Part shown: piece after piece, positions 1 through 64,000 of the stretch
Layout: the number at the start of each line of letters is the position of its first letter
Numbering within the stretch: the stretch's first letter is position 1
Assembly: GCF_002214185.1 (NCBI RefSeq)
Contig: NZ_CP022161.1
Location: forward strand, 8,253,486-8,317,485
Source: Streptomyces capitiformicae
GTDB taxonomy: Bacteria; Actinomycetota; Actinomycetes; Streptomycetales; Streptomycetaceae
Direction: 5' to 3'
DNA: 64,000 nucleotides
Position numbers and translations under genes: made by a program
The notes under the pieces: generated by a model
The model's database searches: none
Told to the model about the DNA's origin: nothing
Seen by the model: only the letters and a program-made list of their open reading frames with translations

Positions 1-94
1 ATTCACCGCTGGCGACGACCCTCATAAGGCCAACGATCCCTGGTCCGTCGAATCGCCGGTCGTCAAGAGGGCCGGGCAGGTTCTCGATGCCTGA
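1..94 (+). CDS. 3' end of an unidentified gene (partial)
   Basis: The window opens inside a rightward reading frame that starts at base 2 and ends with TGA at 92-94. The visible tail is 30 residues and ends in VVKRAGQVLDA. It is too short to assign to a family. It is called coding because the frame is open from the window edge and is followed 28 bp later by a strong hairpin that would serve as its terminator. The next gene converges from the other strand. Confidence 0.5.
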   Translation, partial: FTAGDDPHKANDPWSVESPVVKRAGQVLDA

Positions 95-122
95 GAGACC
101 TGTCGTTGTGTGAGTACGTGAG

Positions 123-158
123 GAGGGGCTCCCGGCGTCGTACCGCCGGGAGCCCCTC
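123..158. terminator. Bidirectional hairpin terminator
   Basis: A perfect 15-bp inverted repeat (arms 123-137 and 144-158, 6-nt loop) lies between the end of the partial rightward gene and the end of the leftward Yip1 gene. No U-tract follows, which is usual in Streptomyces. Its place between convergent stops supports a shared terminator. Confidence 0.8.
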
Positions 159-179
159 ACTCGTAGACGTGCGTTCCTG

Positions 180-1208
180 TTAGAACGTGCCCAGCTTGAT
201 CAGTGACAGGATCGCGATCAGCTGGATCGCCGACGCGCCCAGGGCCTTCGGCCACGGCAGGTCGTGGGACTTGGAGACCATCAGGGTCAGCAGGGCGCCC
301 GCGGCGACCCAGGTGGCCCAGCCGAGGATCTGGACGAAGGGGGCGTCGCCGCCCGCGAACATCGCGACGACCAGGCGGGGCGCGTCCGTGATGGCCATGA
401 TCAGCATGGAGAGGCCGACCGTGGGCTGCCAGGCGCCGACGCCGCCGAGCTGGCGGGCCAGGGTGTGGGTGACCACGCCCAGGATGAAGGTGCTCACCAC
501 CATGGTCACGGCCGTGACCAGGACGATCGGTACGGCGTTGGAGAGCGTCGCGTTGATCGCGTCCTCGCGGGCCGTGTCGAAGCCGAAGACCGCGAGCAGG
601 CCGTACAGGAACATCACGATGAGGGCGGGGCCCCACACCGCGTAGTCGCGCATCGCCAGGAAGGTCTGGTTGGGGCTGGTGATGATCCCCTTGAGCAGGG
701 CCTTCCAGGGCAGGCGCGGGCCGAGCGGGGCCGGCGGGGCCTGGCCCGCGCGGTAGGGCTCGCTCTGGTGGTACGGGTCCTCGCCGACCGAGAACGCCTG
801 GGTGTGGCCGGGGTTGTTGGCCGCGTACGGGTCCGCGCCGGCTCCGGGGTGCGAACCGTCGTCGCCGAAGTACTCCGGCTCACCGTGATTGGCGTGGGCC
901 CCGTGGGCTCCGCGGGTGCCGTAGTTCCCGGGGGGCCCGCCGCCGTTCGTCTGGGGCCAGCCCTGGGCGCCGCCCCGGCCGCCGCCGTACGGCGGCCCGG
1001 GGGGCGTCTGGGGATAGCCGTACGACGGGCCGCCGGCCTGCGGGGCCTGCTGCCCGTACGGGGGGTGTTGCGGTCGCGCTTGAGGAGCGCCGTTGTCCCG
1101 GCCGCGTCCGATCCTGAATCCAGCCACGTCATCGAACGTACCTGGTCCCGGCGAGTGGTGTGCCGGACCGGGGGCAACCGGTCCGGCTTTGCGGCCGAGC
1201 TGTGACAT
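180..1208 (-). CDS. Yip1-family membrane protein
   Basis: The 342-residue product has a long, low-complexity N-terminal half rich in Pro, Gly, Gln and Tyr (about residues 1-170). A membrane half follows with about five hydrophobic segments, starting near residue 190 (ALIVMFLYGLLAVFGF) and ending at the C-terminus (ASAIQLIAILSLIKLGTF). This layout matches the bacterial Yip1 family, integral membrane proteins of unknown biochemical role that in Streptomyces often carry a disordered cytoplasmic head. The ATG at 1208 lies 47 bp downstream of the FG-GAP gene stop, so the two are probably co-transcribed from the promoter at 2830-2854. The family is clear from the membrane half; the function is unknown. 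Confidence 0.8.
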   Translation of the reverse strand: MSQLGRKAGPVAPGPAHHSPGPGTFDDVAGFRIGRGRDNGAPQARPQHPPYGQQAPQAGGPSYGYPQTPPGPPYGGGRGGAQGWPQTNGGGPPGNYGTRGAHGAHANHGEPEYFGDDGSHPGAGADPYAANNPGHTQAFSVGEDPYHQSEPYRAGQAPPAPLGPRLPWKALLKGIITSPNQTFLAMRDYAVWGPALIVMFLYGLLAVFGFDTAREDAINATLSNAVPIVLVTAVTMVVSTFILGVVTHTLARQLGGVGAWQPTVGLSMLIMAITDAPRLVVAMFAGGDAPFVQILGWATWVAAGALLTLMVSKSHDLPWPKALGASAIQLIAILSLIKLGTF

Positions 1209-1255
1209 CCCCTAAGGGTTCGTGAGCAGGGCGTGTTGGGGATTTCAGGGGCTGG

Positions 1256-2755
1256 TCAGGGGCTGGTGGAGGAACCCTCGCTGCTCAGGGTTTTGCCGTA
1301 CGACAACGCCGTCGTCGGGGACGGCAGGCCAAGCTTCGCCGGGGTGAGGGCGTACGAGCCTGTCGTGGAGGTCTTCGGGAAGAGCCAGACGCCGCCCGAG
1401 TTCGTGTTCTCGCCGGGCGTGCCGATCGCCGTGTCGGGGGTGCCGTCCTTGTCGTGGTCGCCCGTCGCGATCGCCGTGCCGAAGGCGTCGGAGGGCTCGG
1501 CGGTGCCGGGGACGCGGGGGCGGTTCTGGTGGTACTGGACGGACGTGGCCTCGCCGTACGGGTCGACGATGCCGGTGGTGTGGCCGAGGAGGAGCGTGGC
1601 GGCGCCGGCGCGGGCGTGGGTGCCGATGGCCTCGCCAGGGGCGCCGGCGATCAGGTCGTCGCGGCCGTCGCCGTTGAAGTCGAGTACGGCGAGGGAGGCG
1701 CCGAAGCGGTCGCCGTCCTCGGCGGCGCCGTACACGCCGACCGTGTCCTGGTTGAGGGTCTGGGCGCGGAGGCCGAAGGAACCGTTCTCGTTTCCGTACT
1801 TGATGTGGATGCCGCCCCCCTTCGCGTACGACTCCGGGCCGCACGGGTCGTCGATGTTCTCGTCGGCGATCTCGCGGCACTCGCCGAGGGCCAGGTCGTC
1901 CAGACCGTCGCCGTCGAAGTCGCCGACGGCGAGGGCGGAGGCGGCGCCGTTGCTGGAGTTCCAGGTGTTGGCCATGCGCTTCTCGGCCGGGTCCCAGGAC
2001 CAGAGCCGTACGTGCGACTGCGTGTACGGAGCGTTGATCGTGTGGAAGGCGAGGGCCAGGTCGTCCGTGCTGTCTGCGGTGAAGTCGCCGGTGGCGAGGA
2101 GTGGGGCACGGCCGCCCATGGGGGTGGCGAGGACGGTGGTGACGACGACATCCTCACCACCGTCGACGACGGCGCGCAGCACGACCTTGTCGCGGCCGCC
2201 GATCACGATGTCCCGGCCGCCGTCGCCGGTCAGGTCGGCCGCGGCGAGCGACCAGCCGTACGCGGAGGAGGGGGATGGACCCGTGAGGACGTTCGAGCCC
2301 GGGCCCGGGCGGCCCTGGGTGGCGCTCTTCGCGCCGATCGCGATGACCACGCCCGCGTCCTTGCCGCGGCCGGTGACGTCCTCGCCGGGGGCGCCGACCA
2401 GCAGCTCCGCCACGCTGTCGCCGTTCAGGTCCGCCAGTACCACCGCGGCGCCGAAACGGTCGCCCGCCTCCGGGGTGCCGGGGACCTCGGGCGTGGCCTG
2501 GGTGACGCGGATGCCGCCGTGCCGGCCCAGGCCTTTCGGCCCGCCCCAGAGGACGTGCACGTAGCCGGCCCTCGCCTTGCCGCTCACGGTCGCGTCGGGG
2601 ACGCCGACGGCCAGGTCGGGGTAACCGTCGGCGTTGAAGTCGCTGGTGAGGGGGGTGGGGGTGGGTTGCGGTGCGGCTCCTGCGGTGGGTGCGAGGGGCA
2701 GGGTGAGGGGCAGGGCCGCCGTGGCGATGGCCAGGGCGTACGTCCGTCTGCGCAC
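1256..2755 (-). CDS. Secreted VCBS/FG-GAP repeat protein (integrin-alpha-like beta-propeller)
   Basis: The 499-residue product begins with a classical signal peptide (VRRRTYALAIATAALPL, cleavage near AGAAPQP). Seven or so FG-GAP repeats follow, with the calcium-binding pattern DxNxDGxxDLAVG: DFNADGYPDLAVG, DLNGDSVAELLVG, DFDGDGLDDLALG and DFNGDGRDDLIAG are all visible. Such repeats fold into an extracellular beta-propeller that binds Ca2+ and often mediates adhesion or ligand binding. I chose the GTG at 2755 because GGAG lies 5 nt upstream and the signal peptide then starts with arginines; a start at 2782 is also open. It is one of three paralogues here, with the others ending at 16851 and 18983. 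Ligand and role are unknown. Confidence 0.85.
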   Translation of the reverse strand: MRRRTYALAIATAALPLTLPLAPTAGAAPQPTPTPLTSDFNADGYPDLAVGVPDATVSGKARAGYVHVLWGGPKGLGRHGGIRVTQATPEVPGTPEAGDRFGAAVVLADLNGDSVAELLVGAPGEDVTGRGKDAGVVIAIGAKSATQGRPGPGSNVLTGPSPSSAYGWSLAAADLTGDGGRDIVIGGRDKVVLRAVVDGGEDVVVTTVLATPMGGRAPLLATGDFTADSTDDLALAFHTINAPYTQSHVRLWSWDPAEKRMANTWNSSNGAASALAVGDFDGDGLDDLALGECREIADENIDDPCGPESYAKGGGIHIKYGNENGSFGLRAQTLNQDTVGVYGAAEDGDRFGASLAVLDFNGDGRDDLIAGAPGEAIGTHARAGAATLLLGHTTGIVDPYGEATSVQYHQNRPRVPGTAEPSDAFGTAIATGDHDKDGTPDTAIGTPGENTNSGGVWLFPKTSTTGSYALTPAKLGLPSPTTALSYGKTLSSEGSSTSP

Positions 2756-2829
2756 GAGGGCTCCAAGTCGGTGGCCGAACACGGGTTCTGAACACGGGTT
2801 CTGCTCGGTTCTGGTTCGTTCACCTGTGT

Positions 2830-2854
2830 GACATCTGGAGATCGTGCGAGGTTG
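2830..2854 (-). promoter_or_regulatory. ECF-type promoter element CAACC-N17-GTC
   Basis: On the minus strand CCCGCACAACC is followed after 17 nt by GTCACA, 75 bp before the FG-GAP start at 2755. The same two blocks with identical spacing precede the FG-GAP genes starting at 18227 and 20461 and the PA14-FN3 genes starting at 35839 and 38360. The AAC and GTC cores resemble -35/-10 boxes of extracytoplasmic-function sigma factors. This is an inference from recurrence. Confidence 0.6.
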
Positions 2855-2893
2855 TGCGGGCCGTCGTGGTGCCGGCCGTCGTGGTGCCGACCG

Positions 2894-3289
2894 TCAGGCC
2901 CAGAATTCCGTCTCCTTGTCCATGTCCTCCTGGCACTCGTCGATGTCCGTCATCTTGTCGCCGACGATGCGGAACACGAGGGCGCCGTTCTGTTCGATGC
3001 GCTTGCCGCCGCGCTCGGCGGTGTAGCGGTGCACGGAGACGGCGTGGCCGCGGCCGTCCACGAGGACGCGTTCCAGTTCGACGTTGAAGGTGCCGTCCGT
3101 CTCCTGGAAGAGGCGCTGGTACAGGTTGATGCAGTTGTCCTGGCCCTTGTAGTCGCCGGACAGCAGGTGGTCGCCGGGGACGTGGTGTGTGCAGTCGCCG
3201 GTCATCAGCGAGCGCATAGTGTCCATGTCGCCGCGCGAGAAGGCGTCGTAGCCCTGGCGGACGAGGGCGGCGTGGGGGTGTTCAGCCAT
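2894..3289 (-). CDS. SnoaL/NTF2-like fold protein
   Basis: The 131-residue product has the size and pattern of the SnoaL-like/NTF2 superfamily: an N-terminal helix (ALVRQGYDAFSRGDMDTMRS), then alternating strands including GTFNVELERVLVDGRGHAVSVHRYTAERGGKRIEQN and a C-terminal FRIVGDKMTDIDE. Members form a cone-shaped alpha+beta barrel used either by small-molecule isomerases/cyclases or as a binding domain. The substrate cannot be read from sequence. The ATG at 3289 is preferred over an upstream start at 3349 because homology-like sequence starts at MAEHPH and AGGGAAAG lies upstream. It follows the LLM oxidoreductase on the same strand, 199 bp away, so a shared transcript is possible but not shown. 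Confidence 0.75.
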   Translation of the reverse strand: MAEHPHAALVRQGYDAFSRGDMDTMRSLMTGDCTHHVPGDHLLSGDYKGQDNCINLYQRLFQETDGTFNVELERVLVDGRGHAVSVHRYTAERGGKRIEQNGALVFRIVGDKMTDIDECQEDMDKETEFWA

Positions 3290-3378
3290 GGGGGATCGCC
3301 AACTTTCCCTTGTGTGGGTGTATGGGGCCTGCTGGGCTGATATCAGCAATTATCTTCGCCGGTGCGCTCGCGCGCACG

Positions 3379-3430
3379 CGGGGCCCGTAGGCGGGGCTCG
3401 TAGTCGGGGCCCGTAGGCGGGGCCCGCAGG
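3379..3430. repeat. Four tandem copies of a 13-bp unit
   Basis: Four consecutive 13-mers of the form CGGGGCCCGTAGG, with one to three differences, lie between the LLM oxidoreductase gene and the SnoaL-like gene. No coding role is seen. Confidence 0.75.
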
Positions 3431-3488
3431 CGGCCCACTGACCTGAACCGACCCCATGGATCCACCGGGGCAGTCGAGGTCATCCCCA

Positions 3489-4538
3489 TCAGGCGAACGC
3501 GGGCATGATCCGGTCGTGGATGAGGCGGAGTTGGGTGTTCACGTCGGCCGCCTCCGGGAGGTCGCGGCCGGTGAAGGCCTTGACGAGGGTGCGGTCGGTG
3601 AGGGCGCAGATCATGTGGTTGACGCCGCTGGGGGCGATCTCGCGGCGGATCTTCTCCGCGCACTCCTCCGGGGTGCCGGCGACGGAGAGGCGTTCGGCGA
3701 TGTCCGGGGTGGTCAGTTCGATGCCGCGGGCCAGGTCGCCGGCGGCGATGGCGTCGATGACCGGTTTGAGTTCGCCGGGGTCCACGCCGTTGCGGCGTAG
3801 CTGTTCCTCGGGCATGGAGGAGGCGTAGATGCCGACCATGCTGCGGGCCGCGTCCTTGGCGGCCGCGGAGTCGGGGCCGGTCGCGAAGACGACCCAGGCG
3901 CCGATGTCCAGGGACCGCCAGTCCCGGCCGGCGCGTTCCGCTCCGGCGCGGATGTGCCGTACGGCGTAGTCGTACGCCTCTCGCGTGTAGCTCAGCGCGT
4001 GATGGCAGCCGTCGGACAACTCCCCGGCCGCCTCGAAGGACTTGGGGCCGCGCATCGCTCCGAGCTTGAGCGGCAGCCGGCCTTGGACCGGCCGGGCGAA
4101 GGTGAACAGTCCGTCGTAGGAGAAGAACTCGCCGTCGTACGAGATGGTCCCCTCGTCCAGCAGGGTGCGTACGACGTGCAGGGCTTCCTTGACGCGGGAG
4201 AGGGGGCGGGTGCGGGCCCAGTCGATGCGGTACTGCGCCAGGAGGCCGAAGTTGCCGCTGGACAGTACGCCCTCGGCGCGGCCGTCGGAGAGTTCGTCGA
4301 GCGTGGCCAGGGCCTGGGCGATCAGGGTCGGCTCCCGCAGCGTCACCGGGGAGACGCTCGGGCCCAGGCGGATGCGGTGGGTTCGGGTGGCGGCTGCGGC
4401 GAAGAGCAGCCACAAGTCCTTGTGCCAGGTCTCGTCTGCGGCGTAGCAGGCGTAGAAGCCGAGTTCGTCGGCGAGTTGGATGGAGTCCAGGGAATCGGTG
4501 AGGGGGTAGTCGGGGAGCATCGCGTAGCTGAACTTCAC
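3489..4538 (-). CDS. LLM-class (probably F420-dependent) oxidoreductase
   Basis: The 349-residue protein is a luciferase-like monooxygenase-fold (TIM barrel) oxidoreductase. Typical features are the N-terminal strand MKFSYAMLPDYP, ADELGFYACYAADE, the segment HRIRLGPSVSPVTLREPTLIAQALATLDELSDGRAEGVLSS (given by its start and end only as a family marker at about residues 54-94), and a C-terminal GTPEECAEKIRREI. The lack of FMN-partner motifs and the resemblance to methylenetetrahydromethanopterin-reductase-type enzymes suggest cofactor F420, common in actinomycetes. The substrate is unknown. The GTG at 4538 has AGAAGGTGA about 8 nt upstream. It lies 127 bp downstream of the nSTAND gene on the same strand. 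Confidence 0.85.
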   Translation of the reverse strand: MKFSYAMLPDYPLTDSLDSIQLADELGFYACYAADETWHKDLWLLFAAAATRTHRIRLGPSVSPVTLREPTLIAQALATLDELSDGRAEGVLSSGNFGLLAQYRIDWARTRPLSRVKEALHVVRTLLDEGTISYDGEFFSYDGLFTFARPVQGRLPLKLGAMRGPKSFEAAGELSDGCHHALSYTREAYDYAVRHIRAGAERAGRDWRSLDIGAWVVFATGPDSAAAKDAARSMVGIYASSMPEEQLRRNGVDPGELKPVIDAIAAGDLARGIELTTPDIAERLSVAGTPEECAEKIRREIAPSGVNHMICALTDRTLVKAFTGRDLPEAADVNTQLRLIHDRIMPAFA

Positions 4539-4665
4539 GGGGCGTCACCTTCTGTGGGGAGAGGGGTCGGCTGTGCGTGTGTGTCGTGCTCCGGTTCCTT
4601 CGAGGGTGCGGGCGGTGTCCTTGGACTGTCCAGGGGGCGTGGGGCGTTCACGGGGGTGGCGGGCT

Positions 4666-7600
4666 TCAGCAGGTGCGGCGGTACGGGATGTCCGGGAGGT
4701 ACGTCTTCCAGTCGGCGGGGGAGAGGCCGGAGCCGCCTGCTCGGGTGCAGGTCTGCTGGACGAGGCGGGCGGGGGCGAGGTCGTAGCGTTGGAGGGGGAC
4801 GTTTCCGCCCGAGGCGTAGAGGATGTCGCCGTCCGTGCTGAAGGCGAGGGAGAAGACGGGGTCGCCCGGAGTGGCCAGGGCCGAGCCGAGCCGGCGGCTG
4901 GACGCTGTGTCCCACAGCTGCACGGTTCCGGCGTCACCGGCCACGGCCAGGATCCGGCTGTCGGGAGAGAAGGCCAGGGCGGTCACCGGCTCACCCGTCT
5001 CGGCGAGTGCACCGGTGTACGTCCCGGACAGAACTCCAAGGCGTTCGCGGAGGTCGCCGTCCCAGAGAGTGACCCGGCCCGCGTCGTCGCCGGCCGCGAA
5101 GTAGGAGCCGTCGGAAGAGAAGGCCACAGCCTCGGCGTGGCTTCTCTCGTTGAGTGCCTGCTCCGTCACCCGACCTGCGGGGAGGTCGGCGATCACCGAA
5201 TCGGCGACTACCAGAGCCTTGTCGTGGTGTACCGCCAGGAGGCCGCTGGGTATGCCGGTCAGGGTCTTCGTCTTTCTGGGGCGGTTCTTGCCGGCTTGTG
5301 GGGACTTGGGGATGTCCCACACCTCCACCGTGCCTCCGGACAGATTCCGGGTCGTCATGAGCGTGCCGCCGTCCGCGCTGAGTGCGATGTCCTCGATGTT
5401 CGGGTAGCCGTCCGCGTCGGCGGGAAGGTGGAGCGTCGCGTGGGTTCGGTGAGCTCTGGCGTCCCAGATGGTGATCCGCTGTCGTACTGCGGTGGTGTCG
5501 GAATCGGATCCGGAGTCGGAGTCGGGAGAGCGGTTGCGGGAGTCGGAGGGCGCGGGTTCGAGACGGCCGTACGCGTAGTAGCGGCCGTCGGCACTCCAGG
5601 CCGTCGCTGTCAGACAGTCGTGGATGGTGTCGGGATCCCCGCTTTCGGCGGTGGTGGACTCGCCGCTCAGGGCGAATATGCCGTGGGCGGTGACCGGGTA
5701 GCAGAGGCCTGCCGAAGGTGTGTCCACGATCTGGCCGTCGCGAGGGTCGAGCAGCTGGATCCGCGACCCCTGAGCCGTGCCGGGACGAACGGCCAGGGTA
5801 CGGCCGTCCGGCGCCAACTCGGCTTCGACGAGGGGATTTTGGCGCCAGCGGGCGGTGACGAACGGGCCGAGCCACAGGGAGCGGACCGTCAGGCCATCGC
5901 TGTCGCGGTAGCGCAGGGACCCGGCGGCGAGGTCGAGTTCGAGATGGTCGGGCCGTTCGTTGACCAAGGGGTAGCGGTAGACCGGAGCGTACGAGGCCGA
6001 CAGGCGCCACAACTGGATCTGTCCGACACTCGATGTGGCGAGGAACTCGCCGTCCGCGCTGAACCGGAGTGTGTCCGTCGGCCCGGTCGACAGCGGTCCG
6101 AACTCCTCGCCCGTTTGGGGGTCCCAGCGGCGGACCTCCGATTCCGTGGCCAGGACGAAGGTGCGGCCGTCCGGTGAGAAGGCGAGGCCGCCGTCCGAGC
6201 AGTCGTTCGGGTCTAGTTCCTCTTCTCGGGGCAGGGACAGCTTGCGCTTCTCGGCGATGTCCCAGATCTCCGGGCCGCGTTCGGTGGTGCAGACGGCGAG
6301 CCGACGGTCGTCGGGGCTGATCTCCAGGGCTGAGAGGGACTTGAAGGCCGTCGCGTCCGTCAGTCTCATGCGCAGGCGGCGCTCACGTACGTCCCAGACC
6401 TCGATGGCGATCGACGAAGCCCGTTCGATCGGCATCATGAGCGTGCGGCCACTCCGGCTGAAGGTCGAGACGTCGGCTCCATCGTCGACGAAGCGGTCGG
6501 TGAGACGGCCGGCGAGACGGCCCGCGCGCACATCCCACAGATATACGCCGTCCTCCTTGAACAGCGCGAGCGTACGGCCGTCGGGGGCGACCACCACGTC
6601 GCCGTCCCCGCTCTGCGTGTCGTCGTCGCCGTGCAGGGAGCCGATGCCCCGGTAGGTGTGCGTGAGTCGGTTGGTGCGCAGGTCCCAGGTGCGGACGCTG
6701 TCACGGGACACGGAGATCACCGTGCTGCCGTCGTCGATCAGCCGCTCCTCGGTCGGCGGGGTGGTCTCGGCGGCGTCGGGGACGGTGAAGAAGCCCTGCT
6801 CACGCTGGGCCACGGACGCCAACAGCGCCGACCGGGTCTCCCTGGTGTCCGCCAGCTCCCAGGCGGCCAGGCTCAGTCGCATCGCCTTGACCGGATCCGC
6901 GAACCGCATCCCGTCCGCCACCGCCGCGATCCGCCGGGCCTCCGCCTCCACGTGACGGCGGTCGCTCGTCCGGGACTGCTGCCAGGCCGTGACGCCCGCG
7001 AGGAGGGCGAGGGCGAGGAGTGTGGCGAGGGTGGTGAGGAGGGTTCGGCGGCGGCGGAGGTCGGCGGTGTGGGCGGTGGTGCCGGCGGTGAGGAAGTCGC
7101 GTTCCACCCTCGTCAGGGAGTCGTCGTCCGTGAGGTGTTCCGTCGCCGTGGCCAGGCGGGTGCCCCGGTAGAGGGCGCCCGGGTCTCGGCCCAGGTCGTC
7201 CCAGGCGCGGGCGGCTTCGGTGAGGTGGCGGTGGGTGCGGAGGCGGTCGCGGGCCTCGTCGATCCAGTCCGACAGGCGGGGCCAGGCGGTGATCAGCGCC
7301 TCGTGGGCCAGGTCCACCGTGTTGTCGTCGAGGGTGAGGAGGCGGGCTCGGGTCAGGCGGTCGAGGACGGCGGTGACTTCGGCGGGGGACGCGAAGTCCA
7401 ACTCCGCGCGGTCGACCGGGTGGCGGGTGTCCTGGGCGCCGTCGCCGGGAGTGATCAGGCGGAGGAGGATCAGGCGGGCCAGGGCGGCCTGGTCGGGGGA
7501 GAGGTCCTTGTACATCTCCTCCGCTGTCTGGGCGATCGCACCGTGGACGCCGCCCGCCGCCTCGTACGCCGCCAGCGTGAGGGCGCGGCCCTTCCTGCGG

Positions 7601-8565
7601 CGCCAGGTCTCCCGCAGGACGTGGGAGAGGAGCGGCAGGCCGCCCGGTTCGTCCTTCACCTCCGCCACCAGACGCGCGGTCAGTTCTCGTTCGACGATCA
7701 GACCCGCCGACTGGGCGGGGCGGACCACCGCCTCGCGCAGTTCGGCGGGGGTCATGGGGCCGACGAGGAGGTTGGCGTCGCGCAGGGCGTCGGCCAGGTC
7801 GCGGTGTTCGGCGCAGCGGCCGTAGAAGTCGGCGCGGACGGCGATGACGACGCGGAGGCGGCTGTCGGGGGCGCGGGCGGACAGCAACCTCTGTATGAAC
7901 TCGGTTCGTTCGTCTGTGGCGCGGCAGAGGGTGAACACCTCCTCGAACTGGTCCACCACGATCACCGTGTCGCCGGCGGAGTTCTCCTTCGGGCTCAGCG
8001 CCTGCTCATGCGTACGTAACGGGTGTTCGCCCGGCGTCAGGATGCGCAGGGCCGCCACGCCCGCGCCTTCCGCCTCGACCTGGAGCGCCGGGATCAGGCC
8101 CGCCCGTAACAGCGACGACTTGCCGCTTCCCGACGGTCCGAAGACCGCGGTGAAGCGGTGGGCGCGGGTCAGGGCGAGAAGGTCGGCGATCAGGGAGTCG
8201 CGGCCGAAGTAGCGGTCGTGGTCGGTCGGTTCGAAACGGGCGAGGCCCTGGTACGGGGAGGTCGTGTCCGGGGGCTCGGGCTCGCGGAGGGCCTGTTCGG
8301 TCACTTCCGCCGAGGTCTCGTGCCAGCGGCGTTCCCAGTGCTCCGGGTCGCCTCCGCAGGCAGTCACGTACGCCAAGGTGACGGGGAGGGAGGGGAGGTG
8401 GTCGCCGGACGCGGCCTGGGAGAGGGTCGTGAGGGAGTAGTCCGTCCGTCGCGCGAGCTCGCGGTACGTGGGGCCGCCCGCCTCCTCGCGGAGCTTGCGC
8501 AGCTCGTACGCGAACCTCGCCACCGGGCCCGCCGTCGGGTCCAGCGGCCTCTCTCGACGCCCCAT
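4666..8565 (-). CDS. HTH-nSTAND1-WD40 signalling NTPase
   Basis: This 1299-residue multidomain protein begins with an XRE-type helix-turn-helix (about residues 15-80, YRELARRTDYSLTTLSQAASG). Next comes a STAND-class NTPase module: a P-loop GPSGSGKS at about 143-150 and Walker B VIVVDQFEE near 205. A hydrophobic segment near residue 518 (TLLTTLATLLALALLAGVTAW) follows, then a C-terminal WD40-type propeller of some 600 residues with recurring FSPDGR/WD motifs (VEVWDI, VTLWDGD, VQLWDT). STAND proteins act as signal-operated switches that oligomerise on ligand binding; the nSTAND1-WD40 form is expanded in Streptomyces and other multicellular bacteria. Ligand and output are unknown. The membrane segment would place the propeller outside or at the membrane face. 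No effector domain is visible. Confidence 0.88.
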   Translation of the reverse strand: MGRRERPLDPTAGPVARFAYELRKLREEAGGPTYRELARRTDYSLTTLSQAASGDHLPSLPVTLAYVTACGGDPEHWERRWHETSAEVTEQALREPEPPDTTSPYQGLARFEPTDHDRYFGRDSLIADLLALTRAHRFTAVFGPSGSGKSSLLRAGLIPALQVEAEGAGVAALRILTPGEHPLRTHEQALSPKENSAGDTVIVVDQFEEVFTLCRATDERTEFIQRLLSARAPDSRLRVVIAVRADFYGRCAEHRDLADALRDANLLVGPMTPAELREAVVRPAQSAGLIVERELTARLVAEVKDEPGGLPLLSHVLRETWRRRKGRALTLAAYEAAGGVHGAIAQTAEEMYKDLSPDQAALARLILLRLITPGDGAQDTRHPVDRAELDFASPAEVTAVLDRLTRARLLTLDDNTVDLAHEALITAWPRLSDWIDEARDRLRTHRHLTEAARAWDDLGRDPGALYRGTRLATATEHLTDDDSLTRVERDFLTAGTTAHTADLRRRRTLLTTLATLLALALLAGVTAWQQSRTSDRRHVEAEARRIAAVADGMRFADPVKAMRLSLAAWELADTRETRSALLASVAQREQGFFTVPDAAETTPPTEERLIDDGSTVISVSRDSVRTWDLRTNRLTHTYRGIGSLHGDDDTQSGDGDVVVAPDGRTLALFKEDGVYLWDVRAGRLAGRLTDRFVDDGADVSTFSRSGRTLMMPIERASSIAIEVWDVRERRLRMRLTDATAFKSLSALEISPDDRRLAVCTTERGPEIWDIAEKRKLSLPREEELDPNDCSDGGLAFSPDGRTFVLATESEVRRWDPQTGEEFGPLSTGPTDTLRFSADGEFLATSSVGQIQLWRLSASYAPVYRYPLVNERPDHLELDLAAGSLRYRDSDGLTVRSLWLGPFVTARWRQNPLVEAELAPDGRTLAVRPGTAQGSRIQLLDPRDGQIVDTPSAGLCYPVTAHGIFALSGESTTAESGDPDTIHDCLTATAWSADGRYYAYGRLEPAPSDSRNRSPDSDSGSDSDTTAVRQRITIWDARAHRTHATLHLPADADGYPNIEDIALSADGGTLMTTRNLSGGTVEVWDIPKSPQAGKNRPRKTKTLTGIPSGLLAVHHDKALVVADSVIADLPAGRVTEQALNERSHAEAVAFSSDGSYFAAGDDAGRVTLWDGDLRERLGVLSGTYTGALAETGEPVTALAFSPDSRILAVAGDAGTVQLWDTASSRRLGSALATPGDPVFSLAFSTDGDILYASGGNVPLQRYDLAPARLVQQTCTRAGGSGLSPADWKTYLPDIPYRRTC

Positions 8566-8588
8566 CGCTCTACGGTCCCCTCGTTCCC

Positions 8589-8632
8589 CCGTGATCCCCG
8601 TGATCCCCGTAATCCCCGTGATCCGGTCACGG
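8589..8632. repeat. Direct repeats of CCCGTGATC ending in an inverted repeat
   Basis: Upstream of the nSTAND gene, CCCCGTGATC-type units recur four times (one with CGTAATC). The last forms the inverted repeat CCGTGA-TCCGG-TCACGG at 8616-8632. The position, 24-67 bp before the nSTAND start, fits an operator or iteron-like binding site, but no binding protein can be named. Confidence 0.5.
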
Positions 8633-8785
8633 TAGGGAGCCGTCCCGCGGGAGACAAGGCGGCTTTCGGCTGTGCGCGCGAACGGTTTTTGTTCGGCGTG
8701 GTGGAGGGGGCCTGCTGAACAACCTCGTGGTCGCTGAACTCGTAGGTGTCCGAGTCATCACTCACACGACACCACGGGGGACCAC

Positions 8786-9565
8786 ATGTCTGATCGTGAG
8801 ACGTCTGCTCGTAAGGGGGCGCGCCGGAGCGCCCTGCGTCGCCTCGTCGCCGGTACGGCCTTGGCCGTCACCTCGGCCGTCACCTCGACCGCCGCCATGG
8901 TCGCCGTCACGCTGCCGATGAACGCGCAGGGGGACGAGCGGGCCGGCAAGGGCACGCTGGCGGTCGCGGACCCCGGCTCCACCGGAACCGGCCAGTCCCC
9001 CCTCAGCGACGACGAGATCGACCGTGCTCGTGCCATCGCCCTCGTCACCGACCGCCCCCTGCGCACGATGAGTGAGGACGTCCGGGGTCAGGACGGCGAC
9101 CCACAGTTCCTCACCGCCGCCGTGCCCGAGTCCGCCGACGCCGGCGCCGACGAACGCCTGGTCACGCTCCTCTTCTACGACTACGGCGACGACCGCACCG
9201 TCAAGAAGACCGTCGACCTCACCTCCGGCCGAGTCGTCGAGACCGGATCCGCGAGCGGTGTGCAGCCGCCGCCCGCCGGGCCGGAGGCGCGGGAGGCGCT
9301 CAAGGTGCTGCTGGGGAGCCCGGTCGGGGACGGCGTACGGCAGGACTTCCGTGCCGCCACCGGCGTACCGCTCCTCGACGACCGGAAACTGCGGGTTCAG
9401 GGGCTGACGTACGACACCCCGCCGCGCCATGCCGAGGAGCTGGCGGACTGCGCGGGCGCGCACCGCTGTGTGCGGCTCTTCACGCGGGTGGCGGGCGGGC
9501 CGTGGATCGACACCCGGCAGTTCGTGATCGACCTCAGCGACCGGACGGCGCACCGGCTGCCGTGA
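8786..9565 (+). CDS. Secreted/membrane-anchored protein paired with copper amine oxidase
   Basis: The 259-residue product has a basic N-terminus and a hydrophobic export segment (LVAGTALAVTSAVTSTAAM). The remainder resembles the small N-terminal N2/N3-type domains of copper amine oxidases: LVTLLFYDYGDDRTVKKTVD, VVETGSASGVQPPPAGPEA, and WIDTRQFVIDLSDRTAHRLP. The gene for the catalytic domain follows 65 bp later on the same strand, so the two may represent a split enzyme or an enzyme with an accessory subunit. The ATG at 8786 has GGGGGA 5 nt upstream. A CAACC-N17-GTA element lies at 8720-8744, close to but not identical with the shared promoter of the FG-GAP genes. The split-enzyme reading is an inference. 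Confidence 0.65.
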   Translation: MSDRETSARKGARRSALRRLVAGTALAVTSAVTSTAAMVAVTLPMNAQGDERAGKGTLAVADPGSTGTGQSPLSDDEIDRARAIALVTDRPLRTMSEDVRGQDGDPQFLTAAVPESADAGADERLVTLLFYDYGDDRTVKKTVDLTSGRVVETGSASGVQPPPAGPEAREALKVLLGSPVGDGVRQDFRAATGVPLLDDRKLRVQGLTYDTPPRHAEELADCAGAHRCVRLFTRVAGGPWIDTRQFVIDLSDRTAHRLP

Positions 9566-9630
9566 GGGCCCACCACACGCAGCCTGCACGACCGACCCGA
9601 CGTACGACGACAAGAAGGGGAACACCGGCC

Positions 9631-10980
9631 ATGCGCCGCAAACCGAAGTCCCGCAACCTGAAGTCCCTCACCCGAACCCTGGCCCTGACCGGCGCCGCTC
9701 TCGCCGTCATGGGCACGGGCGCGCCGCTCGCCGCCCCGACGGGCGAGACCGGAGCTGAGCGGGCCGCGGCCACCGCGGCCGCGGCCTGCACCGGAGCCTC
9801 CGCCATCACCAAAACCCTGCCCAGCGGCACGACTTGGCGTATGTGCTGGGCCAACAACCCCACCTCCGGCCTGGTCCTGACCGACGTCACGTACCAGCCC
9901 CGCCACGAGAGCCGGCCGATCCAGGTGCTGGGCCGGGCGGCCCTCGCCCAGATCAACGTGCCGTACGACGACGGCTCGGAGGAGTACAACGACGTCACCC
10001 AGGAGTACTTCGGCGACAGCGCGCTCCCGCTCAGGCCGGCCGACTGCCCCGGCGGTGAACTGCGGAGCTTCCGTGTCGCGGAGTTGGACAGCGACGCGCG
10101 GCGCACGGTGAAGGGGCTGTGCGTGACGACGCAGCCGCGCGGGTTCGCGTACCACGGTCACAGCGAGGACGTGGAGGAGAGGCGGCCGCGTATCGACTCC
10201 GCCCAGGGCCAGGACCTGGTCGTCTACACGATCAACAAGGTCGCCTACTACCACTACGTCACCCAGTGGAACTTCTCCGACGACGGCACGATCACCGCCA
10301 AGGAGGGCGCCACCGGCAACCTCTCGCCCGGCGACTTCGACGCCTCCGACGGCACCGGCTGGCCGGTCGGCAAGGGCGGCGCGGCGAAGGCGCTCAGCCA
10401 TCAGCACAGCGTCCTGTGGAAGCTCGACTTCAAGCCGGACGGGTCCTGGAAGTCGAAGGTCGAGCAGTACGACACGAAGCCGAACGGCACGGACGCCGAC
10501 ACCGGGTACGGGCGACTCATCACCTCCCGCAAGCAGCTGACCAAGGAGTTCGCGGGCGACAACACCAACGACCGCTGGTGGCGCGTGGTCAGCACCGCCG
10601 GCCGGAACAAGGACGGCCACCCGCGTTCCTGGCAGATCGTCCAGCACCACACCGACAAGTACGTACGGCACCCCTGGACCCGGCACGACCTCTATGTCAC
10701 CCAGTGGCACGACTGCGAGCAGTACGCGAGCGACAACGTCGACGCGGTCGGCGAGGGCGCGCCCTGCAAGGACGACGTGGCCAAGTTCGTGAGCGGCGAG
10801 ACCCTCAAGCGCCCCGTCGTCTGGGTCAACGTCGGCTTCCACCACATCGCCCGCGACGAGGACCAGACCCCCATGCCGGTCCACTGGCAGAGCTTCCAGA
10901 TCGTCCCGCGCGACGCGACCGCCATGAACCCGCTGACGCCGGACCGGCTCCACGACCAGGAATTCAACGGGCACAACTGA
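9631..10980 (+). CDS. Secreted copper amine oxidase-family protein with altered cofactor motif
   Basis: The 449-residue product has a signal peptide (LTRTLALTGAALAVMGTGAP) and the catalytic-domain landmarks of copper amine oxidases. These are the copper ligand pair His257-x-His259 (SHQHSVLWKLDF), a third His at 404 or 405 (GFHHIARDEDQ), and the C-terminal MPVHWQSFQIVP. The family oxidises primary amines with a topaquinone made from a Tyr in N-Y-D/E. Here the aligned Tyr is Tyr207 in VAYYHYV: the Tyr is kept, but Asn becomes Tyr and Asp becomes His. Spacing to the His pair (50 and 52 residues) matches known enzymes. It may therefore be active with an unusual site or be a divergent paralogue. 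Start: ATG at 9631, with AAGAAGGGG upstream. Confidence 0.8.
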   Translation: MRRKPKSRNLKSLTRTLALTGAALAVMGTGAPLAAPTGETGAERAAATAAAACTGASAITKTLPSGTTWRMCWANNPTSGLVLTDVTYQPRHESRPIQVLGRAALAQINVPYDDGSEEYNDVTQEYFGDSALPLRPADCPGGELRSFRVAELDSDARRTVKGLCVTTQPRGFAYHGHSEDVEERRPRIDSAQGQDLVVYTINKVAYYHYVTQWNFSDDGTITAKEGATGNLSPGDFDASDGTGWPVGKGGAAKALSHQHSVLWKLDFKPDGSWKSKVEQYDTKPNGTDADTGYGRLITSRKQLTKEFAGDNTNDRWWRVVSTAGRNKDGHPRSWQIVQHHTDKYVRHPWTRHDLYVTQWHDCEQYASDNVDAVGEGAPCKDDVAKFVSGETLKRPVVWVNVGFHHIARDEDQTPMPVHWQSFQIVPRDATAMNPLTPDRLHDQEFNGHN

Positions 10981-11043
10981 CCGGCCACGGCTGGCTGACC
11001 ACAACTCACCAGCTCAGCAAGTCGATCGAACGGGGAGGCAGAC

Positions 11044-11208
11044 ATGCCACGCCGCTGCCACAGCTGCCGCGCCGCCCGCCTCCAGTTCAGGACCTGGTTG
11101 TTCGCCACGCCCCCCCGCGACCAACAGCCCGCACTGCCAAAGCGTTATATCCCCCCAGGGTCGCCAGGGGTGCTGTTACTCACCGTCCTTGTTCGACGTA
11201 CTTCTTGA
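11044..11208 (+). CDS. Possible small Cys/Arg-rich ORF with a TTA codon
   Basis: An ATG at 11044 preceded by GGGGAGG (8 nt) opens a 54-codon frame starting MPRRCHSCRAARLQF. Codon 46 is TTA, the rare leucine codon read by bldA tRNA in Streptomyces. The last 29 bp overlap the SRPBCC gene on the other strand, and the second half has little coding character. The good ribosome-binding site is the main support. No function is assigned. Confidence 0.25.
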   Translation: MPRRCHSCRAARLQFRTWLFATPPRDQQPALPKRYIPPGSPGVLLLTVLVRRTS

Positions 11209-11611
11209 AGTGCTCCAGATCATTGCGGACCACCCGTTCGACCGCGTTCGCCTGGGCGAAGCCTCTCGGGCCGCCGAAGGTGTCCCTGACGGTGTCCGGG
11301 TCGTATTCCAGCCGCGCCTGGACGCGGGTGTGGTTCTTGTCGAGCGGCAGCAGGGAGAAGGAACCCATCAGCTCGGGGGTGCCTCGGGTGTGCCACTCCA
11401 GGACACGGTTGTCCGGGCCGTCGGCGTACTCGGCGTCGACCTCGCGGGTGTGGTCGCCGGCCTCGATGGACAGATGCGCCCGGCCCTTCGCGTCCGTATG
11501 GGCGTCGCGTACTCCGTCCACGAAGCGTGAGTAGTTCTCCACGTGGTGCAGGCTGTCCCAGGCCTTGTCGATCGGGACTCCGACGTCGACATGTTTTTCG
11601 AGGGTGCTCAT
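11180..11611 (-). CDS. SRPBCC-fold (polyketide cyclase/START-like) protein
   Basis: The 143-residue protein shows the SRPBCC pattern. It opens with a strand-helix containing VGVPIDKAWDSLHHVENYSRF, has a central ADGPDNRVLEWHTRG and SFSLLPLDKNHTRVQARLEYDP, and ends in a long amphipathic helix (NAVERVVRNDLEHFKKYVE). The fold encloses a hydrophobic pocket for lipids or aromatic metabolites; ligand and activity are unknown. The ATG at 11611 follows GGAGGT by 6 nt. It ends 69 bp downstream of the anti-sigma-like ATPase gene of whiJ-like cassette 1 and points the same way, so the two may share a transcript. Confidence 0.8.
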   Translation of the reverse strand: MSTLEKHVDVGVPIDKAWDSLHHVENYSRFVDGVRDAHTDAKGRAHLSIEAGDHTREVDAEYADGPDNRVLEWHTRGTPELMGSFSLLPLDKNHTRVQARLEYDPDTVRDTFGGPRGFAQANAVERVVRNDLEHFKKYVEQGR

Positions 11612-11670
11612 GGCCCACCTCCACGGCTCGCGACGTATGGATTTCTCTTTCCAGTGTGCGCCTGCAAGCG

Positions 11671-12072
11671 CTAGTCCGGCTTGGTGCCGAGTTCGCACCA
11701 GACGTACTTGCCGTTCGCGCCGTTCACCGCGAACCAGCCCCAGTCGTCCGCGTACGCGTTCACCAGGCGCAGGCCTCGGCCGGAGGTGGAGGTGTTGGTG
11801 GGGGTGGCGGTGGTGATCGTGGGCGGTGTGGGGTCCGTGTCCCATGCGCCCAGGCGGAAGGCGGGGCCGGACTGTCTGATCTTCATGGCCGCCGGGCCGT
11901 CGGTGTGGCGGAGGGCGTTCGTGACCAGTTCGGAGGCCAGGAGTTCCGCCGGTTCGAGGAGGTCGGTGAGGTGATGGGTGGTGAGGATGTCACGGAGGGT
12001 ACGGCGGCAGATACCTACGGCTCGGGGGTCATGGGGGACGTAGAGCGTGTACTCCCAGTGGGTTTTTGGCAT
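11671..12072 (-). CDS. Anti-sigma-type ATP-binding protein (HATPase, whiJ-cassette partner)
   Basis: The 133-residue protein is a single GHKL ATPase domain of the RsbW-like kind. It has the N-box ELLASELVTNALRH, the G1-like LGAWDTDP and the G2 segment TSGRGLRLVNAYADDWG. Such small Streptomyces ATPases are thought to bind or phosphorylate regulatory partners. In many genomes they sit next to XRE-DUF5753 and DUF397 genes, as first seen at the abaA and whiJ loci. It is divergent from exactly that pair here (12294-13344). The same three-gene layout recurs at 38409-40177. Confidence 0.85.
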   Translation of the reverse strand: MPKTHWEYTLYVPHDPRAVGICRRTLRDILTTHHLTDLLEPAELLASELVTNALRHTDGPAAMKIRQSGPAFRLGAWDTDPTPPTITTATPTNTSTSGRGLRLVNAYADDWGWFAVNGANGKYVWCELGTKPD

Positions 12073-12222
12073 GGGGGTCTCCCGGTGGGGTGGTACGGAG
12101 GAGTGGGGAGCGCTGTGGTCTCAGGCGGTGGCTCTGCCGCGCCCGCCATGGCAGGGCGGTGCGGTGCGCTTCCGGGACGTCCCGGTGTTTCCGCAGCGTG
12201 TGCGTCGCATAACCGACAGTAG

Positions 12223-12254
12223 GGGAACTATTTGATCCGGGGCAAGTAGTTCCC
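12223..12254. promoter_or_regulatory. Perfect inverted repeat GGGAACTA-N16-TAGTTCCC
   Basis: Two perfect 8-bp arms (12223-12230 and 12247-12254) lie in the divergent intergenic region, ending 39 bp before the XRE gene. The place and symmetry fit an operator for the adjacent XRE-DUF5753 regulator. The assignment to that regulator is inferred. Confidence 0.6.
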
Positions 12255-12293
12255 GCACTATGGTGAACCCAACTTCTGGGAAGGGATGGGCAC

Positions 12294-13139
12294 ATGGTCG
12301 CGAGGGCAGTGATCACTGTTCGCCAGGAGCGCCTCGGCAAGGAGCTTCGCAAGTTGAGGGAACGGGCGGGGCTGAGTCTGAGGGAAGCCGCCCGGGCGAC
12401 GGGGATCAACGAGGGCAGGCTCTCCAACACCGAGATGGGCCGCTTCGGTGTGAGCGCGGAACGGGTGCGATTTCTGGCCGCCTACTACAAGGCCGGTGAC
12501 GCCACCCTCGTCGACGCTTTGGCGGGCATGGCGACCGAGCGCGTGCATGGGTGGTGGGAGGAGTACCGAGGGCTGCTCTGGCGTGGGTTTCTCGACCTCG
12601 CGGCGTTGGAGCACCACACGCTGTACGTGCGGTCGTTCGAGATCGTCGACATGCCTGGGCTGCTGCAGTCCGCGGAGTTCGTACGAGCGCTCTACGCGGG
12701 CTCCCCGTCGGAGATGAGCGAGGAGCAGCAGGAACTCCGGGTGGAATTCCGGCTTCGGCGGCAGGCGGTCCTGGACAGGGACGACTTCGTCTGCGATGTC
12801 GTGATCCATGAGGCCGCGCTGCGGATCAGGAAGGCTGATCGGGGGGTTGCCGGACGGCAGCTGCTGCACCTTCTGGAGCAGTCCGAGCGGCCTCAAGTAA
12901 GTGTGCGTGTCGTGCCGTTCGACCGGGACGGCTTCCGGAACAGCAGTCCGATTCTGTTGCTGGACGGTCCTGTTCCCCAGTTGGACACCGTCTTGTTGGA
13001 CGCGCCGCACGGGGGTGCTTTCCTGGACGCTGAGGCTCAGCTCGTTACGTACCGGCGAAGGATCGCCGAGGTGCAGAAGGCCGCGCTCGGCGTCGTAGAG
13101 TCAAGGGACTTCATCCATGATCTGGCTCGACAGTTGTGA
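12294..13139 (+). CDS. XRE-family DUF5753 regulator (WhiJ-like)
   Basis: The 281-residue protein has an N-terminal HTH (residues 13-65, LGKELRKLRERAGLSLREAA and INEGRLSNTEMGRFGVSAERV). A DUF5753 ligand/sensor domain follows, with the usual motifs FEIVDMPGLLQSAEFVRALY, RLRRQAVLD, VIHEAALR, QLLHLLEQSERPQVSVRVVPF and DTVLLDAPHGGAFLD. Proteins of this kind include WhiJ of S. coelicolor, which controls aerial development, and form large paralogous sets. DUF397 follows 10 bp downstream, and the two are presumed to work together. The ATG at 12294 has GGGAAGGG upstream. Autoregulation through the inverted repeat at 12223 is likely but unproven. Confidence 0.9.
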   Translation: MVARAVITVRQERLGKELRKLRERAGLSLREAARATGINEGRLSNTEMGRFGVSAERVRFLAAYYKAGDATLVDALAGMATERVHGWWEEYRGLLWRGFLDLAALEHHTLYVRSFEIVDMPGLLQSAEFVRALYAGSPSEMSEEQQELRVEFRLRRQAVLDRDDFVCDVVIHEAALRIRKADRGVAGRQLLHLLEQSERPQVSVRVVPFDRDGFRNSSPILLLDGPVPQLDTVLLDAPHGGAFLDAEAQLVTYRRRIAEVQKAALGVVESRDFIHDLARQL

Positions 13140-13149
13140 GAGGTGCCCC

Positions 13150-13344
13150 ATGGCAGAGGTGCTCGTTTGGCAGAAGTCCTCCTTCTCCCAGGACGAGAAC
13201 GGAGCCAACTGCCTTGAGATCGCCGCCCCCGAAGCGAACCGCCCCCTCCTCCGCGAAAGCGACGAGCCCGGCAAGGTCATAACCACAACCCCCGCCGGGC
13301 TCGCCGCCCTCATACGGAACCTGCGTCACGGACCGGTCAGGTGA
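13150..13344 (+). CDS. DUF397 small protein (whiJ-cassette partner)
   Basis: The 64-residue protein has the complete DUF397 signature: WQKSSFSQDENGANCLEIA, LLRESDEPGKVITTTPAGLAALI (residue span about 31-53) and a basic tail. DUF397 genes almost always follow an XRE-DUF5753 gene, as here, and are believed to be its functional antagonist or partner in developmental control. Start: ATG at 13150, with AGAGGTG upstream. Its stop overlaps by 8 bp the stop of the convergent peptidoglycan-binding gene, so the two transcripts overlap at their 3' ends. Confidence 0.9.
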   Translation: MAEVLVWQKSSFSQDENGANCLEIAAPEANRPLLRESDEPGKVITTTPAGLAALIRNLRHGPVR

Positions 13345-13837
13345 CCTTGGCCGTCCAGGCGGCCTGCCAGGTGGCGGGGCCGACGATGCCGTCCGGAGTC
13401 AGGCCCTTCTCGGCCTGGAACGTGCGGCAGACCTTCTTCGACCGGGCGCCGTAGACGCCGTCCGTGTCGATCGTCCAGCCGCGTTCCCGCATACGGGTCT
13501 GCCACGTCCGTACGCCGGGGTGACGGGTGTACGGCGGGTACGTGAAGAGGACGCCGGGCCGGGCCGGAGCCTCCTTGTGGGACTCGTCGCCGTCGCCGGT
13601 TCCGGGGGTGATGGGGGCTCGCCAGGCCGCCCGCCAGGTCCGCGGGCCCACCACCCCGTCGACGGTGAGCCCCTTCTCCTGCTGAAAGGCGAGGCACACC
13701 CGCCGGGACTGGGGTCCGAAGGCCCCGTCCACGCCGAGGGACCAGCCCCGCCTGACCATCTGCTCCTGCCACGTACGGGCGCTCCAGTGCACCGTCACGG
13801 GCGGGTAGTGCAGCAGCACGCCGGGCCACTCTCGCAA
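13337..13837 (-). CDS. Tandem peptidoglycan-binding domain protein, 5'-truncated
   Basis: Two PG_binding_1 domains fill this frame (about residues 20-55 and 110-150). Each has the pattern TWQ-x-x-M-x-x-RGW, DGxxGxxSxxVCxxFQxEKGLTxDGxVGPxTWxAAW. Such modules anchor secreted enzymes to peptidoglycan. No signal peptide or catalytic domain precedes them. The only start is a weak TTG at 13837 without a ribosome-binding site, and an in-frame stop (TAG) lies three codons upstream, exactly where an IS5-transposase relic begins on the other strand. The gene therefore looks cut at its 5' end and is probably not expressed as a working secreted protein. Confidence 0.7.
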
Positions 13838-13839
13838 TC

Positions 13840-14079
13840 GTGCCTACCTGCGCGCGCGGCGTCCGCTGCACCATCCCGGACAAGGCCGACCAGGCTCGCA
13901 ACCGCAGCAAGCAAGGCCCCAGGGGCGGCGGGCCACCGGCGTTCGACCCGGTCGACTATCGCGAGCGTCACGCGGTCGAGTGCGGCATGAACCGCCTCGA
14001 GCGGCACCGGGCCGTGGCCACCCGCTACGAAGAGTTGGCGGTCCGTTTCGAAGCCACCGTCCTCATCGCCGCCATGAAC
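13840..14079 (+). mobile_element. IS5-family transposase relic (C-terminal 80 codons)
   Basis: The frame reads [36 protein letters not shown] and [19 protein letters not shown]. This is the C-terminal end of IS5-family DDE transposases, including the final catalytic-Glu helix. The N-terminal two-thirds is missing, and after IAAMN the sequence passes directly into the AT-rich promoter of a tetR gene without the transposase stop. It marks a recombination scar. Confidence 0.8.
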
Positions 14080-14081
14080 CT

Positions 14082-14109
14082 AAAAATAATATTGCGGTAC
14101 TATTTTTTT
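14082..14109. promoter_or_regulatory. AT-rich imperfect palindrome at the tetR start
   Basis: AAAAATAATATTG (14082-14094) faces CGGTACTATTTTTTT; the arms match as AAAAATA-TA. The block is far more AT-rich than its surroundings and touches the tetR ATG at 14110, leaving no room for a ribosome-binding site. This fits an autoregulatory operator/promoter of a leaderless transcript. Confidence 0.5.
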
Positions 14110-14700
14110 ATGACGCAACACGCCGACGCTGACACGAGACGCGGCCAGGTCGCCTCCGCGCTGATGAGCGTGGTCGCCGAACGGGGACTGGTGCGGACCA
14201 CCCTCGCTGACGTGGCGCGGACGGCGGGTGTGTCCGTGGGACTCGTCCAGCGCTATTTCCCCTCAAAAGACGAGCTGCTGAGGTTCGGCATCGAGTATGT
14301 CTACCGGCGCGCCGAGGAGCGCATCGCCGCCATCCCGGTCGAGCCGCCGGTCCGGGAGTTCGTCGTGCGGCTGATGGAGACGTTCCTGCCGCTGACGGTC
14401 GAGAGGCGCGCCGAGCTGCGGGTCTGGCTCAGCTTCGTGCAGGCGTCGCTTACCGACGCCGACATGGCTGCGATTCACCGGGACGCTACCGTGCGGCTCT
14501 TGCGGGGTGTCGAGGAGGCATTGAGCGGTGCGCAACGGGCCGGCGAACTCGCCGCGGGTGTCGACACCGAGGCGGAGGCGGCGGCGCTGGTCGCGTTCGT
14601 GGACGGGCTGTGCCTGCACCACGCGGCGACCGGGGACGGGTTCGACGCGTCCCGCATCATCGCCGCGTTGGACGCCTACGTTGACCGGCTGTTCGACTGA
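14110..14700 (+). CDS. TetR-family transcriptional regulator
   Basis: The 196-residue protein has the TetR DNA-binding domain (residues 10-60: [47 protein letters not shown]). An all-helical ligand domain follows. The ATG at 14110 is preferred because the domain begins there and the AT-rich operator ends there; an upstream extension would translate the IS5 relic. It overlaps the GAP-family membrane gene by TGATG, so the pair is one transcript, and this regulator probably represses it. The effector is unknown. The AT-rich control region and the flanking relics suggest that the pair was acquired. Confidence 0.88.
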
Positions 14701-15458
14701 TGAGCGCGGCGCTGGCGCTGGCGCTGGCCGGGCTTGGGCTGCTGGACAGCACAAGCTTCGGCACCCTGCTGATCCCCATCTGGCTGTTGCTCACCCCGGG
14801 GCGGGTGCGCGCCGGCCGGATCGCCGTCTACCTGGCTACGGTGGCAACGTTCTACTTTTGCGTTGGCGTTCTCCTGGTGCTGGGGGCCGATGCGTTGCTG
14901 GAGGCCGTCCGGGCGGCCTTCGCCGAAGTTGCCCCGACGCACCTGCGGATCGGGCAGCTCGTCCTCGGTTTCATCGTCATCGCCTTGAGCTACGGGCTGG
15001 AGGCACGCGCCCGCAGCCGGGCGGGCAGACCGGGCCGACTGCAGCGCTGGCGGGCGGCGGCGATGTCGGGTGCCGTGCCGGACAGCGAAGGTCTGGACGG
15101 CCGGGACACGCGGGGCGGAGGCGTGCGCGGCCTGATGAGCCTCGCGTTGGTGGCCACGGCGCTGGAGATCGTCACCATGGTGCCCTACCTGGCGGCCGTG
15201 GGCTTACTCGCGAACGCCGATCTGACCTGGCAGGTCATCGGCGGGGCGCTGGCCGGGTATTGCGTCGTGATGATCCTCCCGGCAGTCCTCCTCGGCGTCG
15301 TCCGCATCGCCGCGCACGACCGCGCCGAGCCAGTCCTGCAGCGGATCAACGACTGGTTCACCCGCAACAGCGCCAAGGCGCTCGGCTGGACTGTCGGGGG
15401 GATCGGCATTGGAATGGCCCTCAACGCCGTGATCGCCCTGCTCGCTCAACACGTCTGA
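14700..15458 (+). CDS. GAP-family membrane protein (Sap/LysE-like transporter)
   Basis: The 252-residue protein has six likely membrane helices. They start at the N-terminus (ALALALAGLGLLDSTSFGTL) and end with WTVGGIGIGMALNAVIALLA; a hydrophilic loop of about 45 residues lies in the middle (ARARSRAGRPGRLQRWR). This is the layout of the GAP/Sap family, related to LysE-type exporters; mycobacterial members help place lipids such as sulfolipid or glycopeptidolipid at the surface. The start codon overlaps the tetR stop. Control by that regulator is expected. The exported substrate is unknown. Confidence 0.8.
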   Translation: MSAALALALAGLGLLDSTSFGTLLIPIWLLLTPGRVRAGRIAVYLATVATFYFCVGVLLVLGADALLEAVRAAFAEVAPTHLRIGQLVLGFIVIALSYGLEARARSRAGRPGRLQRWRAAAMSGAVPDSEGLDGRDTRGGGVRGLMSLALVATALEIVTMVPYLAAVGLLANADLTWQVIGGALAGYCVVMILPAVLLGVVRIAAHDRAEPVLQRINDWFTRNSAKALGWTVGGIGIGMALNAVIALLAQHV

Positions 15459-15956
15459 ACTCGCGTCAGACCTCAGAATCTCCAGCAACCGCAACTTGCG
15501 AAGAACAGCAGCAACCCGTCGAACTCACGGCTGAGCCTGATCCACGTCCAGCAGATCAGCCCGGATCGCACGCGCTCCTACACGCTCGACAGCTGGCGTG
15601 CCGGGTCCGGGAACGGCAGCACGAACCCCTGCAAGCGGAACGCGGGGTGGCTGCCCAACGGGACATACAAGATCAAGCAGTTCTACAACAACCACAACGG
15701 CGGATCGCGCGGCGTCAACGGCATCTCCTGGCTGCTCAACGACCGCAAGTGCCACAACGGCACCCCGCGCACCGAGCTGTTCATCCACAGCGAGATGCTG
15801 CCCAACGGCCGGCCGGGCGGCTCCGAGCCGTACCGCTGGGACGGGAACAGCGACTACAAGTCCAACGGCTGCATCAAGCTCAGGCCGTCCGACATCCGCG
15901 AGCTCAAGAGCTACCGGGCCGACTTCCCGAAGCCGACCAGGCTCTTCGTGTCCTGA
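15459..15956 (+). pseudogene. 5'-truncated L,D-transpeptidase-like gene
   Basis: Directly after the GAP-gene stop the same frame continues open for 165 codons with no ATG or GTG before a late internal one. It encodes a catalytic-domain tail: LSLIHVQQISPDRTRSYTLD, GWLPNGTYKIKQFYNN, TELFIHSEMLPN and the active-site-like SNGCIKLRPSDIRELK, with the Cys codon at 15870. This matches the His...Ser-x-Gly-Cys core of YkuD-like L,D-transpeptidases, which cross-link peptidoglycan. Signal peptide and start are absent, so the gene is a 3' remnant. Its last 46 bp overlap the convergent response-regulator gene. Confidence 0.7.
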
Positions 15957-16672
15957 CAGCAGTGGCGTGGCGCGACGAGTCCGCACTCGTAGGCGAGGAC
16001 GACGGCCTGGGCACGGTTGTACAATCCGAGCTTCGTCATCGCCCGGCTGAGGTGTGATTTGACCGTGGCCTCGCTCACGGTCAGCAGGGCGGCGATCTCG
16101 CTGTTGCGGGAGCCGGTGGCGACGAGCCGCAGCACTTCCAGCTCGCGTGGTGTGAGCCGGTCCAGAGCCGGCTGCGGCTCGTCGCCGTCTCTGCCGGTAC
16201 GGGCGTATGCCTGTACGAGTCGTCGCGCCACGCTGGGCGGGAAGAGGCAGTACCCCGCGGCGACCGTGTGCAGGGCGTACAGCAGTTGCTCCGGGCGGGC
16301 GTCCTTGAACAGGAAGCCCGAGGCACCCGCCCGCAGCGCGGCGTGGACATGCTCGTCGGTGTCGAAGGCCGACAGGGCCAGCACGCGGGGCCGGGATCGC
16401 ACGGGAGCGGACGACAGGATGCGCGCGCAGGCGTCCACACCGTCGAGCTCCGACATCCGCATGTCCATCAGGATCACATCGGGTTCGGTGAGGGCCGCCT
16501 TGGCGACCGCGTCCACACCGTTCACGGCCTCGCCGACCACCCGCAGGCGGGGGTCGGCACGAATCAGCGCGGACAATCCCGCGCGGATCAGATCGTGGTC
16601 GTCCGCGACCAGCACACGTGTCGCACCGCCCTTGCTGCGCGGCTCCGCCGGCAACGGGCTCAATACGGTCAT
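15911..16672 (-). CDS. NarL/FixJ-family response regulator (orphan)
   Basis: The 253-residue protein has a receiver domain (residues 18-135; acidic pair Asp24-Asp25, phospho-acceptor Asp70 in VILMDMRM, Lys in LFKDARPEQ). A LuxR-type HTH follows (LTPRELEVLRLVATGSRNSE and LLTVSEATVKSHLSRAMTKL). It would activate or repress genes on phosphorylation, but no histidine kinase gene is adjacent. Start: ATG at 16672, with AGGGGGA 5 nt upstream. The last 15 codons lie antisense to the end of the truncated transpeptidase gene, and the tail after AYECGL is not typical. The natural 3' end may have been replaced during the rearrangement. Confidence 0.88.
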   Translation of the reverse strand: MTVLSPLPAEPRSKGGATRVLVADDHDLIRAGLSALIRADPRLRVVGEAVNGVDAVAKAALTEPDVILMDMRMSELDGVDACARILSSAPVRSRPRVLALSAFDTDEHVHAALRAGASGFLFKDARPEQLLYALHTVAAGYCLFPPSVARRLVQAYARTGRDGDEPQPALDRLTPRELEVLRLVATGSRNSEIAALLTVSEATVKSHLSRAMTKLGLYNRAQAVVLAYECGLVAPRHCCQDTKSLVGFGKSAR

Positions 16673-16769
16673 GGTGTCCCCCTGTGTGCGTCCGTCTCGG
16701 TCCCTCGGTCTCTCTCGGTCCGAGTCTTGGCCGCTACCAGGTTGTTCGGCTGCCCCCACGGGTTACGGC

Positions 16770-16860
16770 GAACAATTCGAGGCGGCGAGCCCGGGGCCGG
16801 TCATCCAGACAACCTGGCAGCGGGCTCGCCGCCCTCATACGTTCCCTGCGCTACGGCTGA
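16770..16860 (+). pseudogene. DUF397 gene remnant
   Basis: One frame reads SPGPVIQTTW. After a shift, another reads GLAALIRSLRYG and stops at 16858-16860. Together they match the C-terminal DUF397 signature (compare EPGKVITTTPAGLAALIRNL in the intact gene at 13150). Only the last third is left and it is frameshifted. It is the trace of a third whiJ-like cassette. Confidence 0.55.
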
Positions 16861-18227
16861 AGCATCCCCTCGATGATGTCGCCCTTCACGGACTGGGCGC
16901 CCGTCGTCGTCACGCCCTTCGAGGAACCCCTCAGCAGGACCGAGCCGTAGTTCGCGGTGACGTACAGGTCGGCCTTGCCGTCTCGGTTGGTGTCGCGGAG
17001 GCGTACCGTGCCGCCGAAGACGTCGTCGGACGTCAGCGCGCCCGGGACGCCGGCCGTGTCGCGGGCGAACCACTGGGAACCCGTGGCCGTCAGGCCGGAC
17101 TTGGTGCCCTTGAGGACGTGGACGGCGCCCGCGTAGACGTGGGTGCCCAGCTTCTCGCCGTACACGCCGATCGCCAGGTCCCGGTAGCCGTCGCCGTTGA
17201 CGTCGCCGGCGGAGAGGGACGCGCCGAAGACGTCGTCGGGCTCGGGGGTGTCCTTGATGCCCTTCGTGGCCTGGGTGAAGCGGGCGGACTTGGACGGGCC
17301 CGAGGACGCGCCGTACCAGAGCGTCACTCGGCCCTTGTAGCGGTCGTACAAGGGTGTACCGATGGCGATGTCGCCGTAGCCGTCCTTGTTGAAGTCGGCG
17401 ATCAGGCCGTCTCCGCCGCGTTCGGTCTGGCCGCCGTTGCCCTTGACGGACTCGATGCGCAGGGTCTTGCCGGGGTAGAGCCTGGCCTTGCCGCCGGAGA
17501 TGAACCAGGCGTCCGAGGCGATGTACTCCGGGTACACGACGTCGCCGATGATGACCAGGTCGGTCTTGCCGTCCTTGTTCACCTTGCCGGAGATCACGGC
17601 TGTGGAGTAGAAGGACGAGCCGTCCTTGTCCAGGACGGTCACCGAGCCCTTCACGCCCGACTTCGTGATCGCGCCCCGGTAGACGTACGTCTTGCTGTCG
17701 CGGACCAGGGCCAGGTCCGGCTTGGCGTCGCCGTTGAAGTCGCCGGTGGCGAAGTCGCGGGCCAAGCCCGAGCCGCCCTTGGCGGGGAGGGTGGTGCCGC
17801 CGGACAGGCCCTTCGACGAGCCCCAGAGGATCGTGACCGTGCCGTTGTTCTTCTTCTTGCCGACGTCCTCGCCGTTCGCGGAGACGGCCAGGTCGCCGTA
17901 GCCGTCCTTGTTGAAGTCGGCCGCCGTGCGGACCTCGCCGAAGAAGTCGTCGGGCTCGTCGGCACCGGGAACGCCGGCGCTGGCCTGCGAGACGAACTGG
18001 GTCTTCGTGCCGGGGCCGTTCGCCGTGCCGAAGGTGACGAGGACGCCGCCGCCCTCGCTCTCGTTGAGGTCACGGCCGTACGCGAAGGCCGCGTAGTCGC
18101 GGTGGCCGTCGCCGTTGAAGTCGTCGGTGTACTTGGCTACGGCCGCCGTCGCGGGCGTGGCCAGCGCGAGCGGGGTCAGACCGGAGGCGAGCAGGCCTGC
18201 GGCCATGAGGAACGGGCGTGTGCGCAA
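16851..18227 (-). CDS. Secreted VCBS/FG-GAP repeat protein (second paralogue)
   Basis: The 458-residue product has a signal peptide (LRTRPFLMAAGLLASGLTPLALA, ending near ATAAVAK). Six to seven FG-GAP repeats follow, for example DFNGDGHRDYAAFAYG, DFNKDGYGDLAVSANG, DFNKDGYGDIAIG and DVNGDGYRDLAIGVYG. The repeats suggest a calcium-dependent extracellular beta-propeller. The TTG at 18227 is chosen because GGAG sits 6 nt upstream and the signal peptide then has the usual length. It is expressed from a CAACC-N17-GTC element at 18304-18328, giving a leader of roughly 70 nt. The final codons (LQP, stop TAG) run over the end of a DUF397 remnant on the other strand. Confidence 0.85.
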   Translation of the reverse strand: MRTRPFLMAAGLLASGLTPLALATPATAAVAKYTDDFNGDGHRDYAAFAYGRDLNESEGGGVLVTFGTANGPGTKTQFVSQASAGVPGADEPDDFFGEVRTAADFNKDGYGDLAVSANGEDVGKKKNNGTVTILWGSSKGLSGGTTLPAKGGSGLARDFATGDFNGDAKPDLALVRDSKTYVYRGAITKSGVKGSVTVLDKDGSSFYSTAVISGKVNKDGKTDLVIIGDVVYPEYIASDAWFISGGKARLYPGKTLRIESVKGNGGQTERGGDGLIADFNKDGYGDIAIGTPLYDRYKGRVTLWYGASSGPSKSARFTQATKGIKDTPEPDDVFGASLSAGDVNGDGYRDLAIGVYGEKLGTHVYAGAVHVLKGTKSGLTATGSQWFARDTAGVPGALTSDDVFGGTVRLRDTNRDGKADLYVTANYGSVLLRGSSKGVTTTGAQSVKGDIIEGMLQP

Positions 18228-18303
18228 CGGGTTCTCCAGGAGGGAGGAGGGCCCGCGCCACGTGGGGCGCGGGCCCAACTGCCGTATGGGTGTGCGAGCA
18301 GAA

Positions 18304-18328
18304 GACCCATAGTGGCACGGGAGGGTTG
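18304..18328 (-). promoter_or_regulatory. ECF-type promoter element CAACC-N17-GTC
   Basis: The minus strand reads CCCGTGCAACCCTCCC, then 17 nt after CAACC comes GTCTTCTG, 77 bp before the TTG start at 18227. The flanking CCCGT and CTCCC and the TCTYCTG downstream of GT are shared almost base for base with the element at 20526-20550. Confidence 0.65.
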
Positions 18329-18445
18329 CACGGGTGTTCGGTTAATTCTTGAGGTTGGTGAAATCGGGTGTGGTTGGTGGGATCAGCCGAGCACCCCCAC
18401 GGCGGCTGTCCGGTGGTGGCGATCGGTGGCGGCCACGGCGGCTAT

Positions 18446-18475
18446 CCGGTGGCGGCCACCGGTGGCCGCCACCGG
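18446..18475. terminator. 30-bp perfect palindrome
   Basis: CCGGTGGCGGCCACC is followed immediately by its exact reverse complement, 5 bp past the stop of the leftward membrane gene at 18480. It can form a long hairpin only through a small unpaired centre and probably ends that operon. Just upstream on the + strand (18400-18450) the segment ACGGCGGCTNTCCGGTGG occurs twice. Confidence 0.6.
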
Positions 18476-18479
18476 TTTG

Positions 18480-18974
18480 TCAGCGTCGCCGAAGCCGTCG
18501 GCCCGGCCACGGGGACCACAGCCATGCCCACCCGTGGGTCCGGCCCGCGATGTCGGGGCTGTGTACGGCCGCCACCACCGCCATCACGGGCCATGCCAGC
18601 AGGGTCACCCCGATCTGGGCGGGTGCCGCGTCCGTGCCCAGCGCGACGGCCACGATCTCGGCGGGGAAGACCAGCGCGCCCAGCAGTGCTCCCACGAGAG
18701 CGAGCCCCCATGAGCTGGTGATGACGCGGGACGCGAGGGCCAGCCCTCCGCCGATGACCAGGCCCATCAGGACACCGGCCACCAGGCTGCCGCCCAGGAG
18801 CAGCCCGCTGTAGCGGAGCGCGCGGACGGCATGCCCGGTGTCCTCTCCCACGAATCCCACGAACAGTTCGACCACGCCGACGAACAGGGCGAGCACCGCC
18901 CACGGGATGCCCGGAACGCCGGCCATCAGCACGCCGACTCGCACGCCGCGCCCCAGCGCGCCCTCCCTGTTCAC
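18480..18974 (-). CDS. Small integral membrane protein of unknown function
   Basis: The 164-residue protein has four to five hydrophobic segments: VPGIPWAVLALFVGVVELFV, LLLGGSLVAGVLMGLVIGGG, SWGLALVGALLGALVFPAEI and IGVTLLAWPVMAVVAAV. A short basic tail follows (PWPGRRLRRR). It matches no family I can name. The GTG start at 18974 lies 8 bp after the stop of the FG-GAP gene at 18983, so the two form an operon and this protein may help export or anchor that partner; this is only an inference from position. A later start at Met17 is possible. Confidence 0.65.
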   Translation of the reverse strand: MNREGALGRGVRVGVLMAGVPGIPWAVLALFVGVVELFVGFVGEDTGHAVRALRYSGLLLGGSLVAGVLMGLVIGGGLALASRVITSSWGLALVGALLGALVFPAEIVAVALGTDAAPAQIGVTLLAWPVMAVVAAVHSPDIAGRTHGWAWLWSPWPGRRLRRR

Positions 18975-18982
18975 AAGCCCCG

Positions 18983-20461
18983 TCAGTTGGCCGCGTTGGC
19001 GCCGAACATCGGGTACGCGTCCGTGGAGACGCCCACCGAGGACGGAGCGAGGGAACGGGAACCGGTCGTGGTGATCTTCGTGCCGTTGGAGGGCAGGTAG
19101 AGCACCGACCCGTTGTAGTCGTTCTCGCCGTACGAACCGGCCGTCAGGTCCGCCCTGCCGTCACCGGTGACGTCGGTGAGCTTCACCTCGCCGCCGAGCT
19201 GGTCGTCCCTCTCGTCCGTGCCGGGGACGCCGGCGGTGGACTGCGCGAAGTACTGGTAGCCAGAGGTGGTGTTCACCCCGGACTCCGAGCCGTACAGGAC
19301 GGTCAGGGCGCCCGCGTTGACGACGCCGTTCAGGTTCTCGCCGGGGGCGCCGACCACCAGGTCGGCCTTGCCGTCGCCGTTGATGTCGCCGAGCGACAGC
19401 TCGCTGCCGAAGAAGTCGCCGCGCTCGGCGGAGCCGGGCACGTTGCCGCTGTCCTGCGTCACGGCGACCGTGGTGGCCGGGCCGGTGGCGGAACCGTAGA
19501 GGATGTGGATCTTGCCGCCGGTGGACGACCCGGGCACGGAGGGCTGGCTGCCGTCCTTCGACGGGTCCCAGTCCTGGCCGGTGACGATGTCGCCGAAGCC
19601 GTCGCCGTTGATGTCGGCGATGCCGGTGATGACGCCGCGCTTCAGCTCGCGCACACCGCCGTCCGCGCCCAGTCCGTCGGCCGCGCCGGGCACGTACCAG
19701 TTGGTGTTGTAGCCGTACTCGCTGTCCGTCTCGAAGCCGTCGACGACCAGATCGGTGCGCTTGTCGCCGTTGGCGTCGCCGGCGGTGAGCATGATCGCGC
19801 CGGTGCCCTTGCCGGAGAGGATGTCCAGCTTGACGGCGTACTGGTCGCCGAACGAACCGGACTTGGAGATGCCGTCCCCGACGACGTACACGACGTTGGA
19901 GGAGTTGCCGATCGCCAGGTCCTCGGTGCCGTCGCCGTCGAAGTCGCCGGCGGCGAGGGAGCGGCCCCACCGGTCGTGCGACGAGGGCGCCAGGTCCTTG
20001 ATCGTCGTGGCGCCGGACAGACCGCTCGCGGAGCCCCACGCGACGAGGACGGTGCCGCCGTCGGTGTCGCCGGACACGTCCTCCGTCGGCGCGGACACGG
20101 CGAGGTCGTCGTAGCCGTCGCCGTTGAAGTCGCCGTACGCGCTGGACCAGCCGAACCAGTCGTCGCTCTCGGCGCTGCCGGGCACGCCGGTGGTGTTCTG
20201 GCTGAAGGTCGTGCGGTTCGTCGAGGTCACGCCGTTCGCCGAGCCGTACAGGGCGACGACCTGGCCGGCGTTCCGCTTTCCGCCGACGGTGGCCCCACCG
20301 GCGGAGTACGCGACGTCGCCGAACCCGTCGCCGTTGAAGTCCGCCACGGGGTGGTGGACCGAGTCGGCCGCCGTCGCGCTCGCGGCCGAGAAGGTGAGCA
20401 GACCGCCCGTCAACGCGGCCGCGCAGGCCGTCGCGAGGGCGAGTCGCAGGTGCTTGTGCAT
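18983..20461 (-). CDS. Secreted VCBS/FG-GAP repeat protein (third paralogue)
   Basis: The 492-residue protein starts with the signal peptide MHKHLRLALATACAAALTGG and is exported after SASATAADS. Seven FG-GAP repeats follow (DFNGDGFGDVAYSAGG, DFNGDGYDDLAVSAPTE, DFDGDGTEDLAIG, DANGDKRTDLVVDG, DINGDGFGDIVTGQ, DINGDGKADLVVGAPGE, DVTGDGRADLTAGSYGE), consistent with a complete seven-bladed propeller. Repeats 1, 2 and 6 have full Ca2+-binding loops. Start: ATG at 20461, with AGGAG 8 nt upstream. It is transcribed from the CAACC-N17-GTC element at 20526-20550 and followed by a small membrane-protein gene. The binding partner of the propeller is unknown. Confidence 0.88.
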   Translation of the reverse strand: MHKHLRLALATACAAALTGGLLTFSAASATAADSVHHPVADFNGDGFGDVAYSAGGATVGGKRNAGQVVALYGSANGVTSTNRTTFSQNTTGVPGSAESDDWFGWSSAYGDFNGDGYDDLAVSAPTEDVSGDTDGGTVLVAWGSASGLSGATTIKDLAPSSHDRWGRSLAAGDFDGDGTEDLAIGNSSNVVYVVGDGISKSGSFGDQYAVKLDILSGKGTGAIMLTAGDANGDKRTDLVVDGFETDSEYGYNTNWYVPGAADGLGADGGVRELKRGVITGIADINGDGFGDIVTGQDWDPSKDGSQPSVPGSSTGGKIHILYGSATGPATTVAVTQDSGNVPGSAERGDFFGSELSLGDINGDGKADLVVGAPGENLNGVVNAGALTVLYGSESGVNTTSGYQYFAQSTAGVPGTDERDDQLGGEVKLTDVTGDGRADLTAGSYGENDYNGSVLYLPSNGTKITTTGSRSLAPSSVGVSTDAYPMFGANAAN

Positions 20462-20525
20462 GCGGGAATCTCCTGTGCTTTGCCCAGAGTTCGCCCGGGG
20501 TTCTCGGGGAAGTCGGCGAACAGGA

Positions 20526-20550
20526 GACCGCTGGAGGTGGGGGAGGGTTG
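20526..20550 (-). promoter_or_regulatory. ECF-type promoter element CAACC-N17-GTC
   Basis: The minus strand has CCCGTACAACCCTCCC with GTCTCCTG 17 nt after CAACC, 65 bp before the ATG at 20461. It is nearly identical in both blocks and in spacing to the element upstream of the paralogue at 18227, although the sequence between the blocks differs. Confidence 0.65.
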
Positions 20551-20707
20551 TACGGGACTTCCAGAAATTTCCGAGGCGGGTGGAACCGGTGGGGCACCAG
20601 GGCCCTCTTCCCTTGTTAGCCCGATTCCCTTGTCGGCCCGAACGTTTTCCGGAGGCCCGGCGTCTGCGGAACGAGGCGACCGCCGCCGACGACGAGGAGG
20701 CGTGACA

Positions 20708-21212
<505 letters not shown>

Positions 21213-21226
<14 letters not shown>

Positions 21227-21575
21227 CGCGATAGCCGGGCAACTGGTGCAGGCCACCACGGCGGCGAGGCTGGCATGGGAAGCGTACGAGGAGGGCGCAT
21301 ACCGGGCGACCGTCGGCGACTTCATTTTCTCGATCCAGGAAGGGGGAGTCTTCGACGACACCTACACCTACATCCTGCGCATCTCCAGCGAGGAGCAGAG
21401 CGAGAGCATCAGGACCCGGACGAGGGCAGAGGAAACGGGATCGAGGCACCTGGATGCTCAGGTGAACGATGAGCTCAAACTGCTGTACGTGCTGGCACGG
21501 GAGTCGGCGAGCGGCCGACCCGCCTTCTTCGACAAGGTGCACGGGACACTGGTCGAACTTTTGGCCGAGGAATAA
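21213..21575 (+). CDS. Hypothetical protein coupled to the acidic lipoprotein
   Basis: The 120-residue, mainly helical protein contains AIAGQLVQATTAARLAWEAY, a strand-like ATVGDFIFSIQEGGVFDDTYTYILRIS (about residues 30-57) and DELKLLYVLARESASGRPAF. No signal peptide is present. The GTG at 21213 follows GGAGGCGG and overlaps the upstream lipoprotein gene by 14 bp, implying translational coupling and a related task. The stop is 5 bp before the Nudix gene. The family is not recognised. Confidence 0.6.
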
Positions 21576-21580
21576 GACGC

Positions 21581-22084
21581 GTGTCGGCTGGGCGGATCGA
21601 GCTGGTCGAACGCGTCGACGAGCGGGACGAGGTGCTCGGTGTCGTCGACCGGGGTGAGGCGATCCGGCGAGGATGGCTGCACCGGATCGCGACGGTCGTG
21701 TGCCGGGATCTGGGCGGGCGGGTTCTCGTACACCGCCGGCCCGATGACGCGTCGCGCTTTCCCGGGCACCTCAACTGGATGCTCGGCGGAGCGACGGAGG
21801 TCGGCGAGTCGTACGAGGACGCCGCCGCACGGGAGTTGGCGGAGGAACTGGGGGTCCGTGTCCGGCCCCGGTTCGTGTTCAAGTACCGGTGCGCGGGGGC
21901 GATCAGCCCGTACTGGCTCGGGCTGCACGAGGTGGTCGTCACGGAGCCGGTGGCTCCCGACTCCTCGGAGATCGCCTGGCACGACTGGCTGACGGAGGCC
22001 GAGCTGGTCGACGTAGTTCGCGATCGGGCCTTCGTACCGGACGCGCGGGAGGCGTTCGACCGCTATCGCGCGCTGAATCGATGA
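21581..22084 (+). CDS. Nudix hydrolase
   Basis: The 167-residue protein has a perfect Nudix box at about residues 68-90: GATEVGESYEDAAARELAEE followed by LGV, fitting Gx5Ex7REUxEExGU. The preceding GWLHRIATVVCRDLGGRVLV and HRRPDDASRFPGHLNWMLGG resemble the isopentenyl-diphosphate isomerase-like/YfcD group, whose members hydrolyse nucleoside diphosphate derivatives. The actual substrate is unknown. The GTG at 21581 lies 5 bp after the preceding stop, so it is the third gene of a rightward operon, closed by the hairpin at 22118-22154. Confidence 0.88.
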   Translation: MSAGRIELVERVDERDEVLGVVDRGEAIRRGWLHRIATVVCRDLGGRVLVHRRPDDASRFPGHLNWMLGGATEVGESYEDAAARELAEELGVRVRPRFVFKYRCAGAISPYWLGLHEVVVTEPVAPDSSEIAWHDWLTEAELVDVVRDRAFVPDAREAFDRYRALNR

Positions 22085-22117
22085 GGCCCAGAACGCCTGC
22101 CTCTCCGGGGTGAACGC

Positions 22118-22154
22118 CGACGCCCCCGCGCTCAGGTCGAGCGCGGGGGCGTCG
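22118..22154. terminator. Bidirectional hairpin terminator
   Basis: A perfect 15-bp stem (arms 22118-22132 and 22140-22154, 7-nt loop) lies between the convergent Nudix and Fe-S oxidoreductase genes. Confidence 0.8.
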
Positions 22155-22173
22155 CAAGCAACAGACGGGTCGG

Positions 22174-24483
<2,310 letters not shown>

Positions 24484-24547
24484 TGGGGGCTCCTCGGGCC
24501 TGCGAGGGGTGCGTCTTCGAGTCTCCCTCGAAGGCGACGACTTCTCA

Positions 24548-24561
24548 TTACTAAGCGGTAA
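24548..24561. promoter_or_regulatory. TTAC-N6-GTAA operator-like site
   Basis: A symmetrical TTAC TAAGCG GTAA lies 65 bp upstream of the EtfD-like start. Half-sites of this type are bound by several TetR-family regulators of fatty-acid metabolism in actinobacteria, which would fit the gene. Which regulator binds is unknown. Confidence 0.45.
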
Positions 24562-24749
24562 CTTATGCAGTCCGTCTGAGACTACCCACTTCTTTTGCCG
24601 CACTGTAGTCAGGAGAGCGGTGATCTGCGTCGCTGAGGGTTGCCTGAGTGGTCGTGACGTGATCGTGCGAGAGGGCTCCCTGAACCCGGTCGTGAAACCT
24701 GATCGTGTTATTCGCGTTATATCTGGGCATAACGGAATATCCTCCATCA

Positions 24750-25835
24750 GTGCTGTACGGGATCCTCGCCTCCGCCTCCGCCCTGCTGCTCACCGCCGTG
24801 CTCGCGGCGGTCGTACGGGCGCCCTCGCTGCGGTTCGGGTTCGTCGAGCGGCGTCGGGCGCGGCCGGTGCCGTTGCTCGGGGGAGTGGCGCTGGTCGGTG
24901 CGGTGGGGGCCGTGGCGTGGGCGGGGGAGCGGACCGGGCTCGCGCCGTTGGGGGAGGAGGGCGGGCGGCTGCTTGTCGCCGGGGTGGCGGTGGCCGGGCT
25001 CGGGCTGGTCGGGGATCTGTGGCGGCTGCCGTTCGTGGTGCGGGCCGTGGGGGTGGTCGCGGCCGCCGCGTACGTCATGCCGTACGAGGATCTCGGGGTC
25101 CTCGGTGGGGTGCTGGGCGTGGTGTGGGTCGTATTCGTCGTGCACGGATTCAAGGGGCTCGGCCGTTCCGACGGCGTCCTCGGCGTCGTCGGCGTCGTCA
25201 CCGCCTTCGCACTCAGCGCGTGCGCCGCCGCCGAGGTCGTCGACGGTCTCGCCGCCCTGCTGAGCGTGCTGGCCGCCGGGCTCACCGGGTTCCTGATGCA
25301 GAACTGGCCGCCGGCGCGCATCGTTCTCGGAGAGTGCGGGGCGCTGTTCGTGGGATTCCTGCTCGCGGGTGGCGCCGTACGGGTGTACGCGTACGCCGCG
25401 CAGCACGGGGTGGGCGTCGCGGTGCCCTTCGCGCTGACCGCGCTGGTGACCGCCGACGCGGTGCTGGTGCTGGTGTCACGGCGGCTGGCCGGGCGCGAGC
25501 TGTGGCGCAGCGGACCCGACCATCTCGCCCACCGGCTGCGGCGGTTGGGGCTCACGCCGGTGGGGGTGGTGGTCGTTCTGGGGGTGTGCGCGGTCGCGTC
25601 GGTGGCCGTCGGAGTGGCCGTCCACATGCTGTGGATGAAGGCGGGCGGGGTGTGGTGGGTGGTGGGGGTCGCGGTGGTCGTCGTGGCGGGGCTGCTGAGG
25701 GTGCCGGTGTACGGGCTCGGGGGCGCCCGCACGATGTCCCGGCCGCGGGGGCCGTCCACGATGTCGTCCGGGCGTGCGGGGGGCGCGGGAGGTGCTGAGG
25801 GCTCCGTACGCCGGGCTCCGGCCCCGTATCGCTAG
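24750..25835 (+). CDS. MraY/WecA-like membrane glycosyltransferase family 4 paralogue, degenerate active site
   Basis: The 361-residue protein has about ten hydrophobic helices and the general order of polyprenyl-phosphate HexNAc-1-phosphate transferases: RRRARPVPLLGG, LVGDLWRLPFVVRA, VVFVVHGFKGLGRSDGVLGV, IVLGECGALFVGFLLAGG. The catalytic sites differ from the canonical forms. The DD pair after the second helix is a single Asp, NxxDGxDGL reads HGFKGLGRSDG, and GDSG reads GECG. It may be inactive or use another chemistry. The start is uncertain: GTG at 24750, or GTG at 24705, which would add two TTA (bldA) codons; neither has a clear ribosome-binding site. Its stop codon TAG overlaps the end of a MITE-like element. 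Confidence 0.7.
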   Translation: MLYGILASASALLLTAVLAAVVRAPSLRFGFVERRRARPVPLLGGVALVGAVGAVAWAGERTGLAPLGEEGGRLLVAGVAVAGLGLVGDLWRLPFVVRAVGVVAAAAYVMPYEDLGVLGGVLGVVWVVFVVHGFKGLGRSDGVLGVVGVVTAFALSACAAAEVVDGLAALLSVLAAGLTGFLMQNWPPARIVLGECGALFVGFLLAGGAVRVYAYAAQHGVGVAVPFALTALVTADAVLVLVSRRLAGRELWRSGPDHLAHRLRRLGLTPVGVVVVLGVCAVASVAVGVAVHMLWMKAGGVWWVVGVAVVVVAGLLRVPVYGLGGARTMSRPRGPSTMSSGRAGGAGGAEGSVRRAPAPYR

Positions 25836-26096
25836 GGCCTTCGTCAAATCCCCGTCGTCGCCCGGAGAGCGGCCCCGCGCCCGCCGCGGCAGCGGCTGAT
25901 GTCCCCCGCCGCGGCAGCGGCTGATGTCCGCGGAGGTGCGTGCTCTCGGCGTGCCGGGCATACACCCTCGTACGTACTGGATGTACTTGGGTGTGTGCCC
26001 GGTGCGGCGGTGGGGGCCCCTCCCGCTCGAGCGGAGTCGAGAGTGGGGGAGCGTGCATGGCGTCGCGGGGCAGACGGGAAGGTGACGACAGGCCCT
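25834..26096. mobile_element. MITE-like element, copy 1 (263 bp)
   Basis: Both ends are versions of one terminal inverted repeat: AGGGCCTTCGTCAAATCCCC on the left and, reading inward from the right, AGGGCCTGTCGTCACCTTCC. The interior is, in reverse orientation, closely similar to the element at 26816-27014, including the segment with GTACATCCAGTACG and GCCGAGAGCACGC. No transposase is encoded. It also carries an internal duplication of GCCGCGGCAGCGGCTGATGT. It begins within the stop codon of the preceding gene. Confidence 0.75.
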
Positions 26097-26163
26097 AGGG
26101 GGCCGGAGCTGGCGACCGGGTATCGGACAAACTCGTGGCCCCGCGTAGCGTGTCGCGTTCATC

Positions 26164-26694
26164 ATGGGCCGCATGGATGATCGCGATCACGAGCTTCCCG
26201 CGGCGGTGGACACGAAGGCGCTGCTCGCCCTGTCGGACGAGCACCACGATCGCCCCGTACGCCCCCTGGGCACCCATGAGGCCGCCGGTCACCTGGTCAA
26301 GGTGTACGCCCTGGAGGCGCCGGGGCGAACCGTGACGGAGCAGGACGCGGACGCCGCCCTGAGGATCGCCGAGGCGCACCTCCGACTCGGCCGTACGCGC
26401 GGGTCGCTGGGGCTCGCCGTACTGATCGTGCACGCGGGAGGGGACGGCGACTACGTCCTCGTCCACACGTGGATCGAGGGGCTCATGGCCGACCTGGCGA
26501 TCTTCGCCGGACCGGTGGGGCGGCTCGACGAACTCCGCCCGGGCCGCACCGGCCTCGCGCCCTGCGTCTGGGAGGCCGCCGTCATCAGCCACGAGCGCGA
26601 CGCCTACTCCCGCCACGTCCTCGACGGCGGAGCGACGATCGCCGACCGCCTGAGGGCCTGGCAGAACGACACCCTGGAGGGCAGCCTCCGGTGA
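26164..26694 (+). CDS. Conserved-looking hypothetical protein
   Basis: The 176-residue soluble protein contains AVDTKALLALSDEHHDRPVR, LVKVYALEAPGRTVTEQDAD and LGLAVLIVHAGGDGDYVLVH, then TWIEGLMADLAIFAG and a C-terminal ADRLRAWQNDTLEG. No domain is recognised and there is no export signal. ATG at 26164; a second ATG at 26173 is equally plausible, and no strong ribosome-binding site is present. Its stop overlaps the GTG of the acetyltransferase pseudogene (GTGA), so the two were an operon before the latter was interrupted. Confidence 0.65.
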   Translation: MGRMDDRDHELPAAVDTKALLALSDEHHDRPVRPLGTHEAAGHLVKVYALEAPGRTVTEQDADAALRIAEAHLRLGRTRGSLGLAVLIVHAGGDGDYVLVHTWIEGLMADLAIFAGPVGRLDELRPGRTGLAPCVWEAAVISHERDAYSRHVLDGGATIADRLRAWQNDTLEGSLR

Positions 26695-27223
26695 CCGCCG
26701 CCCCACGTGTACGCCCCGCCCGCCCCGCCGACCTGCCCCGGATCGCCGACTTGGCCGCCGAACACGCCGCCTACGAACGCGCCGCCCCGCCCGCCCCCGA
26801 CCTTGCAGAGCGCCTAGGGCGTGTCGCGAAAGTCCCGCCTGCCGCCTGCCGCCCGGCATGCACTCTCGCCGCACCGGGCGAAAGCCCAAGTACATCCAGT
26901 ACGAGGGTGTATGCCCGGCACGCCGAGAGCACGCGCCTCCGCGGACATCAGCCGCTGCCGCGGCGGGCGCGGGGCCGCTCTCCGGGCGACGACGGGAATG
27001 TGACGACAGGCCCTCGCCTCGCTCCTCTTCGACACCCCGGAACCCCGGCCCCGACCTCTCCACCTGGCAGGGCCGCGAACACCTCCACATGGACTGCCTC
27101 TTCCTGCGGGCCGACAGCCGTGGCTCGGACCTCGGCGCGCTCCTCGTGGAGGCGGTGGTGGCCGAGGCCCGCGACCTCGGTCTCTACGAGCTCCACGCGA
27201 AGGAGAAGCTCCGCTACGGCTGA
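26691..27223 (+). pseudogene. GNAT acetyltransferase gene interrupted by a MITE
   Basis: The N-terminal part (VRPARPADLPRIADLAAEHA, up to AERL) and, after the element, LASLLFDTPEP and STWQGREHLHMDCLFLRADS, LGALLVEAVVAEARDLGLYE, KEKLRY belong to a GNAT-fold N-acetyltransferase. Removing bases 26816-27014 exactly rejoins the frame as AERLASLLFDTP. The two sides of the later PxxLSTWQG junction are in different frames, and the usual segment before the final KEKLRY is missing, so the gene has decayed further. It cannot make a normal enzyme. Confidence 0.75.
26816..27014. mobile_element. MITE-like element, copy 2 (199 bp)
   Basis: The element is bounded by inverted repeats AGGGCGTGTCGCGAAAGTCC (left) and AGGGCCTGTCGTCACATTCC (right, read inward). 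About 150 bp of its interior matches the reverse complement of copy 1. It lies inside the acetyltransferase coding sequence, and its exact excision restores codons for ERLAS. No coding capacity. Streptomyces chromosomes often contain dispersed repeats with CGCGAAAGTCCCG-type ends, but the family name is not known to me. Confidence 0.78.
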
Positions 27224-27291
27224 TGGTGACGGGCTGAAGTCCACGCAAAACCCCAGGTCAATCCCCCCTTGCGTATAAGCAAAACATAAGA

Positions 27292-27312
27292 GTTGAGCCC
27301 CCTCGGCTCAGC
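27292..27312. promoter_or_regulatory. Degenerate HAIR-like operator
   Basis: GTTGAGC-CCCCTCG-GCTCAGC has the arm length and 7-nt spacer of a HAIR element (CTTGAGT-N7-ACTCAAG) with two changes per arm. The dnaK promoter of S. coelicolor has several HspR-bound inverted repeats, so this is a likely second HspR site. Confidence 0.55.
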
Positions 27313-27343
27313 TCTGTTGACCCAGCGGGAGGCGTCATGCACA

Positions 27344-29912
<2,569 letters not shown>

Positions 29913-29966
29913 CGCCGACGGCGTGCACGGTGACGTGCACGGTGAGTGGAAGGAGGGACGTCGAGG

Positions 29967-31145
29967 ATGAGTACCAAGGACTTCATCGAGAAGGACTACT
30001 ACAAGGTCCTCGGCGTGCCCAAGGATGCCACCGAGGCCGAGATCAAGAAGGCGTACCGCAAGCTCGCCCGCGAGTACCACCCGGACGCCAACAAGGGCAA
30101 CGCCAAGGCGGAGGAGCGCTTCAAGGAGATCTCCGAGGCGAACGACATACTCGGTGACCCCAAGAAGCGCAAGGAGTACGACGAGGCCCGCGCCCTCTTC
30201 GGCAACGGCGGCTTCCGTCCCGGACCCGGCGCCGGCGCCGGCTCGTTCAACTTCGACCTGGGCGACCTCTTCGGCGGCGGCCCCCAGGGCGGCCAGGGAG
30301 CGGGCGGCTTCGGCGGCGGGCTCGGCGATGTCTTCGGCGGCCTGTTCAACCGGGGCAGTTCCGGCACCACGCGGGTGCAGCCCCGGCGCGGCCAGGACAT
30401 CGAGTCCGAGGTCACGCTGAGCTTCACCGAGGCCATCGAGGGCGCGACCGTACCGCTCAGGATGTCCTCGCAGTCGCCCTGCAAGGCCTGTTCCGGCACC
30501 GGCGACGCCAACGGCACCCCCCGGGTGTGCCCGACGTGCGTCGGCACCGGCCAGGTCGCGCGGGGCTCCGGCGGCGGCTTCTCGCTGACCGACCCCTGCC
30601 CGGACTGCAAGGGCCGGGGCCTGATCGCCGAGAACCCCTGCGACATCTGCAAGGGCTCGGGCCGCGCCAAGTCGTCCCGCACCATGCAGGTCCGGATCCC
30701 GGCGGGCGTCTCCGACGGCCAGCGGATCCGGCTGCGCGGCAAGGGCGCGCCCGGCGAGCGCGGTGGACCCGCGGGCGACCTGTACGTGGTCGTGCACGTC
30801 GACCCGCACCCGGTGTTCGGCCGCAAGGACGACAACCTCACGGTGACCGTGCCGGTGACGTATCCGGAGGCGGCGCTCGGCGGCGAGGTCAGGGTCCCGA
30901 CCCTGGGCGGTCCGCCGGTCACCCTGAAACTGCCCCCGGGCACCCCCAACGGCCGTACGATGCGGGCCCGCGGCAAGGGCGCCTTCCGCAAGGACGGCAC
31001 CCGCGGGGATCTGCTGATCACGGTCGAGGTGAGTGTCCCGAAGGACCTGTCGGGGAAGGCTCGTGACGCGCTGGAGGCGTATCGCGAGGCGACCGCGGGC
31101 GAGGACCCGCGGGCGGAGCTGTTCCAGGCCGCGAAGGGAGCATGA
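29967..31145 (+). CDS. dnaJ: Co-chaperone DnaJ
   Basis: The 392-residue protein is type I DnaJ: a J domain with the HPD motif (REYHPDANKG, residues about 10-75), a Gly/Phe-rich stretch (FGGGPQGGQGAGGFGGGLGD) and four CxxCxGxG zinc motifs (CKACSGTG, CPTCVGTG, CPDCKGRG, CDICKGSG). The C-terminal substrate-binding domains follow. It stimulates the DnaK ATPase and delivers unfolded clients. The ATG at 29967 is chosen over 29946 because the J domain starts there and GGAGGGACG lies upstream. It overlaps hspR by ATGA. Streptomyces usually has a second dnaJ elsewhere. Confidence 0.97.
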   Translation: MSTKDFIEKDYYKVLGVPKDATEAEIKKAYRKLAREYHPDANKGNAKAEERFKEISEANDILGDPKKRKEYDEARALFGNGGFRPGPGAGAGSFNFDLGDLFGGGPQGGQGAGGFGGGLGDVFGGLFNRGSSGTTRVQPRRGQDIESEVTLSFTEAIEGATVPLRMSSQSPCKACSGTGDANGTPRVCPTCVGTGQVARGSGGGFSLTDPCPDCKGRGLIAENPCDICKGSGRAKSSRTMQVRIPAGVSDGQRIRLRGKGAPGERGGPAGDLYVVVHVDPHPVFGRKDDNLTVTVPVTYPEAALGGEVRVPTLGGPPVTLKLPPGTPNGRTMRARGKGAFRKDGTRGDLLITVEVSVPKDLSGKARDALEAYREATAGEDPRAELFQAAKGA

Positions 31146-31603
31146 GTGTGATGGACGGCCGCCGTAGAAACCCTTACGAGCTGACGGAAGAGACACCGGT
31201 GTACGTCATCTCGGTGGCCGCCCAGCTCTCCGGTCTGCACCCGCAGACTCTGCGTCAGTACGACCGCCTCGGCTTGGTCTCCCCGGACCGCACCGCCGGG
31301 CGCGGCCGCCGCTACTCGGCCCGCGACATCGAACTGCTGCGCACCGTTCAGCAGTTGTCGCAGGACGAGGGCATCAACCTCGCCGGCATCAAGCGCATCA
31401 TCGAGCTGGAGAACCAGGTCGCCGCGCTCCAGGCGAGGGTCGCCGAGATGGAGGCCGCGCTCGACGGCGCCGCCGCGGCGATGCGGCAGCGCGAGGCCGC
31501 GGTGCACGCGTCGTACCGGCGTGACCTGGTGCCGTACCAGGAGATGCAGCAGAGCAGCGCGTTGGTGGTGTGGCGGCCGAAGGGGCGGCAGACGTCGGAC
31601 TGA
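31142..31603 (+). CDS. hspR: Heat-shock repressor HspR (MerR family)
   Basis: The 153-residue protein has a MerR-type winged helix (VYVISVAAQLSGLHPQTLRQ, YDRLGLVSPDRTAGRGRRYS, DIELLRTVQQLSQDEGINLA) and a coiled coil (IIELENQVAALQARVAEMEA). The tail is QMQQSSALVVW-like. HspR binds HAIR elements such as 27344-27364 and represses its own operon, clpB and lon in Streptomyces; DnaK is needed for full binding. The start overlaps the dnaJ stop by 4 bp. The operon ends at the hairpin 31620-31660. Confidence 0.96.
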   Translation: MSVMDGRRRNPYELTEETPVYVISVAAQLSGLHPQTLRQYDRLGLVSPDRTAGRGRRYSARDIELLRTVQQLSQDEGINLAGIKRIIELENQVAALQARVAEMEAALDGAAAAMRQREAAVHASYRRDLVPYQEMQQSSALVVWRPKGRQTSD

Positions 31604-31619
31604 CGCGACGCATCGAGCG

Positions 31620-31660
31620 AAGGGGCCCTGTCGGTACTTCCGGTACCGGCAGGGCCCCTT
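31620..31660. terminator. Hairpin terminator of the dnaK operon
   Basis: Arms 31620-31637 and 31643-31660 (AAGGGGCCCTGTCGGTAC against its complement with one G-T pair, 5-nt loop) lie between hspR and the convergent gene that ends at 31675. Confidence 0.85.
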
Positions 31661-31674
31661 GCGTGGTGTGCCCG

Positions 31675-32217
31675 TCAGAAGAACAAGTCGCCGAAACCCT
31701 GCGCGGTGAGCGTCCACGTGGGCTCGGCGCCCGTGCCGAACGCGGCGGCGAGGGCGTAGCCGAAGGCGGCGTCGAGGGCCTCCGGCTCGGCGTCCGCGCG
31801 CCACTCCCCGACGACCCTGCCGTCGCCCTCGGAGGAGAAGTCCCCGATGTGCTCCGTCGCGTCGCGGAACAGACCACTGTCGTCCGTGGAGTTGGGGACC
31901 AGACGCCAGGAGTGCTCCCCGTACCGGACGTCGACGCGGAACGAACGCCGGGTCAGCCGGCCCTTGGCGGGCTCGATGACGGCGTCCGTGCCGTCGACGG
32001 TGAGGGTGAGCAGGGTGCCGTCCCGCGTCCCGACCGGGATGTACTCCTCCGCCTCGGTCCCCTCGGCCCGCCGTATCTCGATCCGGGGCACCCGCTCCCC
32101 CGCCACGACGACCTCGCCCCGTACGACGTCCAGCCGCACGGAGATCTCACCGAACCGGTCGTCCACCACGAGGGTTTCCACGACCGGCTCGGCCTGGGGT
32201 GCTGGGTCCTTCGGCAT
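31675..32217 (-). CDS. Conserved hypothetical protein, beta-rich
   Basis: The 180-residue protein is predicted to be mostly beta structure in its first two-thirds (VVETLVVDDRFGEISVRLDV, EVVVAGERVPRIEIRRAEGT, RRSFRVDVRYGEHSWRLVPN). The end is ALDAAFGYALAAAFGTGAEP and LTAQGFGDLFF. There is no signal peptide and no recognised domain. The ATG at 32217 has GAAGGA 7 nt upstream and is preferred over 32295. It is leftward, convergent with hspR, and separated by 128 bp from the PA14-FN3 gene before it, so it could be the last gene of that operon. Confidence 0.65.
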   Translation of the reverse strand: MPKDPAPQAEPVVETLVVDDRFGEISVRLDVVRGEVVVAGERVPRIEIRRAEGTEAEEYIPVGTRDGTLLTLTVDGTDAVIEPAKGRLTRRSFRVDVRYGEHSWRLVPNSTDDSGLFRDATEHIGDFSSEGDGRVVGEWRADAEPEALDAAFGYALAAAFGTGAEPTWTLTAQGFGDLFF

Positions 32218-32345
32218 ACGGTGGTCCTTCGCTGGGGGAAAGCCGCTGTCGATGAGAAGGACGCGGGCACCCGGCGTCGCGTTCCACGGCGACACCCCGC
32301 TGGACGCGGCCCACGGACGTGTCGTCGAACCCGGTCACCGTCCCG

Positions 32346-33764
32346 TCACTGGCCGGTCGGCTCGCTCAGTGTGTTCAGCTCGGTCGCGACCACGACGTTC
32401 GCCTCGCCGGTCCACTTGTAGTGGGAGTTCCAGTCGTCGTCGACGGCGTCGATGAAGAAGCAGCGCTCCTCGCCGTCCGGGACGGTCTGGTACTCGTACG
32501 AGGTGGTGTCGGCCGACAGCCACTCCACCTCGCCCGCGTAGCACATCTTCTCCCCCTCGTCGCCGACGAGTTCGCCGCCGTAGACGACGTACCGGGCCAG
32601 GTCGGGCGTCGGGTTGGCGTCCCACTTCAGCTCGAAGCCGTACTCGGTCGGCGTGGCGGTCAGCCCCGTGACGGCGGAGGGCGGTGTGTCGTCCCGGCGC
32701 CGCCCGCTGACGGAGGCGGAGGGCGTGGACTCGTTGCCCGCCGCGTCGACCGCGGTCACCCGGTAGTGGTAGGTGACGCCCACCTCGGCGGTCGCGTCCC
32801 GGTAGGAGAGCTGGTCCGTGGTGCCGACCTGGGTGTAGGTGCCGTCGGCGCTCGCCGCGCGGTGGACCCGGTACGACGACGCCCCCGTGACCGCCGCCCA
32901 GCCGACGCGGATGCCGCCCGCCTCGGAGGCGTCGGTGACGTCCACGCCCTGCGGAACGCCGGGTGCGACCCGGTCGACGGTGGTGACGGCCCGGTCGGCG
33001 GTGCCCGTCGACTCGTTCCCGGCCAGGTCGAGGGCGCGGACCTCGTAGTGGTACGTCTCGCCGGTGACCGGCAGGGTGGCGTCCGTGTACGACGTCCCCG
33101 TGGTCGTCACCAGGGGCTCGGCGAAGGCAGCGCCCTCCGCGCGGCGGTACACGCGGTAGCCGCGGAGGTCCATCTCCTTGTTCTTCAGCCAGATCAGCTC
33201 GGCCTTGCCGGTGGTCTTGTCGTACGCCACCGAGAAGCCCGTCGGGACGAGCGGCTTGACCGTGTCGACGGTCGCCGACGTGCGGGGCGCGTACGCGAAG
33301 GAGACGTTGGCGGCGCCGGTCCAGTTGACGTAGTCGATGCGGAGGGTGTGCTTGCCGGAGGGGATGGTGAGGTTGAGCGTCTTGTTCTGGGTGGTGGAGA
33401 CGTTCGTCCAGAGGCTGATCTTGCGGACGCCGTCGACGTACACCCGGATGCCGTCCTGCGCGGCGGCGGTGAAGGTGAACGGGCCGCCGGAGCCGAAGTC
33501 GCGGGTCACGGTCCAGCGGACGCCGAAGTAGTTCTTCGGCAGGCCGATGGCGGGGGCTCCCGTGCCCCAGTTCTCGCTGATCTTCGAGTCGCAGTCGGTC
33601 TTCTTCGGTGTCCCGGAGAAGGTGGTGTTGCCGTAGAACTGCCGCTTGAAGACGGGGGACGTGCAGGTGACGGCCGCGTTCGCCGTCGTGGCGGTGGCGG
33701 TCAGCAGACCGGCGGCGGTGGCGACCGCGAGGGCGGCGGCCGTCGCGATTCTGGCGGGAGTCAT
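32346..33764 (-). CDS. Secreted PA14-like/fibronectin type III protein (A)
   Basis: The 472-residue protein has a signal peptide (IATAAALAVATAAGLLTATA, cleaved near NAAVTC) and a PA14-like carbohydrate-binding domain at about residues 32-150 (FKRQFYGNTTFSGTPKKTDC, FGVRWTVTRDFGSGGPFTFT, AAQDGIRVYVDGVRKISLW, IPSGKHTLRIDYVNWTGAA). Three fibronectin type III domains follow, each with the YRVYR/YHYEVRALDLAGNES pattern. Such proteins bind glycans or mediate contacts outside the cell; no catalytic domain is present. It lies 32 bp after the larger paralogue at 33797, so both are transcribed together. Three near-identical N-terminal modules occur within 6 kb, pointing to recent tandem duplication. Confidence 0.82.
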   Translation of the reverse strand: MTPARIATAAALAVATAAGLLTATATTANAAVTCTSPVFKRQFYGNTTFSGTPKKTDCDSKISENWGTGAPAIGLPKNYFGVRWTVTRDFGSGGPFTFTAAAQDGIRVYVDGVRKISLWTNVSTTQNKTLNLTIPSGKHTLRIDYVNWTGAANVSFAYAPRTSATVDTVKPLVPTGFSVAYDKTTGKAELIWLKNKEMDLRGYRVYRRAEGAAFAEPLVTTTGTSYTDATLPVTGETYHYEVRALDLAGNESTGTADRAVTTVDRVAPGVPQGVDVTDASEAGGIRVGWAAVTGASSYRVHRAASADGTYTQVGTTDQLSYRDATAEVGVTYHYRVTAVDAAGNESTPSASVSGRRRDDTPPSAVTGLTATPTEYGFELKWDANPTPDLARYVVYGGELVGDEGEKMCYAGEVEWLSADTTSYEYQTVPDGEERCFFIDAVDDDWNSHYKWTGEANVVVATELNTLSEPTGQ

Positions 33765-33796
33765 GGGGCGCTGGGGTCTTTCTCTCTGTGAGGTGG

Positions 33797-35839
33797 TCAG
33801 GTGAGCGTGTGGGCGCCGACGGGCACGGACTCCGTGCCGTCCGCGTACACGGCCGTCACCCGGTAGAAGAGCGTCGTGCCGGCCTTCGCGTGAGAGTCCG
33901 TGTACGAGTAGGTGTTCGCGTCCGCCGTGTCGGTGAGCTTGACGTACGCGGCGGTGGCCGGGTCCCAGCGGTAGACGCGGAAGTGGGCCGCCGGGCCGTT
34001 CGGGTCCTGCTCGGCGTTGTAGTCCCAGCCCATGGACCGGATGCCCTCGGCGCCGAGGAGGACGCCGTAGTCGTCGACGTTCATGGACGCGATCGGCGAC
34101 CCGTCACCCGGGGTGGCCTCGGTGGGCCGCATGTCGAGTTCGGTGGCGCCCACCGTGGGGACCTCGGCCGAGGCGGCGTCGAGGGCGTTGCCGTCCCCGT
34201 CGACGGCGACGACCTTGTAGCGGTAGCTCTCGCCGTCGGGCAGCATCCGGTCGAGGTTCTGGGACCACGTGGTGCCGTAGGGGAGGCTGTCGCTGATGTC
34301 GGTGTAGGTCCACTCGCCGTTCGCGTACACGCCCCGGTGGATCTGGTAGTCGGCGACGTCGGCGGCGGGGCTGTCGTCCCAGTCGAGCTTGATCCCGTTC
34401 TCCACTGGGGTCGCCGTCAGTCCGGTGACCGGGCCGGGGGCCGTGTAGTCGCCGACGTGGTCGACCGTCAGGGAGGCCGAGACGGGGCCGAGGTTGCCGG
34501 CGCCGTCGACGGCGCGGACCGTGTACGTGTATGACGTGGAGCGCTGGACGGAGGTGTCCACGAAGGAGGTGCCGTAGCTGGAGCCGATCGCGGAGCCGTT
34601 CCGGAAGACCTTGAACGTGGTATCCGTGCCCCACGTCTGGTCCCAGGACCAGCTCAGCGTGACGTCGTGCTCGCCGTCCACCGCCTTGAGGTCCTGGGCG
34701 GCGACGGTCGGCGGGGTCCTGTCCCATGTCTCGAACATCGCGGTGCCGGAGGCGGCCGACTCGTTGCCGTGTGTGTCGACGGCGGTGACGACGTAGTAGT
34801 ACCAGTCGCCGGTGGCCGGCGGGGTCTCCGAGTAGTACGACTCGTACTGCCCGCGCTCGCTCACCAGGTTGGCCTCGGGGAGCACGACCGGGTAGGTGGT
34901 CGACCGGTACACGCGGTAGCCGGCCAGGTCGGACGCGGCGACCTGGTCCCAGCGCAGCTCGACCTCCGTCGTCAGCCCTATGTCCCAGTTGTCCTCCACG
35001 CCGGTCGGCGCGGCCGGGGCGGTCGTGTCGACGGTGGTGACACCCTGGTCGGCCGTCCCCGGGGAGACGTTGCCGGCCTTGTCGTAGGCGCGGACCTCGT
35101 AGTAGTAGATGTCTCCCGTCTTGGGCAGCGTGGTGTCCGTGTACGACGTGGAGGTGGTCGTCGCGAGGGTCGCGAGGGGCTTGGTGCCGAACGAGGTGCC
35201 CTTGAGCCGGCGGTATACCCGGTAGCCCGCGAGGTCCATCTCCTTGTTCTTCGCCCAGGTGAACTTGGCGGCACCGGTCGCCTGGTCGTACGTCACCGCC
35301 GGGGCGGTCGGCGTGAGCGGCTTGGTCGTGTCGACCGTGGCCGAGGTCCGGGGCGTGTACGTGAACTTGACCTTGGCGGAGCCGGTCCAGTTGACGTAGT
35401 CGACGCGCAGGGTGTGCCTGCCGGACGGGATGGTGACGTTGACGGTCTTGGAGACGGTCGAGGAAACGTTTTTCCACAGGTCGATCTTGCGGGTGCCGTC
35501 GAGGTAGACCCGGATGCCGTCCAGGGCGGAGGCGGTGAAGGTGAACGGGCCGCCGGAGCCGAAGTCGCGGGTCACGGTCCAGCGGACGCCGAAGTTGTTG
35601 GACGGCAGCCCGGAGGCGGGCGCGCCGGTGCCCCAGTTCTGGTCGATCGCGCTGTCGCAGTCGGTCTTCTGCGGCGTACCGGAGAAGGTGGTGTTCGCGT
35701 AGAACTGCCGCTTGAACACGGGGGAGGCGCAGGTGACGGCCGCGTTCGCCGTCGTGGTGGCGGCGGTCAGTAGACCGCCGGCGGTGGCGAGCACGACGGC
35801 GGTGGCTGCGGTCGCCGTCGTACGTCTGGCTGAGGTCAT
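33797..35839 (-). CDS. Secreted PA14-like/fibronectin type III protein (B)
   Basis: The 680-residue protein has a signal peptide (MTSARRTTATAATAVVLATA, cleaved near NAAVTC) and a PA14-like domain almost identical to that of its neighbours (FKRQFYANTTFSGTPQKTDC, DFGSGGPFTFTASALDGIRV). At least five FN3 domains follow, with repeated YRVYR, YYYEVRAYDKAGNVSPG and YYYVVTAVDTHGNESA motifs. It is the longest of the three paralogues, by extra FN3 units. Start: ATG at 35839, with AGGACCTGAGAGA upstream. It is probably transcribed from the CAACC-N17-GTC element at 35927-35951. A surface adhesion or polysaccharide-binding role is inferred from the domains. Confidence 0.83.
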   Translation of the reverse strand: MTSARRTTATAATAVVLATAGGLLTAATTTANAAVTCASPVFKRQFYANTTFSGTPQKTDCDSAIDQNWGTGAPASGLPSNNFGVRWTVTRDFGSGGPFTFTASALDGIRVYLDGTRKIDLWKNVSSTVSKTVNVTIPSGRHTLRVDYVNWTGSAKVKFTYTPRTSATVDTTKPLTPTAPAVTYDQATGAAKFTWAKNKEMDLAGYRVYRRLKGTSFGTKPLATLATTTSTSYTDTTLPKTGDIYYYEVRAYDKAGNVSPGTADQGVTTVDTTAPAAPTGVEDNWDIGLTTEVELRWDQVAASDLAGYRVYRSTTYPVVLPEANLVSERGQYESYYSETPPATGDWYYYVVTAVDTHGNESAASGTAMFETWDRTPPTVAAQDLKAVDGEHDVTLSWSWDQTWGTDTTFKVFRNGSAIGSSYGTSFVDTSVQRSTSYTYTVRAVDGAGNLGPVSASLTVDHVGDYTAPGPVTGLTATPVENGIKLDWDDSPAADVADYQIHRGVYANGEWTYTDISDSLPYGTTWSQNLDRMLPDGESYRYKVVAVDGDGNALDAASAEVPTVGATELDMRPTEATPGDGSPIASMNVDDYGVLLGAEGIRSMGWDYNAEQDPNGPAAHFRVYRWDPATAAYVKLTDTADANTYSYTDSHAKAGTTLFYRVTAVYADGTESVPVGAHTLT

Positions 35840-35926
35840 GAAGTCTCTCAGGTCCTTCAGTGCGTGATGCCGATCGGTGCGTGATGCCGATCGTCACCGG
35901 CGAGGGGACACCGCCGGTGACGATCA

Positions 35927-35951
35927 GACGCACGAGGGGGGCGTTTGGTTG
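35927..35951 (-). promoter_or_regulatory. ECF-type promoter element CAACC-N17-GTC
   Basis: The minus strand has CCCGTACAACC and, 17 nt later, GTCTGATC, 88 bp before the ATG at 35839. The blocks and spacing are the same as at the FG-GAP genes although the encoded proteins are unrelated. Downstream, CGATCGGCATCACGCAC occurs twice in the leader (35865-35895 region). Confidence 0.65.
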
Positions 35952-35993
35952 TACGGGACGCGTGGGACGCGTCGGTGATCCGGGGTGGGCAGG

Positions 35994-36368
35994 TCAGCCC
36001 AGGTCAGGCGTCCAGTCGCCCAGATAGTCGGCCTTCTCGTACGAGGCGGCCTCCTCGGCGGTGAGCTGCGGGCGGTTCTCCGTGGCCGAGGCGACCGAGA
36101 CGGCGCCGGTGTTGGCGTACTCGCGGAAGAAGGAGTCCTTCCAGGAGTACGTCGTGCCGCCGGAGGTCCAGTCCTGGTAGGGCGCCGCCTTGATGGCCGC
36201 CGGGAGCGACGACTCGCGGATCACCAGGCTGCCCTTCGCGCCGCCGGTGGCGACGGCGGTCGTACGCACCCGCCCGAGGCCACGCCTCCGCCGAGGCCTC
36301 GCGCGTTCGCTCGCGCTCTGTCTCGAAGAGCCCTCGGTCATACCCTCGGTCATACCCTCGGTCATCAC
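35994..36368 (-). pseudogene. Pectinesterase-like C-terminal fragment
   Basis: The last 90 codons read TTAVATGGAKGSLVIRESSL, PYQDWTSGGTTYSWKDSFFR, EYANTGAVSVASATENRPQL, TAEEAASYEKADYLGDW. They match the C-terminal end of bacterial pectinesterases (the EYxNTGxGA...RPxLTxxEAxxYT...YLxxW pattern). The catalytic first part is missing, and the frame runs upstream into an arginine-rich stretch and a 12-bp tandem repeat encoding MTEG units, which is not pectinesterase sequence. It is probably the remnant of a deleted gene. Confidence 0.5.
36331..36366. repeat. Three tandem copies of a 12-bp unit
   Basis: CCCTCGGTCATA occurs three times in a row (the last copy ends in C). It sits at the 5' edge of the pectinesterase remnant and yields in-frame MTEG repeats on the minus strand. 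Nothing else recognisable lies between 36369 and 36651 apart from the widely spaced arms ATTGGCAG/CTGCCAAT (36537 and 36604). Confidence 0.7.
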
Positions 36369-36651
36369 TACAGCCCTTTCGGCCCATGGGGACGACGGAA
36401 ACGAACGGTGTCGGCATGGGGGAGTGGGGCGCTACAGCGCATGTGGGGCTGCTGGGAAAGCTGTTGCGCGTAGCGGGGAGGATAAGGGATGGGACTGTGG
36501 GCCTTCGCTGAGGGTCCCCAGGTCCGTGGGACGGTAATTGGCAGATTTGGCTCGGCTCCGGGGCCGCTGACCGGGGGCTGCGGGGGTCTGGGGTGGGACG
36601 GAACTGCCAATCACTTCCCCGGTTACGGAGGGGAGGGCCGTGTGGTGGTGA

Positions 36652-38360
36652 CTAGCTCTCGCCCTCGGGGGTGTTTGGCTCTGTCAGCGTGACGTACGAG
36701 AACTCTTCGCCGCTGCTCAAGCGGGAGTTGCCGTCGGTGTCCACGGCGACGACGGCCCAGCGGACGGTCTCGCCCTGTGCGTCGCTGAGATCCCTGATGT
36801 ACGTCACCGACTCGTCGAACCAGTCGTAACCGACAGAGTCCCACTGTTCGTACTGCCAGACCCCGTCGATGAGTTGGCCACGATGGATTTCGTAGCGGTC
36901 GACGCTCTCTTCCTCGGGACTGCGCTGCCAGGTGAGCTGGAGGTCGGTGCTCACGACGACACCGGTCAGACCGGTGACGGCAGCCGGGGCGAGCCCGGTC
37001 GCGGGGGCGGTGGCGTTGGCCGGCGCCGATGCGGTGGACTCGTTGCCCATGGTGTCGACGGCGGTGACGGTGTACGTGTAGGCGCGGCTGTGCCGGACAC
37101 GGTCGTCGAGGTAGGAGCGCTGCGACGCGCGTACCTCGCCCACGAGGCGGTCGCCGCGGTAGATCCGGTAGCGCGACAGGTCCTCGGGGACGGGTCTGGT
37201 GGGTGCACGCCATGTCAGCTCGATGCCGGTCGCCACCTTGGTCGTCGCGGTCAGCCCGGGGGGGCGGAGGGTGCGTGATCGCTCCGGTCCACCAACCCGG
37301 GCTCCGACTTGGCCGACTTATTGCCAGCGGCGTCGACGGCCGTGACCCAGTAGCTGTAGAGCAGATGCTCCCTGGCGGTGGTGTCCAGCCAGGCCGCCGA
37401 GGTCACCTTCGCCACCTGGACCACGGGTTCGTCCATGGCGTCGGTCTCCCAGCGTCGGTGGAGGAGGTAGTGCGCCGCGCCCGGCACGGGGTTCCAGGAC
37501 AGGGTGACCCCCGGCTGACCGTCGGTCGCCGTGACGCCCGTCGGGGCCGAGGGCGCGGTCCGGTCAACCGTCGTGACCGGCCGGTCGGCGCCGCCCGCCG
37601 ACTCGTTGCCGGCCTTGTCGTATGCGCGGATCTCGTAGACGTACGTCTCTCCGGTCGCCGGCGGGGAGTCGGTGTACGAGGCGGCAGTCACACGCGCGAG
37701 CCGCTTCCATCCGTCGTCACCCTTCACCCGCCTGTAGACCCGATAACCGGCGAGGTCGAGTTCCCTGTTCCCCGCCCAGGCCAGCCTCACCCTGCCGGTC
37801 GCCTTGTCGTACGTAGCCGACGTGCCGGTCGGGGCGAGAGGTGCGACCTTGTCGACAGCGGCCGAAGTCCGCGGCGAATAGCCGAACTCAACGTGCGCCG
37901 AGCCCGTCCAGTGGGCGAAGTCCACGCGCAGGGTGTGCTTGCCGGAGGGGATACTGACGTCGACCGTCTTCTTCCGCGTGGCGGTGACGTTCTTCCACAG
38001 GTCGATCTTCCGTACGCCGTCGACGTAGACACGGATGCCGTCCTGGGCGGCGGCCGTGAAGGTGAAGGGGCCGCCGGAGCCGAAGTCCCGGGTGAGGGTC
38101 CAGCGAACGCCGAAGTTGTCCTTGGGCACCCCTGAGGCCGGGGCTATGGTCGCCCAGTCTTCGCTGACGGCCGTGTCGCAGTCGGTCTTCTTCGGCGTAC
38201 CGGAGAAGGAGGTGTTGCCGTAGAACTGCCGCTTGAAGACAGGGGACTTGCACGTGGCTGCCGCGCTGGCCGATGTGGCTGTCACGGCCAACAGGCCGCC
38301 TATGGTGCTGAGCACGACGGCACCGGCAACTGCGGCAGTCGTGGCTCTGGCCGGGATCAT
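36652..38360 (-). pseudogene. Secreted PA14-like/FN3 protein (C), split by a one-base frameshift
   Basis: The first frame (38360 to 37251, 369 residues) has a signal peptide, the PA14-like module (FKRQFYGNTSFSGTPKKTDC) and two to three FN3 units ending DHAPSAPPG-stop. A second frame continues with LTATTKVATG-like sequence, IELTWRAPTRPVPEDLSRYR and two more FN3 units to 36652. One extra C in the minus-strand C7 run (37258-37264) would join them as SAPPGLTATTKVATG without a gap, giving about 569 residues. Either the gene is truly broken, or the run is misread, or its length varies. The upstream element at 38413-38437 matches the shared promoter. Confidence 0.78.
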
Positions 38361-38408
38361 GGTCTCCTCGGTCGTGGTCGAAGACGACCGGACGAGGGCC
38401 GCCGACGA

Positions 38409-38615
38409 TCACGACTCCCGGACGGGGCGAATGGTTGTAGCGGGCCTGACGTACCGCAGGAGGGCGGCGAGGCCGTGGGGACCGGTCGTCAGAATGACAC
38501 GGGGTTCGTCGCTCTCGCGGAGGCGGATCGTTCCGTCGGGGGTGGTGGCGAGGTAGAGGCAGTTACCTTCGGGGCCGCCGCTGTACGACGATTTTTGCCA
38601 GTGCGCTTCGGGCAT
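38409..38615 (-). CDS. DUF397 small protein (whiJ-like cassette 2)
   Basis: The 68-residue protein has the DUF397 pattern: HWQKSSYSGGPEGNCLYLAT, GTIRLRESDEPRVILTTGPH, GLAALLRYVR. It follows the XRE-DUF5753 gene after 12 bp and overlaps the promoter of the PA14-FN3 gene. The pair repeats the arrangement at 12294-13344. It is presumed to act with its cognate XRE regulator. Confidence 0.88.
   Translation of the reverse strand: MPEAHWQKSSYSGGPEGNCLYLATTPDGTIRLRESDEPRVILTTGPHGLAALLRYVRPATTIRPVRES
38413..38437 (-). promoter_or_regulatory. ECF-type promoter element CAACC-N17-GTC
   Basis: CCCGCTACAACC is followed after 17 nt by GTCGTGATC on the minus strand, 53 bp before the ATG at 38360. It overlaps the last codons of the DUF397 gene upstream, so the PA14-FN3 gene has its own start point inside the end of that cassette. 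Confidence 0.6.
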
Positions 38616-38627
38616 CCGATGGCCTCC

Positions 38628-39509
38628 TCAGAGGGTGTAGAGCACATGCTGGACAAGGGCCAGCGAGTCCTTCACTGAGTGTGTTTCGGGGGCCAACGAT
38701 ACGTCGACGGGTGCGAGGGCATTTTTCGCGATGCGGTCGAACAGGGAGCCGTACTCCTCAAGTTGGGGCTGTCCCACCAAGTAGTGGGAGCCCAGGAGCT
38801 GTTCGATGACGACGGTGCCCAATCTCGGGTTGGCGGGCACGATATGGGCGAAGTTGCCGGTGAGGGCGGCGTGTGCCTGGGCCGTGAACGGATAGATCTG
38901 GATGGTCACGTTCGGCAGCCGTGCCAGCTCGATCAGGTGCAGCAACTGCTCCCGGACGACCTTGATGCTGCCGAACCGCATGTGCAACGCGGACTCGTGG
39001 ATGACGGCGTGCACAGACGGAGGGTTGTCGCGCGTCAGGATGTGCTGCCGTTCCATGCGGAACCTCAGCGCCTCCCCGATGTTGGTGAAACCCAGGTCGG
39101 GGCTGGTGAAGATGGAGCGCGTGTAGTCCTCGGTCTGGAAGAGCCCCGGGATGAACAGCGGCTCGTGCGTCCTGATCGCCACGGCCTCTGATTCGAGCTC
39201 GGCCAGGTTCAGGGGGTCCGGCCCCAGGTGCTTCCTGTACGCACGCCACCAGCCCTTGCCGCTGGCCTCGGACATGGCGACCAGCGCTTCGATATAGGGC
39301 TCCTCTGAGCAACCATAGATGCGGCAGAGGTCGAGTAGTCGCTCGGTGAGGATCGAGGTCCGGCCGGCTTCGATGTGGCCCAGCTGCCCGCGCGTCATGC
39401 TGATTCGATCGGCGGCGTCCGTCGTGGTCAATCCGGCTTGCTCGCGCAGTTGTTTGAGTTCGAAGCCGAGTCGCCGCTGTCGTTCACTGATGGTGGTGCG
39501 CAGTCCCAC
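38628..39509 (-). CDS. XRE-family DUF5753 regulator (whiJ-like cassette 2)
   Basis: The 293-residue protein has an N-terminal HTH (RRLGFELKQLREQAGLTTTD, ISMTRGQLGHIEAGRTSILT) and a DUF5753 domain (HEPLFIPGLFQTEDYTRSIF, RMERQHILTRDNPPSVHAVI, HESALHMRFGSIKVVREQLL, NVTIQIYPFTAQAHAALTGN, DVSLAPETHSVKDSLALVQH-like tail). GTG at 39509 is chosen because AAGGAG sits 5 nt upstream; a longer frame to 39695 has no such site. It is divergent from a small HATPase gene and followed by DUF397, the same architecture as cassette 1. Targets unknown. Confidence 0.9.
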   Translation of the reverse strand: MGLRTTISERQRRLGFELKQLREQAGLTTTDAADRISMTRGQLGHIEAGRTSILTERLLDLCRIYGCSEEPYIEALVAMSEASGKGWWRAYRKHLGPDPLNLAELESEAVAIRTHEPLFIPGLFQTEDYTRSIFTSPDLGFTNIGEALRFRMERQHILTRDNPPSVHAVIHESALHMRFGSIKVVREQLLHLIELARLPNVTIQIYPFTAQAHAALTGNFAHIVPANPRLGTVVIEQLLGSHYLVGQPQLEEYGSLFDRIAKNALAPVDVSLAPETHSVKDSLALVQHVLYTL

Positions 39510-39745
39510 GGGTTCTCCTTGGCGATCGGCCCAAAGTCTGCCCCGTCGGGGGAGGTTAGTCCACCGGCTGCGGTGAATAGGTTGCTCGCGAGAACCCCGT
39601 ATCGCTACGGTGAGTGCGGTTCCGATAACACCTCGGAGTCGTCCGACTTCCCCTGCCCGTAAGCCGACAGAGCACCCGCACGCGGGCGACGCCATCGCCG
39701 AGCAGCGGGACCCGCCCCCCCATCCCTCCTTGTCAGGAGCCCCCC

Positions 39746-40177
39746 ATGGACCCAGCCCGCCGTGCCGCCCATCGCCCCACCCAACTCACCCACGAATACA
39801 GCCTGTTCTCCCCCGCCGACGCGACCGCGCCCCGCCTCTGCCGGGACTTCGTCCGCACCGTCCTCTCCACCCACGGCCGGGCGTACCTGATCACGCCCGC
39901 AGCCCTGTGCACCTCGGAACTCGTCACCAACGTCCACCTGTACACCAAGGGCACGGCCATGCTCCGCGTCCGCCTCACTCCCGCTCGGCTGCGGGTGAGC
40001 GTGTTCGACGAGAGTGCGGACCCTCCCGCGCTCGTACGGCCCGCCGGAGGGGGCGCCGCCTGCTGGGGGCGCGGCCTCGCGCTCGTGGCGGAGATGGCGG
40101 ACGGGTGGGGCGTCGCGGACGGGCGGGCGGGGCGGTTCGCGAAGGGGGTGTGGTTCGAGTTGTGGCTCGCCGGGTGA
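39746..40177 (+). CDS. Anti-sigma-type ATP-binding protein (whiJ-like cassette 2)
   Basis: The 143-residue GHKL ATPase domain has the N-box-like segment CTSELVTNVHLYTKGTAMLR, the G1 region LRVSVFDESADPP and the glycine-rich CWGRGLALVAEMADGWGV. Compared with the cassette-1 protein the N-box has His-Leu in place of Ala-Leu-Arg after the Asn, so nucleotide binding may be altered. It is divergent from the XRE-DUF5753 gene. The ATG at 39746 follows GTCAGGAGCCCCCC. Partner proteins are not known. Confidence 0.85.
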   Translation: MDPARRAAHRPTQLTHEYSLFSPADATAPRLCRDFVRTVLSTHGRAYLITPAALCTSELVTNVHLYTKGTAMLRVRLTPARLRVSVFDESADPPALVRPAGGGAACWGRGLALVAEMADGWGVADGRAGRFAKGVWFELWLAG

Positions 40178-40325
40178 GCCGACCGCTGTTGCACGTTAGA
40201 AGCTCAAGACCTTGTCCGAACTACCCGATCGACCAGGCTGCGGTGCAGGCGCTCTCCCCAAACTTTGGGATCGATGCGGCGGAGACTGCAACGACCTTCG
40301 AGAGCGCCGAACTGGGGCGGCCGAA

Positions 40326-40640
40326 CTAGTGTCCTGGTCCGGAGATCCGCAGTAGCGGCAGATACGGTCGATGATCTGGTCGGCCGTCTTGGCCCACTTG
40401 AACGGCCGGGCGTCCTCGTTCCAGGTCTTGATCCAGTCTTCAAGTGCAGTCTTGAGCTCGTCGAGGGAGCAGAACACGCCGCGTTCGAGGCAGCGCCGTT
40501 CCAGTTCGGCGAACCACCGCTCGACCTGGTTGATCCATGACGAGTACGTGGGCGTGAAGTGCAGCTCGAACCGGGGGTGTGCCAGCAGCCACTTGTGCAC
40601 CACCGGCGCCTTGTGGGCGGAGAGGTTGTCGCAGATCACG
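40326..40640 (-). mobile_element. IS630-family transposase fragment (C-terminal half)
   Basis: The frame reads VHVICDNLSAHKAPVVHKWL, FTPTYSSWINQVERWFAELE, RRCLERGVFCSLDELKTALE and WAKTADQIIDRICRYC. This is the second half of an IS630-type DDE transposase with the middle Asp and final Glu. A one-base shift near 40345 moves the true end (ISGPGH-stop) into another frame. The N-terminal HTH half is absent; upstream of VHVIC the sequence is unrelated. It is a dead fragment. Confidence 0.82.
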
Positions 40641-40850
40641 TGGACTGTGATGGGCGTAGCGCTCACTTTCACACGCTTCAGTACGGTGTCGATGGAGCCG
40701 GTGTCGAAGTTTTCCGCCAGGAAGGCGACGGCCTGGCCGGACGGTGTCAGCGCCTGGGGGGAGCCGCTCGCCGCGAGGACGGTGGCGGTAGTGACGATGT
40801 CCTGGGTGATGAGACCAGCGGCCTCGGAGGACGTGAAGTCGGGCTGGGGC

Positions 40851-41219
40851 GGCGCTGGCTACAGGCTGACCGACATCACCAATAACGACCTGAGCGGCCG
40901 GGAGCTTTGTGATCCGGCGTTCTGGCGCGACGACACAACCCTGGTGTGCGGCTTGCAGCAGCTCACCCTCACATCCGATTACTCCTCCGTCGCGGAGACC
41001 AAGGAACTGGTCCCCGCCAACGACCGCAGCAACAGCACCCCGGTACCTTCACCGGACGGCAAGAGCTTCGCTTTCCTCTCCAGCGGCGAGGGTGGCACCG
41101 TCACGCTCTTCAAGGGCGACCTGGACTCCCCCGTCGCCCAGCCCGTGAAGGTCGCGGACCTGGAGCCGCCCCTTGACGGCTCCGACGACCACCGGGAAAC
41201 GCTGGTCCGCTGGAACTGA
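40851..41219 (+). pseudogene. 3' fragment of a TolB/WD40-like propeller gene
   Basis: The frame encodes YRLTDITNNDLSGRELCDPA, TTLVCGLQQLTLTSDYSSVA, STPVPSPDGKSFAFLSSGEG and GTVTLFKGDLDSPVAQPVKV, then stops. The SPDGKxFAFLS and the alternating strands resemble one or two blades of a TolB-like propeller. No start codon with a ribosome-binding site precedes it, and the upstream DNA is the IS630 region on the other strand. Confidence 0.5.
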
Positions 41220-41842
41220 CGTTGCAGGGGCCTTGGGCTGCCTACCCCGGCCCCAGCGGGGGTCGGGGCCATCAGGGCCGCGCCGAGCCTCGCGGCCGGG
41301 CGCGGATCCGTACCGGGGTGGTGGGCCGGTCCTGGCCTGGCTTCCGGCGGGCCGTCGTGGACATGGATCGAGCTGCGGCGCTCGACGGGCGGTTGCGATC
41401 GTGTGACTGCGCGACGCTCTGCAGGGGGTCGGTGATCCTGGACTGGGGCGTACGCCACGCCATCGGTCTGTCGGGGCGGTGGATGATCCAGTCGGTGTCC
41501 TTGAAGTGGGAGGACAGGGCGCGGCCGAGCTTGGTCGCGTAGAAGGGCCCGGCGGACTCGAAGACGCCCAGGGAGAGCGGTCTGCCCAGCTTCGTCTGCC
41601 CACCTGCTCGCCCAGTCGGCCAGCGAGGGGACGGTGCCCAGCACCGTCTGCTTGTCGAGGTATCCGTGGCCTCGACATCAACACCAAGCACGGGCACGCC
41701 ACTACAACAACGAAGCCACAGCGACCTGCGGCCTCGTCACACCAACCGCAATGGCAGTACTGGGTTGGCTCGCAAAGATCACCTCCGCCTAGCATGTTCA
41801 CGCCATTGCCCGGGTGTCAAACCGCCTCGACGGAAGCGAACC
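41220..41842. other. Intergenic region with decayed sequence, no intact gene
   Basis: On the minus strand, stretches such as LADWASRWADEAG and, in another frame, FESAGPFYATKLGRALSSHF with KDTDWIIHRPDRPMAW look like remains of one coding sequence broken by shifts; I cannot name the family. No complete gene, RNA or strong hairpin was found. Confidence 0.5.
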
Positions 41843-43030
41843 ATGCATCTCAAGCGGATAATCGCTGCGACCGCCGCCCTTGCCTCCTTCTCCCTGATCA
41901 CGGCCTGCGAGGACGCCGACGCCGACCGCGCGACTGCCGTGACCAGCCCCACTGCGGACAGCGGCGCCGGCGCCGACACGCTCGAGCAGGCGCAGGTCTA
42001 CGTCCAGCGGTACGCCTCGTGTGAGCAGATGAGCACGGACCCGAAGGACAGCCGACTGCCGCTCACCGAGTTCACCGCCGTCGGCAAGTGGTCGGTGACC
42101 GAGCGCGGGGTGTGCAGCGACCGCGTCGAGAACGGCGAGATCATTTTCTACATGTTCTCCGACATGAAGGCGTTCCAGGAGGGCTACAAGCAGCGCGTGC
42201 TGGCGAAGATCGCCTCCGGCGACCGCAACTACGGCCTGTTCAGCCGCGTGCTCGTGGGGAAGAACTTTGCCGTCACGCCTACCGAGACCAAGACGGCGCT
42301 CAAGCTCTCCCGCTCGGACCTGCGCGTCCTGACCTGCAACCCGACGGCCAGCGTGCCCGAGGGCTACAAGCGGGAGAAGGCCCTGGTCGAGGGCTGCGTC
42401 CTGAGCGACTTCGTGGCGAGCGACGGCGGGGACGGCAGCCCCAACTTCGAGACCCCGCAGGACCCGAACGCGGAAGGCGAGTCCGAGAAGCCGGGCCAGC
42501 CCCCCGCGGGAAGCCTCGGCCTGCCGCGCGCGGGGAGCCTGGCCGAGTTGAAGCAGTTGGTGCACCCGCACACCGTCGACTGCACCAGCTACTCGACCGA
42601 CCCTGTCTCCCTCGCCGTCGAGTCGATCGACTACCAGCCGGTGATCACCGGTGACCACCGCCTTTGGGGCATCGGGGACCGGGCGATCTGCGGGGAGCCC
42701 GGTGGAGCGCAGCGCGCACGCAACCTCAACTGGCTCGACATGGTGAACGACATGGAACTCCTGCAGACTCGGGCGAAGGCCGCCCAGCAGGAGGACCTGA
42801 AGGACGACAACCGCCTGAAGGCCACCGTGAGCAGGCTGCTCGTCGGCGAGAACATCGCGGTGGAGAGCAATGACCCGAGCGTCCGCAGCGGCCTGTACCA
42901 GCTCCAGTTCCTCTACCTGAACTGCGAGCCTGGCTTCTCTGCCCCGGCCGGCTACCGCGTGGAGAAGGCGAGCGTCGAGGGCTGCGTGCTGACCAACTAC
43001 GAGCCCGGGGTCGAGGTCGGCGGCAACTGA
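41843..43030 (+). CDS. Putative lipoprotein with an internally duplicated domain
   Basis: The 395-residue product has a lipoprotein signal (LASFSLITAC, Cys about residue 22) and two copies of a domain of about 160 residues, separated by a Pro/Gly-rich linker. Matching blocks are SRVLVGKNFAVTPTETKTAL with CNPTASVPEGYKREKALVEG (first copy), and SRLLVGENIAVESNDPSVRS with CEPGFSAPAGYRVEKASVEG (second copy), each followed by CVLSDF or CVLTNY. The two conserved cysteines per copy could form a disulfide. A single-domain relative is encoded at 49892. The function is unknown. ATG at 41843, with CGGAAG upstream. Confidence 0.75.
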   Translation: MHLKRIIAATAALASFSLITACEDADADRATAVTSPTADSGAGADTLEQAQVYVQRYASCEQMSTDPKDSRLPLTEFTAVGKWSVTERGVCSDRVENGEIIFYMFSDMKAFQEGYKQRVLAKIASGDRNYGLFSRVLVGKNFAVTPTETKTALKLSRSDLRVLTCNPTASVPEGYKREKALVEGCVLSDFVASDGGDGSPNFETPQDPNAEGESEKPGQPPAGSLGLPRAGSLAELKQLVHPHTVDCTSYSTDPVSLAVESIDYQPVITGDHRLWGIGDRAICGEPGGAQRARNLNWLDMVNDMELLQTRAKAAQQEDLKDDNRLKATVSRLLVGENIAVESNDPSVRSGLYQLQFLYLNCEPGFSAPAGYRVEKASVEGCVLTNYEPGVEVGGN

Positions 43031-43104
43031 GAGCGCGTCGCTGACGCGACTCGCCGGGTCCTGTTCCCCGTCTCTCGGATCCTGGCCGGCGTCGAGAGGG
43101 GATG

Positions 43105-43214
43105 CCGCCACGCATTCCCTCTCGACGGACAGCAGCCACTCGCTCTCCGCATCGATCACCACGGCGTGGTGATGCGACTTGCCGATGTCTACCCCCGGCC
43201 CAGATCTCGGGCAC
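43105..43214 (-). mobile_element. IS110-family transposase remnant (N-terminal end)
   Basis: From a GTG at 43214 the minus strand reads VPEIWAG. After one extra G in a G5 run it continues VDIGKSHHHAVVIDAESEWL and soon degenerates. This is the start of an IS110-type transposase with the first catalytic Asp in GVDIGK. Only about 36 codons remain. Confidence 0.7.
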
Positions 43215-43760
43215 GATCACCTCCGCCGGCTCGTCGTACATCGATCCCGCAGACGAACGTCGGCGTTGTCCTACAGCAGCGATCGAGTAGCGTCTCCGCG
43301 CGACCAAGTCCCTTGGACGTCATCCGCTTTCCGAACGTGATCGGTTGGTTGTGGGTGGGTGGGCATGAACTCCAGTCGGCAGCGGGAGAGATGGGCGCGG
43401 TTCGTCCGCTCGTCTCGTTCGTGGAGGTGACCGGTGCCGTCGGCGGATCGTCCTGTTGCAGCAAGGCCCGCTGTCCACGGAGAAGGCCGTGCGCGCCGGT
43501 GCGGTGGCCCACCAGCGGGTGGCGAGGTCGGGGGAGGCGCGCATGTCGTCGGCTCTGCCGTTCGTGACGTCGTGGCGAGTGGGCCTGCGGCGCCCCTTGG
43601 GCGGATGGAGAGGCTGTCGCCAATGCATTCCTCCCTGCATCAGCGTGCGCCCTGCACGCAAGTGTGACGTGGTCATGATCGATTAGGGTTGGGTGTCGTC
43701 GTATGGCGAGCGCACAGCCACGTGCCCGCCCTGGGGAGAATGAGAAGTGGAAGCAGGCCC
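43215..43760. other. Intergenic region without a recognisable gene
   Basis: Several overlapping open frames exist, but none has a ribosome-binding site, a recognisable domain or continuous coding character. A minus-strand stretch (RASPDLATRWWATAPARTAF) may be further transposase debris. The last 60 bp would have to hold the promoter of the membrane gene at 43761. Confidence 0.5.
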
Positions 43761-44576
43761 ATGCTGAACGACATCTGGGTGGTCCTGGGCGTCGGCATCA
43801 TGAAGCTGACCGCCCCGTCCCGGCCCGGTCTCGTCCAGGACCCGGTCATCTCCTGGCTCCAGCGCGCCCGTACGGCGCTGGGGCTGCTCGCCACCGTATG
43901 GCTGGTGATGGCCTATCCGCTGCGGAAGGGGCGGCAGGAGTTCGTCCTCGATAAGCTGGAGAACCTGGTGGTGGGGTGCGGCATCCTGCTGGGGGCCGGG
44001 GCCATCGGGATCACGCTCTTCATCCTCGCGGCGCGCTCCCCGCTGGGGGGCGTGTACGCACGCCGTCTCGTCGGGCCGCTGACCGTGATCGGGGTCATCG
44101 TCCTCGGGGTCGGGCTGTGCTGGCTCATGGTCCTGGCGCTGCGCGGTGAGATCATCTCCAGCGACGACATCGGTCGGTACGATCTCACGTTCGGGTTCTT
44201 CGGTGAGACGGCCGGCACGATGATCACCGGCCTGGCCATCATGGCGCTGTTGGTCCTGGGAGCCATCGGCTGCGTCGTCGTACTGCTCATCTCCATCGTC
44301 ACCACCCTGCTGGTCACGTTCATGGCCCTGAACTCGTGCTTCCGCACGGCCGACATCCACGAACTGCTCCCCGCCCTCCTCTCCCCCCTGCTCGTCTGGT
44401 CCCTCTTCGCCCTCAGCCTCGGCGACACCCCCGACGTGGCGGCCCCACCCGCCGTCCTGTACTCCTTCCTCCTCGGCGGACCGCTGACCGTGACGGCCCT
44501 GTCCGTGTGGGAGATACGACGTCTGCGTCACCGGCACGGGATCACCTTGCGGACGGCACTGGGCCGCGACCGCTGA
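43761..44576 (+). CDS. Integral membrane protein of unknown function
   Basis: The 271-residue protein has five to six membrane helices: ARTALGLLATVWLVMAYPLR, VVGCGILLGAGAIGITLFIL, VGPLTVIGVIVLGVGLCWLM, TMITGLAIMALLVLGAIGCV with VVLLISIVTTLLVTFMALNS, and LLSPLLVWSLFALSLGD. A cytoplasmic basic tail (WEIRRLRHRHGITLR) follows. No family is recognised. The ATG at 43761 begins after GTGGAAGCAG, a weak ribosome-binding site; an upstream GTG at 43689 is possible. It precedes the gene at 44681 by 104 bp on the same strand. Confidence 0.65.
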   Translation: MLNDIWVVLGVGIMKLTAPSRPGLVQDPVISWLQRARTALGLLATVWLVMAYPLRKGRQEFVLDKLENLVVGCGILLGAGAIGITLFILAARSPLGGVYARRLVGPLTVIGVIVLGVGLCWLMVLALRGEIISSDDIGRYDLTFGFFGETAGTMITGLAIMALLVLGAIGCVVVLLISIVTTLLVTFMALNSCFRTADIHELLPALLSPLLVWSLFALSLGDTPDVAAPPAVLYSFLLGGPLTVTALSVWEIRRLRHRHGITLRTALGRDR

Positions 44577-44680
44577 CGCAACTGTCGGCCCAACTGACGG
44601 CATCCGCTGAACCATCCGCGCCGAAACGAGGTCTCATCAGGGGATACGTCTACGAGCGCACCGCTCCCGGGGAGGCAAGC

Positions 44681-45196
44681 ATGGCCATGGTCGGACTGTT
44701 CTGGATCGCCGAGGACGGCGGGGTGTACGTCGGGGCCGAGCCGGAGGGGTACGCGCGTGCGGTGCGGCTGACGCGGGACGGACTGGAGGGGCTCGGCACG
44801 GATCAGAGAGGTCACTGGGGCTGGGCGGAGGTCCGGTCGGTCGCCGTGCGGGACGTACGGGCCAGATCCTCCGCCCGGCTGTTCGCCAGCACTGCCGTCG
44901 ACATGGCGCTCAACGTCGTCGGCGTCGGTACGGACCTCCCGGGCCTTTTCGAGGTGCATGTCGAAACCGCCGACGGGACCGTCGAGTTGGACACGTACGC
45001 GGCACCGGCCATCGGCGGGTACGTCCAGTCCGAGTACGACCTGTCCGTCGCCCTGCTGGAGCGGTTCGTGGCCGGTACGGCGGACGTGGACGCCCTGGCG
45101 GAGTGGGGCCGGGCCCACGCGGGGGAGGGGACGCCGGGGCGGGAGGAGCGGGAGGCCCTGCTGCGGAAGTGGGCCGAGGGCGCCGTCGAGGGCTGA
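44681..45196 (+). CDS. Hypothetical protein with an N-terminal beta domain
   Basis: The 171-residue protein starts MAMVGLFWIAEDGGVYVGAE and continues GYARAVRLTRDGLEGLGTDQ, WGWAEVRSVAVRDVRARSSA, FEVHVETADGTVELDTYAAP. This is a PH-like or beta-rich pattern. A helical C-terminus follows (YDLSVALLERFVAGTADVDA, EEREALLRKWAEG). No signal peptide. The ATG at 44681 has GGGGAGG 6 nt upstream, a strong site that fixes the start. The family is not recognised. Confidence 0.65.
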   Translation: MAMVGLFWIAEDGGVYVGAEPEGYARAVRLTRDGLEGLGTDQRGHWGWAEVRSVAVRDVRARSSARLFASTAVDMALNVVGVGTDLPGLFEVHVETADGTVELDTYAAPAIGGYVQSEYDLSVALLERFVAGTADVDALAEWGRAHAGEGTPGREEREALLRKWAEGAVEG

Positions 45197-45343
45197 GCGG
45201 ACGGTCGGCGGCACGCAAGCCCCACGTACCGGCCCGGCCCCAGGAACCCACCCCCGGGAACCCACCCCCCGCACCCCGTCGTCCCCCAGAATGACCACCG
45301 GAAACGGCGGACACGGCGGACACAGCGGGACACGGGAGGAACA

Positions 45344-45655
45344 ATGACCGCACGGGACAACGGCATCTCGGTGACGCACGACCTGGAGCCCCACGACTGG
45401 TCGAACGAGGAGACCGCCGCCTACGAGGCGGCGGTCGAGGCCGTCAACGGGGCTGTCGGCGCCTACAGCGCGCTCATCGCGGCGGAGGAGGCCAAGGACG
45501 CCCCCGACCCCGCCGTCATCGAGGCGGCGCGGGCCGCGCAGGGCCGACTGGCCAAGGAACGTGAGCAGTTGCGCTCGGCCGATCGTGAGCGGATCGCCGA
45601 GGCCCGCGCACACTACGCCCGGGTCGCGCGCGAAGTCCTGGAGGGTCTCGCGTGA
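45344..45655 (+). CDS. Putative antitoxin/partner of the zeta-toxin protein
   Basis: The 103-residue, wholly helical protein (TAAYEAAVEAVNGAVGAYSA, AARAAQGRLAKEREQLRSAD, ARAHYARVAREVLEGLA) overlaps the zeta-toxin gene by 4 bp (GTGA). Order, size and coupling are those of an antitoxin placed before a zeta toxin. It shows no clear similarity to streptococcal epsilon, so the antitoxin role is inferred from position. Many actinobacterial zeta proteins have unrelated helical partners of this kind. ATG at 45344 after GGGAGGAACA. Confidence 0.65.
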   Translation: MTARDNGISVTHDLEPHDWSNEETAAYEAAVEAVNGAVGAYSALIAAEEAKDAPDPAVIEAARAAQGRLAKEREQLRSADRERIAEARAHYARVAREVLEGLA

Positions 45656-46935
45656 TCGACCCCGCCGAGGTCGAGCGGCACCGGCTGCCCGACGCCGAGA
45701 ACCAGCGGATATTCCGCGAACGCATCGTCCCCGACCTCCTGGCGGGCCGCGTCGGGCAGCAGACGCCCACCGTGGTGTTCCTGGTGGGCCAGCCCGGCGC
45801 CGGCAAGAGCAGGGTCACCGAGATGGTGGCCGGCGTGCTCAACCGGCACGGCGGCTTCGTGGACGTCGACAGCGACCTCTACAAGCCGTACCACCCCGAG
45901 TACGCCCGGCTGATGGCCCAGGACGACACCCTCATGGCCGCCTACACCCGCGCCGACGGGCGGGCCTGGATGGCCCAGGCCGAGGCGTACGTCCGTGAGC
46001 ACGGACTGCACGCGATCATCCAGGAGACCTCGCAGAACGCCCAGGCCGTGGAGGAGAAGATGCGCGCCTACCGGGAGTCCGGCGCGCGCGTCGAGGCCCT
46101 GTTCATGGGCGTGCCGCAGGCGATGAGCAACCAGGGCATCGTCAACCGGTACTTCGAGCAGCTCGCAGACCGCGGCCAGGGACGGCTGACCGTGCAGGCG
46201 AACGCCGACGAGTCGTACGTCGGTATCCGCGAACTCGCCGACCGGGTGGACCGAGGCGCCCTCGCCGACCTGGCGAGCGTCTACCGGCGCGGCGAGAGCA
46301 AGCCCCGCTACAGCAACTCCCTGGACGACACGGGGAACTGGGCCGGCCCGCCGGGGTTGCGCCAGGCCCTCGACACCGAGCGCGTACGGCCGTGGACGGC
46401 GGCCGAGAGCGATGCCTTCGTCGCCACCCAACTACGGCTGCGGGAGGCCGGCCGGGCCCAGGGCGGCCCCGAGTGGCCGACCAGACTCGCCCACATCGAG
46501 GACCAGGCCCGCCCCCTCCTGACCCCCCGGGCCGCCGCCCAGCTCACCCCGACGGCACCGGACGCACCCGCGTCCCAGACATCGGCGGCCGCCGCCGCGA
46601 CGTCCCGGACCACGCCCACCCCACCGGCCCAGGCCTCACCGGCGTCCCCCACCTCGGCGGCCGCCGCCGCGCGCTCCCGCAGCACGCCACGCCCCGGCAA
46701 CCCCACCACGCCGCAGGCCCCGGGCGAGACACCGCGCACCGGCCCCGCCCGCCCGGCACCACGACAAGGACCGGCACCACAACAAGGATCGGCACCACAA
46801 CAAGGATCGGCACCACAACGAGGACCGGCACCACAACGAGGACCGGCACCACAACAAGGACCGGCACCACAACAAGGACCGGCACCACAACAAGGACCGG
46901 GCGGCCCCCACCCCAACCGGGGCCGCGGCAGATAG
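45652..46935 (+). CDS. Zeta-toxin-family kinase with a repetitive Pro/Gln tail
   Basis: The 427-residue protein has a zeta-toxin domain (residues 1-215): Walker A GQPGAGKS at 46-53, the acidic VDVDSDLYKPYHPEYARL, and IIQETSQNAQAVEEKMRAYR. Zeta toxins phosphorylate UDP-N-acetylglucosamine and so block cell-wall synthesis. Residues 300-427 are low complexity: Ala/Thr/Pro-rich, then eight near-exact PAPQQG-type hexapeptides coded by an 18-bp tandem repeat (46754-46897), then GGPHPNRGRGR. The tail is not part of known zeta toxins and may bind a partner or the wall. GTG at 45652 overlaps the upstream gene. Confidence 0.82.
   Translation: MIDPAEVERHRLPDAENQRIFRERIVPDLLAGRVGQQTPTVVFLVGQPGAGKSRVTEMVAGVLNRHGGFVDVDSDLYKPYHPEYARLMAQDDTLMAAYTRADGRAWMAQAEAYVREHGLHAIIQETSQNAQAVEEKMRAYRESGARVEALFMGVPQAMSNQGIVNRYFEQLADRGQGRLTVQANADESYVGIRELADRVDRGALADLASVYRRGESKPRYSNSLDDTGNWAGPPGLRQALDTERVRPWTAAESDAFVATQLRLREAGRAQGGPEWPTRLAHIEDQARPLLTPRAAAQLTPTAPDAPASQTSAAAAATSRTTPTPPAQASPASPTSAAAAARSRSTPRPGNPTTPQAPGETPRTGPARPAPRQGPAPQQGSAPQQGSAPQRGPAPQRGPAPQQGPAPQQGPAPQQGPGGPHPNRGRGR
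46754..46897. repeat. Eight tandem copies of an 18-bp unit (in frame)
   Basis: The unit CGGCACCACAACAAGGAC (consensus) repeats eight times without gaps, encoding PAPQQG with S and R variants. Because the unit is a multiple of three, changes in copy number would lengthen or shorten the tail of the zeta-toxin protein without a frameshift. Confidence 0.9.
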
Positions 46936-46958
46936 TCCCCGCCCCGGTACGAACATGC

Positions 46959-47663
46959 TCATCCCGTCCCCGACCGCGCCACCCGGAACCCCACGTCGTC
47001 CACCCGGAACGTCGGATGGCTCCGTCTGCGTACGCCGGCCCGGCAGCTCCAGTGCTCGTCGAACCAGCCGCCGCCGCGCAGGACACGGTAGGTGCCGTAG
47101 ACGTCGGGGTCGTAGAGGTCCCAGCACCACTCCCAGATGTTGCCGAGCATGTCGTGCAGGCCCCAGGGGTTGGGTCGGCGGCCGCCCACCTCGTGGAGGT
47201 GTTCGCCGGAGTTGGCGCGGTGCCAGGCGATGTCGTCGAGAGGGCCGTAGTGAGGGCCGGTGGTGCCCGCCCGGCAGGCGTACTCCCACTCGGCCTCCGT
47301 GGGGAGCCGGTAGCCGTCGGCGGAGGGCGACCACTCCACCGAGTCGCCCTCTTCCTCATCGGTATCGGCTATGGCATATGCCGGGGTCAATCCCTCCTGC
47401 TCCGACAATGCGTTGCAGAAGCGCACGGCATCCCACCATGAGATGTTCACCGCGGGGGTCCGGTCGGCCGGTGTTCCGGTCGTCGGTGTGCCGCCCCGCA
47501 GGCGCCGCAGGCGTTCGTACTCCCCGCGCGTGACGGGATGCACCGCGAGTCGGAAGGAAGTGACATCGGCCACCCACTGCCGTCGGGTCCGTCGGTCGGA
47601 TAGGGGCACCGAGCCCGGGGGAACGGAGATCATCCCGGTCTCCGTCGTCGTGTCCGCGTCCAT
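46959..47663 (-). CDS. SUMF1/FGE-fold protein without the catalytic cysteine pair
   Basis: The 234-residue protein covers the formylglycine-generating-enzyme (FGE-sulfatase) fold: FRLAVHPVTRGEYERLRRLR, PAVNISWWDAVRFCNALSEQ, GYRLPTEAEWEYACRAGT, NPWGLHDMLGNIWEWCWD, YRVLRGGGWFDEHWSCRAGV, VGFRVAR. True FGEs use two cysteines in the CxxxxC stretch after RGGS/GW. Here that part reads WFDEHWSCR, so the first is replaced and copper-dependent oxidation of sulfatases is unlikely. Related proteins serve as binding domains or in ergothioneine-type chemistry. ATG at 47663. It is convergent with the zeta-toxin gene. Confidence 0.8.
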   Translation of the reverse strand: MDADTTTETGMISVPPGSVPLSDRRTRRQWVADVTSFRLAVHPVTRGEYERLRRLRGGTPTTGTPADRTPAVNISWWDAVRFCNALSEQEGLTPAYAIADTDEEEGDSVEWSPSADGYRLPTEAEWEYACRAGTTGPHYGPLDDIAWHRANSGEHLHEVGGRRPNPWGLHDMLGNIWEWCWDLYDPDVYGTYRVLRGGGWFDEHWSCRAGVRRRSHPTFRVDDVGFRVARSGTG

Positions 47664-48003
47664 CCCGGGAGCCTAGTCGTGGAGCCCGGTCGTGGTCCCT
47701 GACCTGCCGACCCCGACCAGGCGGCCCGCCCCCCCCGCCGGCTCGAACCCCGTTTGTACTCGAAGGGCAATCGCGCGGCGGCCGCTCGGGCAGAGCGGTT
47801 CGCGGCGGCAGCCGTTGGCTCGTGTCAGGGTGAAGATCGCGCGGCGAAACCGTGAGCCTCTTGCTTTACCCTCTTCACACCGAGACCACACGAGGCTGTT
47901 GTCATCTCGTTAAGTGATTACTCCTTGACGCTGAGGTTATCACCGCGTTGGCTTTCAGCCATATGGGTCGCAGTGATGCGCCCACGCCCGGAAGGCCCTT
48001 GAT
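47664..48003. promoter_or_regulatory. Divergent intergenic region upstream of the xylose-binding gene
   Basis: About 340 bp separate the SUMF1-fold gene and the sugar-binding lipoprotein gene. The proximal 120 bp are AT-richer and hold the probable promoter (TTGACG at about 47926) and the ribosome-binding site GGAAGG before the GTG. No clear operator palindrome was found. Confidence 0.4.
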
Positions 48004-49158
48004 GTGAACGCCCTTAACACCAGCAACGCCCTCAGTGTGCGTAAAGCTTGCCGCACCACCGTGCGCCGTACCGCCACTGTCCTCGCCGCGTCCGCCGCGG
48101 CCGTCTCCCTCGCCGCCTGCGGGGTCGTGGACGTGGGTGACAGCGCCGAGGCGAGCCCCACGAAGGGCGATGACATCACCGTGGGCGTGCTGTTCCCGGA
48201 CAAGGACGCCCAGCGTTGGGAGCAGTTCGACTACCCGATCATCAAGAAGAAGATCGCCGAGCTGACGAACAACAAGGGCGTCACCAAGTACGCGAACGCC
48301 GAGAAGGACCCCGAGACCCAGATCACCCAGCTCGAACAGATGGTGGCCGACAAGGTCGACATCATCATCATCTCCGCCGTGGACTCCAAGTCCATCGCGA
48401 GCGCCGTGCAGACGGCGGACGAGGCGGGCATCCCCGTGATCGCCTACGACCGGCTGGCCGAGGGCCCGATCGACGGTTACGTCTCCTTCGACAACGAGCT
48501 CGTCGGGCAGGTGCAGGGCCGCGCCCTGGTGGAGGAGCTCGGCAACAGCGCCGCCAACAAGATCGTCATGATGAACGGGTCCGTCTCCGACCCCAACGCC
48601 GCGATGTTCCGGGACGGCGCGCTCTCCGAGCTCCAGGACAGCGTGACGATCTCCGAGACGTACGACACCACGGACTGGGACCCGAAGGTCGCCAAGGTCA
48701 ACATGCAGAAGGCGGTCTCCAAGCTCGGCCTCGACAACATCGACGCCGTCTACGCCGCCAACGACGGCATCGCCGGTGCCGTCATCGACGTGCTCAAGAC
48801 CGCCGGGGTCTCCAAGGTGCCGCCGGTCACCGGGCAGGACGCCGACCTGGACGCGGTGCAGCGGATCGTCGCCGGCGACCAGTACATGACCGTGTACAAG
48901 TCGTTCCCGCTGGAGGCGAACGCCGCCGCCGAGATGGCCGTCGCCAAGGTCCAGGCCCGCTCCATCGAGTTCGACGCCCTCGCCAAGGACAGCGTCGACT
49001 CCCCCACCACCAAGAACATCCCGTCCCAGCTGGTCCCCCCGGTCGCGCTGACCAAGGACAACATCAAGGACACCGTCATCGACGACGAGATCTACACCGT
49101 CAAGGAGATCTGCACGTCCGACTACAAGGCCGACTGCAACGCCCTCAAGCTGAACTAG
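48004..49158 (+). CDS. Sugar (xylose-type) ABC transporter substrate-binding lipoprotein
   Basis: The 384-residue protein has a lipoprotein signal (VLAASAAAVSLAAC, Cys about residue 39) and a periplasmic-binding-protein type 1 fold: ITVGVLFPDKDAQRWEQFDY, TQITQLEQMVADKVDIIIIS, GIPVIAYDRLAEGPIDGYVS, FDNELVGQVQGRALVEELG and AVYAANDGIAGAVIDVLKTA. These match XylF-like D-xylose-binding proteins of XylFGH importers. The expected ATPase and permease genes do not follow; the next features are a hairpin and a decayed gene. It may serve a transporter encoded elsewhere. GTG at 48004, with GGAAGG 9 nt upstream. Confidence 0.87.
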   Translation: MNALNTSNALSVRKACRTTVRRTATVLAASAAAVSLAACGVVDVGDSAEASPTKGDDITVGVLFPDKDAQRWEQFDYPIIKKKIAELTNNKGVTKYANAEKDPETQITQLEQMVADKVDIIIISAVDSKSIASAVQTADEAGIPVIAYDRLAEGPIDGYVSFDNELVGQVQGRALVEELGNSAANKIVMMNGSVSDPNAAMFRDGALSELQDSVTISETYDTTDWDPKVAKVNMQKAVSKLGLDNIDAVYAANDGIAGAVIDVLKTAGVSKVPPVTGQDADLDAVQRIVAGDQYMTVYKSFPLEANAAAEMAVAKVQARSIEFDALAKDSVDSPTTKNIPSQLVPPVALTKDNIKDTVIDDEIYTVKEICTSDYKADCNALKLN

Positions 49159-49230
49159 GGCCTCCCTGCCCCGGCTCCGGTCCGCGCTCTCGCGCAGATC
49201 CTGTGGAGTCCCGTGAAATCCCCGTACCAA

Positions 49231-49273
49231 GATCACGGCATGATCTAAGGTAGCCGACTGTCATGTCGTGATC
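49231..49273. terminator. Hairpin downstream of the sugar-binding gene
   Basis: GATCACGGCATGA (49231-49243) faces TCATGTCGTGATC (49261-49273), 12 of 13 paired, with a 17-nt loop. It lies 73 bp past the stop and fits a terminator or an operator for the following, now decayed, gene. Confidence 0.5.
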
Positions 49274-49761
49274 ACGGGGGACGACTGTCGGATGCCGACC
49301 AACGGGGCCGTAACGAAGCCGCGTGCGCGCACAACACGCAGCCGCACGCCGATCAGCGAAGCAGCGTCGGCACTCCCGTCGACGCTGCTCACGAGGTGCG
49401 GCCTCGGCCGCTCCGACGCCGCCGACGACAAGGGCACGGAGAAGACCGCCGGTCCCGGCGCTGAAGGCACCGCGAGTGCTGCCACGTACGACGGTCACGG
49501 CCCCCGGCCGCCCGGCTCCGCCGCGAAGCCGGCGTGGAGCCTTGACGCCGACTCCTTCGCCGCCCCCGGCAATCCCTGGAAGCTCCGCCCCCGCATCGTG
49601 GGCGAGTTCCAAGGCCGCCCCCACCGTGTCCCGCACGTCTTCGAGACGCCGTACCCGCTGGCCCCCGTGCCCCCGTGCGGCTCACAGCCGATGGCTCGGT
49701 CCTGCGTGGCCTGACGACCGCCGTGGACGGCTTGCTCTCGTTCGCTCCGACGGCCTCCTGA
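49268..49761 (+). pseudogene. Decayed lipoprotein gene
   Basis: The frame from 49268 carries a spoiled lipobox region (LPSTLLTRCGLGRSDAADDK). Then come PAWSLDADSFAAPGNPWKLR and ETPYPLAPVP, after which a shift leads to RLTADGSVLRGLTTAVDGLL-SF in another frame before the TGA at 49759. The pieces read like the start of a secreted propeller lipoprotein (WSLDADxF...LTADGxVLRGL). At least one shift and a shortened end make it non-functional. Confidence 0.5.
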
Positions 49762-49781
49762 TCCTCGCTCCCTGCTTTCCA

Positions 49782-49858
49782 CCCCCATCCCCCATCCCCC
49801 ATCCCCCATCCCCCATCCCCCATCCCCCATCCCCCATCCCCCATCCCCCATCCCCCAT
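49782..49858. repeat. Eleven tandem CCCCCAT heptamers (G-rich on the minus strand)
   Basis: Exactly eleven copies of CCCCCAT run without interruption for 77 bp, ending 33 bp before the lipoprotein start at 49892. The minus strand is a series of GGGGG tracts spaced by two bases, a strong G-quadruplex former. Repeat-number changes would alter promoter-to-gene spacing in 7-bp steps. Confidence 0.95.
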
Positions 49859-49891
49859 CCCTCACTCCGCTCGATCACCTAAGGAACCCCC

Positions 49892-50407
49892 GTGCGTACC
49901 CGCTTGGCCGCTTCCGGCTGTGCCCTTCTGTTCGCCCTGACCCTCACCGCCTGCGGCGACGAGGTCGAGTTGCCCATGGCCTCGAACACCGAAGGGGTGG
50001 CGAGCTATGTGGAGAAGAACATCGGCGGCTGCACCGACACCGACTACTTCTCGTCCGGCGAGATGCGGTTGATCAAGTCGGAGGTGAGCGCCGCCCTCGA
50101 CGGCGGCGGCGAGTGCGAGCTCGGCGACGACGGGGACATCGAGTTCCTGTACGTCAGCGACATGACCCAGTTCCAGAAGGACGTGGCGCTCATCGACGAG
50201 AACGAGGACGACCCCCTGATGGTGGGGATGGACTTCGCACTCGACGTGGACAGCGACTACATCCAGACCTTCCTCGACAAGGGCCTGATGCTCCTCGACT
50301 GCAACCCGGGCATGCAGACCCCGGAGGGGTTCACCCGGGTCGAGGCCGAGGGCGGCTGCGTGCTGACCAACTACGTACGGCCGTCGGACGATTCGACCGA
50401 CTCCTGA
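49892..50407 (+). CDS. Putative lipoprotein, single-domain relative of the 41843 protein
   Basis: The 171-residue protein has a lipoprotein signal (LLFALTLTACGDE, Cys about residue 21). One copy of the domain found twice in the protein at 41843 follows: IEFLYVSDMTQFQKDVALID, DFALDVDSDYIQTFLDKGLM and LLDCNPGMQTPEGFTRVEAE, followed by GGCVLTNYVR. The shared CNPGxxxPEGF and EGCVLTNY blocks make a common origin convincing. The function is unknown. GTG at 49892 with AAGGAA upstream; a G-quadruplex-type repeat lies just before the ribosome-binding site. Confidence 0.75.
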   Translation: MRTRLAASGCALLFALTLTACGDEVELPMASNTEGVASYVEKNIGGCTDTDYFSSGEMRLIKSEVSAALDGGGECELGDDGDIEFLYVSDMTQFQKDVALIDENEDDPLMVGMDFALDVDSDYIQTFLDKGLMLLDCNPGMQTPEGFTRVEAEGGCVLTNYVRPSDDSTDS

Positions 50408-50474
50408 CGCCCGCCGCCCCCGTGACCTGATGACGCCCGCCGCCACCCGTGACCTGATCGCCTCCTGACCCGGC

Positions 50475-51317
50475 TCACGCCACCCGCGTGAACTCGATCG
50501 TCACCTCCGGCGGCCCCCCGGGCACCCCCCGGTAGATCCCCTTGTGCGGGGTGACGTCGTCGTAGTCGCGGCCGCGGCCGACGACGACGTGGGACTCGTC
50601 GGCGCGGACGCGGTTGGTGGGGTCGTAGCCGGTCCAGTCGCCGGCCCAGTACTCGATCCAGGCGTGGCTCTGGCCGGCGACGGGGCGGTAGAGCTCGGCC
50701 TCGCGTTCGGGGTGGAGGTAGCCGGAGATGTAGCGGGCGGGCAGGCCCAGGCCGCGGAGCATGCCCAGGGTGAGGTGGGCGATGTCCTGGCAGACGCCGG
50801 CGCCCTGGTCCCACGCCTCGCTCGCGCTGGTGTGGACGCCGGTCGCGCCCGGCACGTACGAGACGTGGTCGGCGACCATCGACGAGACCGCGACCGCCGT
50901 CTCGTGGACGTCGAGGCCGTCCGCCGCCTCCCGGGCCTTGTCCAGCAGGTCCGCCGGGAGTGTCGTACGGCTGGTCGGGGTCAGGTACTCCAGGAGGCGG
51001 GAGTCGGGGGTCGCCGCGGCGATCTCCGCCCACCCCGGCGCGTCCGACAGCGGCTCCGGCGGGGCCGTCTCCACCAGGCTGGACGCGGTGATCGTCAGGG
51101 TGGAGTGGGGGTCGATCAGGTCGAAGCCGGTGACCTGGGTGCCCCAGTAGTCCCAGTACGACCAGGTGGGTGTGGACGGGTTGACCAGGACACGGGCGTC
51201 CAGGGTGGTCTGGCCGGGGAGCGTCAGCGGGGTCATACGGACCTCGTTGTGCGAGGAGGCCGCGGGCTGGGCGTATGCGACGCGGGTGGTGTGCTTGATG
51301 CGCAGTCGGCGAACCAT
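50475..51317 (-). CDS. Transglutaminase-like cysteine protease-fold protein
   Basis: The 280-residue protein has an N-terminal beta domain (LRIKHTTRVAYAQPAASSHN, SPTWSYWDYWG-like) and a transglutaminase core with the triad Cys176 (GAGVCQDIAHLTLGMLRGLG), His218 (GQSHAWIEYWAGDW) and Asp232 (GYDPTNRV). Members act as proteases, peptidases or amidases. It is the last gene of an operon with an alpha-E protein and a circularly permuted ATP-grasp, a set found in many bacteria and thought to make and process a small peptide or peptide tag. ATG at 51317; a GTG at 51329 overlapping the upstream stop is also possible. Confidence 0.88.
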   Translation of the reverse strand: MVRRLRIKHTTRVAYAQPAASSHNEVRMTPLTLPGQTTLDARVLVNPSTPTWSYWDYWGTQVTGFDLIDPHSTLTITASSLVETAPPEPLSDAPGWAEIAAATPDSRLLEYLTPTSRTTLPADLLDKAREAADGLDVHETAVAVSSMVADHVSYVPGATGVHTSASEAWDQGAGVCQDIAHLTLGMLRGLGLPARYISGYLHPEREAELYRPVAGQSHAWIEYWAGDWTGYDPTNRVRADESHVVVGRGRDYDDVTPHKGIYRGVPGGPPEVTIEFTRVA

Positions 51318-51325
51318 GGCCGTCC

Positions 51326-52261
51326 TCACGCTCCTTCCTGGGCCCACTCGACGGGACCTTGGTACGGGAAGAACTTCTCGGCCACCGCCTCCGCCGAGGC
51401 CATGCACGCCTGCTGCAAGTCGCGCAGCAGCGTGGGCAGTCCGGCCTCCAAGGCCTCGGAGTCGAGGTATTCGAGGTGGGTGCGCAGGGCGCCGATCGGG
51501 CGGCGGGCCGGGTCCTGACGGGGACGGCCGAGCGCCGCCAGGCACTCCTCCGCCGTGGTCAGGGCGTGCAGCGCCGAGCGCGGGAAGTCGCGGTCCAGGA
51601 GCAGGAATTCGGCGACCTTGGGGCTGTCGCCGAAGCCCCCGTGCACGCGCGCGTACGCCTCGTCGGCGCCGCTCGCGCTCAGCAGCGTCGGCCAGTCGGG
51701 CGCGTGCGCCGCGTCCAGCACGCGCACCGACAGCAGCCGTACGGTCATGTCCACCCGCTCCAGGCTGCGGCCGAGGACGACGAAACGCCAGCTGTCGTCG
51801 CGGCTCATGGTGGAGTCGGCGAGGCCGAAGAAGAGGGCCGCCCGCCGGCGTACCAGCTCCAGATACGCGTACGGGCCACCCGTGCGGCGCGCGGCCGTCC
51901 GCTGGTCGGCGAGCGCGTGCCAGGTGGAGTTGAGGCACTCCCACATCTCGGAGGAGACGGCCTCACGGGCGCTGCGCGCGTTGAGCCGGGCCGCCCCGAG
52001 CGCGCCCTCGATCGACCCCGTCGACCGGGCGTCGAACGCCAGCTGGTCCAGCACCTGCTGCATGTCGCAGTGCTGGTCGGGCGCGTCCACGCCGAGGATC
52101 GCGTACAGCGAGCGGCAGGCCGCGTCCTCGTCGCGCCAGGGGTCTTCGAGGAGGCGGTGGAGGTAGGCGTCGAGGATGCGGCCGGTCGCGTCGGCGCGCT
52201 CCACGTACCGGCCCGTCCAGGTCAGGGCCTCCGCTATCCGGGAGAGGATCACGTCGTTCAC
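51326..52261 (-). CDS. Alpha-E domain protein
   Basis: The 311-residue, all-helical protein has the alpha-E (DUF403) pattern: ILSRIAEALTWTGRYVERAD, ATGRILDAYLHRLLEDPW, NARSAREAVSSEMWECLNST, SMSRDDSWRFVVLGRSLERV-like and DMTVRLLSVRVLDAAHAPDW. Alpha-E proteins always occur with permuted ATP-grasp and transglutaminase genes and are thought to act with them. GTG at 52261 overlaps the ATP-grasp stop by GTGA, and its own stop is 8 bp from the transglutaminase ATG. Confidence 0.88.
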   Translation of the reverse strand: MNDVILSRIAEALTWTGRYVERADATGRILDAYLHRLLEDPWRDEDAACRSLYAILGVDAPDQHCDMQQVLDQLAFDARSTGSIEGALGAARLNARSAREAVSSEMWECLNSTWHALADQRTAARRTGGPYAYLELVRRRAALFFGLADSTMSRDDSWRFVVLGRSLERVDMTVRLLSVRVLDAAHAPDWPTLLSASGADEAYARVHGGFGDSPKVAEFLLLDRDFPRSALHALTTAEECLAALGRPRQDPARRPIGALRTHLEYLDSEALEAGLPTLLRDLQQACMASAEAVAEKFFPYQGPVEWAQEGA

Positions 52262-53799
52262 TGCTGCTGTGCCCCTTCCTGTACGACCGTGCCGGCGCCG
52301 TCCGGTCCGAGCTGACGCGGCGCCTTCTCCAGCGGGCCGCCGACCTCCTCGTACCGCTGCTCGGCGGGTCCCTCGGCGAGCACCCAGGTGTCCTTGGAGC
52401 CGCCGCCCTGGCTGGAGTTGACGATGAGGTTGCCCTCCTGGAGCGCCACGCGGGTGAGGCCGCCGGGGAGCACCCACACCTCGTTGCCGTCGTTCACGGC
52501 GAAGGGGCGCAGGTCGATGTGGCGTGGGGCCATGCGTTCGCCGGAGAGGGTGGGGGAGGTGGACAGGGCGACCGGCCGCTGGGCGATCCAGCCGCGCGGG
52601 TCGGCGATGACGGCCTCGCGGGTGCGTTCCAGGGTCTCCCGGTCCGCCTTCGGACCGATCACGATCCCTTGACCGCCCGCCCCGTCGACGGGCTTGATGA
52701 CGAGCCGGTCGATCTGGTCGAGCACCGCCTCCAACTGCCCCGGCTCGTCCGGCCGGAACGACTCCACATTCGGGAGAATCGGTTCCTCACCGAGGTAGTA
52801 GCGGATCAGGTCGGGTACGTACGTGTAGAGCAGCTTGTCGTCGGCGATGCCGTTGCCGACCGCGTTGGCCAGTGTGACGTTCCCCGCCATCGCGGCGCTC
52901 ATGATGCCCGGGCAGCCGATCACCGAGTCGGGCCGGAAGTGGAGCGGGTCGAGGAAGTCGTCGTCGAGCCGCCGGTATACGACATGCACGGGCATCTCCC
53001 CGCGTGTGGTCCGCATCCACACCCGGTTTCCCCGGCACACCAGATCGTGCCCCTCGACCAGCTGCACACCCATCAGCCGGGCCAGCAGGGCGTGTTCGAA
53101 GTAGGCGGCGTTGTTCGGGCCGGGGGTGAGCACGACGACCCGCGGATCCCCGATCCCGCCGGGCGCGGCGGCCCGGAGCGCGGCGAGCAGCTTCTGCGCG
53201 TAGCCGTCCACCGGCAGCACATGCTGCTCGGCGAAGAGCGAGGGGAACACCCGGGTCATCGCACGCCGGTTCTCGATGACGTACGACACGCCGGACGGCA
53301 CCCGGACGTTGTCCTCCAGCACCCGGAAGTCGCCCGCCTCGTCGCGTACGAGGTCGATGCCGGCGACATGGATACGGACCCCGCCCGGAGGCTCGACCCC
53401 GTGCGCGGATCTATGAAAATGGGGGGAGTTGAGGAGCAGCCGCCAGGGCACGACGCCGTCCTCGAAGGCCCGGCACGGCCCGTAGGCGTCCGCGAGGTAC
53501 GCCTCCAGTGCCCGTACGCGCTGGGCCACCCCGCGCTGGATGAGGTCCCACTCCAGTGCGTCCAGGATCCGCGGCACCAGGTCCAGCGGCCATGGTCGTT
53601 CCTCGCCCGCGAAGGCGTACGTCACACCCCGGTCCGTGAACGCACGGGCCATCTGGTCCGCCCTGAACCTCAGTTCGGCCGGTTCGATGGGCTGCAGGGC
53701 CGCCAGCACCGGCTCATAGGCGGTCCTGACCTCACCCGGCCGCTCAAACATCTCGTCCCACGCGTCGGCCAACGCGTACGCGTCAAATATGTCCGCCAT
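52258..53799 (-). CDS. Circularly permuted ATP-grasp protein
   Basis: The 513-residue protein has the DUF404/DUF407 (circularly permuted ATP-grasp type 2) landmarks: YEPVLAALQPIEPAELRFRA, GVTYAFAGEERPWPLDLVPR, VLEDNVRVPSGVSYVIENRR, VVVLTPGPNNAAYFEHALLA, VHVVYRRLDDDFLDPLHFRP, VIKPVDGAGGQGIVIGPKAD and VNSSQGGGSKDTWVL. ATP-grasp enzymes join a carboxylate to an amine with ATP; this group is predicted to form a peptide bond on an unknown substrate. It is the first gene of the ATP-grasp/alpha-E/transglutaminase operon. ATG at 53799. Confidence 0.92.
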   Translation of the reverse strand: MADIFDAYALADAWDEMFERPGEVRTAYEPVLAALQPIEPAELRFRADQMARAFTDRGVTYAFAGEERPWPLDLVPRILDALEWDLIQRGVAQRVRALEAYLADAYGPCRAFEDGVVPWRLLLNSPHFHRSAHGVEPPGGVRIHVAGIDLVRDEAGDFRVLEDNVRVPSGVSYVIENRRAMTRVFPSLFAEQHVLPVDGYAQKLLAALRAAAPGGIGDPRVVVLTPGPNNAAYFEHALLARLMGVQLVEGHDLVCRGNRVWMRTTRGEMPVHVVYRRLDDDFLDPLHFRPDSVIGCPGIMSAAMAGNVTLANAVGNGIADDKLLYTYVPDLIRYYLGEEPILPNVESFRPDEPGQLEAVLDQIDRLVIKPVDGAGGQGIVIGPKADRETLERTREAVIADPRGWIAQRPVALSTSPTLSGERMAPRHIDLRPFAVNDGNEVWVLPGGLTRVALQEGNLIVNSSQGGGSKDTWVLAEGPAEQRYEEVGGPLEKAPRQLGPDGAGTVVQEGAQQQ

Positions 53800-54136
53800 G
53801 GCCCGACGTTAAGTGTGAGGTGTAACAAACTGGTCACTATCTCGTTTCCGGGAGCTGACGGAAGCGATCGTGACCTGGGGAAACGGAGTGTTTGAAGTAC
53901 GGCCGGGTGGGGGAGGCGGAAGCAGCCGAGGGCCTCTTTCCGCCCTCGTTCCCTTCTGCCGCCTCCCTCCGGGAGACGCACACGTCCGTTCTTTCAGCTT
54001 GTTGCAGCGCGGAATACCTGAGGGGTGAACAGAACGGGACACATGGTGGCCCATCGGGGCAGGAAGACGGTGGAGCCGTGTTGCGGAGCCGGTTCGGGCC
54101 GCGCATAGTTGCGCTGCGAACAGGCTGGAACCGGGG

Positions 54137-55216
54137 GTGAATTGGGTGATGGCCGGGCACGCGACGGACGAGCACCCACACGGTGCCGATCGGCTCTGCG
54201 AGGCCGGGGACCGTGTGTACTCCAGAGCCGTACGGCGTGGCCGCGTCCCGCGCGAGGACGCCGAGGCCGCTCCCTGCCTGGTCGAGCTGGCGCTGCTGCA
54301 CCCCGACCCCGACGACATGGGCTGGCTGGTACCCACCTCCCCGCAGGAGGTGATGACCCGGTTGCTGCGCAGCGTCCACGCGGAGGTGAGCGCCAGTCAG
54401 GCCCGGATGGGGGCGGCGGTCGACGCCGTCGAGTGGTATGCGGGGCTCGGCGGCTCGCGGGCGCAACCGCCGGTGGAGAGTACGGCGATCCGGGTGCTCG
54501 ACGGGCTGGCGCGAATCCGCGCGGCGATCGACGAGGCCACCGACCGGTGCATCACGGAGGTGCTGACCGTCCAGCCGGGCGGCATCCGGCGCGAGGACGA
54601 GCTGCGCGAGGGGCTGCACCGGGCACTGGCGATGTGCCGCCGGGGTGTGCGCATGCGGGACCTGTACACCCATGTGGCCCGGCACGGGCAGGGCCTGCAC
54701 AACTACATGGAGATGATGGGGGACGCGGCGGAGGCCCGGACCCTGGACGAGGTCGTGGAACGCCTCATGGTCTTCGACCGCACCGTGGCCTTCATCCCCG
54801 CCAACGCCGACCGCACGATGGCCCTGGAGATCCGCCACCCCGCGCTGGTGGAGTACCTGGTCACCGTCTTCGAACGGCTCTGGCGGCTGGGCCTCCCGCT
54901 CACCGCCCCCCTCCCCTCCAGCGGCATCGCCGGCATCACCCACCGGGAGCGCTCCATCGCCGCGCTGCTCGCGGAGGGCCACCAGGACGCGGTCGTCGCC
55001 GAACGCCTCGGCATAAGCGTCCGCACCTGCCGCGCCCACATCGCCCGCCTGTCGGAGACCTTGGGCGCGGCCAGCCGCACCCAACTGGGGGTCCGTATCG
55101 CCCAGGTGGGGTTGGACGGACCGCCGCGCGAGGGGACAGCGGGGGAGCTGCATCCACTGCCCTCGACCGGTGCCGCCGTGCCCGCTCCGGAGGCGCCGAC
55201 CGCTCCGGGCGGTTGA
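54137..55216 (+). CDS. LuxR-family transcriptional regulator
   Basis: The 359-residue protein has a C-terminal LuxR-type HTH (residues about 270-325: ITHRERSIAALLAEGHQDAV, VAERLGISVRTCRAHIARLS, ETLGAASRTQLGVRIAQVG). A large N-terminal part includes LVELALLHPDPDDMGWLVPT, a helical hairpin, and the phospholipase-D-like tail TMALEIRHPALVEYLVTVFE. This is the TrmB-middle-domain LuxR type common in Streptomyces. The ligand is unknown. GTG at 54137; an ATG at 54149 is equally likely. It is divergent from the ATP-grasp operon across 337 bp in which I saw no clear operator. Confidence 0.85.
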   Translation: MNWVMAGHATDEHPHGADRLCEAGDRVYSRAVRRGRVPREDAEAAPCLVELALLHPDPDDMGWLVPTSPQEVMTRLLRSVHAEVSASQARMGAAVDAVEWYAGLGGSRAQPPVESTAIRVLDGLARIRAAIDEATDRCITEVLTVQPGGIRREDELREGLHRALAMCRRGVRMRDLYTHVARHGQGLHNYMEMMGDAAEARTLDEVVERLMVFDRTVAFIPANADRTMALEIRHPALVEYLVTVFERLWRLGLPLTAPLPSSGIAGITHRERSIAALLAEGHQDAVVAERLGISVRTCRAHIARLSETLGAASRTQLGVRIAQVGLDGPPREGTAGELHPLPSTGAAVPAPEAPTAPGG

Positions 55217-56145
55217 CGAGCGCGGGCCGGTTGTGCGGTTGGTGTGCAGGCTGATCGCCGCTGCTGTGTAGGTGGGTGCGGTGCCGACGGAGGTGCAACA
55301 GCTGGCCGCGATCTGCGTGAGCGCGTTGCGCCGGTGTGGAGCACCAGTCCGAACGGGAGTGGGGCAGGCCGATTGTGGCAGGACAGGAAGTCAATGTGGA
55401 CACCGATGCCGCAGCGTCACCTGTATCAGCGACCACATTGCATGAGTCCTGTACGCCCCTATTTTGTTGACATTTGAAGAATGCACCCCCTCCGGGTGCC
55501 AAAAGATGAGGGTAGTGCTTGCGGAAGGGCTCTCTTAGATTTCTCCTGGCAGTGCACGGAACGCCGCCCGAAGGCGGCGTATTGGCCGGATATCGACGTT
55601 TGAGGAGCGCTCAATTTCTGGGTTTTTTGAGAGTGAAGATACCTTGCCTGTTCTGCGGGCATCATTGTTGTGCTGGAGTGCTGACGAGAATACGAATCGG
55701 TCCTTGTGCGCGATGAAGGTGCAGTGCACCTGCGGGGGCTCGGCCAGAAGCTGGGTGGGTCGTGTGAGGGCAAGGCGAGGAGTCGTGCCGGCGAGCTGTG
55801 TCGCAGGGCCATGCCGCTGACCGGGGATTTTCAGACGCCTCGACCTGAGTGGCAAGGGCAGGGTACGGGCCAGTTCCGGCCAATCCGTCAGCGGAGTATC
55901 AGGCGGCATTGAGGATCGGCGGCCTCTAATGCCGACGCGCCTTGCAGGCGGTTTTCTTGAGGTGCCGACGGCGCGGTGTGAGGGACCGCCGTACGGCGAT
56001 GCGAGTGGGCGATTGCACCTCAGACCCTGTCAGGCAAGGTGATCAGAGGGCGCGCTCCTCTTGATGCCTCGGATTGAAAGGTTTGGTTTAGGTACAGTCT
56101 CTGGGCGTCTGACCAGTTCAAAAAATCTCAAATCCGGGGGGATTT
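55217..56145. other. 929-bp region with no confident gene
   Basis: The stretch is less GC-rich than its neighbours. Two short hairpins are visible: GCACCC-N5-GGGTGC (55483-55499) and ACGCCGCC-CGAA-GGCGGCGT (55561-55580). One small Cys-rich frame (55519-55716) is listed separately. The last 60 bp hold the leader of the LuxR-HTH gene at 56146. Confidence 0.5.
55519..55716 (+). CDS. Possible small Cys-rich peptide gene
   Basis: A TTG at 55519, 6 nt after GAGGG, opens 65 codons. The product is basic and ends in a cluster of five cysteines (VKIPCLFCGHHCCAGVLTRI, then RIGPCAR). Size, cysteine clustering and a nearby regulator gene recall bacteriocin or RiPP precursors, but no modifying enzyme or leader motif is present and the TTG start is weak. 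Confidence 0.2.
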   Translation: MRKGSLRFLLAVHGTPPEGGVLAGYRRLRSAQFLGFLRVKIPCLFCGHHCCAGVLTRIRIGPCAR

Positions 56146-56457
56146 TTGAGTACCCAAAAGGGAGACGTGTCCATCCGTATCGCAGCGCTGACTTCGCGTG
56201 AGCGTGAAGTTCTGTCTCTACTGCCTACCGGCATGACCAACCGGAAGCTTGCGGCAGAGCTCGGCGTGGCCGAACGGACGATTCGATCGCATCTGACGAG
56301 GATTGTGCGAAAGCTGGACGTGGAGTCGCGGGTGGCTGCAGCCGTGCTCGCGGACAGGTATCGCGAGATAGTTCTCGCTACAGGCGACGTGCCTAATGAG
56401 GCGACGCCTGAAGAGGCAATATCGCGAGCGGAGGCGAATGTGCCAGAGTCCTATTGA
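56146..56457 (+). CDS. Stand-alone LuxR-type HTH protein
   Basis: The 103-residue protein is little more than a LuxR/GerE DNA-binding domain: LTSREREVLSLLPTGMTNRK, LAAELGVAERTIRSHLTRIV, RKLDVESRVAAAVLADRYRE. An acidic tail follows. Such short regulators occur near secondary-metabolite or developmental genes. TTG at 56146 with GGGGGG about 5 nt upstream; a GTG at 56167 is an alternative. No signal-sensing domain is present, so it may act on its own abundance or with a partner. Confidence 0.75.
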   Translation: MSTQKGDVSIRIAALTSREREVLSLLPTGMTNRKLAAELGVAERTIRSHLTRIVRKLDVESRVAAAVLADRYREIVLATGDVPNEATPEEAISRAEANVPESY

Positions 56458-56488
56458 TCCGAAACGGTAGGTGTTCCGGGTCGTTGAT

Positions 56489-56629
56489 CCCTGTGTGAGT
56501 GAACTGGTGGGGGACGCACGGCAGTTGTCGCCGGGCGCCGAGTTCTCCCCCTACTGGAACGGCTACATGGACGGCGCGGTCCGCTCCGGCCGCCACACCG
56601 CCACCGAACTCCTCCTCCACCAGAACTGA
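56489..56629 (+). pseudogene. C-terminal remnant of a flavin amine oxidase
   Basis: The frame ends PGAEFSPYWNGYMDGAVRSG, RHTATELLLHQN, then TGA at 56627. EFSPxWNGYMDGAxRSG is the conserved FAD-contacting end of flavin monoamine oxidases. The rest of the gene is missing. Confidence 0.6.
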
Positions 56630-56660
56630 GCGCAAGCGACATCCGAGAGGAAATCCCGCG

Positions 56661-57146
56661 ATGAACAAGTACGTGGTCAGCGAGACCGCCGTCATCGACG
56701 CCCCCGTGACACGAGTCTGGGACGTCATCGCCCGCACCGATCGGTACGCGGAGTGGGTCGCCGGAGCCATCGAGGTCACCGACCACCACGGCGTCGCCAC
56801 CATCGGCAAGACCTACTCCGAGCGCAACCGCACCCTCGGCCCGCTCAAGACCGACTCGGTCTGGACCGTCGAGGAGATCGTGCCCCTGAAGCGCCGCGTC
56901 GACACCGGCGTCGGATTCGCCCCGCTCCAGGACATCACCAACATCTTCGAGTTCCGCCCGGTCCAGACCGCCGACGGACAGGAGGCGACCGAGATGCTCT
57001 ACCAGGTCGAGTACACCATCGGCCTCGGCCCCCTGGGCCAGCTCCTCGACTCCATACAGCAGCCCGCGATGCGCGCCGGAATGCGCACCTCCATGGCCAA
57101 CCTCAACACCCTGCTCCGTTCCGAGGCATCGAGGACCGCTCGCTGA
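56661..57146 (+). CDS. SRPBCC-family protein
   Basis: The 161-residue protein shows the polyketide-cyclase/dehydrase SRPBCC pattern: VVSETAVIDAPVTRVWDVIA, RTDRYAEWVAGAIEVTDHHG, the middle strand TDSVWTVEEIVPLKRRVDTG and a C-terminal helix (MRAGMRTSMANLNTLLRSEA). It would bind a hydrophobic ligand; the substrate is unknown. ATG at 56661 with GAGAGGAAA upstream. It is followed by a hairpin and the tetR gene, whose product could regulate it, though no matching operator precedes this gene. Confidence 0.8.
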   Translation: MNKYVVSETAVIDAPVTRVWDVIARTDRYAEWVAGAIEVTDHHGVATIGKTYSERNRTLGPLKTDSVWTVEEIVPLKRRVDTGVGFAPLQDITNIFEFRPVQTADGQEATEMLYQVEYTIGLGPLGQLLDSIQQPAMRAGMRTSMANLNTLLRSEASRTAR

Positions 57147-57158
57147 CAGACGGTGAAT

Positions 57159-57210
57159 GCTCCTGGGCCGGCGGCCGGTCCGCCGGTCCAGCCGGCCGCC
57201 GCCCAGGAGC
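57159..57210 (+). terminator. Hairpin terminator
   Basis: GCTCCTGGGCCGGCGGCC (57159-57176) pairs with GGCCGCCGCCCAGGAGC (57194-57210) with a single bulged base, 12 bp after the SRPBCC stop. Confidence 0.8.
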
Positions 57211-57234
57211 GGCCCTCATCATGTACCGACGATT

Positions 57235-57255
57235 TGTCGAGCGACCTGTTCGACA
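57235..57255. promoter_or_regulatory. Operator-like inverted repeat TGTCGA-N9-TCGACA
   Basis: A perfect 6-bp inverted repeat with a 9-nt spacer ends 24 bp before the tetR ATG at 57280, the usual place for an autoregulatory TetR operator. Confidence 0.6.
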
Positions 57256-57279
57256 GACTGAGTCGGATAGGATCGCTTC

Positions 57280-57867
57280 ATGGCTCATGTATCCGCGGCG
57301 GAGCGCCGCCCACAACTGATCAAGGCGGCCATCGGCCTCATGGCCAGGGAGGGCGTCGCCGCCGGCAGCACCCGCGCCATCGCCGCCGAGCTCGGCGTGG
57401 CCCAGGCGACCCTGCACTACACCTTCGGCACGAAGGAGGAGCTGTACCGGGCCGTCATGCAACAGCTCACGCACGACCTCGTCGACCAGGTGACACGGGC
57501 CGCGCCCACGGACGCGAGCTTCGAGGAAACCCTCGTCACGCTCGCCGAAGCACTCTGGCGTACCGTGCTCGAACAGCCCGCGTCGTATCAGCTGCTCACC
57601 GAGCTGAGCATGTTCGCCCTGCGTACGCCACACCTGAAGGAGGCTCTTCAGAGCCACCACGGCGAGATCCTGGCGGTGACGACGAAGCAGGTCGAGCAGG
57701 CCGCCGAACGCACCGGTCACCGGCTCGGCCAGCCCGCCGAGGCGATCGCGAGGTTCTTCCTGGCCGGCTTCGACGGACTGACGATGCAACACCTCTCCCT
57801 GCCGGACGAGGAAGCCGAGCGCGTCTGCCTGCGGTCCTTGGTCTCGGCCGTCCTGGCCATGGCCTGA
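57280..57867 (+). CDS. TetR-family transcriptional regulator
   Basis: The 195-residue protein has a TetR HTH at residues 8-55 (RPQLIKAAIGLMAREGVAAG, STRAIAAELGVAQATLHYTF, GTKEELYRAVM). A helical ligand domain with a C-terminal TetR-type segment follows (AIARFFLAGFDGLTMQHLSL). ATG at 57280. It probably represses itself through the inverted repeat at 57235. Possible targets are the amine-oxidase locus, now a remnant, and the SRPBCC gene upstream; this is inferred from position only. Confidence 0.88.
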   Translation: MAHVSAAERRPQLIKAAIGLMAREGVAAGSTRAIAAELGVAQATLHYTFGTKEELYRAVMQQLTHDLVDQVTRAAPTDASFEETLVTLAEALWRTVLEQPASYQLLTELSMFALRTPHLKEALQSHHGEILAVTTKQVEQAAERTGHRLGQPAEAIARFFLAGFDGLTMQHLSLPDEEAERVCLRSLVSAVLAMA

Positions 57868-58229
57868 AGTCGCTGTCGATCACGACGCCGCACGCGCTGT
57901 CCTTCTCGGAGATCCGCAGCCCTCAAACCGGCTGACCGGTTTAGGCGGTGATCGCGTCCGCTTGGGACCTCAGCCTCGTGGATGACCGCCCGCTTGCCAG
58001 GTACCACAACACCCCACAGACTCCGCGTACGAGTCCACGGCCGGGTCCACGCACGCGACGTGGAAGTGCAGCGCCAATGCAGGCCACGCCGGAATCGAGT
58101 GCGACGCGGTCAGCTCCCACGATGAGCGTGCCAGCAGTGGACTGCGGGCTGGCCCAGACCCTGTCCGCAAGAAGGCTTGTGTCAGGTGGCGCAGGCGCAC
58201 CTTGGGTGCACCTCGGCCACGCTTATGCC

Positions 58230-58609
58230 GTGCCTCGAGGAATCAGACGTGCCAAGAAGCCGAGCAGCTTCGTCATCGACGGCGACTGGCCGCACGCCGT
58301 GATGGAGCTGCATCGAGGTGCTCTCGTCGCACAGGCCATAGCCCGCAAGCTCGCTGAGGCGATGGCAGAGCGGGAGTCAGCGCCAACGCCCTCGCGAAGA
58401 GGAGCGGTGTCAATCGGCAGGCCATCACCAACGTGCTCAATGGCACGGTCTGGCCCGACATGTTGTCGTTCGTGGACCTGGAGGGTGCCCTGGGTGTCCT
58501 GCTCTGGCCCGACCATACGCAGTGGAGGATCCCCGAGCCAGGTCAGCCAGGGGACCAAGCCGCTCCCGAGGGGGAAACCTCCCGGCCGAGCCGTGAGGGG
58601 GGCTCCTGA
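58230..58609 (+). pseudogene. XRE-type HTH gene split by a one-base frameshift
   Basis: One frame encodes KKPSSFVIDGDWPHAVMELH and LVAQAIARKLAEAMAER. In the next frame SANALAKRSGVNRQAITNVL, NGTVWPDMLSFVDLEGALGV and LLWPDHTQWRIPEPGQP complete a helix-turn-helix protein. One missing G at 58372-58375 (GAGCGGG where GAGCGGGG is expected) explains the break. It may be a sequencing error in a short G run. The DNA on either side (57868-58229 and 58610-59111) holds no intact gene; a minus-strand DPTRLAIGGASAGAGL near 58790 is a trace of an alpha/beta-hydrolase. Confidence 0.7.
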
Positions 58610-59111
58610 GGTGCACGTCTATCCGCCGCAGGTGCCGAGGTCCTTCGCGCCGGGCTTCGGCGAGTGGGTGGTGTGCCACCCGGCAGCGGCCCGGTAGGGG
58701 TGGTGGACGGTGCGGAAACGGCGGCCATCCATGGGCGGACGGCTGTCTGTGAGCCCCGCGCCCGCACTCGCTCCACCGATGGCCAGGCGCGTGGGGTCGA
58801 CGTCCGCGCGTCCCGCCCGCCAGGTGAGCGGTCTCCACAAGGGGAACCGGGTACAGCGGGCGGAACGGGAAGAAGACGCCGGAACCGTGCGCTGCGGCGG
58901 CTCCCGCGGTTCCAGGTCCCGCCCCTGCGGTGTGACAGTCCACCGAGGTGACTCCCGCACACCCCGGGCGCCGACAGGCCCGGAGGGGCGTTGAACGGGC
59001 CGTGGATTGCTCGCTGGCGTCCCGCGGTCGCCGCGGCTGATGTCGTTCTCCTCCGGCGGCGACCGCACCACGCCCCCGCTTTCACACCTGGACACCCCCC
59101 TCGAACAGCCG

Positions 59112-59400
59112 AGACGACGTGCCGGTGGCGGTACCGAGCGACAGTCATCGGGTTGATCGCGTATACCCGGCGGCCAGAAGCCTGCAGACAGGTCACAAGG
59201 TGTCCACGAGAAGTCTCTATCGCGATCGGGATGGGGTCCTCAGGACTGTCACCATGCTCGGCCAGCAAGGGAGCAGGTCCTGCAAGCCCGATGCGTCATC
59301 ACCGATCCTGAGCTTGCCGAGCAGTCGAGCGTCCTGGTCGACCATGGCGACGTCGTGGTGATCCTCAGCCCGGTCGATTCCGCAGGTCAAGTACAACGGG
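59112..59400 (-). mobile_element. IS110-family transposase remnant (N-terminal third)
   Basis: The minus strand encodes LTCGIDRAEDHHDVAMVDQD, ARLLGKLRIGDDASGLQDLL. After a shift near 59272 it reads LAEHGDSPEDPIPIAIETSR, GHLVTCLQASGRRVYAINPM and TVARYRHRH. These are the DEDD-domain start of IS110 transposases. The remaining two-thirds is absent. It belongs to a different subgroup from the remnant at 43105. Confidence 0.82.
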
Positions 59401-59651
59401 CTCTCCTGCTGATCTTCCTGCTGCCGCGCTATCCGCGCGTCGATCAGGCCGCGCCAAGTACGAGAGCTCTGACCAGCCCCGGCGGCAGGAGCCCAGCCGA
59501 CGGCGGACCCGCCCGGAGCCGCCCGCCGCCGGCGCCTGACAACCCTCGGCGCAGCCATGACGCGGCGTGGCCGACGGTCTGTCGGAACGTCGGACGCCCG
59601 TACCGGCGCGAGCACCGCGCATCACCTCTGGCACCCGAAGGCACCGACTCA
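59401..59651. other. Short region without a gene
   Basis: Only out-of-frame shadows are open here. It separates the IS110 remnant from the end of the histidine kinase gene. Confidence 0.5.
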
Positions 59652-61187
59652 TCAACGGCCCTGCCCGAGGTCGGCTGCTGGGAGGAGCAGGCGGAAGGTG
59701 CAGCCCTCGCCCGGGACGGTGTCGAGTTCGAGACGGCCGCCGTGGCCCTGGGCGATGGCCGCGGCGATGGCGAGGCCGAGGCCGCTCCCGCCGTGGCTGC
59801 GGGAACGGGCGGGGTCGGCCCGGTAGAAGCGCTCGAAGACGTGCTCGGCGTCGACGGGGGCGAGGCCCGGTCCTTCGTCCGCCACCTCGATCACGCTGAC
59901 CGGGAGGCGCTCCGGGAGCGGCGGCGATGCGGAGGTGCGTCCCGGCCGGTCGGTGCCGCCGGTTCCGGGTCCGGTCTCTGTCGTGCCCACCCGTACGTGG
60001 ACACGGGTGCCCGGCGGCGTGTGGATGCGGGCGTTGGACAGCAGGTTCTCCAGGATCTGGCCCAGTCGGCGCGGGTCGCCGACGGTCTCGGCCACGTCGA
60101 GTTCCTCGGTGCCGCCCGGATCTGCCGGAGTGGGCAGCGGGCCGAGGCCGACGGGGTGGGAGTGGCTGTGGACGGCGGCCGCGCTCACTGCGTCCGCCGC
60201 GAGCGAGAGCAGGTCGACCCGTTCTCTGCGGTAGGAGGGTTCGCGGTCCAGGGTGGCGAGCAGTTGGAGGTCGTCGACGAGCAGGCTCATGCGCTCCGCG
60301 TTCTGCGCGATGAACCGGTTGGCCTCCCGCAGCTCACGCTCCGGGCGCCGCTCCGGACGCAGTGCGAGCTGGGCGTACCCCTGGATGGTGGTGAGCGGAG
60401 TGCGCAGTTCGTGCCCGGCGTCCGCGATGAACCGGCGCAGCCGTGCCTCGGAGGTCTCGCGGGCCAGCAGGGCGGTCTGCAGTCTGTCGAGCATGGAGTT
60501 CAACACCCGGCCCAGTCGTCCGATCTCGGTGCGCGGGTCGGTGTGCGGCAGTCGCAGGTCGAGCCGGCCCGCGGTGATGTGCTGGGCAGTTCGTTCCGCC
60601 CTGGTCAGTGGCAGCAGCCCCAGCCTCACCACCGACCTGCCCAGGGCGAGCAGGCCGGCGATCGTGACAGCGAGCAGCACGGCGTTCAGCCACAACAGCT
60701 TCGAGGTGGCGCCGTCGACGGTGTCGAGCGGCAGGGTGACCACCGCGCTCATGCCGTTCGGGCCAGGGCTGAGCAGTACCCGCCAGCGGCCGTCACCGCT
60801 GATGGCGGACACGGTTTCCGGGTGCCCGTCCCTCAGGTCGAGGTCCTGTGCCTGATCGGCCAGCCGAGGCCCCGGTTTTGCCTCCGTGCCGAGGGAGTTG
60901 TTCAGGCGAAGCCCGGAGGAGTCGTAGAAGTAGACGTGGAAATCCGACGGCAGGGCGTCCAGGTGCTCGGTCGGCGCGGGGAAAGCATTCCGGAGGGCGT
61001 CGTGGAAGGTCGGGGTCGGGGGGTGGAACTCCACCAGCTGCTGGTCGACGCGATCGAGCAGCCAGGAGCGGAGCACCACGTAGCCGATGGCCTGGGAGGT
61101 CAGTACCGCCGCCGTGGCGAGGACGGTGACGCCGAGGATCAGTCGTTGTCGCAGTGAGCCGGGTGGCCGTGGCAGGCGGGGGATCAC
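59652..61187 (-). CDS. Membrane sensor histidine kinase
   Basis: The 511-residue protein has two transmembrane helices (LILGVTVLATAAVLTSQAIG near residue 25; LLWLNAVLLAVTIAGLLALG near 175) around an extracellular sensor of about 130 residues. A HAMP domain, the H-box FIADAGHELRTPLTTIQGYA (His about residue 260) and an ATPase domain follow, with N (ILENLLSNARIHTPPG), G1 (EVADEGPGLA), F and G2 (GGSGLGLAIAAAIAQGHGG) boxes. GTG at 61187 overlaps the response-regulator stop by 4 bp, so it is the partner of that protein. The signal is unknown; the neighbouring glycosyltransferase suggests envelope sensing. Confidence 0.93.
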   Translation of the reverse strand: MIPRLPRPPGSLRQRLILGVTVLATAAVLTSQAIGYVVLRSWLLDRVDQQLVEFHPPTPTFHDALRNAFPAPTEHLDALPSDFHVYFYDSSGLRLNNSLGTEAKPGPRLADQAQDLDLRDGHPETVSAISGDGRWRVLLSPGPNGMSAVVTLPLDTVDGATSKLLWLNAVLLAVTIAGLLALGRSVVRLGLLPLTRAERTAQHITAGRLDLRLPHTDPRTEIGRLGRVLNSMLDRLQTALLARETSEARLRRFIADAGHELRTPLTTIQGYAQLALRPERRPERELREANRFIAQNAERMSLLVDDLQLLATLDREPSYRRERVDLLSLAADAVSAAAVHSHSHPVGLGPLPTPADPGGTEELDVAETVGDPRRLGQILENLLSNARIHTPPGTRVHVRVGTTETGPGTGGTDRPGRTSASPPLPERLPVSVIEVADEGPGLAPVDAEHVFERFYRADPARSRSHGGSGLGLAIAAAIAQGHGGRLELDTVPGEGCTFRLLLPAADLGQGR

Positions 61188-61927
61188 TGCTCCGGCGTTC
61201 CCTCGTGGTCGCGGGGCAGCCGCAGGCAGTAGCCGACGCCGCGCACGGTCTGGATGAGCGGCGGCTCGAAGGAGTCGATCTTCCTGCGCAGGTAGCGGAC
61301 GTACGTCTCGATGATCCTGGCGTCACCGGCGAAGTCGTAGCTCCAGACGTGGTCGAGGATCTGGACCTTGCTCACCACCTGGCCGGCGTTGGACAGGAGG
61401 TAGGCCAGGAGCTTGAACTCGGTCGGGGAGAGGGCGATGTACTGTCCCGCGCGGTGCACCTCGTGAGCGCCCTCGTCGAGTTCGAGGTCGGCGTAGCGCA
61501 GGACGCTCGGTAGCGGGAGTGCCGCGTCCACCGGTGCCGTGCGGCGCAGGATGGCCTCGATACGCAGCAGCACCTCCTCGATGCTGAACGGTTTGGAGAC
61601 GTAGTCGTCGCCGCCGACGCTCAGGCCCTGGATGCGGTCGTCGGTGCCGGTGCGGGCGGTCAGGAACAGGATCGGACATTCGTCCCCCGCCGCCCGCAGC
61701 CTGCGGGTCACCTCGAAGCCGTCCAGGTCGGGCAGCATCACGTCGAGCAGCACCAGGTGCGGTCGCAGGCGTTCGACCTCGACGAGGGCGGACTGTCCGG
61801 TGTCGGTGCTGCTCACCTCGTATCCGGTCAGGCGGAGCGTCGCCTCCAGCAGGGTGCGGATGCTGGGCTCGTCCTCGACCACGAGAAGCCGATGTCGCGG
61901 ACGAGTCGTTGCGGACTGCTCGGTCAT
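61184..61927 (-). CDS. OmpR/PhoB-family response regulator
   Basis: The 247-residue protein has a receiver domain (Asp19 region LLVVEDEPSIR, phospho-acceptor Asp62 in LVLLDVMLPDLDG, Thr90, Lys112 in YVSKPFS). A winged-helix output domain follows (YIALSPTEFKLLAYLLSNAG, VSKVQILDHVWSYDFAGDAR, TYVRYLRRKIDSFEPPLIQT, VRGVGY). It is coupled to the histidine kinase gene downstream and starts 51 bp after the glycosyltransferase gene, so all three appear to be one operon. ATG at 61927. Confidence 0.95.
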   Translation of the reverse strand: MTEQSATTRPRHRLLVVEDEPSIRTLLEATLRLTGYEVSSTDTGQSALVEVERLRPHLVLLDVMLPDLDGFEVTRRLRAAGDECPILFLTARTGTDDRIQGLSVGGDDYVSKPFSIEEVLLRIEAILRRTAPVDAALPLPSVLRYADLELDEGAHEVHRAGQYIALSPTEFKLLAYLLSNAGQVVSKVQILDHVWSYDFAGDARIIETYVRYLRRKIDSFEPPLIQTVRGVGYCLRLPRDHEGTPEQ

Positions 61928-61978
61928 GACGTGATGCTGGTCCGTTCTCCCGGGTGGTCCCTGTTGCTCCGGCGTCGC

Positions 61979-64000
61979 CTACTTGGCAGTGCAGTCGTAG
62001 AGCACGTCGGCTCCTGCTCCGAAGCCCATCGCACTACCGCTGCTCGCCTTCGACGTCGTGCCGCCGTACGCCGATGCCGGAACCTGGGTGCAGTTGTCGG
62101 CGATCCAGTCGGAACGCTGCTTGCTGTAGTTGCGGGACCCGGTCATGCCCGGCCTGCCGCCGCTGTTCGTGTCGGAGCCCAGGACGTAGCGTAGTTCCCC
62201 GCTCTTCGTCCACTCCTTCAACTGGTCCACCGACGGCGCGTTGTCGCTGCCCATGAAACCACCCATGCCGATGACGGTCTCGTCCGAGCCCAGGATGAAG
62301 GAGCTGGCGGCCATGGCACCGCCTTCGACGGAGAGCTTGATGCGGGCTTGAGGTGCGTGCTCCACGGCGTAGTCGAGGATCTTGCGCTGCTCGCTGGTGA
62401 GTTCCGCGCCGCCGCCGAAGCCACCGCGTCCGCTCGGGGCCATCCCGGAACCGCCGCCGGGAAATGACGGCATGTCGCTGTCTCCCGAGGTAGAGCCTCC
62501 GGACATGCCGGGCATGCCGGTCGCTCCCCCTGTGGGCATACCGGACGGCATACCTGACGGCATTCCCGAAGGAACATCGCCGGAGGAGGGCTGACCGGAC
62601 TGCCCCGAAGGCGCGTCACCACCCGGGAAGCCCGACGGCATCCCCGACGGAAGGTCGCCGTCGTTCCCGCTCTGCCGGGGCATGCGGCCGCCCCCGCCGA
62701 AGCCGAACGTCGTCGGACCGGCCGTCGGGTTGGACCCGCCCATAGCGGATGTCGAGCCCGGTACGCTGACCGCCCACGCTCCCGGGGCCACCAGGACCGA
62801 CGCGACGGCAGCACCCACGGCGACCGTCAGCAGCCGACCACGCCGCCGCGCGAGGAGCAGCAGGACGACCGCGGCGCAGCCGAGCAGCAGGACCGGCCAC
62901 ACCAGCCAGCCGTTCCAGTCGGAGTCACGGCGGACCAGTGCTACGGCCCAGACCGCGCTGACCACGACCGCGGCCACGCCCACCAGGGGCGCCCAGCGCA
63001 CGCCGGCACGGTGGACACGGACCAGGGCGGCGGTCAGTCCGCCGCACAGGGCGGCGATCGCCGGAGCGAGCTGAGTGGTGTAGTAGGGGTGGAAGATGCC
63101 CTTCTGTGTCGAGTACACGGCCGCGCAGACCACCAGCCAGGTCCCCCACAGCAGCCAGCCGGAGGCCGGCAGCAGGGCGTCGGCGGACAGCATGCCGCGT
63201 CGGCGCATCACCACGCCGACCAGGGCGACGGCCAAGGCCAGTGCGCTGACCGGCAGCAGCCAGCTGATCTGGCCGCCCACCTGCGCGTTGAACAACCGGC
63301 CCAGGCCGGACGCGCCACCGAACCCGCCGCCGAACCCGCCCATGCTCTGGGACATTCCGTCGCTCGAGCCGAAGACCCGGCCCAGCCCGTTGTAGCCGAC
63401 CACGAGATCCCAGGCCGAACCGTCCTTGCTGCCGCCGATGTAGGGGCGGTCGCCCGGCCACAGGGCGACCATGGCGACCCACCACAAGGAGGACGCCGCC
63501 AGGGTGGCCCCCGCGCCCAGCAGACTCCGCACTCGCGGTATCCAGGGGCCGCTTCCTCCCACGAGCCAGGCGAGGGTGAACGCGGGAATGACCATCCAGG
63601 CGGCGAGCATTTTGGTGAGGAATCCGCACCCGATCAGGAAGCCGCTCGCACACAGCCACCAGGTCGCGATCCTGCCCTCGGCCTGCAACGCGCGGGTGAG
63701 CGCGTACGCCGCGGACACCAGCAGCAGGACGAGCAGCGTGTCGGGGTTGTTGTCCCGGTTGATGGCCACGGTGATGGGCGTGAGAGTGAGCACCAGTGCG
63801 GCGACGAGCGCCGCCCCCTCGCCCGCCCAGCGCCGCACGGTGCGGTGCAGGACGAGGACCGCCGCCACGCCCTCGATCATCTGCGGCAGCACCAGCGCCC
63901 AGCCGTGCAACCCGAAGACCTTGCTGCTGACCACCTGCGGCCACAGCGCGGCCGGCGGCTTGTCGACCGTGATCACCCCGGCCGGGTCGAAGGAGCCGAA
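61979..64000 (-). CDS. ArnT/PMT-like membrane glycosyltransferase (5' end outside the window)
   Basis: At least 673 residues are visible. The frame runs off the right edge as FGSFDPAGVITVDKPPAALW, the conserved first loop of GT39/ArnT-like transferases that use polyprenyl-phosphate sugars. About ten membrane helices follow. Next comes a Gly/Pro/Ser/Met-rich linker with PSGMPSGM repeats, then a C-terminal soluble domain (ELTSEQRKILDYAVEHAPQA, IGMGGFMGSDNAPSVDQLKE, LRYVLGSD, WIADNCTQVP). In Streptomyces and mycobacteria such proteins glycosylate the cell surface or its lipids. It is the first gene of an operon with the two-component system. Acceptor and sugar are unknown. Confidence 0.88.
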   Translation of the reverse strand, partial: FGSFDPAGVITVDKPPAALWPQVVSSKVFGLHGWALVLPQMIEGVAAVLVLHRTVRRWAGEGAALVAALVLTLTPITVAINRDNNPDTLLVLLLVSAAYALTRALQAEGRIATWWLCASGFLIGCGFLTKMLAAWMVIPAFTLAWLVGGSGPWIPRVRSLLGAGATLAASSLWWVAMVALWPGDRPYIGGSKDGSAWDLVVGYNGLGRVFGSSDGMSQSMGGFGGGFGGASGLGRLFNAQVGGQISWLLPVSALALAVALVGVVMRRRGMLSADALLPASGWLLWGTWLVVCAAVYSTQKGIFHPYYTTQLAPAIAALCGGLTAALVRVHRAGVRWAPLVGVAAVVVSAVWAVALVRRDSDWNGWLVWPVLLLGCAAVVLLLLARRRGRLLTVAVGAAVASVLVAPGAWAVSVPGSTSAMGGSNPTAGPTTFGFGGGGRMPRQSGNDGDLPSGMPSGFPGGDAPSGQSGQPSSGDVPSGMPSGMPSGMPTGGATGMPGMSGGSTSGDSDMPSFPGGGSGMAPSGRGGFGGGAELTSEQRKILDYAVEHAPQARIKLSVEGGAMAASSFILGSDETVIGMGGFMGSDNAPSVDQLKEWTKSGELRYVLGSDTNSGGRPGMTGSRNYSKQRSDWIADNCTQVPASAYGGTTSKASSGSAMGFGAGADVLYDCTAK

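Follow-up and report, generated by a model that had tools for sequence, protein, structure and literature searches.

Probable ECF promoters and a proposed reader

Operons in which an autoregulated ECF sigma factor is paired with a membrane anti-sigma factor are a familiar arrangement, and autoregulation is common amongst ECF genes, though not universal. In E. coli, sigma-E couples protein output with small RNAs. Many ECF factors of Streptomyces have no known targets.

The closest described regulon within the genus is that of sigma-E in S. coelicolor. Table 1 of PMC6767563 gives hrdD and cwg promoters that read CAACC-N17-GTC, and the portion of that paper used here also places LCP genes among the targets of sigma-E and infers that most of the sigma-E promoters tested are read by other ECF factors as well. 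Then there is the family SigE-fam_strep (TIGR02983), whose model names neither a promoter nor a function. A promoter and likely targets are proposed below for one of its members.

I propose, as the likely reading of the sequences, that five sites in Streptomyces capitiformicae are ECF-type promoters belonging to a Streptomyces regulon of surface proteins and small RNA, read by an autoregulated sigma factor of the TIGR02983 family.

Five sites in one stretch of DNA

The window, by which I mean the whole stretch of 64,000 nucleotides that was analysed, was said in an earlier note to carry CAACC, exactly 17 nt, then GTC at five places on its minus strand, each 53 to 88 bp before the start of a gene. 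The sites and the genes behind them are these:

2830..2854, minus strand: CAACC-N17-GTC, candidate promoter element of FG-GAP gene A (PWM score 23.1, site in the training set)
1256..2755, minus strand: secreted protein A with FG-GAP repeats, probably starting with GTG at 2755 (PF01839 4.7e-45, longer ORF)
18304..18328, minus strand: candidate promoter element of FG-GAP gene B (PWM score 30.3, training site)
16851..18227, minus strand: secreted protein B with FG-GAP repeats, probably starting with TTG at 18227 (PF01839 1.2e-38, longer ORF)
20526..20550, minus strand: candidate promoter element of FG-GAP gene C, recovered as well by the genome pattern (L263)
18983..20461, minus strand: secreted protein C with FG-GAP repeats, probably starting with ATG at 20461 (PF01839 3e-44, longer ORF)
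35927..35951, minus strand: candidate promoter element of PA14-FN3 gene 1 (PWM score 26.1, training site)
33797..35839, minus strand: secreted PA14-FN3 protein 1 (Pfam PA14 7.6e-12, fn3 1.7e-10)
32346..33764, minus strand: further PA14-FN3 protein, also secreted, encoded 32 nt downstream of protein 1 (Pfam PA14 3.6e-11)
38413..38437, minus strand: candidate promoter element of PA14-FN3 gene 2, of the form CTACAACC (PWM score 23.0, training site)
37251..38360, minus strand: secreted PA14-FN3 protein 2 (Pfam PA14 1.9e-11)
8720..8744, plus strand: variant AACAACC-N17-GTA ahead of the copper amine oxidase pair, weak and judged to lie outside the set

All five sites are where they were said to be, with spacers of exactly 17 nt. 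The claimed distances fit gaps of 74, 76, 64, 87 and 52 nt, measured from the last base of GTC to the most probable start codons. These codons, picked by eye for FG-GAP genes A to C, are uncertain, and gene calling by frame composition is crude. PF01839 repeats match above the Pfam cut-off in all three FG-GAP proteins, and the two adjacent PA14-FN3 genes probably share a transcript. The variant before the copper amine oxidase pair, once thought to be close to the five, does exist, but it has neither GTR ahead of CAACC nor the closing C, and without these conserved flanks its membership is unsupported. Since the copper amine oxidase gene hyaS is reported as a sigma-E target in the portion of PMC10771440 used here, the copper amine oxidase gene may have a different ECF promoter.

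The agreement of the five sites is more than chance. Eight matches to CAACC-N17-GTC fall in the window when 2.92 are expected, a number reached in one of 100 shuffles; the remaining three (28281, 38808 and 39003) are within predicted coding ORFs. Across the genome the bare pattern is so common, 574 places against 414 for its reversed control, that a count of it is by itself uninformative. The longer CCCGNNCAACC-N17-GTC favored by the earlier note finds 15 matches (12 when reversed), four of them in the window and one before an FG-GAP gene at 1.6 Mb. Eight of the other ten lie within predicted ORFs and two (L012, L021) outside. Three strong FG-GAP genes held out from the analysis, at 1.60, 6.33 and 7.81 Mb, all have CAACC-N17-GTC, upstream of their predicted starts by 190, 79 and 85 nt, compared to 2 of 176 background genes. 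With those in the window, all six strong FG-GAP genes of the genome have the site. None was found upstream of a seventh, weak match at 8.52 Mb.

Recurrence in the genus

A refined pattern, GTACAACCCTT-N13-GGTC, matches 48 times in 121 Streptomyces genomes and its reversed control not once. When the spacer is freed to range from 3 to 23 nt, the cores remaining fixed by the pattern, a length of 13 nt turns up at 48 of 52 distinct starts and only other lengths at four, with two reversed matches. Of the 48 refined sites, 32 stand ahead of FG-GAP genes, 6 ahead of a structured RNA gene and the remaining 10 ahead of other genes.

The consensus that emerges is a -35 sequence GTRCAACCcTT, an exact spacing of 17 nt from CAACC to GTC, and a -10 sequence (G/T)GTC(t). 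Conservation extends to positions that played no part in selecting the FG-GAP and PA14 sites: of 26 sites, 23 have T at -2, 21 have A at -1 and 18 have T at +6. It is not absolute. GT is missing ahead of ACAACC in two of the genome's own FG-GAP promoters; the bases there are GC in gene A and CT in one PA14 site. As for the CCCGYRCAACC form claimed earlier, four window sites do match CCCGNNCAACC-N17-GTC, but CCCG is only loosely conserved outside the window. I have dropped it as part of the element, which is more widely GTRCAACC.

These sites have AAC and GTC cores at a fixed distance, lie upstream of gene starts and recur throughout a regulon, as ECF (group 4) promoters do. The element is most likely a real promoter of that type, judged by its sequence. 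Its motif, fixed spacing, recurrence before several kinds of gene and presence at the sigma orthologs examined can be read off the DNA directly.

A candidate reader

The genome has 57 matches to Sigma70_r2, representing sigma factors of all groups. When the 57 loci are scanned in the orientation of the family match, CAACC-N17-GTC turns up within 900 nt upstream of one alone (L211). The same locus tops the matrix scores, 13.2 against 9.6 for the next. Its product scores 190.3 bits against TIGR02983, where the cut-off is 141.55. An ortholog of the gene (L153) had been found unaimed by the strict genus pattern. GTRCAACC-N17-GTC stands ahead of the gene in all 82 Streptomyces loci of one set (66 distinct sequences) and CAACC-N17-GTC in all 24 of a second, both sets including the source genome. 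Sigma loci fetched from another family have GTACAACT-N17-GTC, the CAACT form, in six of six. The gene adjoins that of aspartate-semialdehyde dehydrogenase, and I take its counterpart in S. coelicolor to be SCO3613. With only 8 nt between GTC and the GTG start codon, the sigma mRNA is probably leaderless.

When a matrix trained on the sigma promoters only is applied with its cores alone, FG-GAP ORFs are selected in 17 of 42 cases from relatives and in 4 of 6 from the genome itself. Other ORFs of the stretches concerned pass in 5 of 199 cases, and background ORFs in 4 of 174 (a set that differs from the 176 genes above in gene filter and in test). By this measure 25 of the relatives' 42 are without the element. 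By eye, some of these ORFs resemble later genes of tandem arrays and others resemble different FG-GAP classes. The TIGR02983 sigma factor is the best candidate for reader of the element.

FG-GAP proteins are found at E 1e-9 in 20 of 25 Streptomyces genomes searched. Outside the genus, the candidate sigma is present in 15 of 16 relatives and no FG-GAP match was found at the same threshold, so its targets are not everywhere FG-GAP proteins.

Other possible readers

Could the reader instead be the envelope-stress factor sigma-E (SCO3356 type), alone or with other ECF factors? I consider this unlikely. The likeness to SigE promoters proposed earlier is fair as far as spacing goes. The AAC/GTC cores are of ECF type, the spacing is compatible (as with hrdD and cwg in Table 1 of PMC6767563), many targets in both cases are of the envelope, and LCP genes are common to both, one in the source genome having CAACC-N17-GTCTG upstream. 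Such promoters may be shared by several ECF factors, as that paper infers for most that it tested. What differs are the bases that flank the cores. Amongst the sigma-E target rows used from the table (48 of 91, the 16-nt form only, some of those omitted without a fixed rule), C precedes GTC in 90%, and the three bases ahead of AAC are mostly G. The FG-GAP and PA14 sites have the C of the sigma-E -10 sequence, CGTC(T), in just 2 of 26, usually G or T standing there, and have T and A before CAACC within the flanking GTR. Because the sites differ both before GTC and before CAACC, sigma-E itself is the less likely reader. A matrix made for sigma-E, at 8 bits, passes 20 of the relatives' 42 FG-GAP ORFs and 4 of 6 own, but its yield amongst the 199 other ORFs is 35 and amongst the 174 background ORFs 23; as a discriminating test it is weakly selective. 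Neither of the sigma-E papers (PMC6767563, PMC10771440) mentions FG-GAP in its main text.

More doubtful still is the idea that another ECF paralogue of similar specificity reads the sites and that the sigma gene found here is merely one target. The genome does have 57 Sigma70_r2 matches, to sigma factors of all groups, and the sigma promoter, mostly TGTC with a G-tract in its spacer, is not quite like the FG-GAP sites, mostly GGTC with no G-tract. Against this, no second locus of the 57 has the element within 900 nt or scores above 9.6, and ECF factors commonly, if not always, regulate themselves.

That the likeness was merely inherited from duplicated FG-GAP and PA14 loci, with no selection as a promoter, is very improbable and largely refuted: many FG-GAP promoters do precede paralogues, some sharing downstream sequence (e.g., TCTCCTGATCGCCGAC), but the element also precedes genes for the sigma factor, the RNA, a DUF4232 protein, another secreted family and histidine kinases, and its spacer keeps a constant length while varying in sequence, which is also why common descent, as the earlier note argued, does not account for the match. 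That note's central idea, one ECF-like promoter shared by unrelated secreted repeat proteins, withstands the held-out genes, the reversed pattern, the freed spacer and the variety of genes behind the element.

A membrane partner and a structured RNA

Downstream of the sigma gene lies a gene for a membrane protein, overlapping it by 4 nt in 14 of 15 loci examined and translationally coupled to it. The protein has one hydrophobic segment, as judged by eye. It has no match to known anti-sigma domains, and DUF4232 appears in only one of 11 members. A sigma gene with a promoter proposed for its own product and a coupled membrane protein downstream recalls the autoregulated ECF operons; the differences are a partner with no recognised anti-sigma domain and a sigma mRNA that is probably leaderless.

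The structured RNA encoded behind the element is a candidate free-standing RNA of about 100 nt with a G-rich inner hairpin. Its alignment leaves out two of 25 loci, L352 (contig end) and L366 (masked bases). No Rfam covariance model matched it up to E 0.1 in the four sources searched.

How might the parts work together? The membrane partner would act as anti-sigma factor until an envelope or surface signal freed the sigma factor, which would then read the element at its own promoter and at those of a regulon comprising the structured small RNA and surface proteins, amongst them the secreted FG-GAP and PA14-FN3 proteins. I offer only tentatively the broader picture of a genus-wide, envelope-type ECF system in which a leaderless, autoregulated sigma factor with an unusual membrane anti-sigma factor may govern a coat formed on the surface by FG-GAP and PA14-FN3 proteins, together with a structured RNA.

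Significance

The regulon was not found in the open-access papers searched. Within these, SCO3613 receives passing mentions only in the portions used, Streptomyces FG-GAP combined with sigma factor or promoter, ECF sigma or secretion gave nothing on the subject by title or abstract, and CAACC with ECF and Streptomyces gave only unrelated titles. FG-GAP is absent from the main text of PMC9205884 and PMC11256431, and PMC3765725 has no match for the locus names tried.

The proposed regulon brings with it a promoter, a factor that probably reads it, a possible anti-sigma factor and a list of targets, and the role of the FG-GAP proteins becomes testable in common laboratory strains. The RNA gene is a possible post-transcriptional arm. 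If the broader picture is true, the output of secreted proteins in Streptomyces would be coupled with an RNA arm, as it is under sigma-E in E. coli.

The five sites and the background

The earlier note's five minus-strand sites (2830-2854, 18304-18328, 20526-20550, 35927-35951 and 38413-38437) lie where it placed them, each with exactly 17 nt between CAACC and GTC, and Pfam bears out its assignment of the downstream proteins to FG-GAP or PA14-FN3. Its distance of 53-88 bp to the start corresponds to 52-87 nt from GTC to the likeliest start. One of these downstream genes, that of PA14-FN3 protein 2 (37251-38360, minus strand), is shorter than its paralogue at 33797-35839, and the ORF that comes after it, an fn3 one, is in a different frame (36652-37236, minus strand); to judge by its sequence, this could be a broken gene.

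The bare pattern occurs often. There are three extra matches in the window, all within predicted coding ORFs, and 574 places in the 11-Mb genome, against 414 for the reversed pattern. A plus-strand run of ORFs (27385-31603) resembles dnaK-grpE-dnaJ-hspR by eye, and one CAACC-N17-GTC, at 28281, sits within the dnaK-like ORF. Only 15 places (reversed, 12) carry the extended form CCCGNNCAACC-N17-GTC: four are window sites, one is upstream of an FG-GAP gene at 1.6 Mb, and the remaining ten fall within predicted ORFs (eight) or outside them (two).

Is the motif then as common before random genes, the outcome that the earlier note held would count against it? It is not. CAACC-N17-GTC accompanies 2 of 176 background genes (-300 to +150 relative to the ORF start, in twelve 20-kb stretches of the genome), as against all three of the strong FG-GAP genes outside the window, where it lies 190, 79 and 85 nt upstream of the predicted start. 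A Pfam search finds six strong FG-GAP genes in the genome; a weak seventh match, at 8.52 Mb, has no upstream site. The background match with a high matrix score belongs to a gene for a secreted DUF4232 protein, which may be a true target.

The element across Streptomyces

The element is most likely a real ECF-type promoter, common to one regulon. In a first count of 36 FG-GAP-like ORFs, the exact pattern accompanied 17, made up of 13 of the 31 from relatives and 4 of the 5 from the own genome. The consensus of 26 aligned FG-GAP/PA14 sites is cGTRCAACCcTT-N13-gGTCt, and positions outside the selection pattern are also strongly conserved. The strict form GTACAACCCTT-N13-GGTC occurs 48 times, in 37 of 121 Streptomyces genomes scanned, and its reversed control not once. 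With the spacer freed (3-23 nt), the fixed- and free-spacer scans combined give 52 distinct starts, 48 with 13 nt and the other four with 6, 6, 10 and 10 nt (reversed control, 2). A script sorted the 48 strict sites into 32 FG-GAP, 6 RNA gene and 10 other, among the last of which are:

Two secreted proteins of one family, with a homologue (L255, 45-47% identity) that has a site in the own genome
Two further secreted proteins, by eye
Two related histidine kinases
One ECF sigma gene
Locus L142, with an FG-GAP-like leader, not counted as FG-GAP
Two loci left unassigned

GTRCAACC-N17-GTC has 23 matches in the own genome, against 5 reversed. At least 11 are upstream of a plausible target, and most others lie within predicted ORFs.

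Plausible targets of GTRCAACC-N17-GTC in the own genome (G000, contig C1)
Four FG-GAP or PA14 genes
The candidate sigma gene
~8828006-8828105, plus strand: RNA gene (L235, L355; relatives L350-L374)
The L255 protein and the DUF4232 protein
~8529733: family-4 glycosyltransferase (L265; Pfam Glycos_transf_4), with GTGCAACC-N17-GTC
Small zinc-finger-like protein, by eye
glmM, tentatively, by eye

The glycosyltransferase, presumably of the WecA/TagO type, is a possible wall-polymer target. In another genome (L105, G017:C579), tandem FG-GAP genes carry CAACC-N17-GTC at four separate sites, and after each comes an inverted repeat that by eye resembles CCCCTTCT/AGAAGGGG.

The RNA gene appears from its sequence to be free-standing, conserved and structured, about 100 nt long, with its own CAACC-N17-GTC promoter. 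A pattern that included the first 12 nt of the conserved stretch finds the element followed by this transcript-like stretch in 25 of 121 genomes (reversed, 0), with varied neighbours by crude gene calls. In the consensus fold from an alignment of 23 of the 25 loci, a terminator-like GC-rich hairpin accompanies an inner stem-loop, and 10 of the fold's 30 pairs have changed on both sides. The covariation score, 0.253 against 0.187 for shuffled alignments, is reached by none of 500 shuffles and is strongly weakened by sliding the partner; a statistic of further pair types shows no excess over shuffles (358/500). The z-scores for four single folds range from -3.2 to -5.5. Searching four sources for Rfam matches up to E 0.1 gave none.

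A candidate reader

Because of its apparent autoregulation, I infer that an ECF sigma factor of the TIGR02983 family reads these promoters. Its gene (L153) was matched by the strict pattern in a scan not directed at sigma factors. The own-genome ortholog, L211, is the only one of 57 Sigma70_r2 loci with CAACC-N17-GTC within 900 nt upstream, and its matrix score of 13.2 is the highest of the 57 (next, 9.6). GTRCAACC-N17-GTC stands upstream of the sigma gene, no more than 60 nt from its start, in 82 of 82 loci (the best 80 of 545 confirmed relatives, L211 and L153; 66 distinct sequences). A second set has the element in 24 of 24 Streptomyces, own genome included, one reading GCACAACC, and in six loci fetched from another family the equivalent site is GTACAACT-N17-GTC each time. 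Nearly all aligned rows have GTC, then 8 nt, then GTG, an interval that suggests a leaderless sigma mRNA.

The sigma gene adjoins a semialdehyde dehydrogenase gene and, in 14 of 15 loci examined, overlaps a membrane protein gene by 4 nt. In the membrane protein, an inner stretch and an outer part are conserved, and by eye there is one hydrophobic segment; a domain search of 11 members matched DUF4232 in one and an anti-sigma domain in none. The asd neighbourhood suggests that the candidate is SCO3613 of S. coelicolor. In a single mention each, PMC12175524 lists SCO3613 with the sigma genes whose expression differed in a coculture, and PMC9739823 lists it with proteins of higher abundance in S. 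coelicolor.

Some results speak against this reading. With a matrix built from the sigma promoter, the threshold is missed by 25 of the 42 FG-GAP ORFs from relatives and by 2 of the 6 in the own genome. A G-tract in the spacer sets the sigma promoter apart from the FG-GAP promoters, and the base preceding GTC often differs too. The sigma is present in 39 of 41 genomes, FG-GAP (E 1e-9) in 20 of the 41 and in none of them outside Streptomyces; on this distribution, the FG-GAP branch seems to have been added later.

Comparison with sigma-E

The promoter of hrdD, a target of S. coelicolor sigma-E (SCO3356), reads CAACC-N17-GTC (Table 1 of PMC6767563), and spacing by itself does not tell sigma-E targets from the present set. 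The base preceding GTC differs: C in 90% of the 48 sigma-E rows used, against 2 of 26 FG-GAP/PA14 sites. The bases preceding the -35 core differ as well. FG-GAP goes without mention in the main text of PMC6767563 and PMC10771440. Sigma-E and another ECF factor may read the promoters jointly, since PMC6767563 infers overlap between sigma-E promoters and other ECF factors. A LytR-CpsA-Psr gene (L087:4962-5090; G000:C1, ~8.52 Mb) has an upstream CAACC-N17-GTCTG in which G precedes CAACC and the flanks are nearer the sigma-E type.

As for an ECF-type promoter common to one regulon, the reading preferred here, the kind of control is already known; the membership of the regulon would be new and specific.
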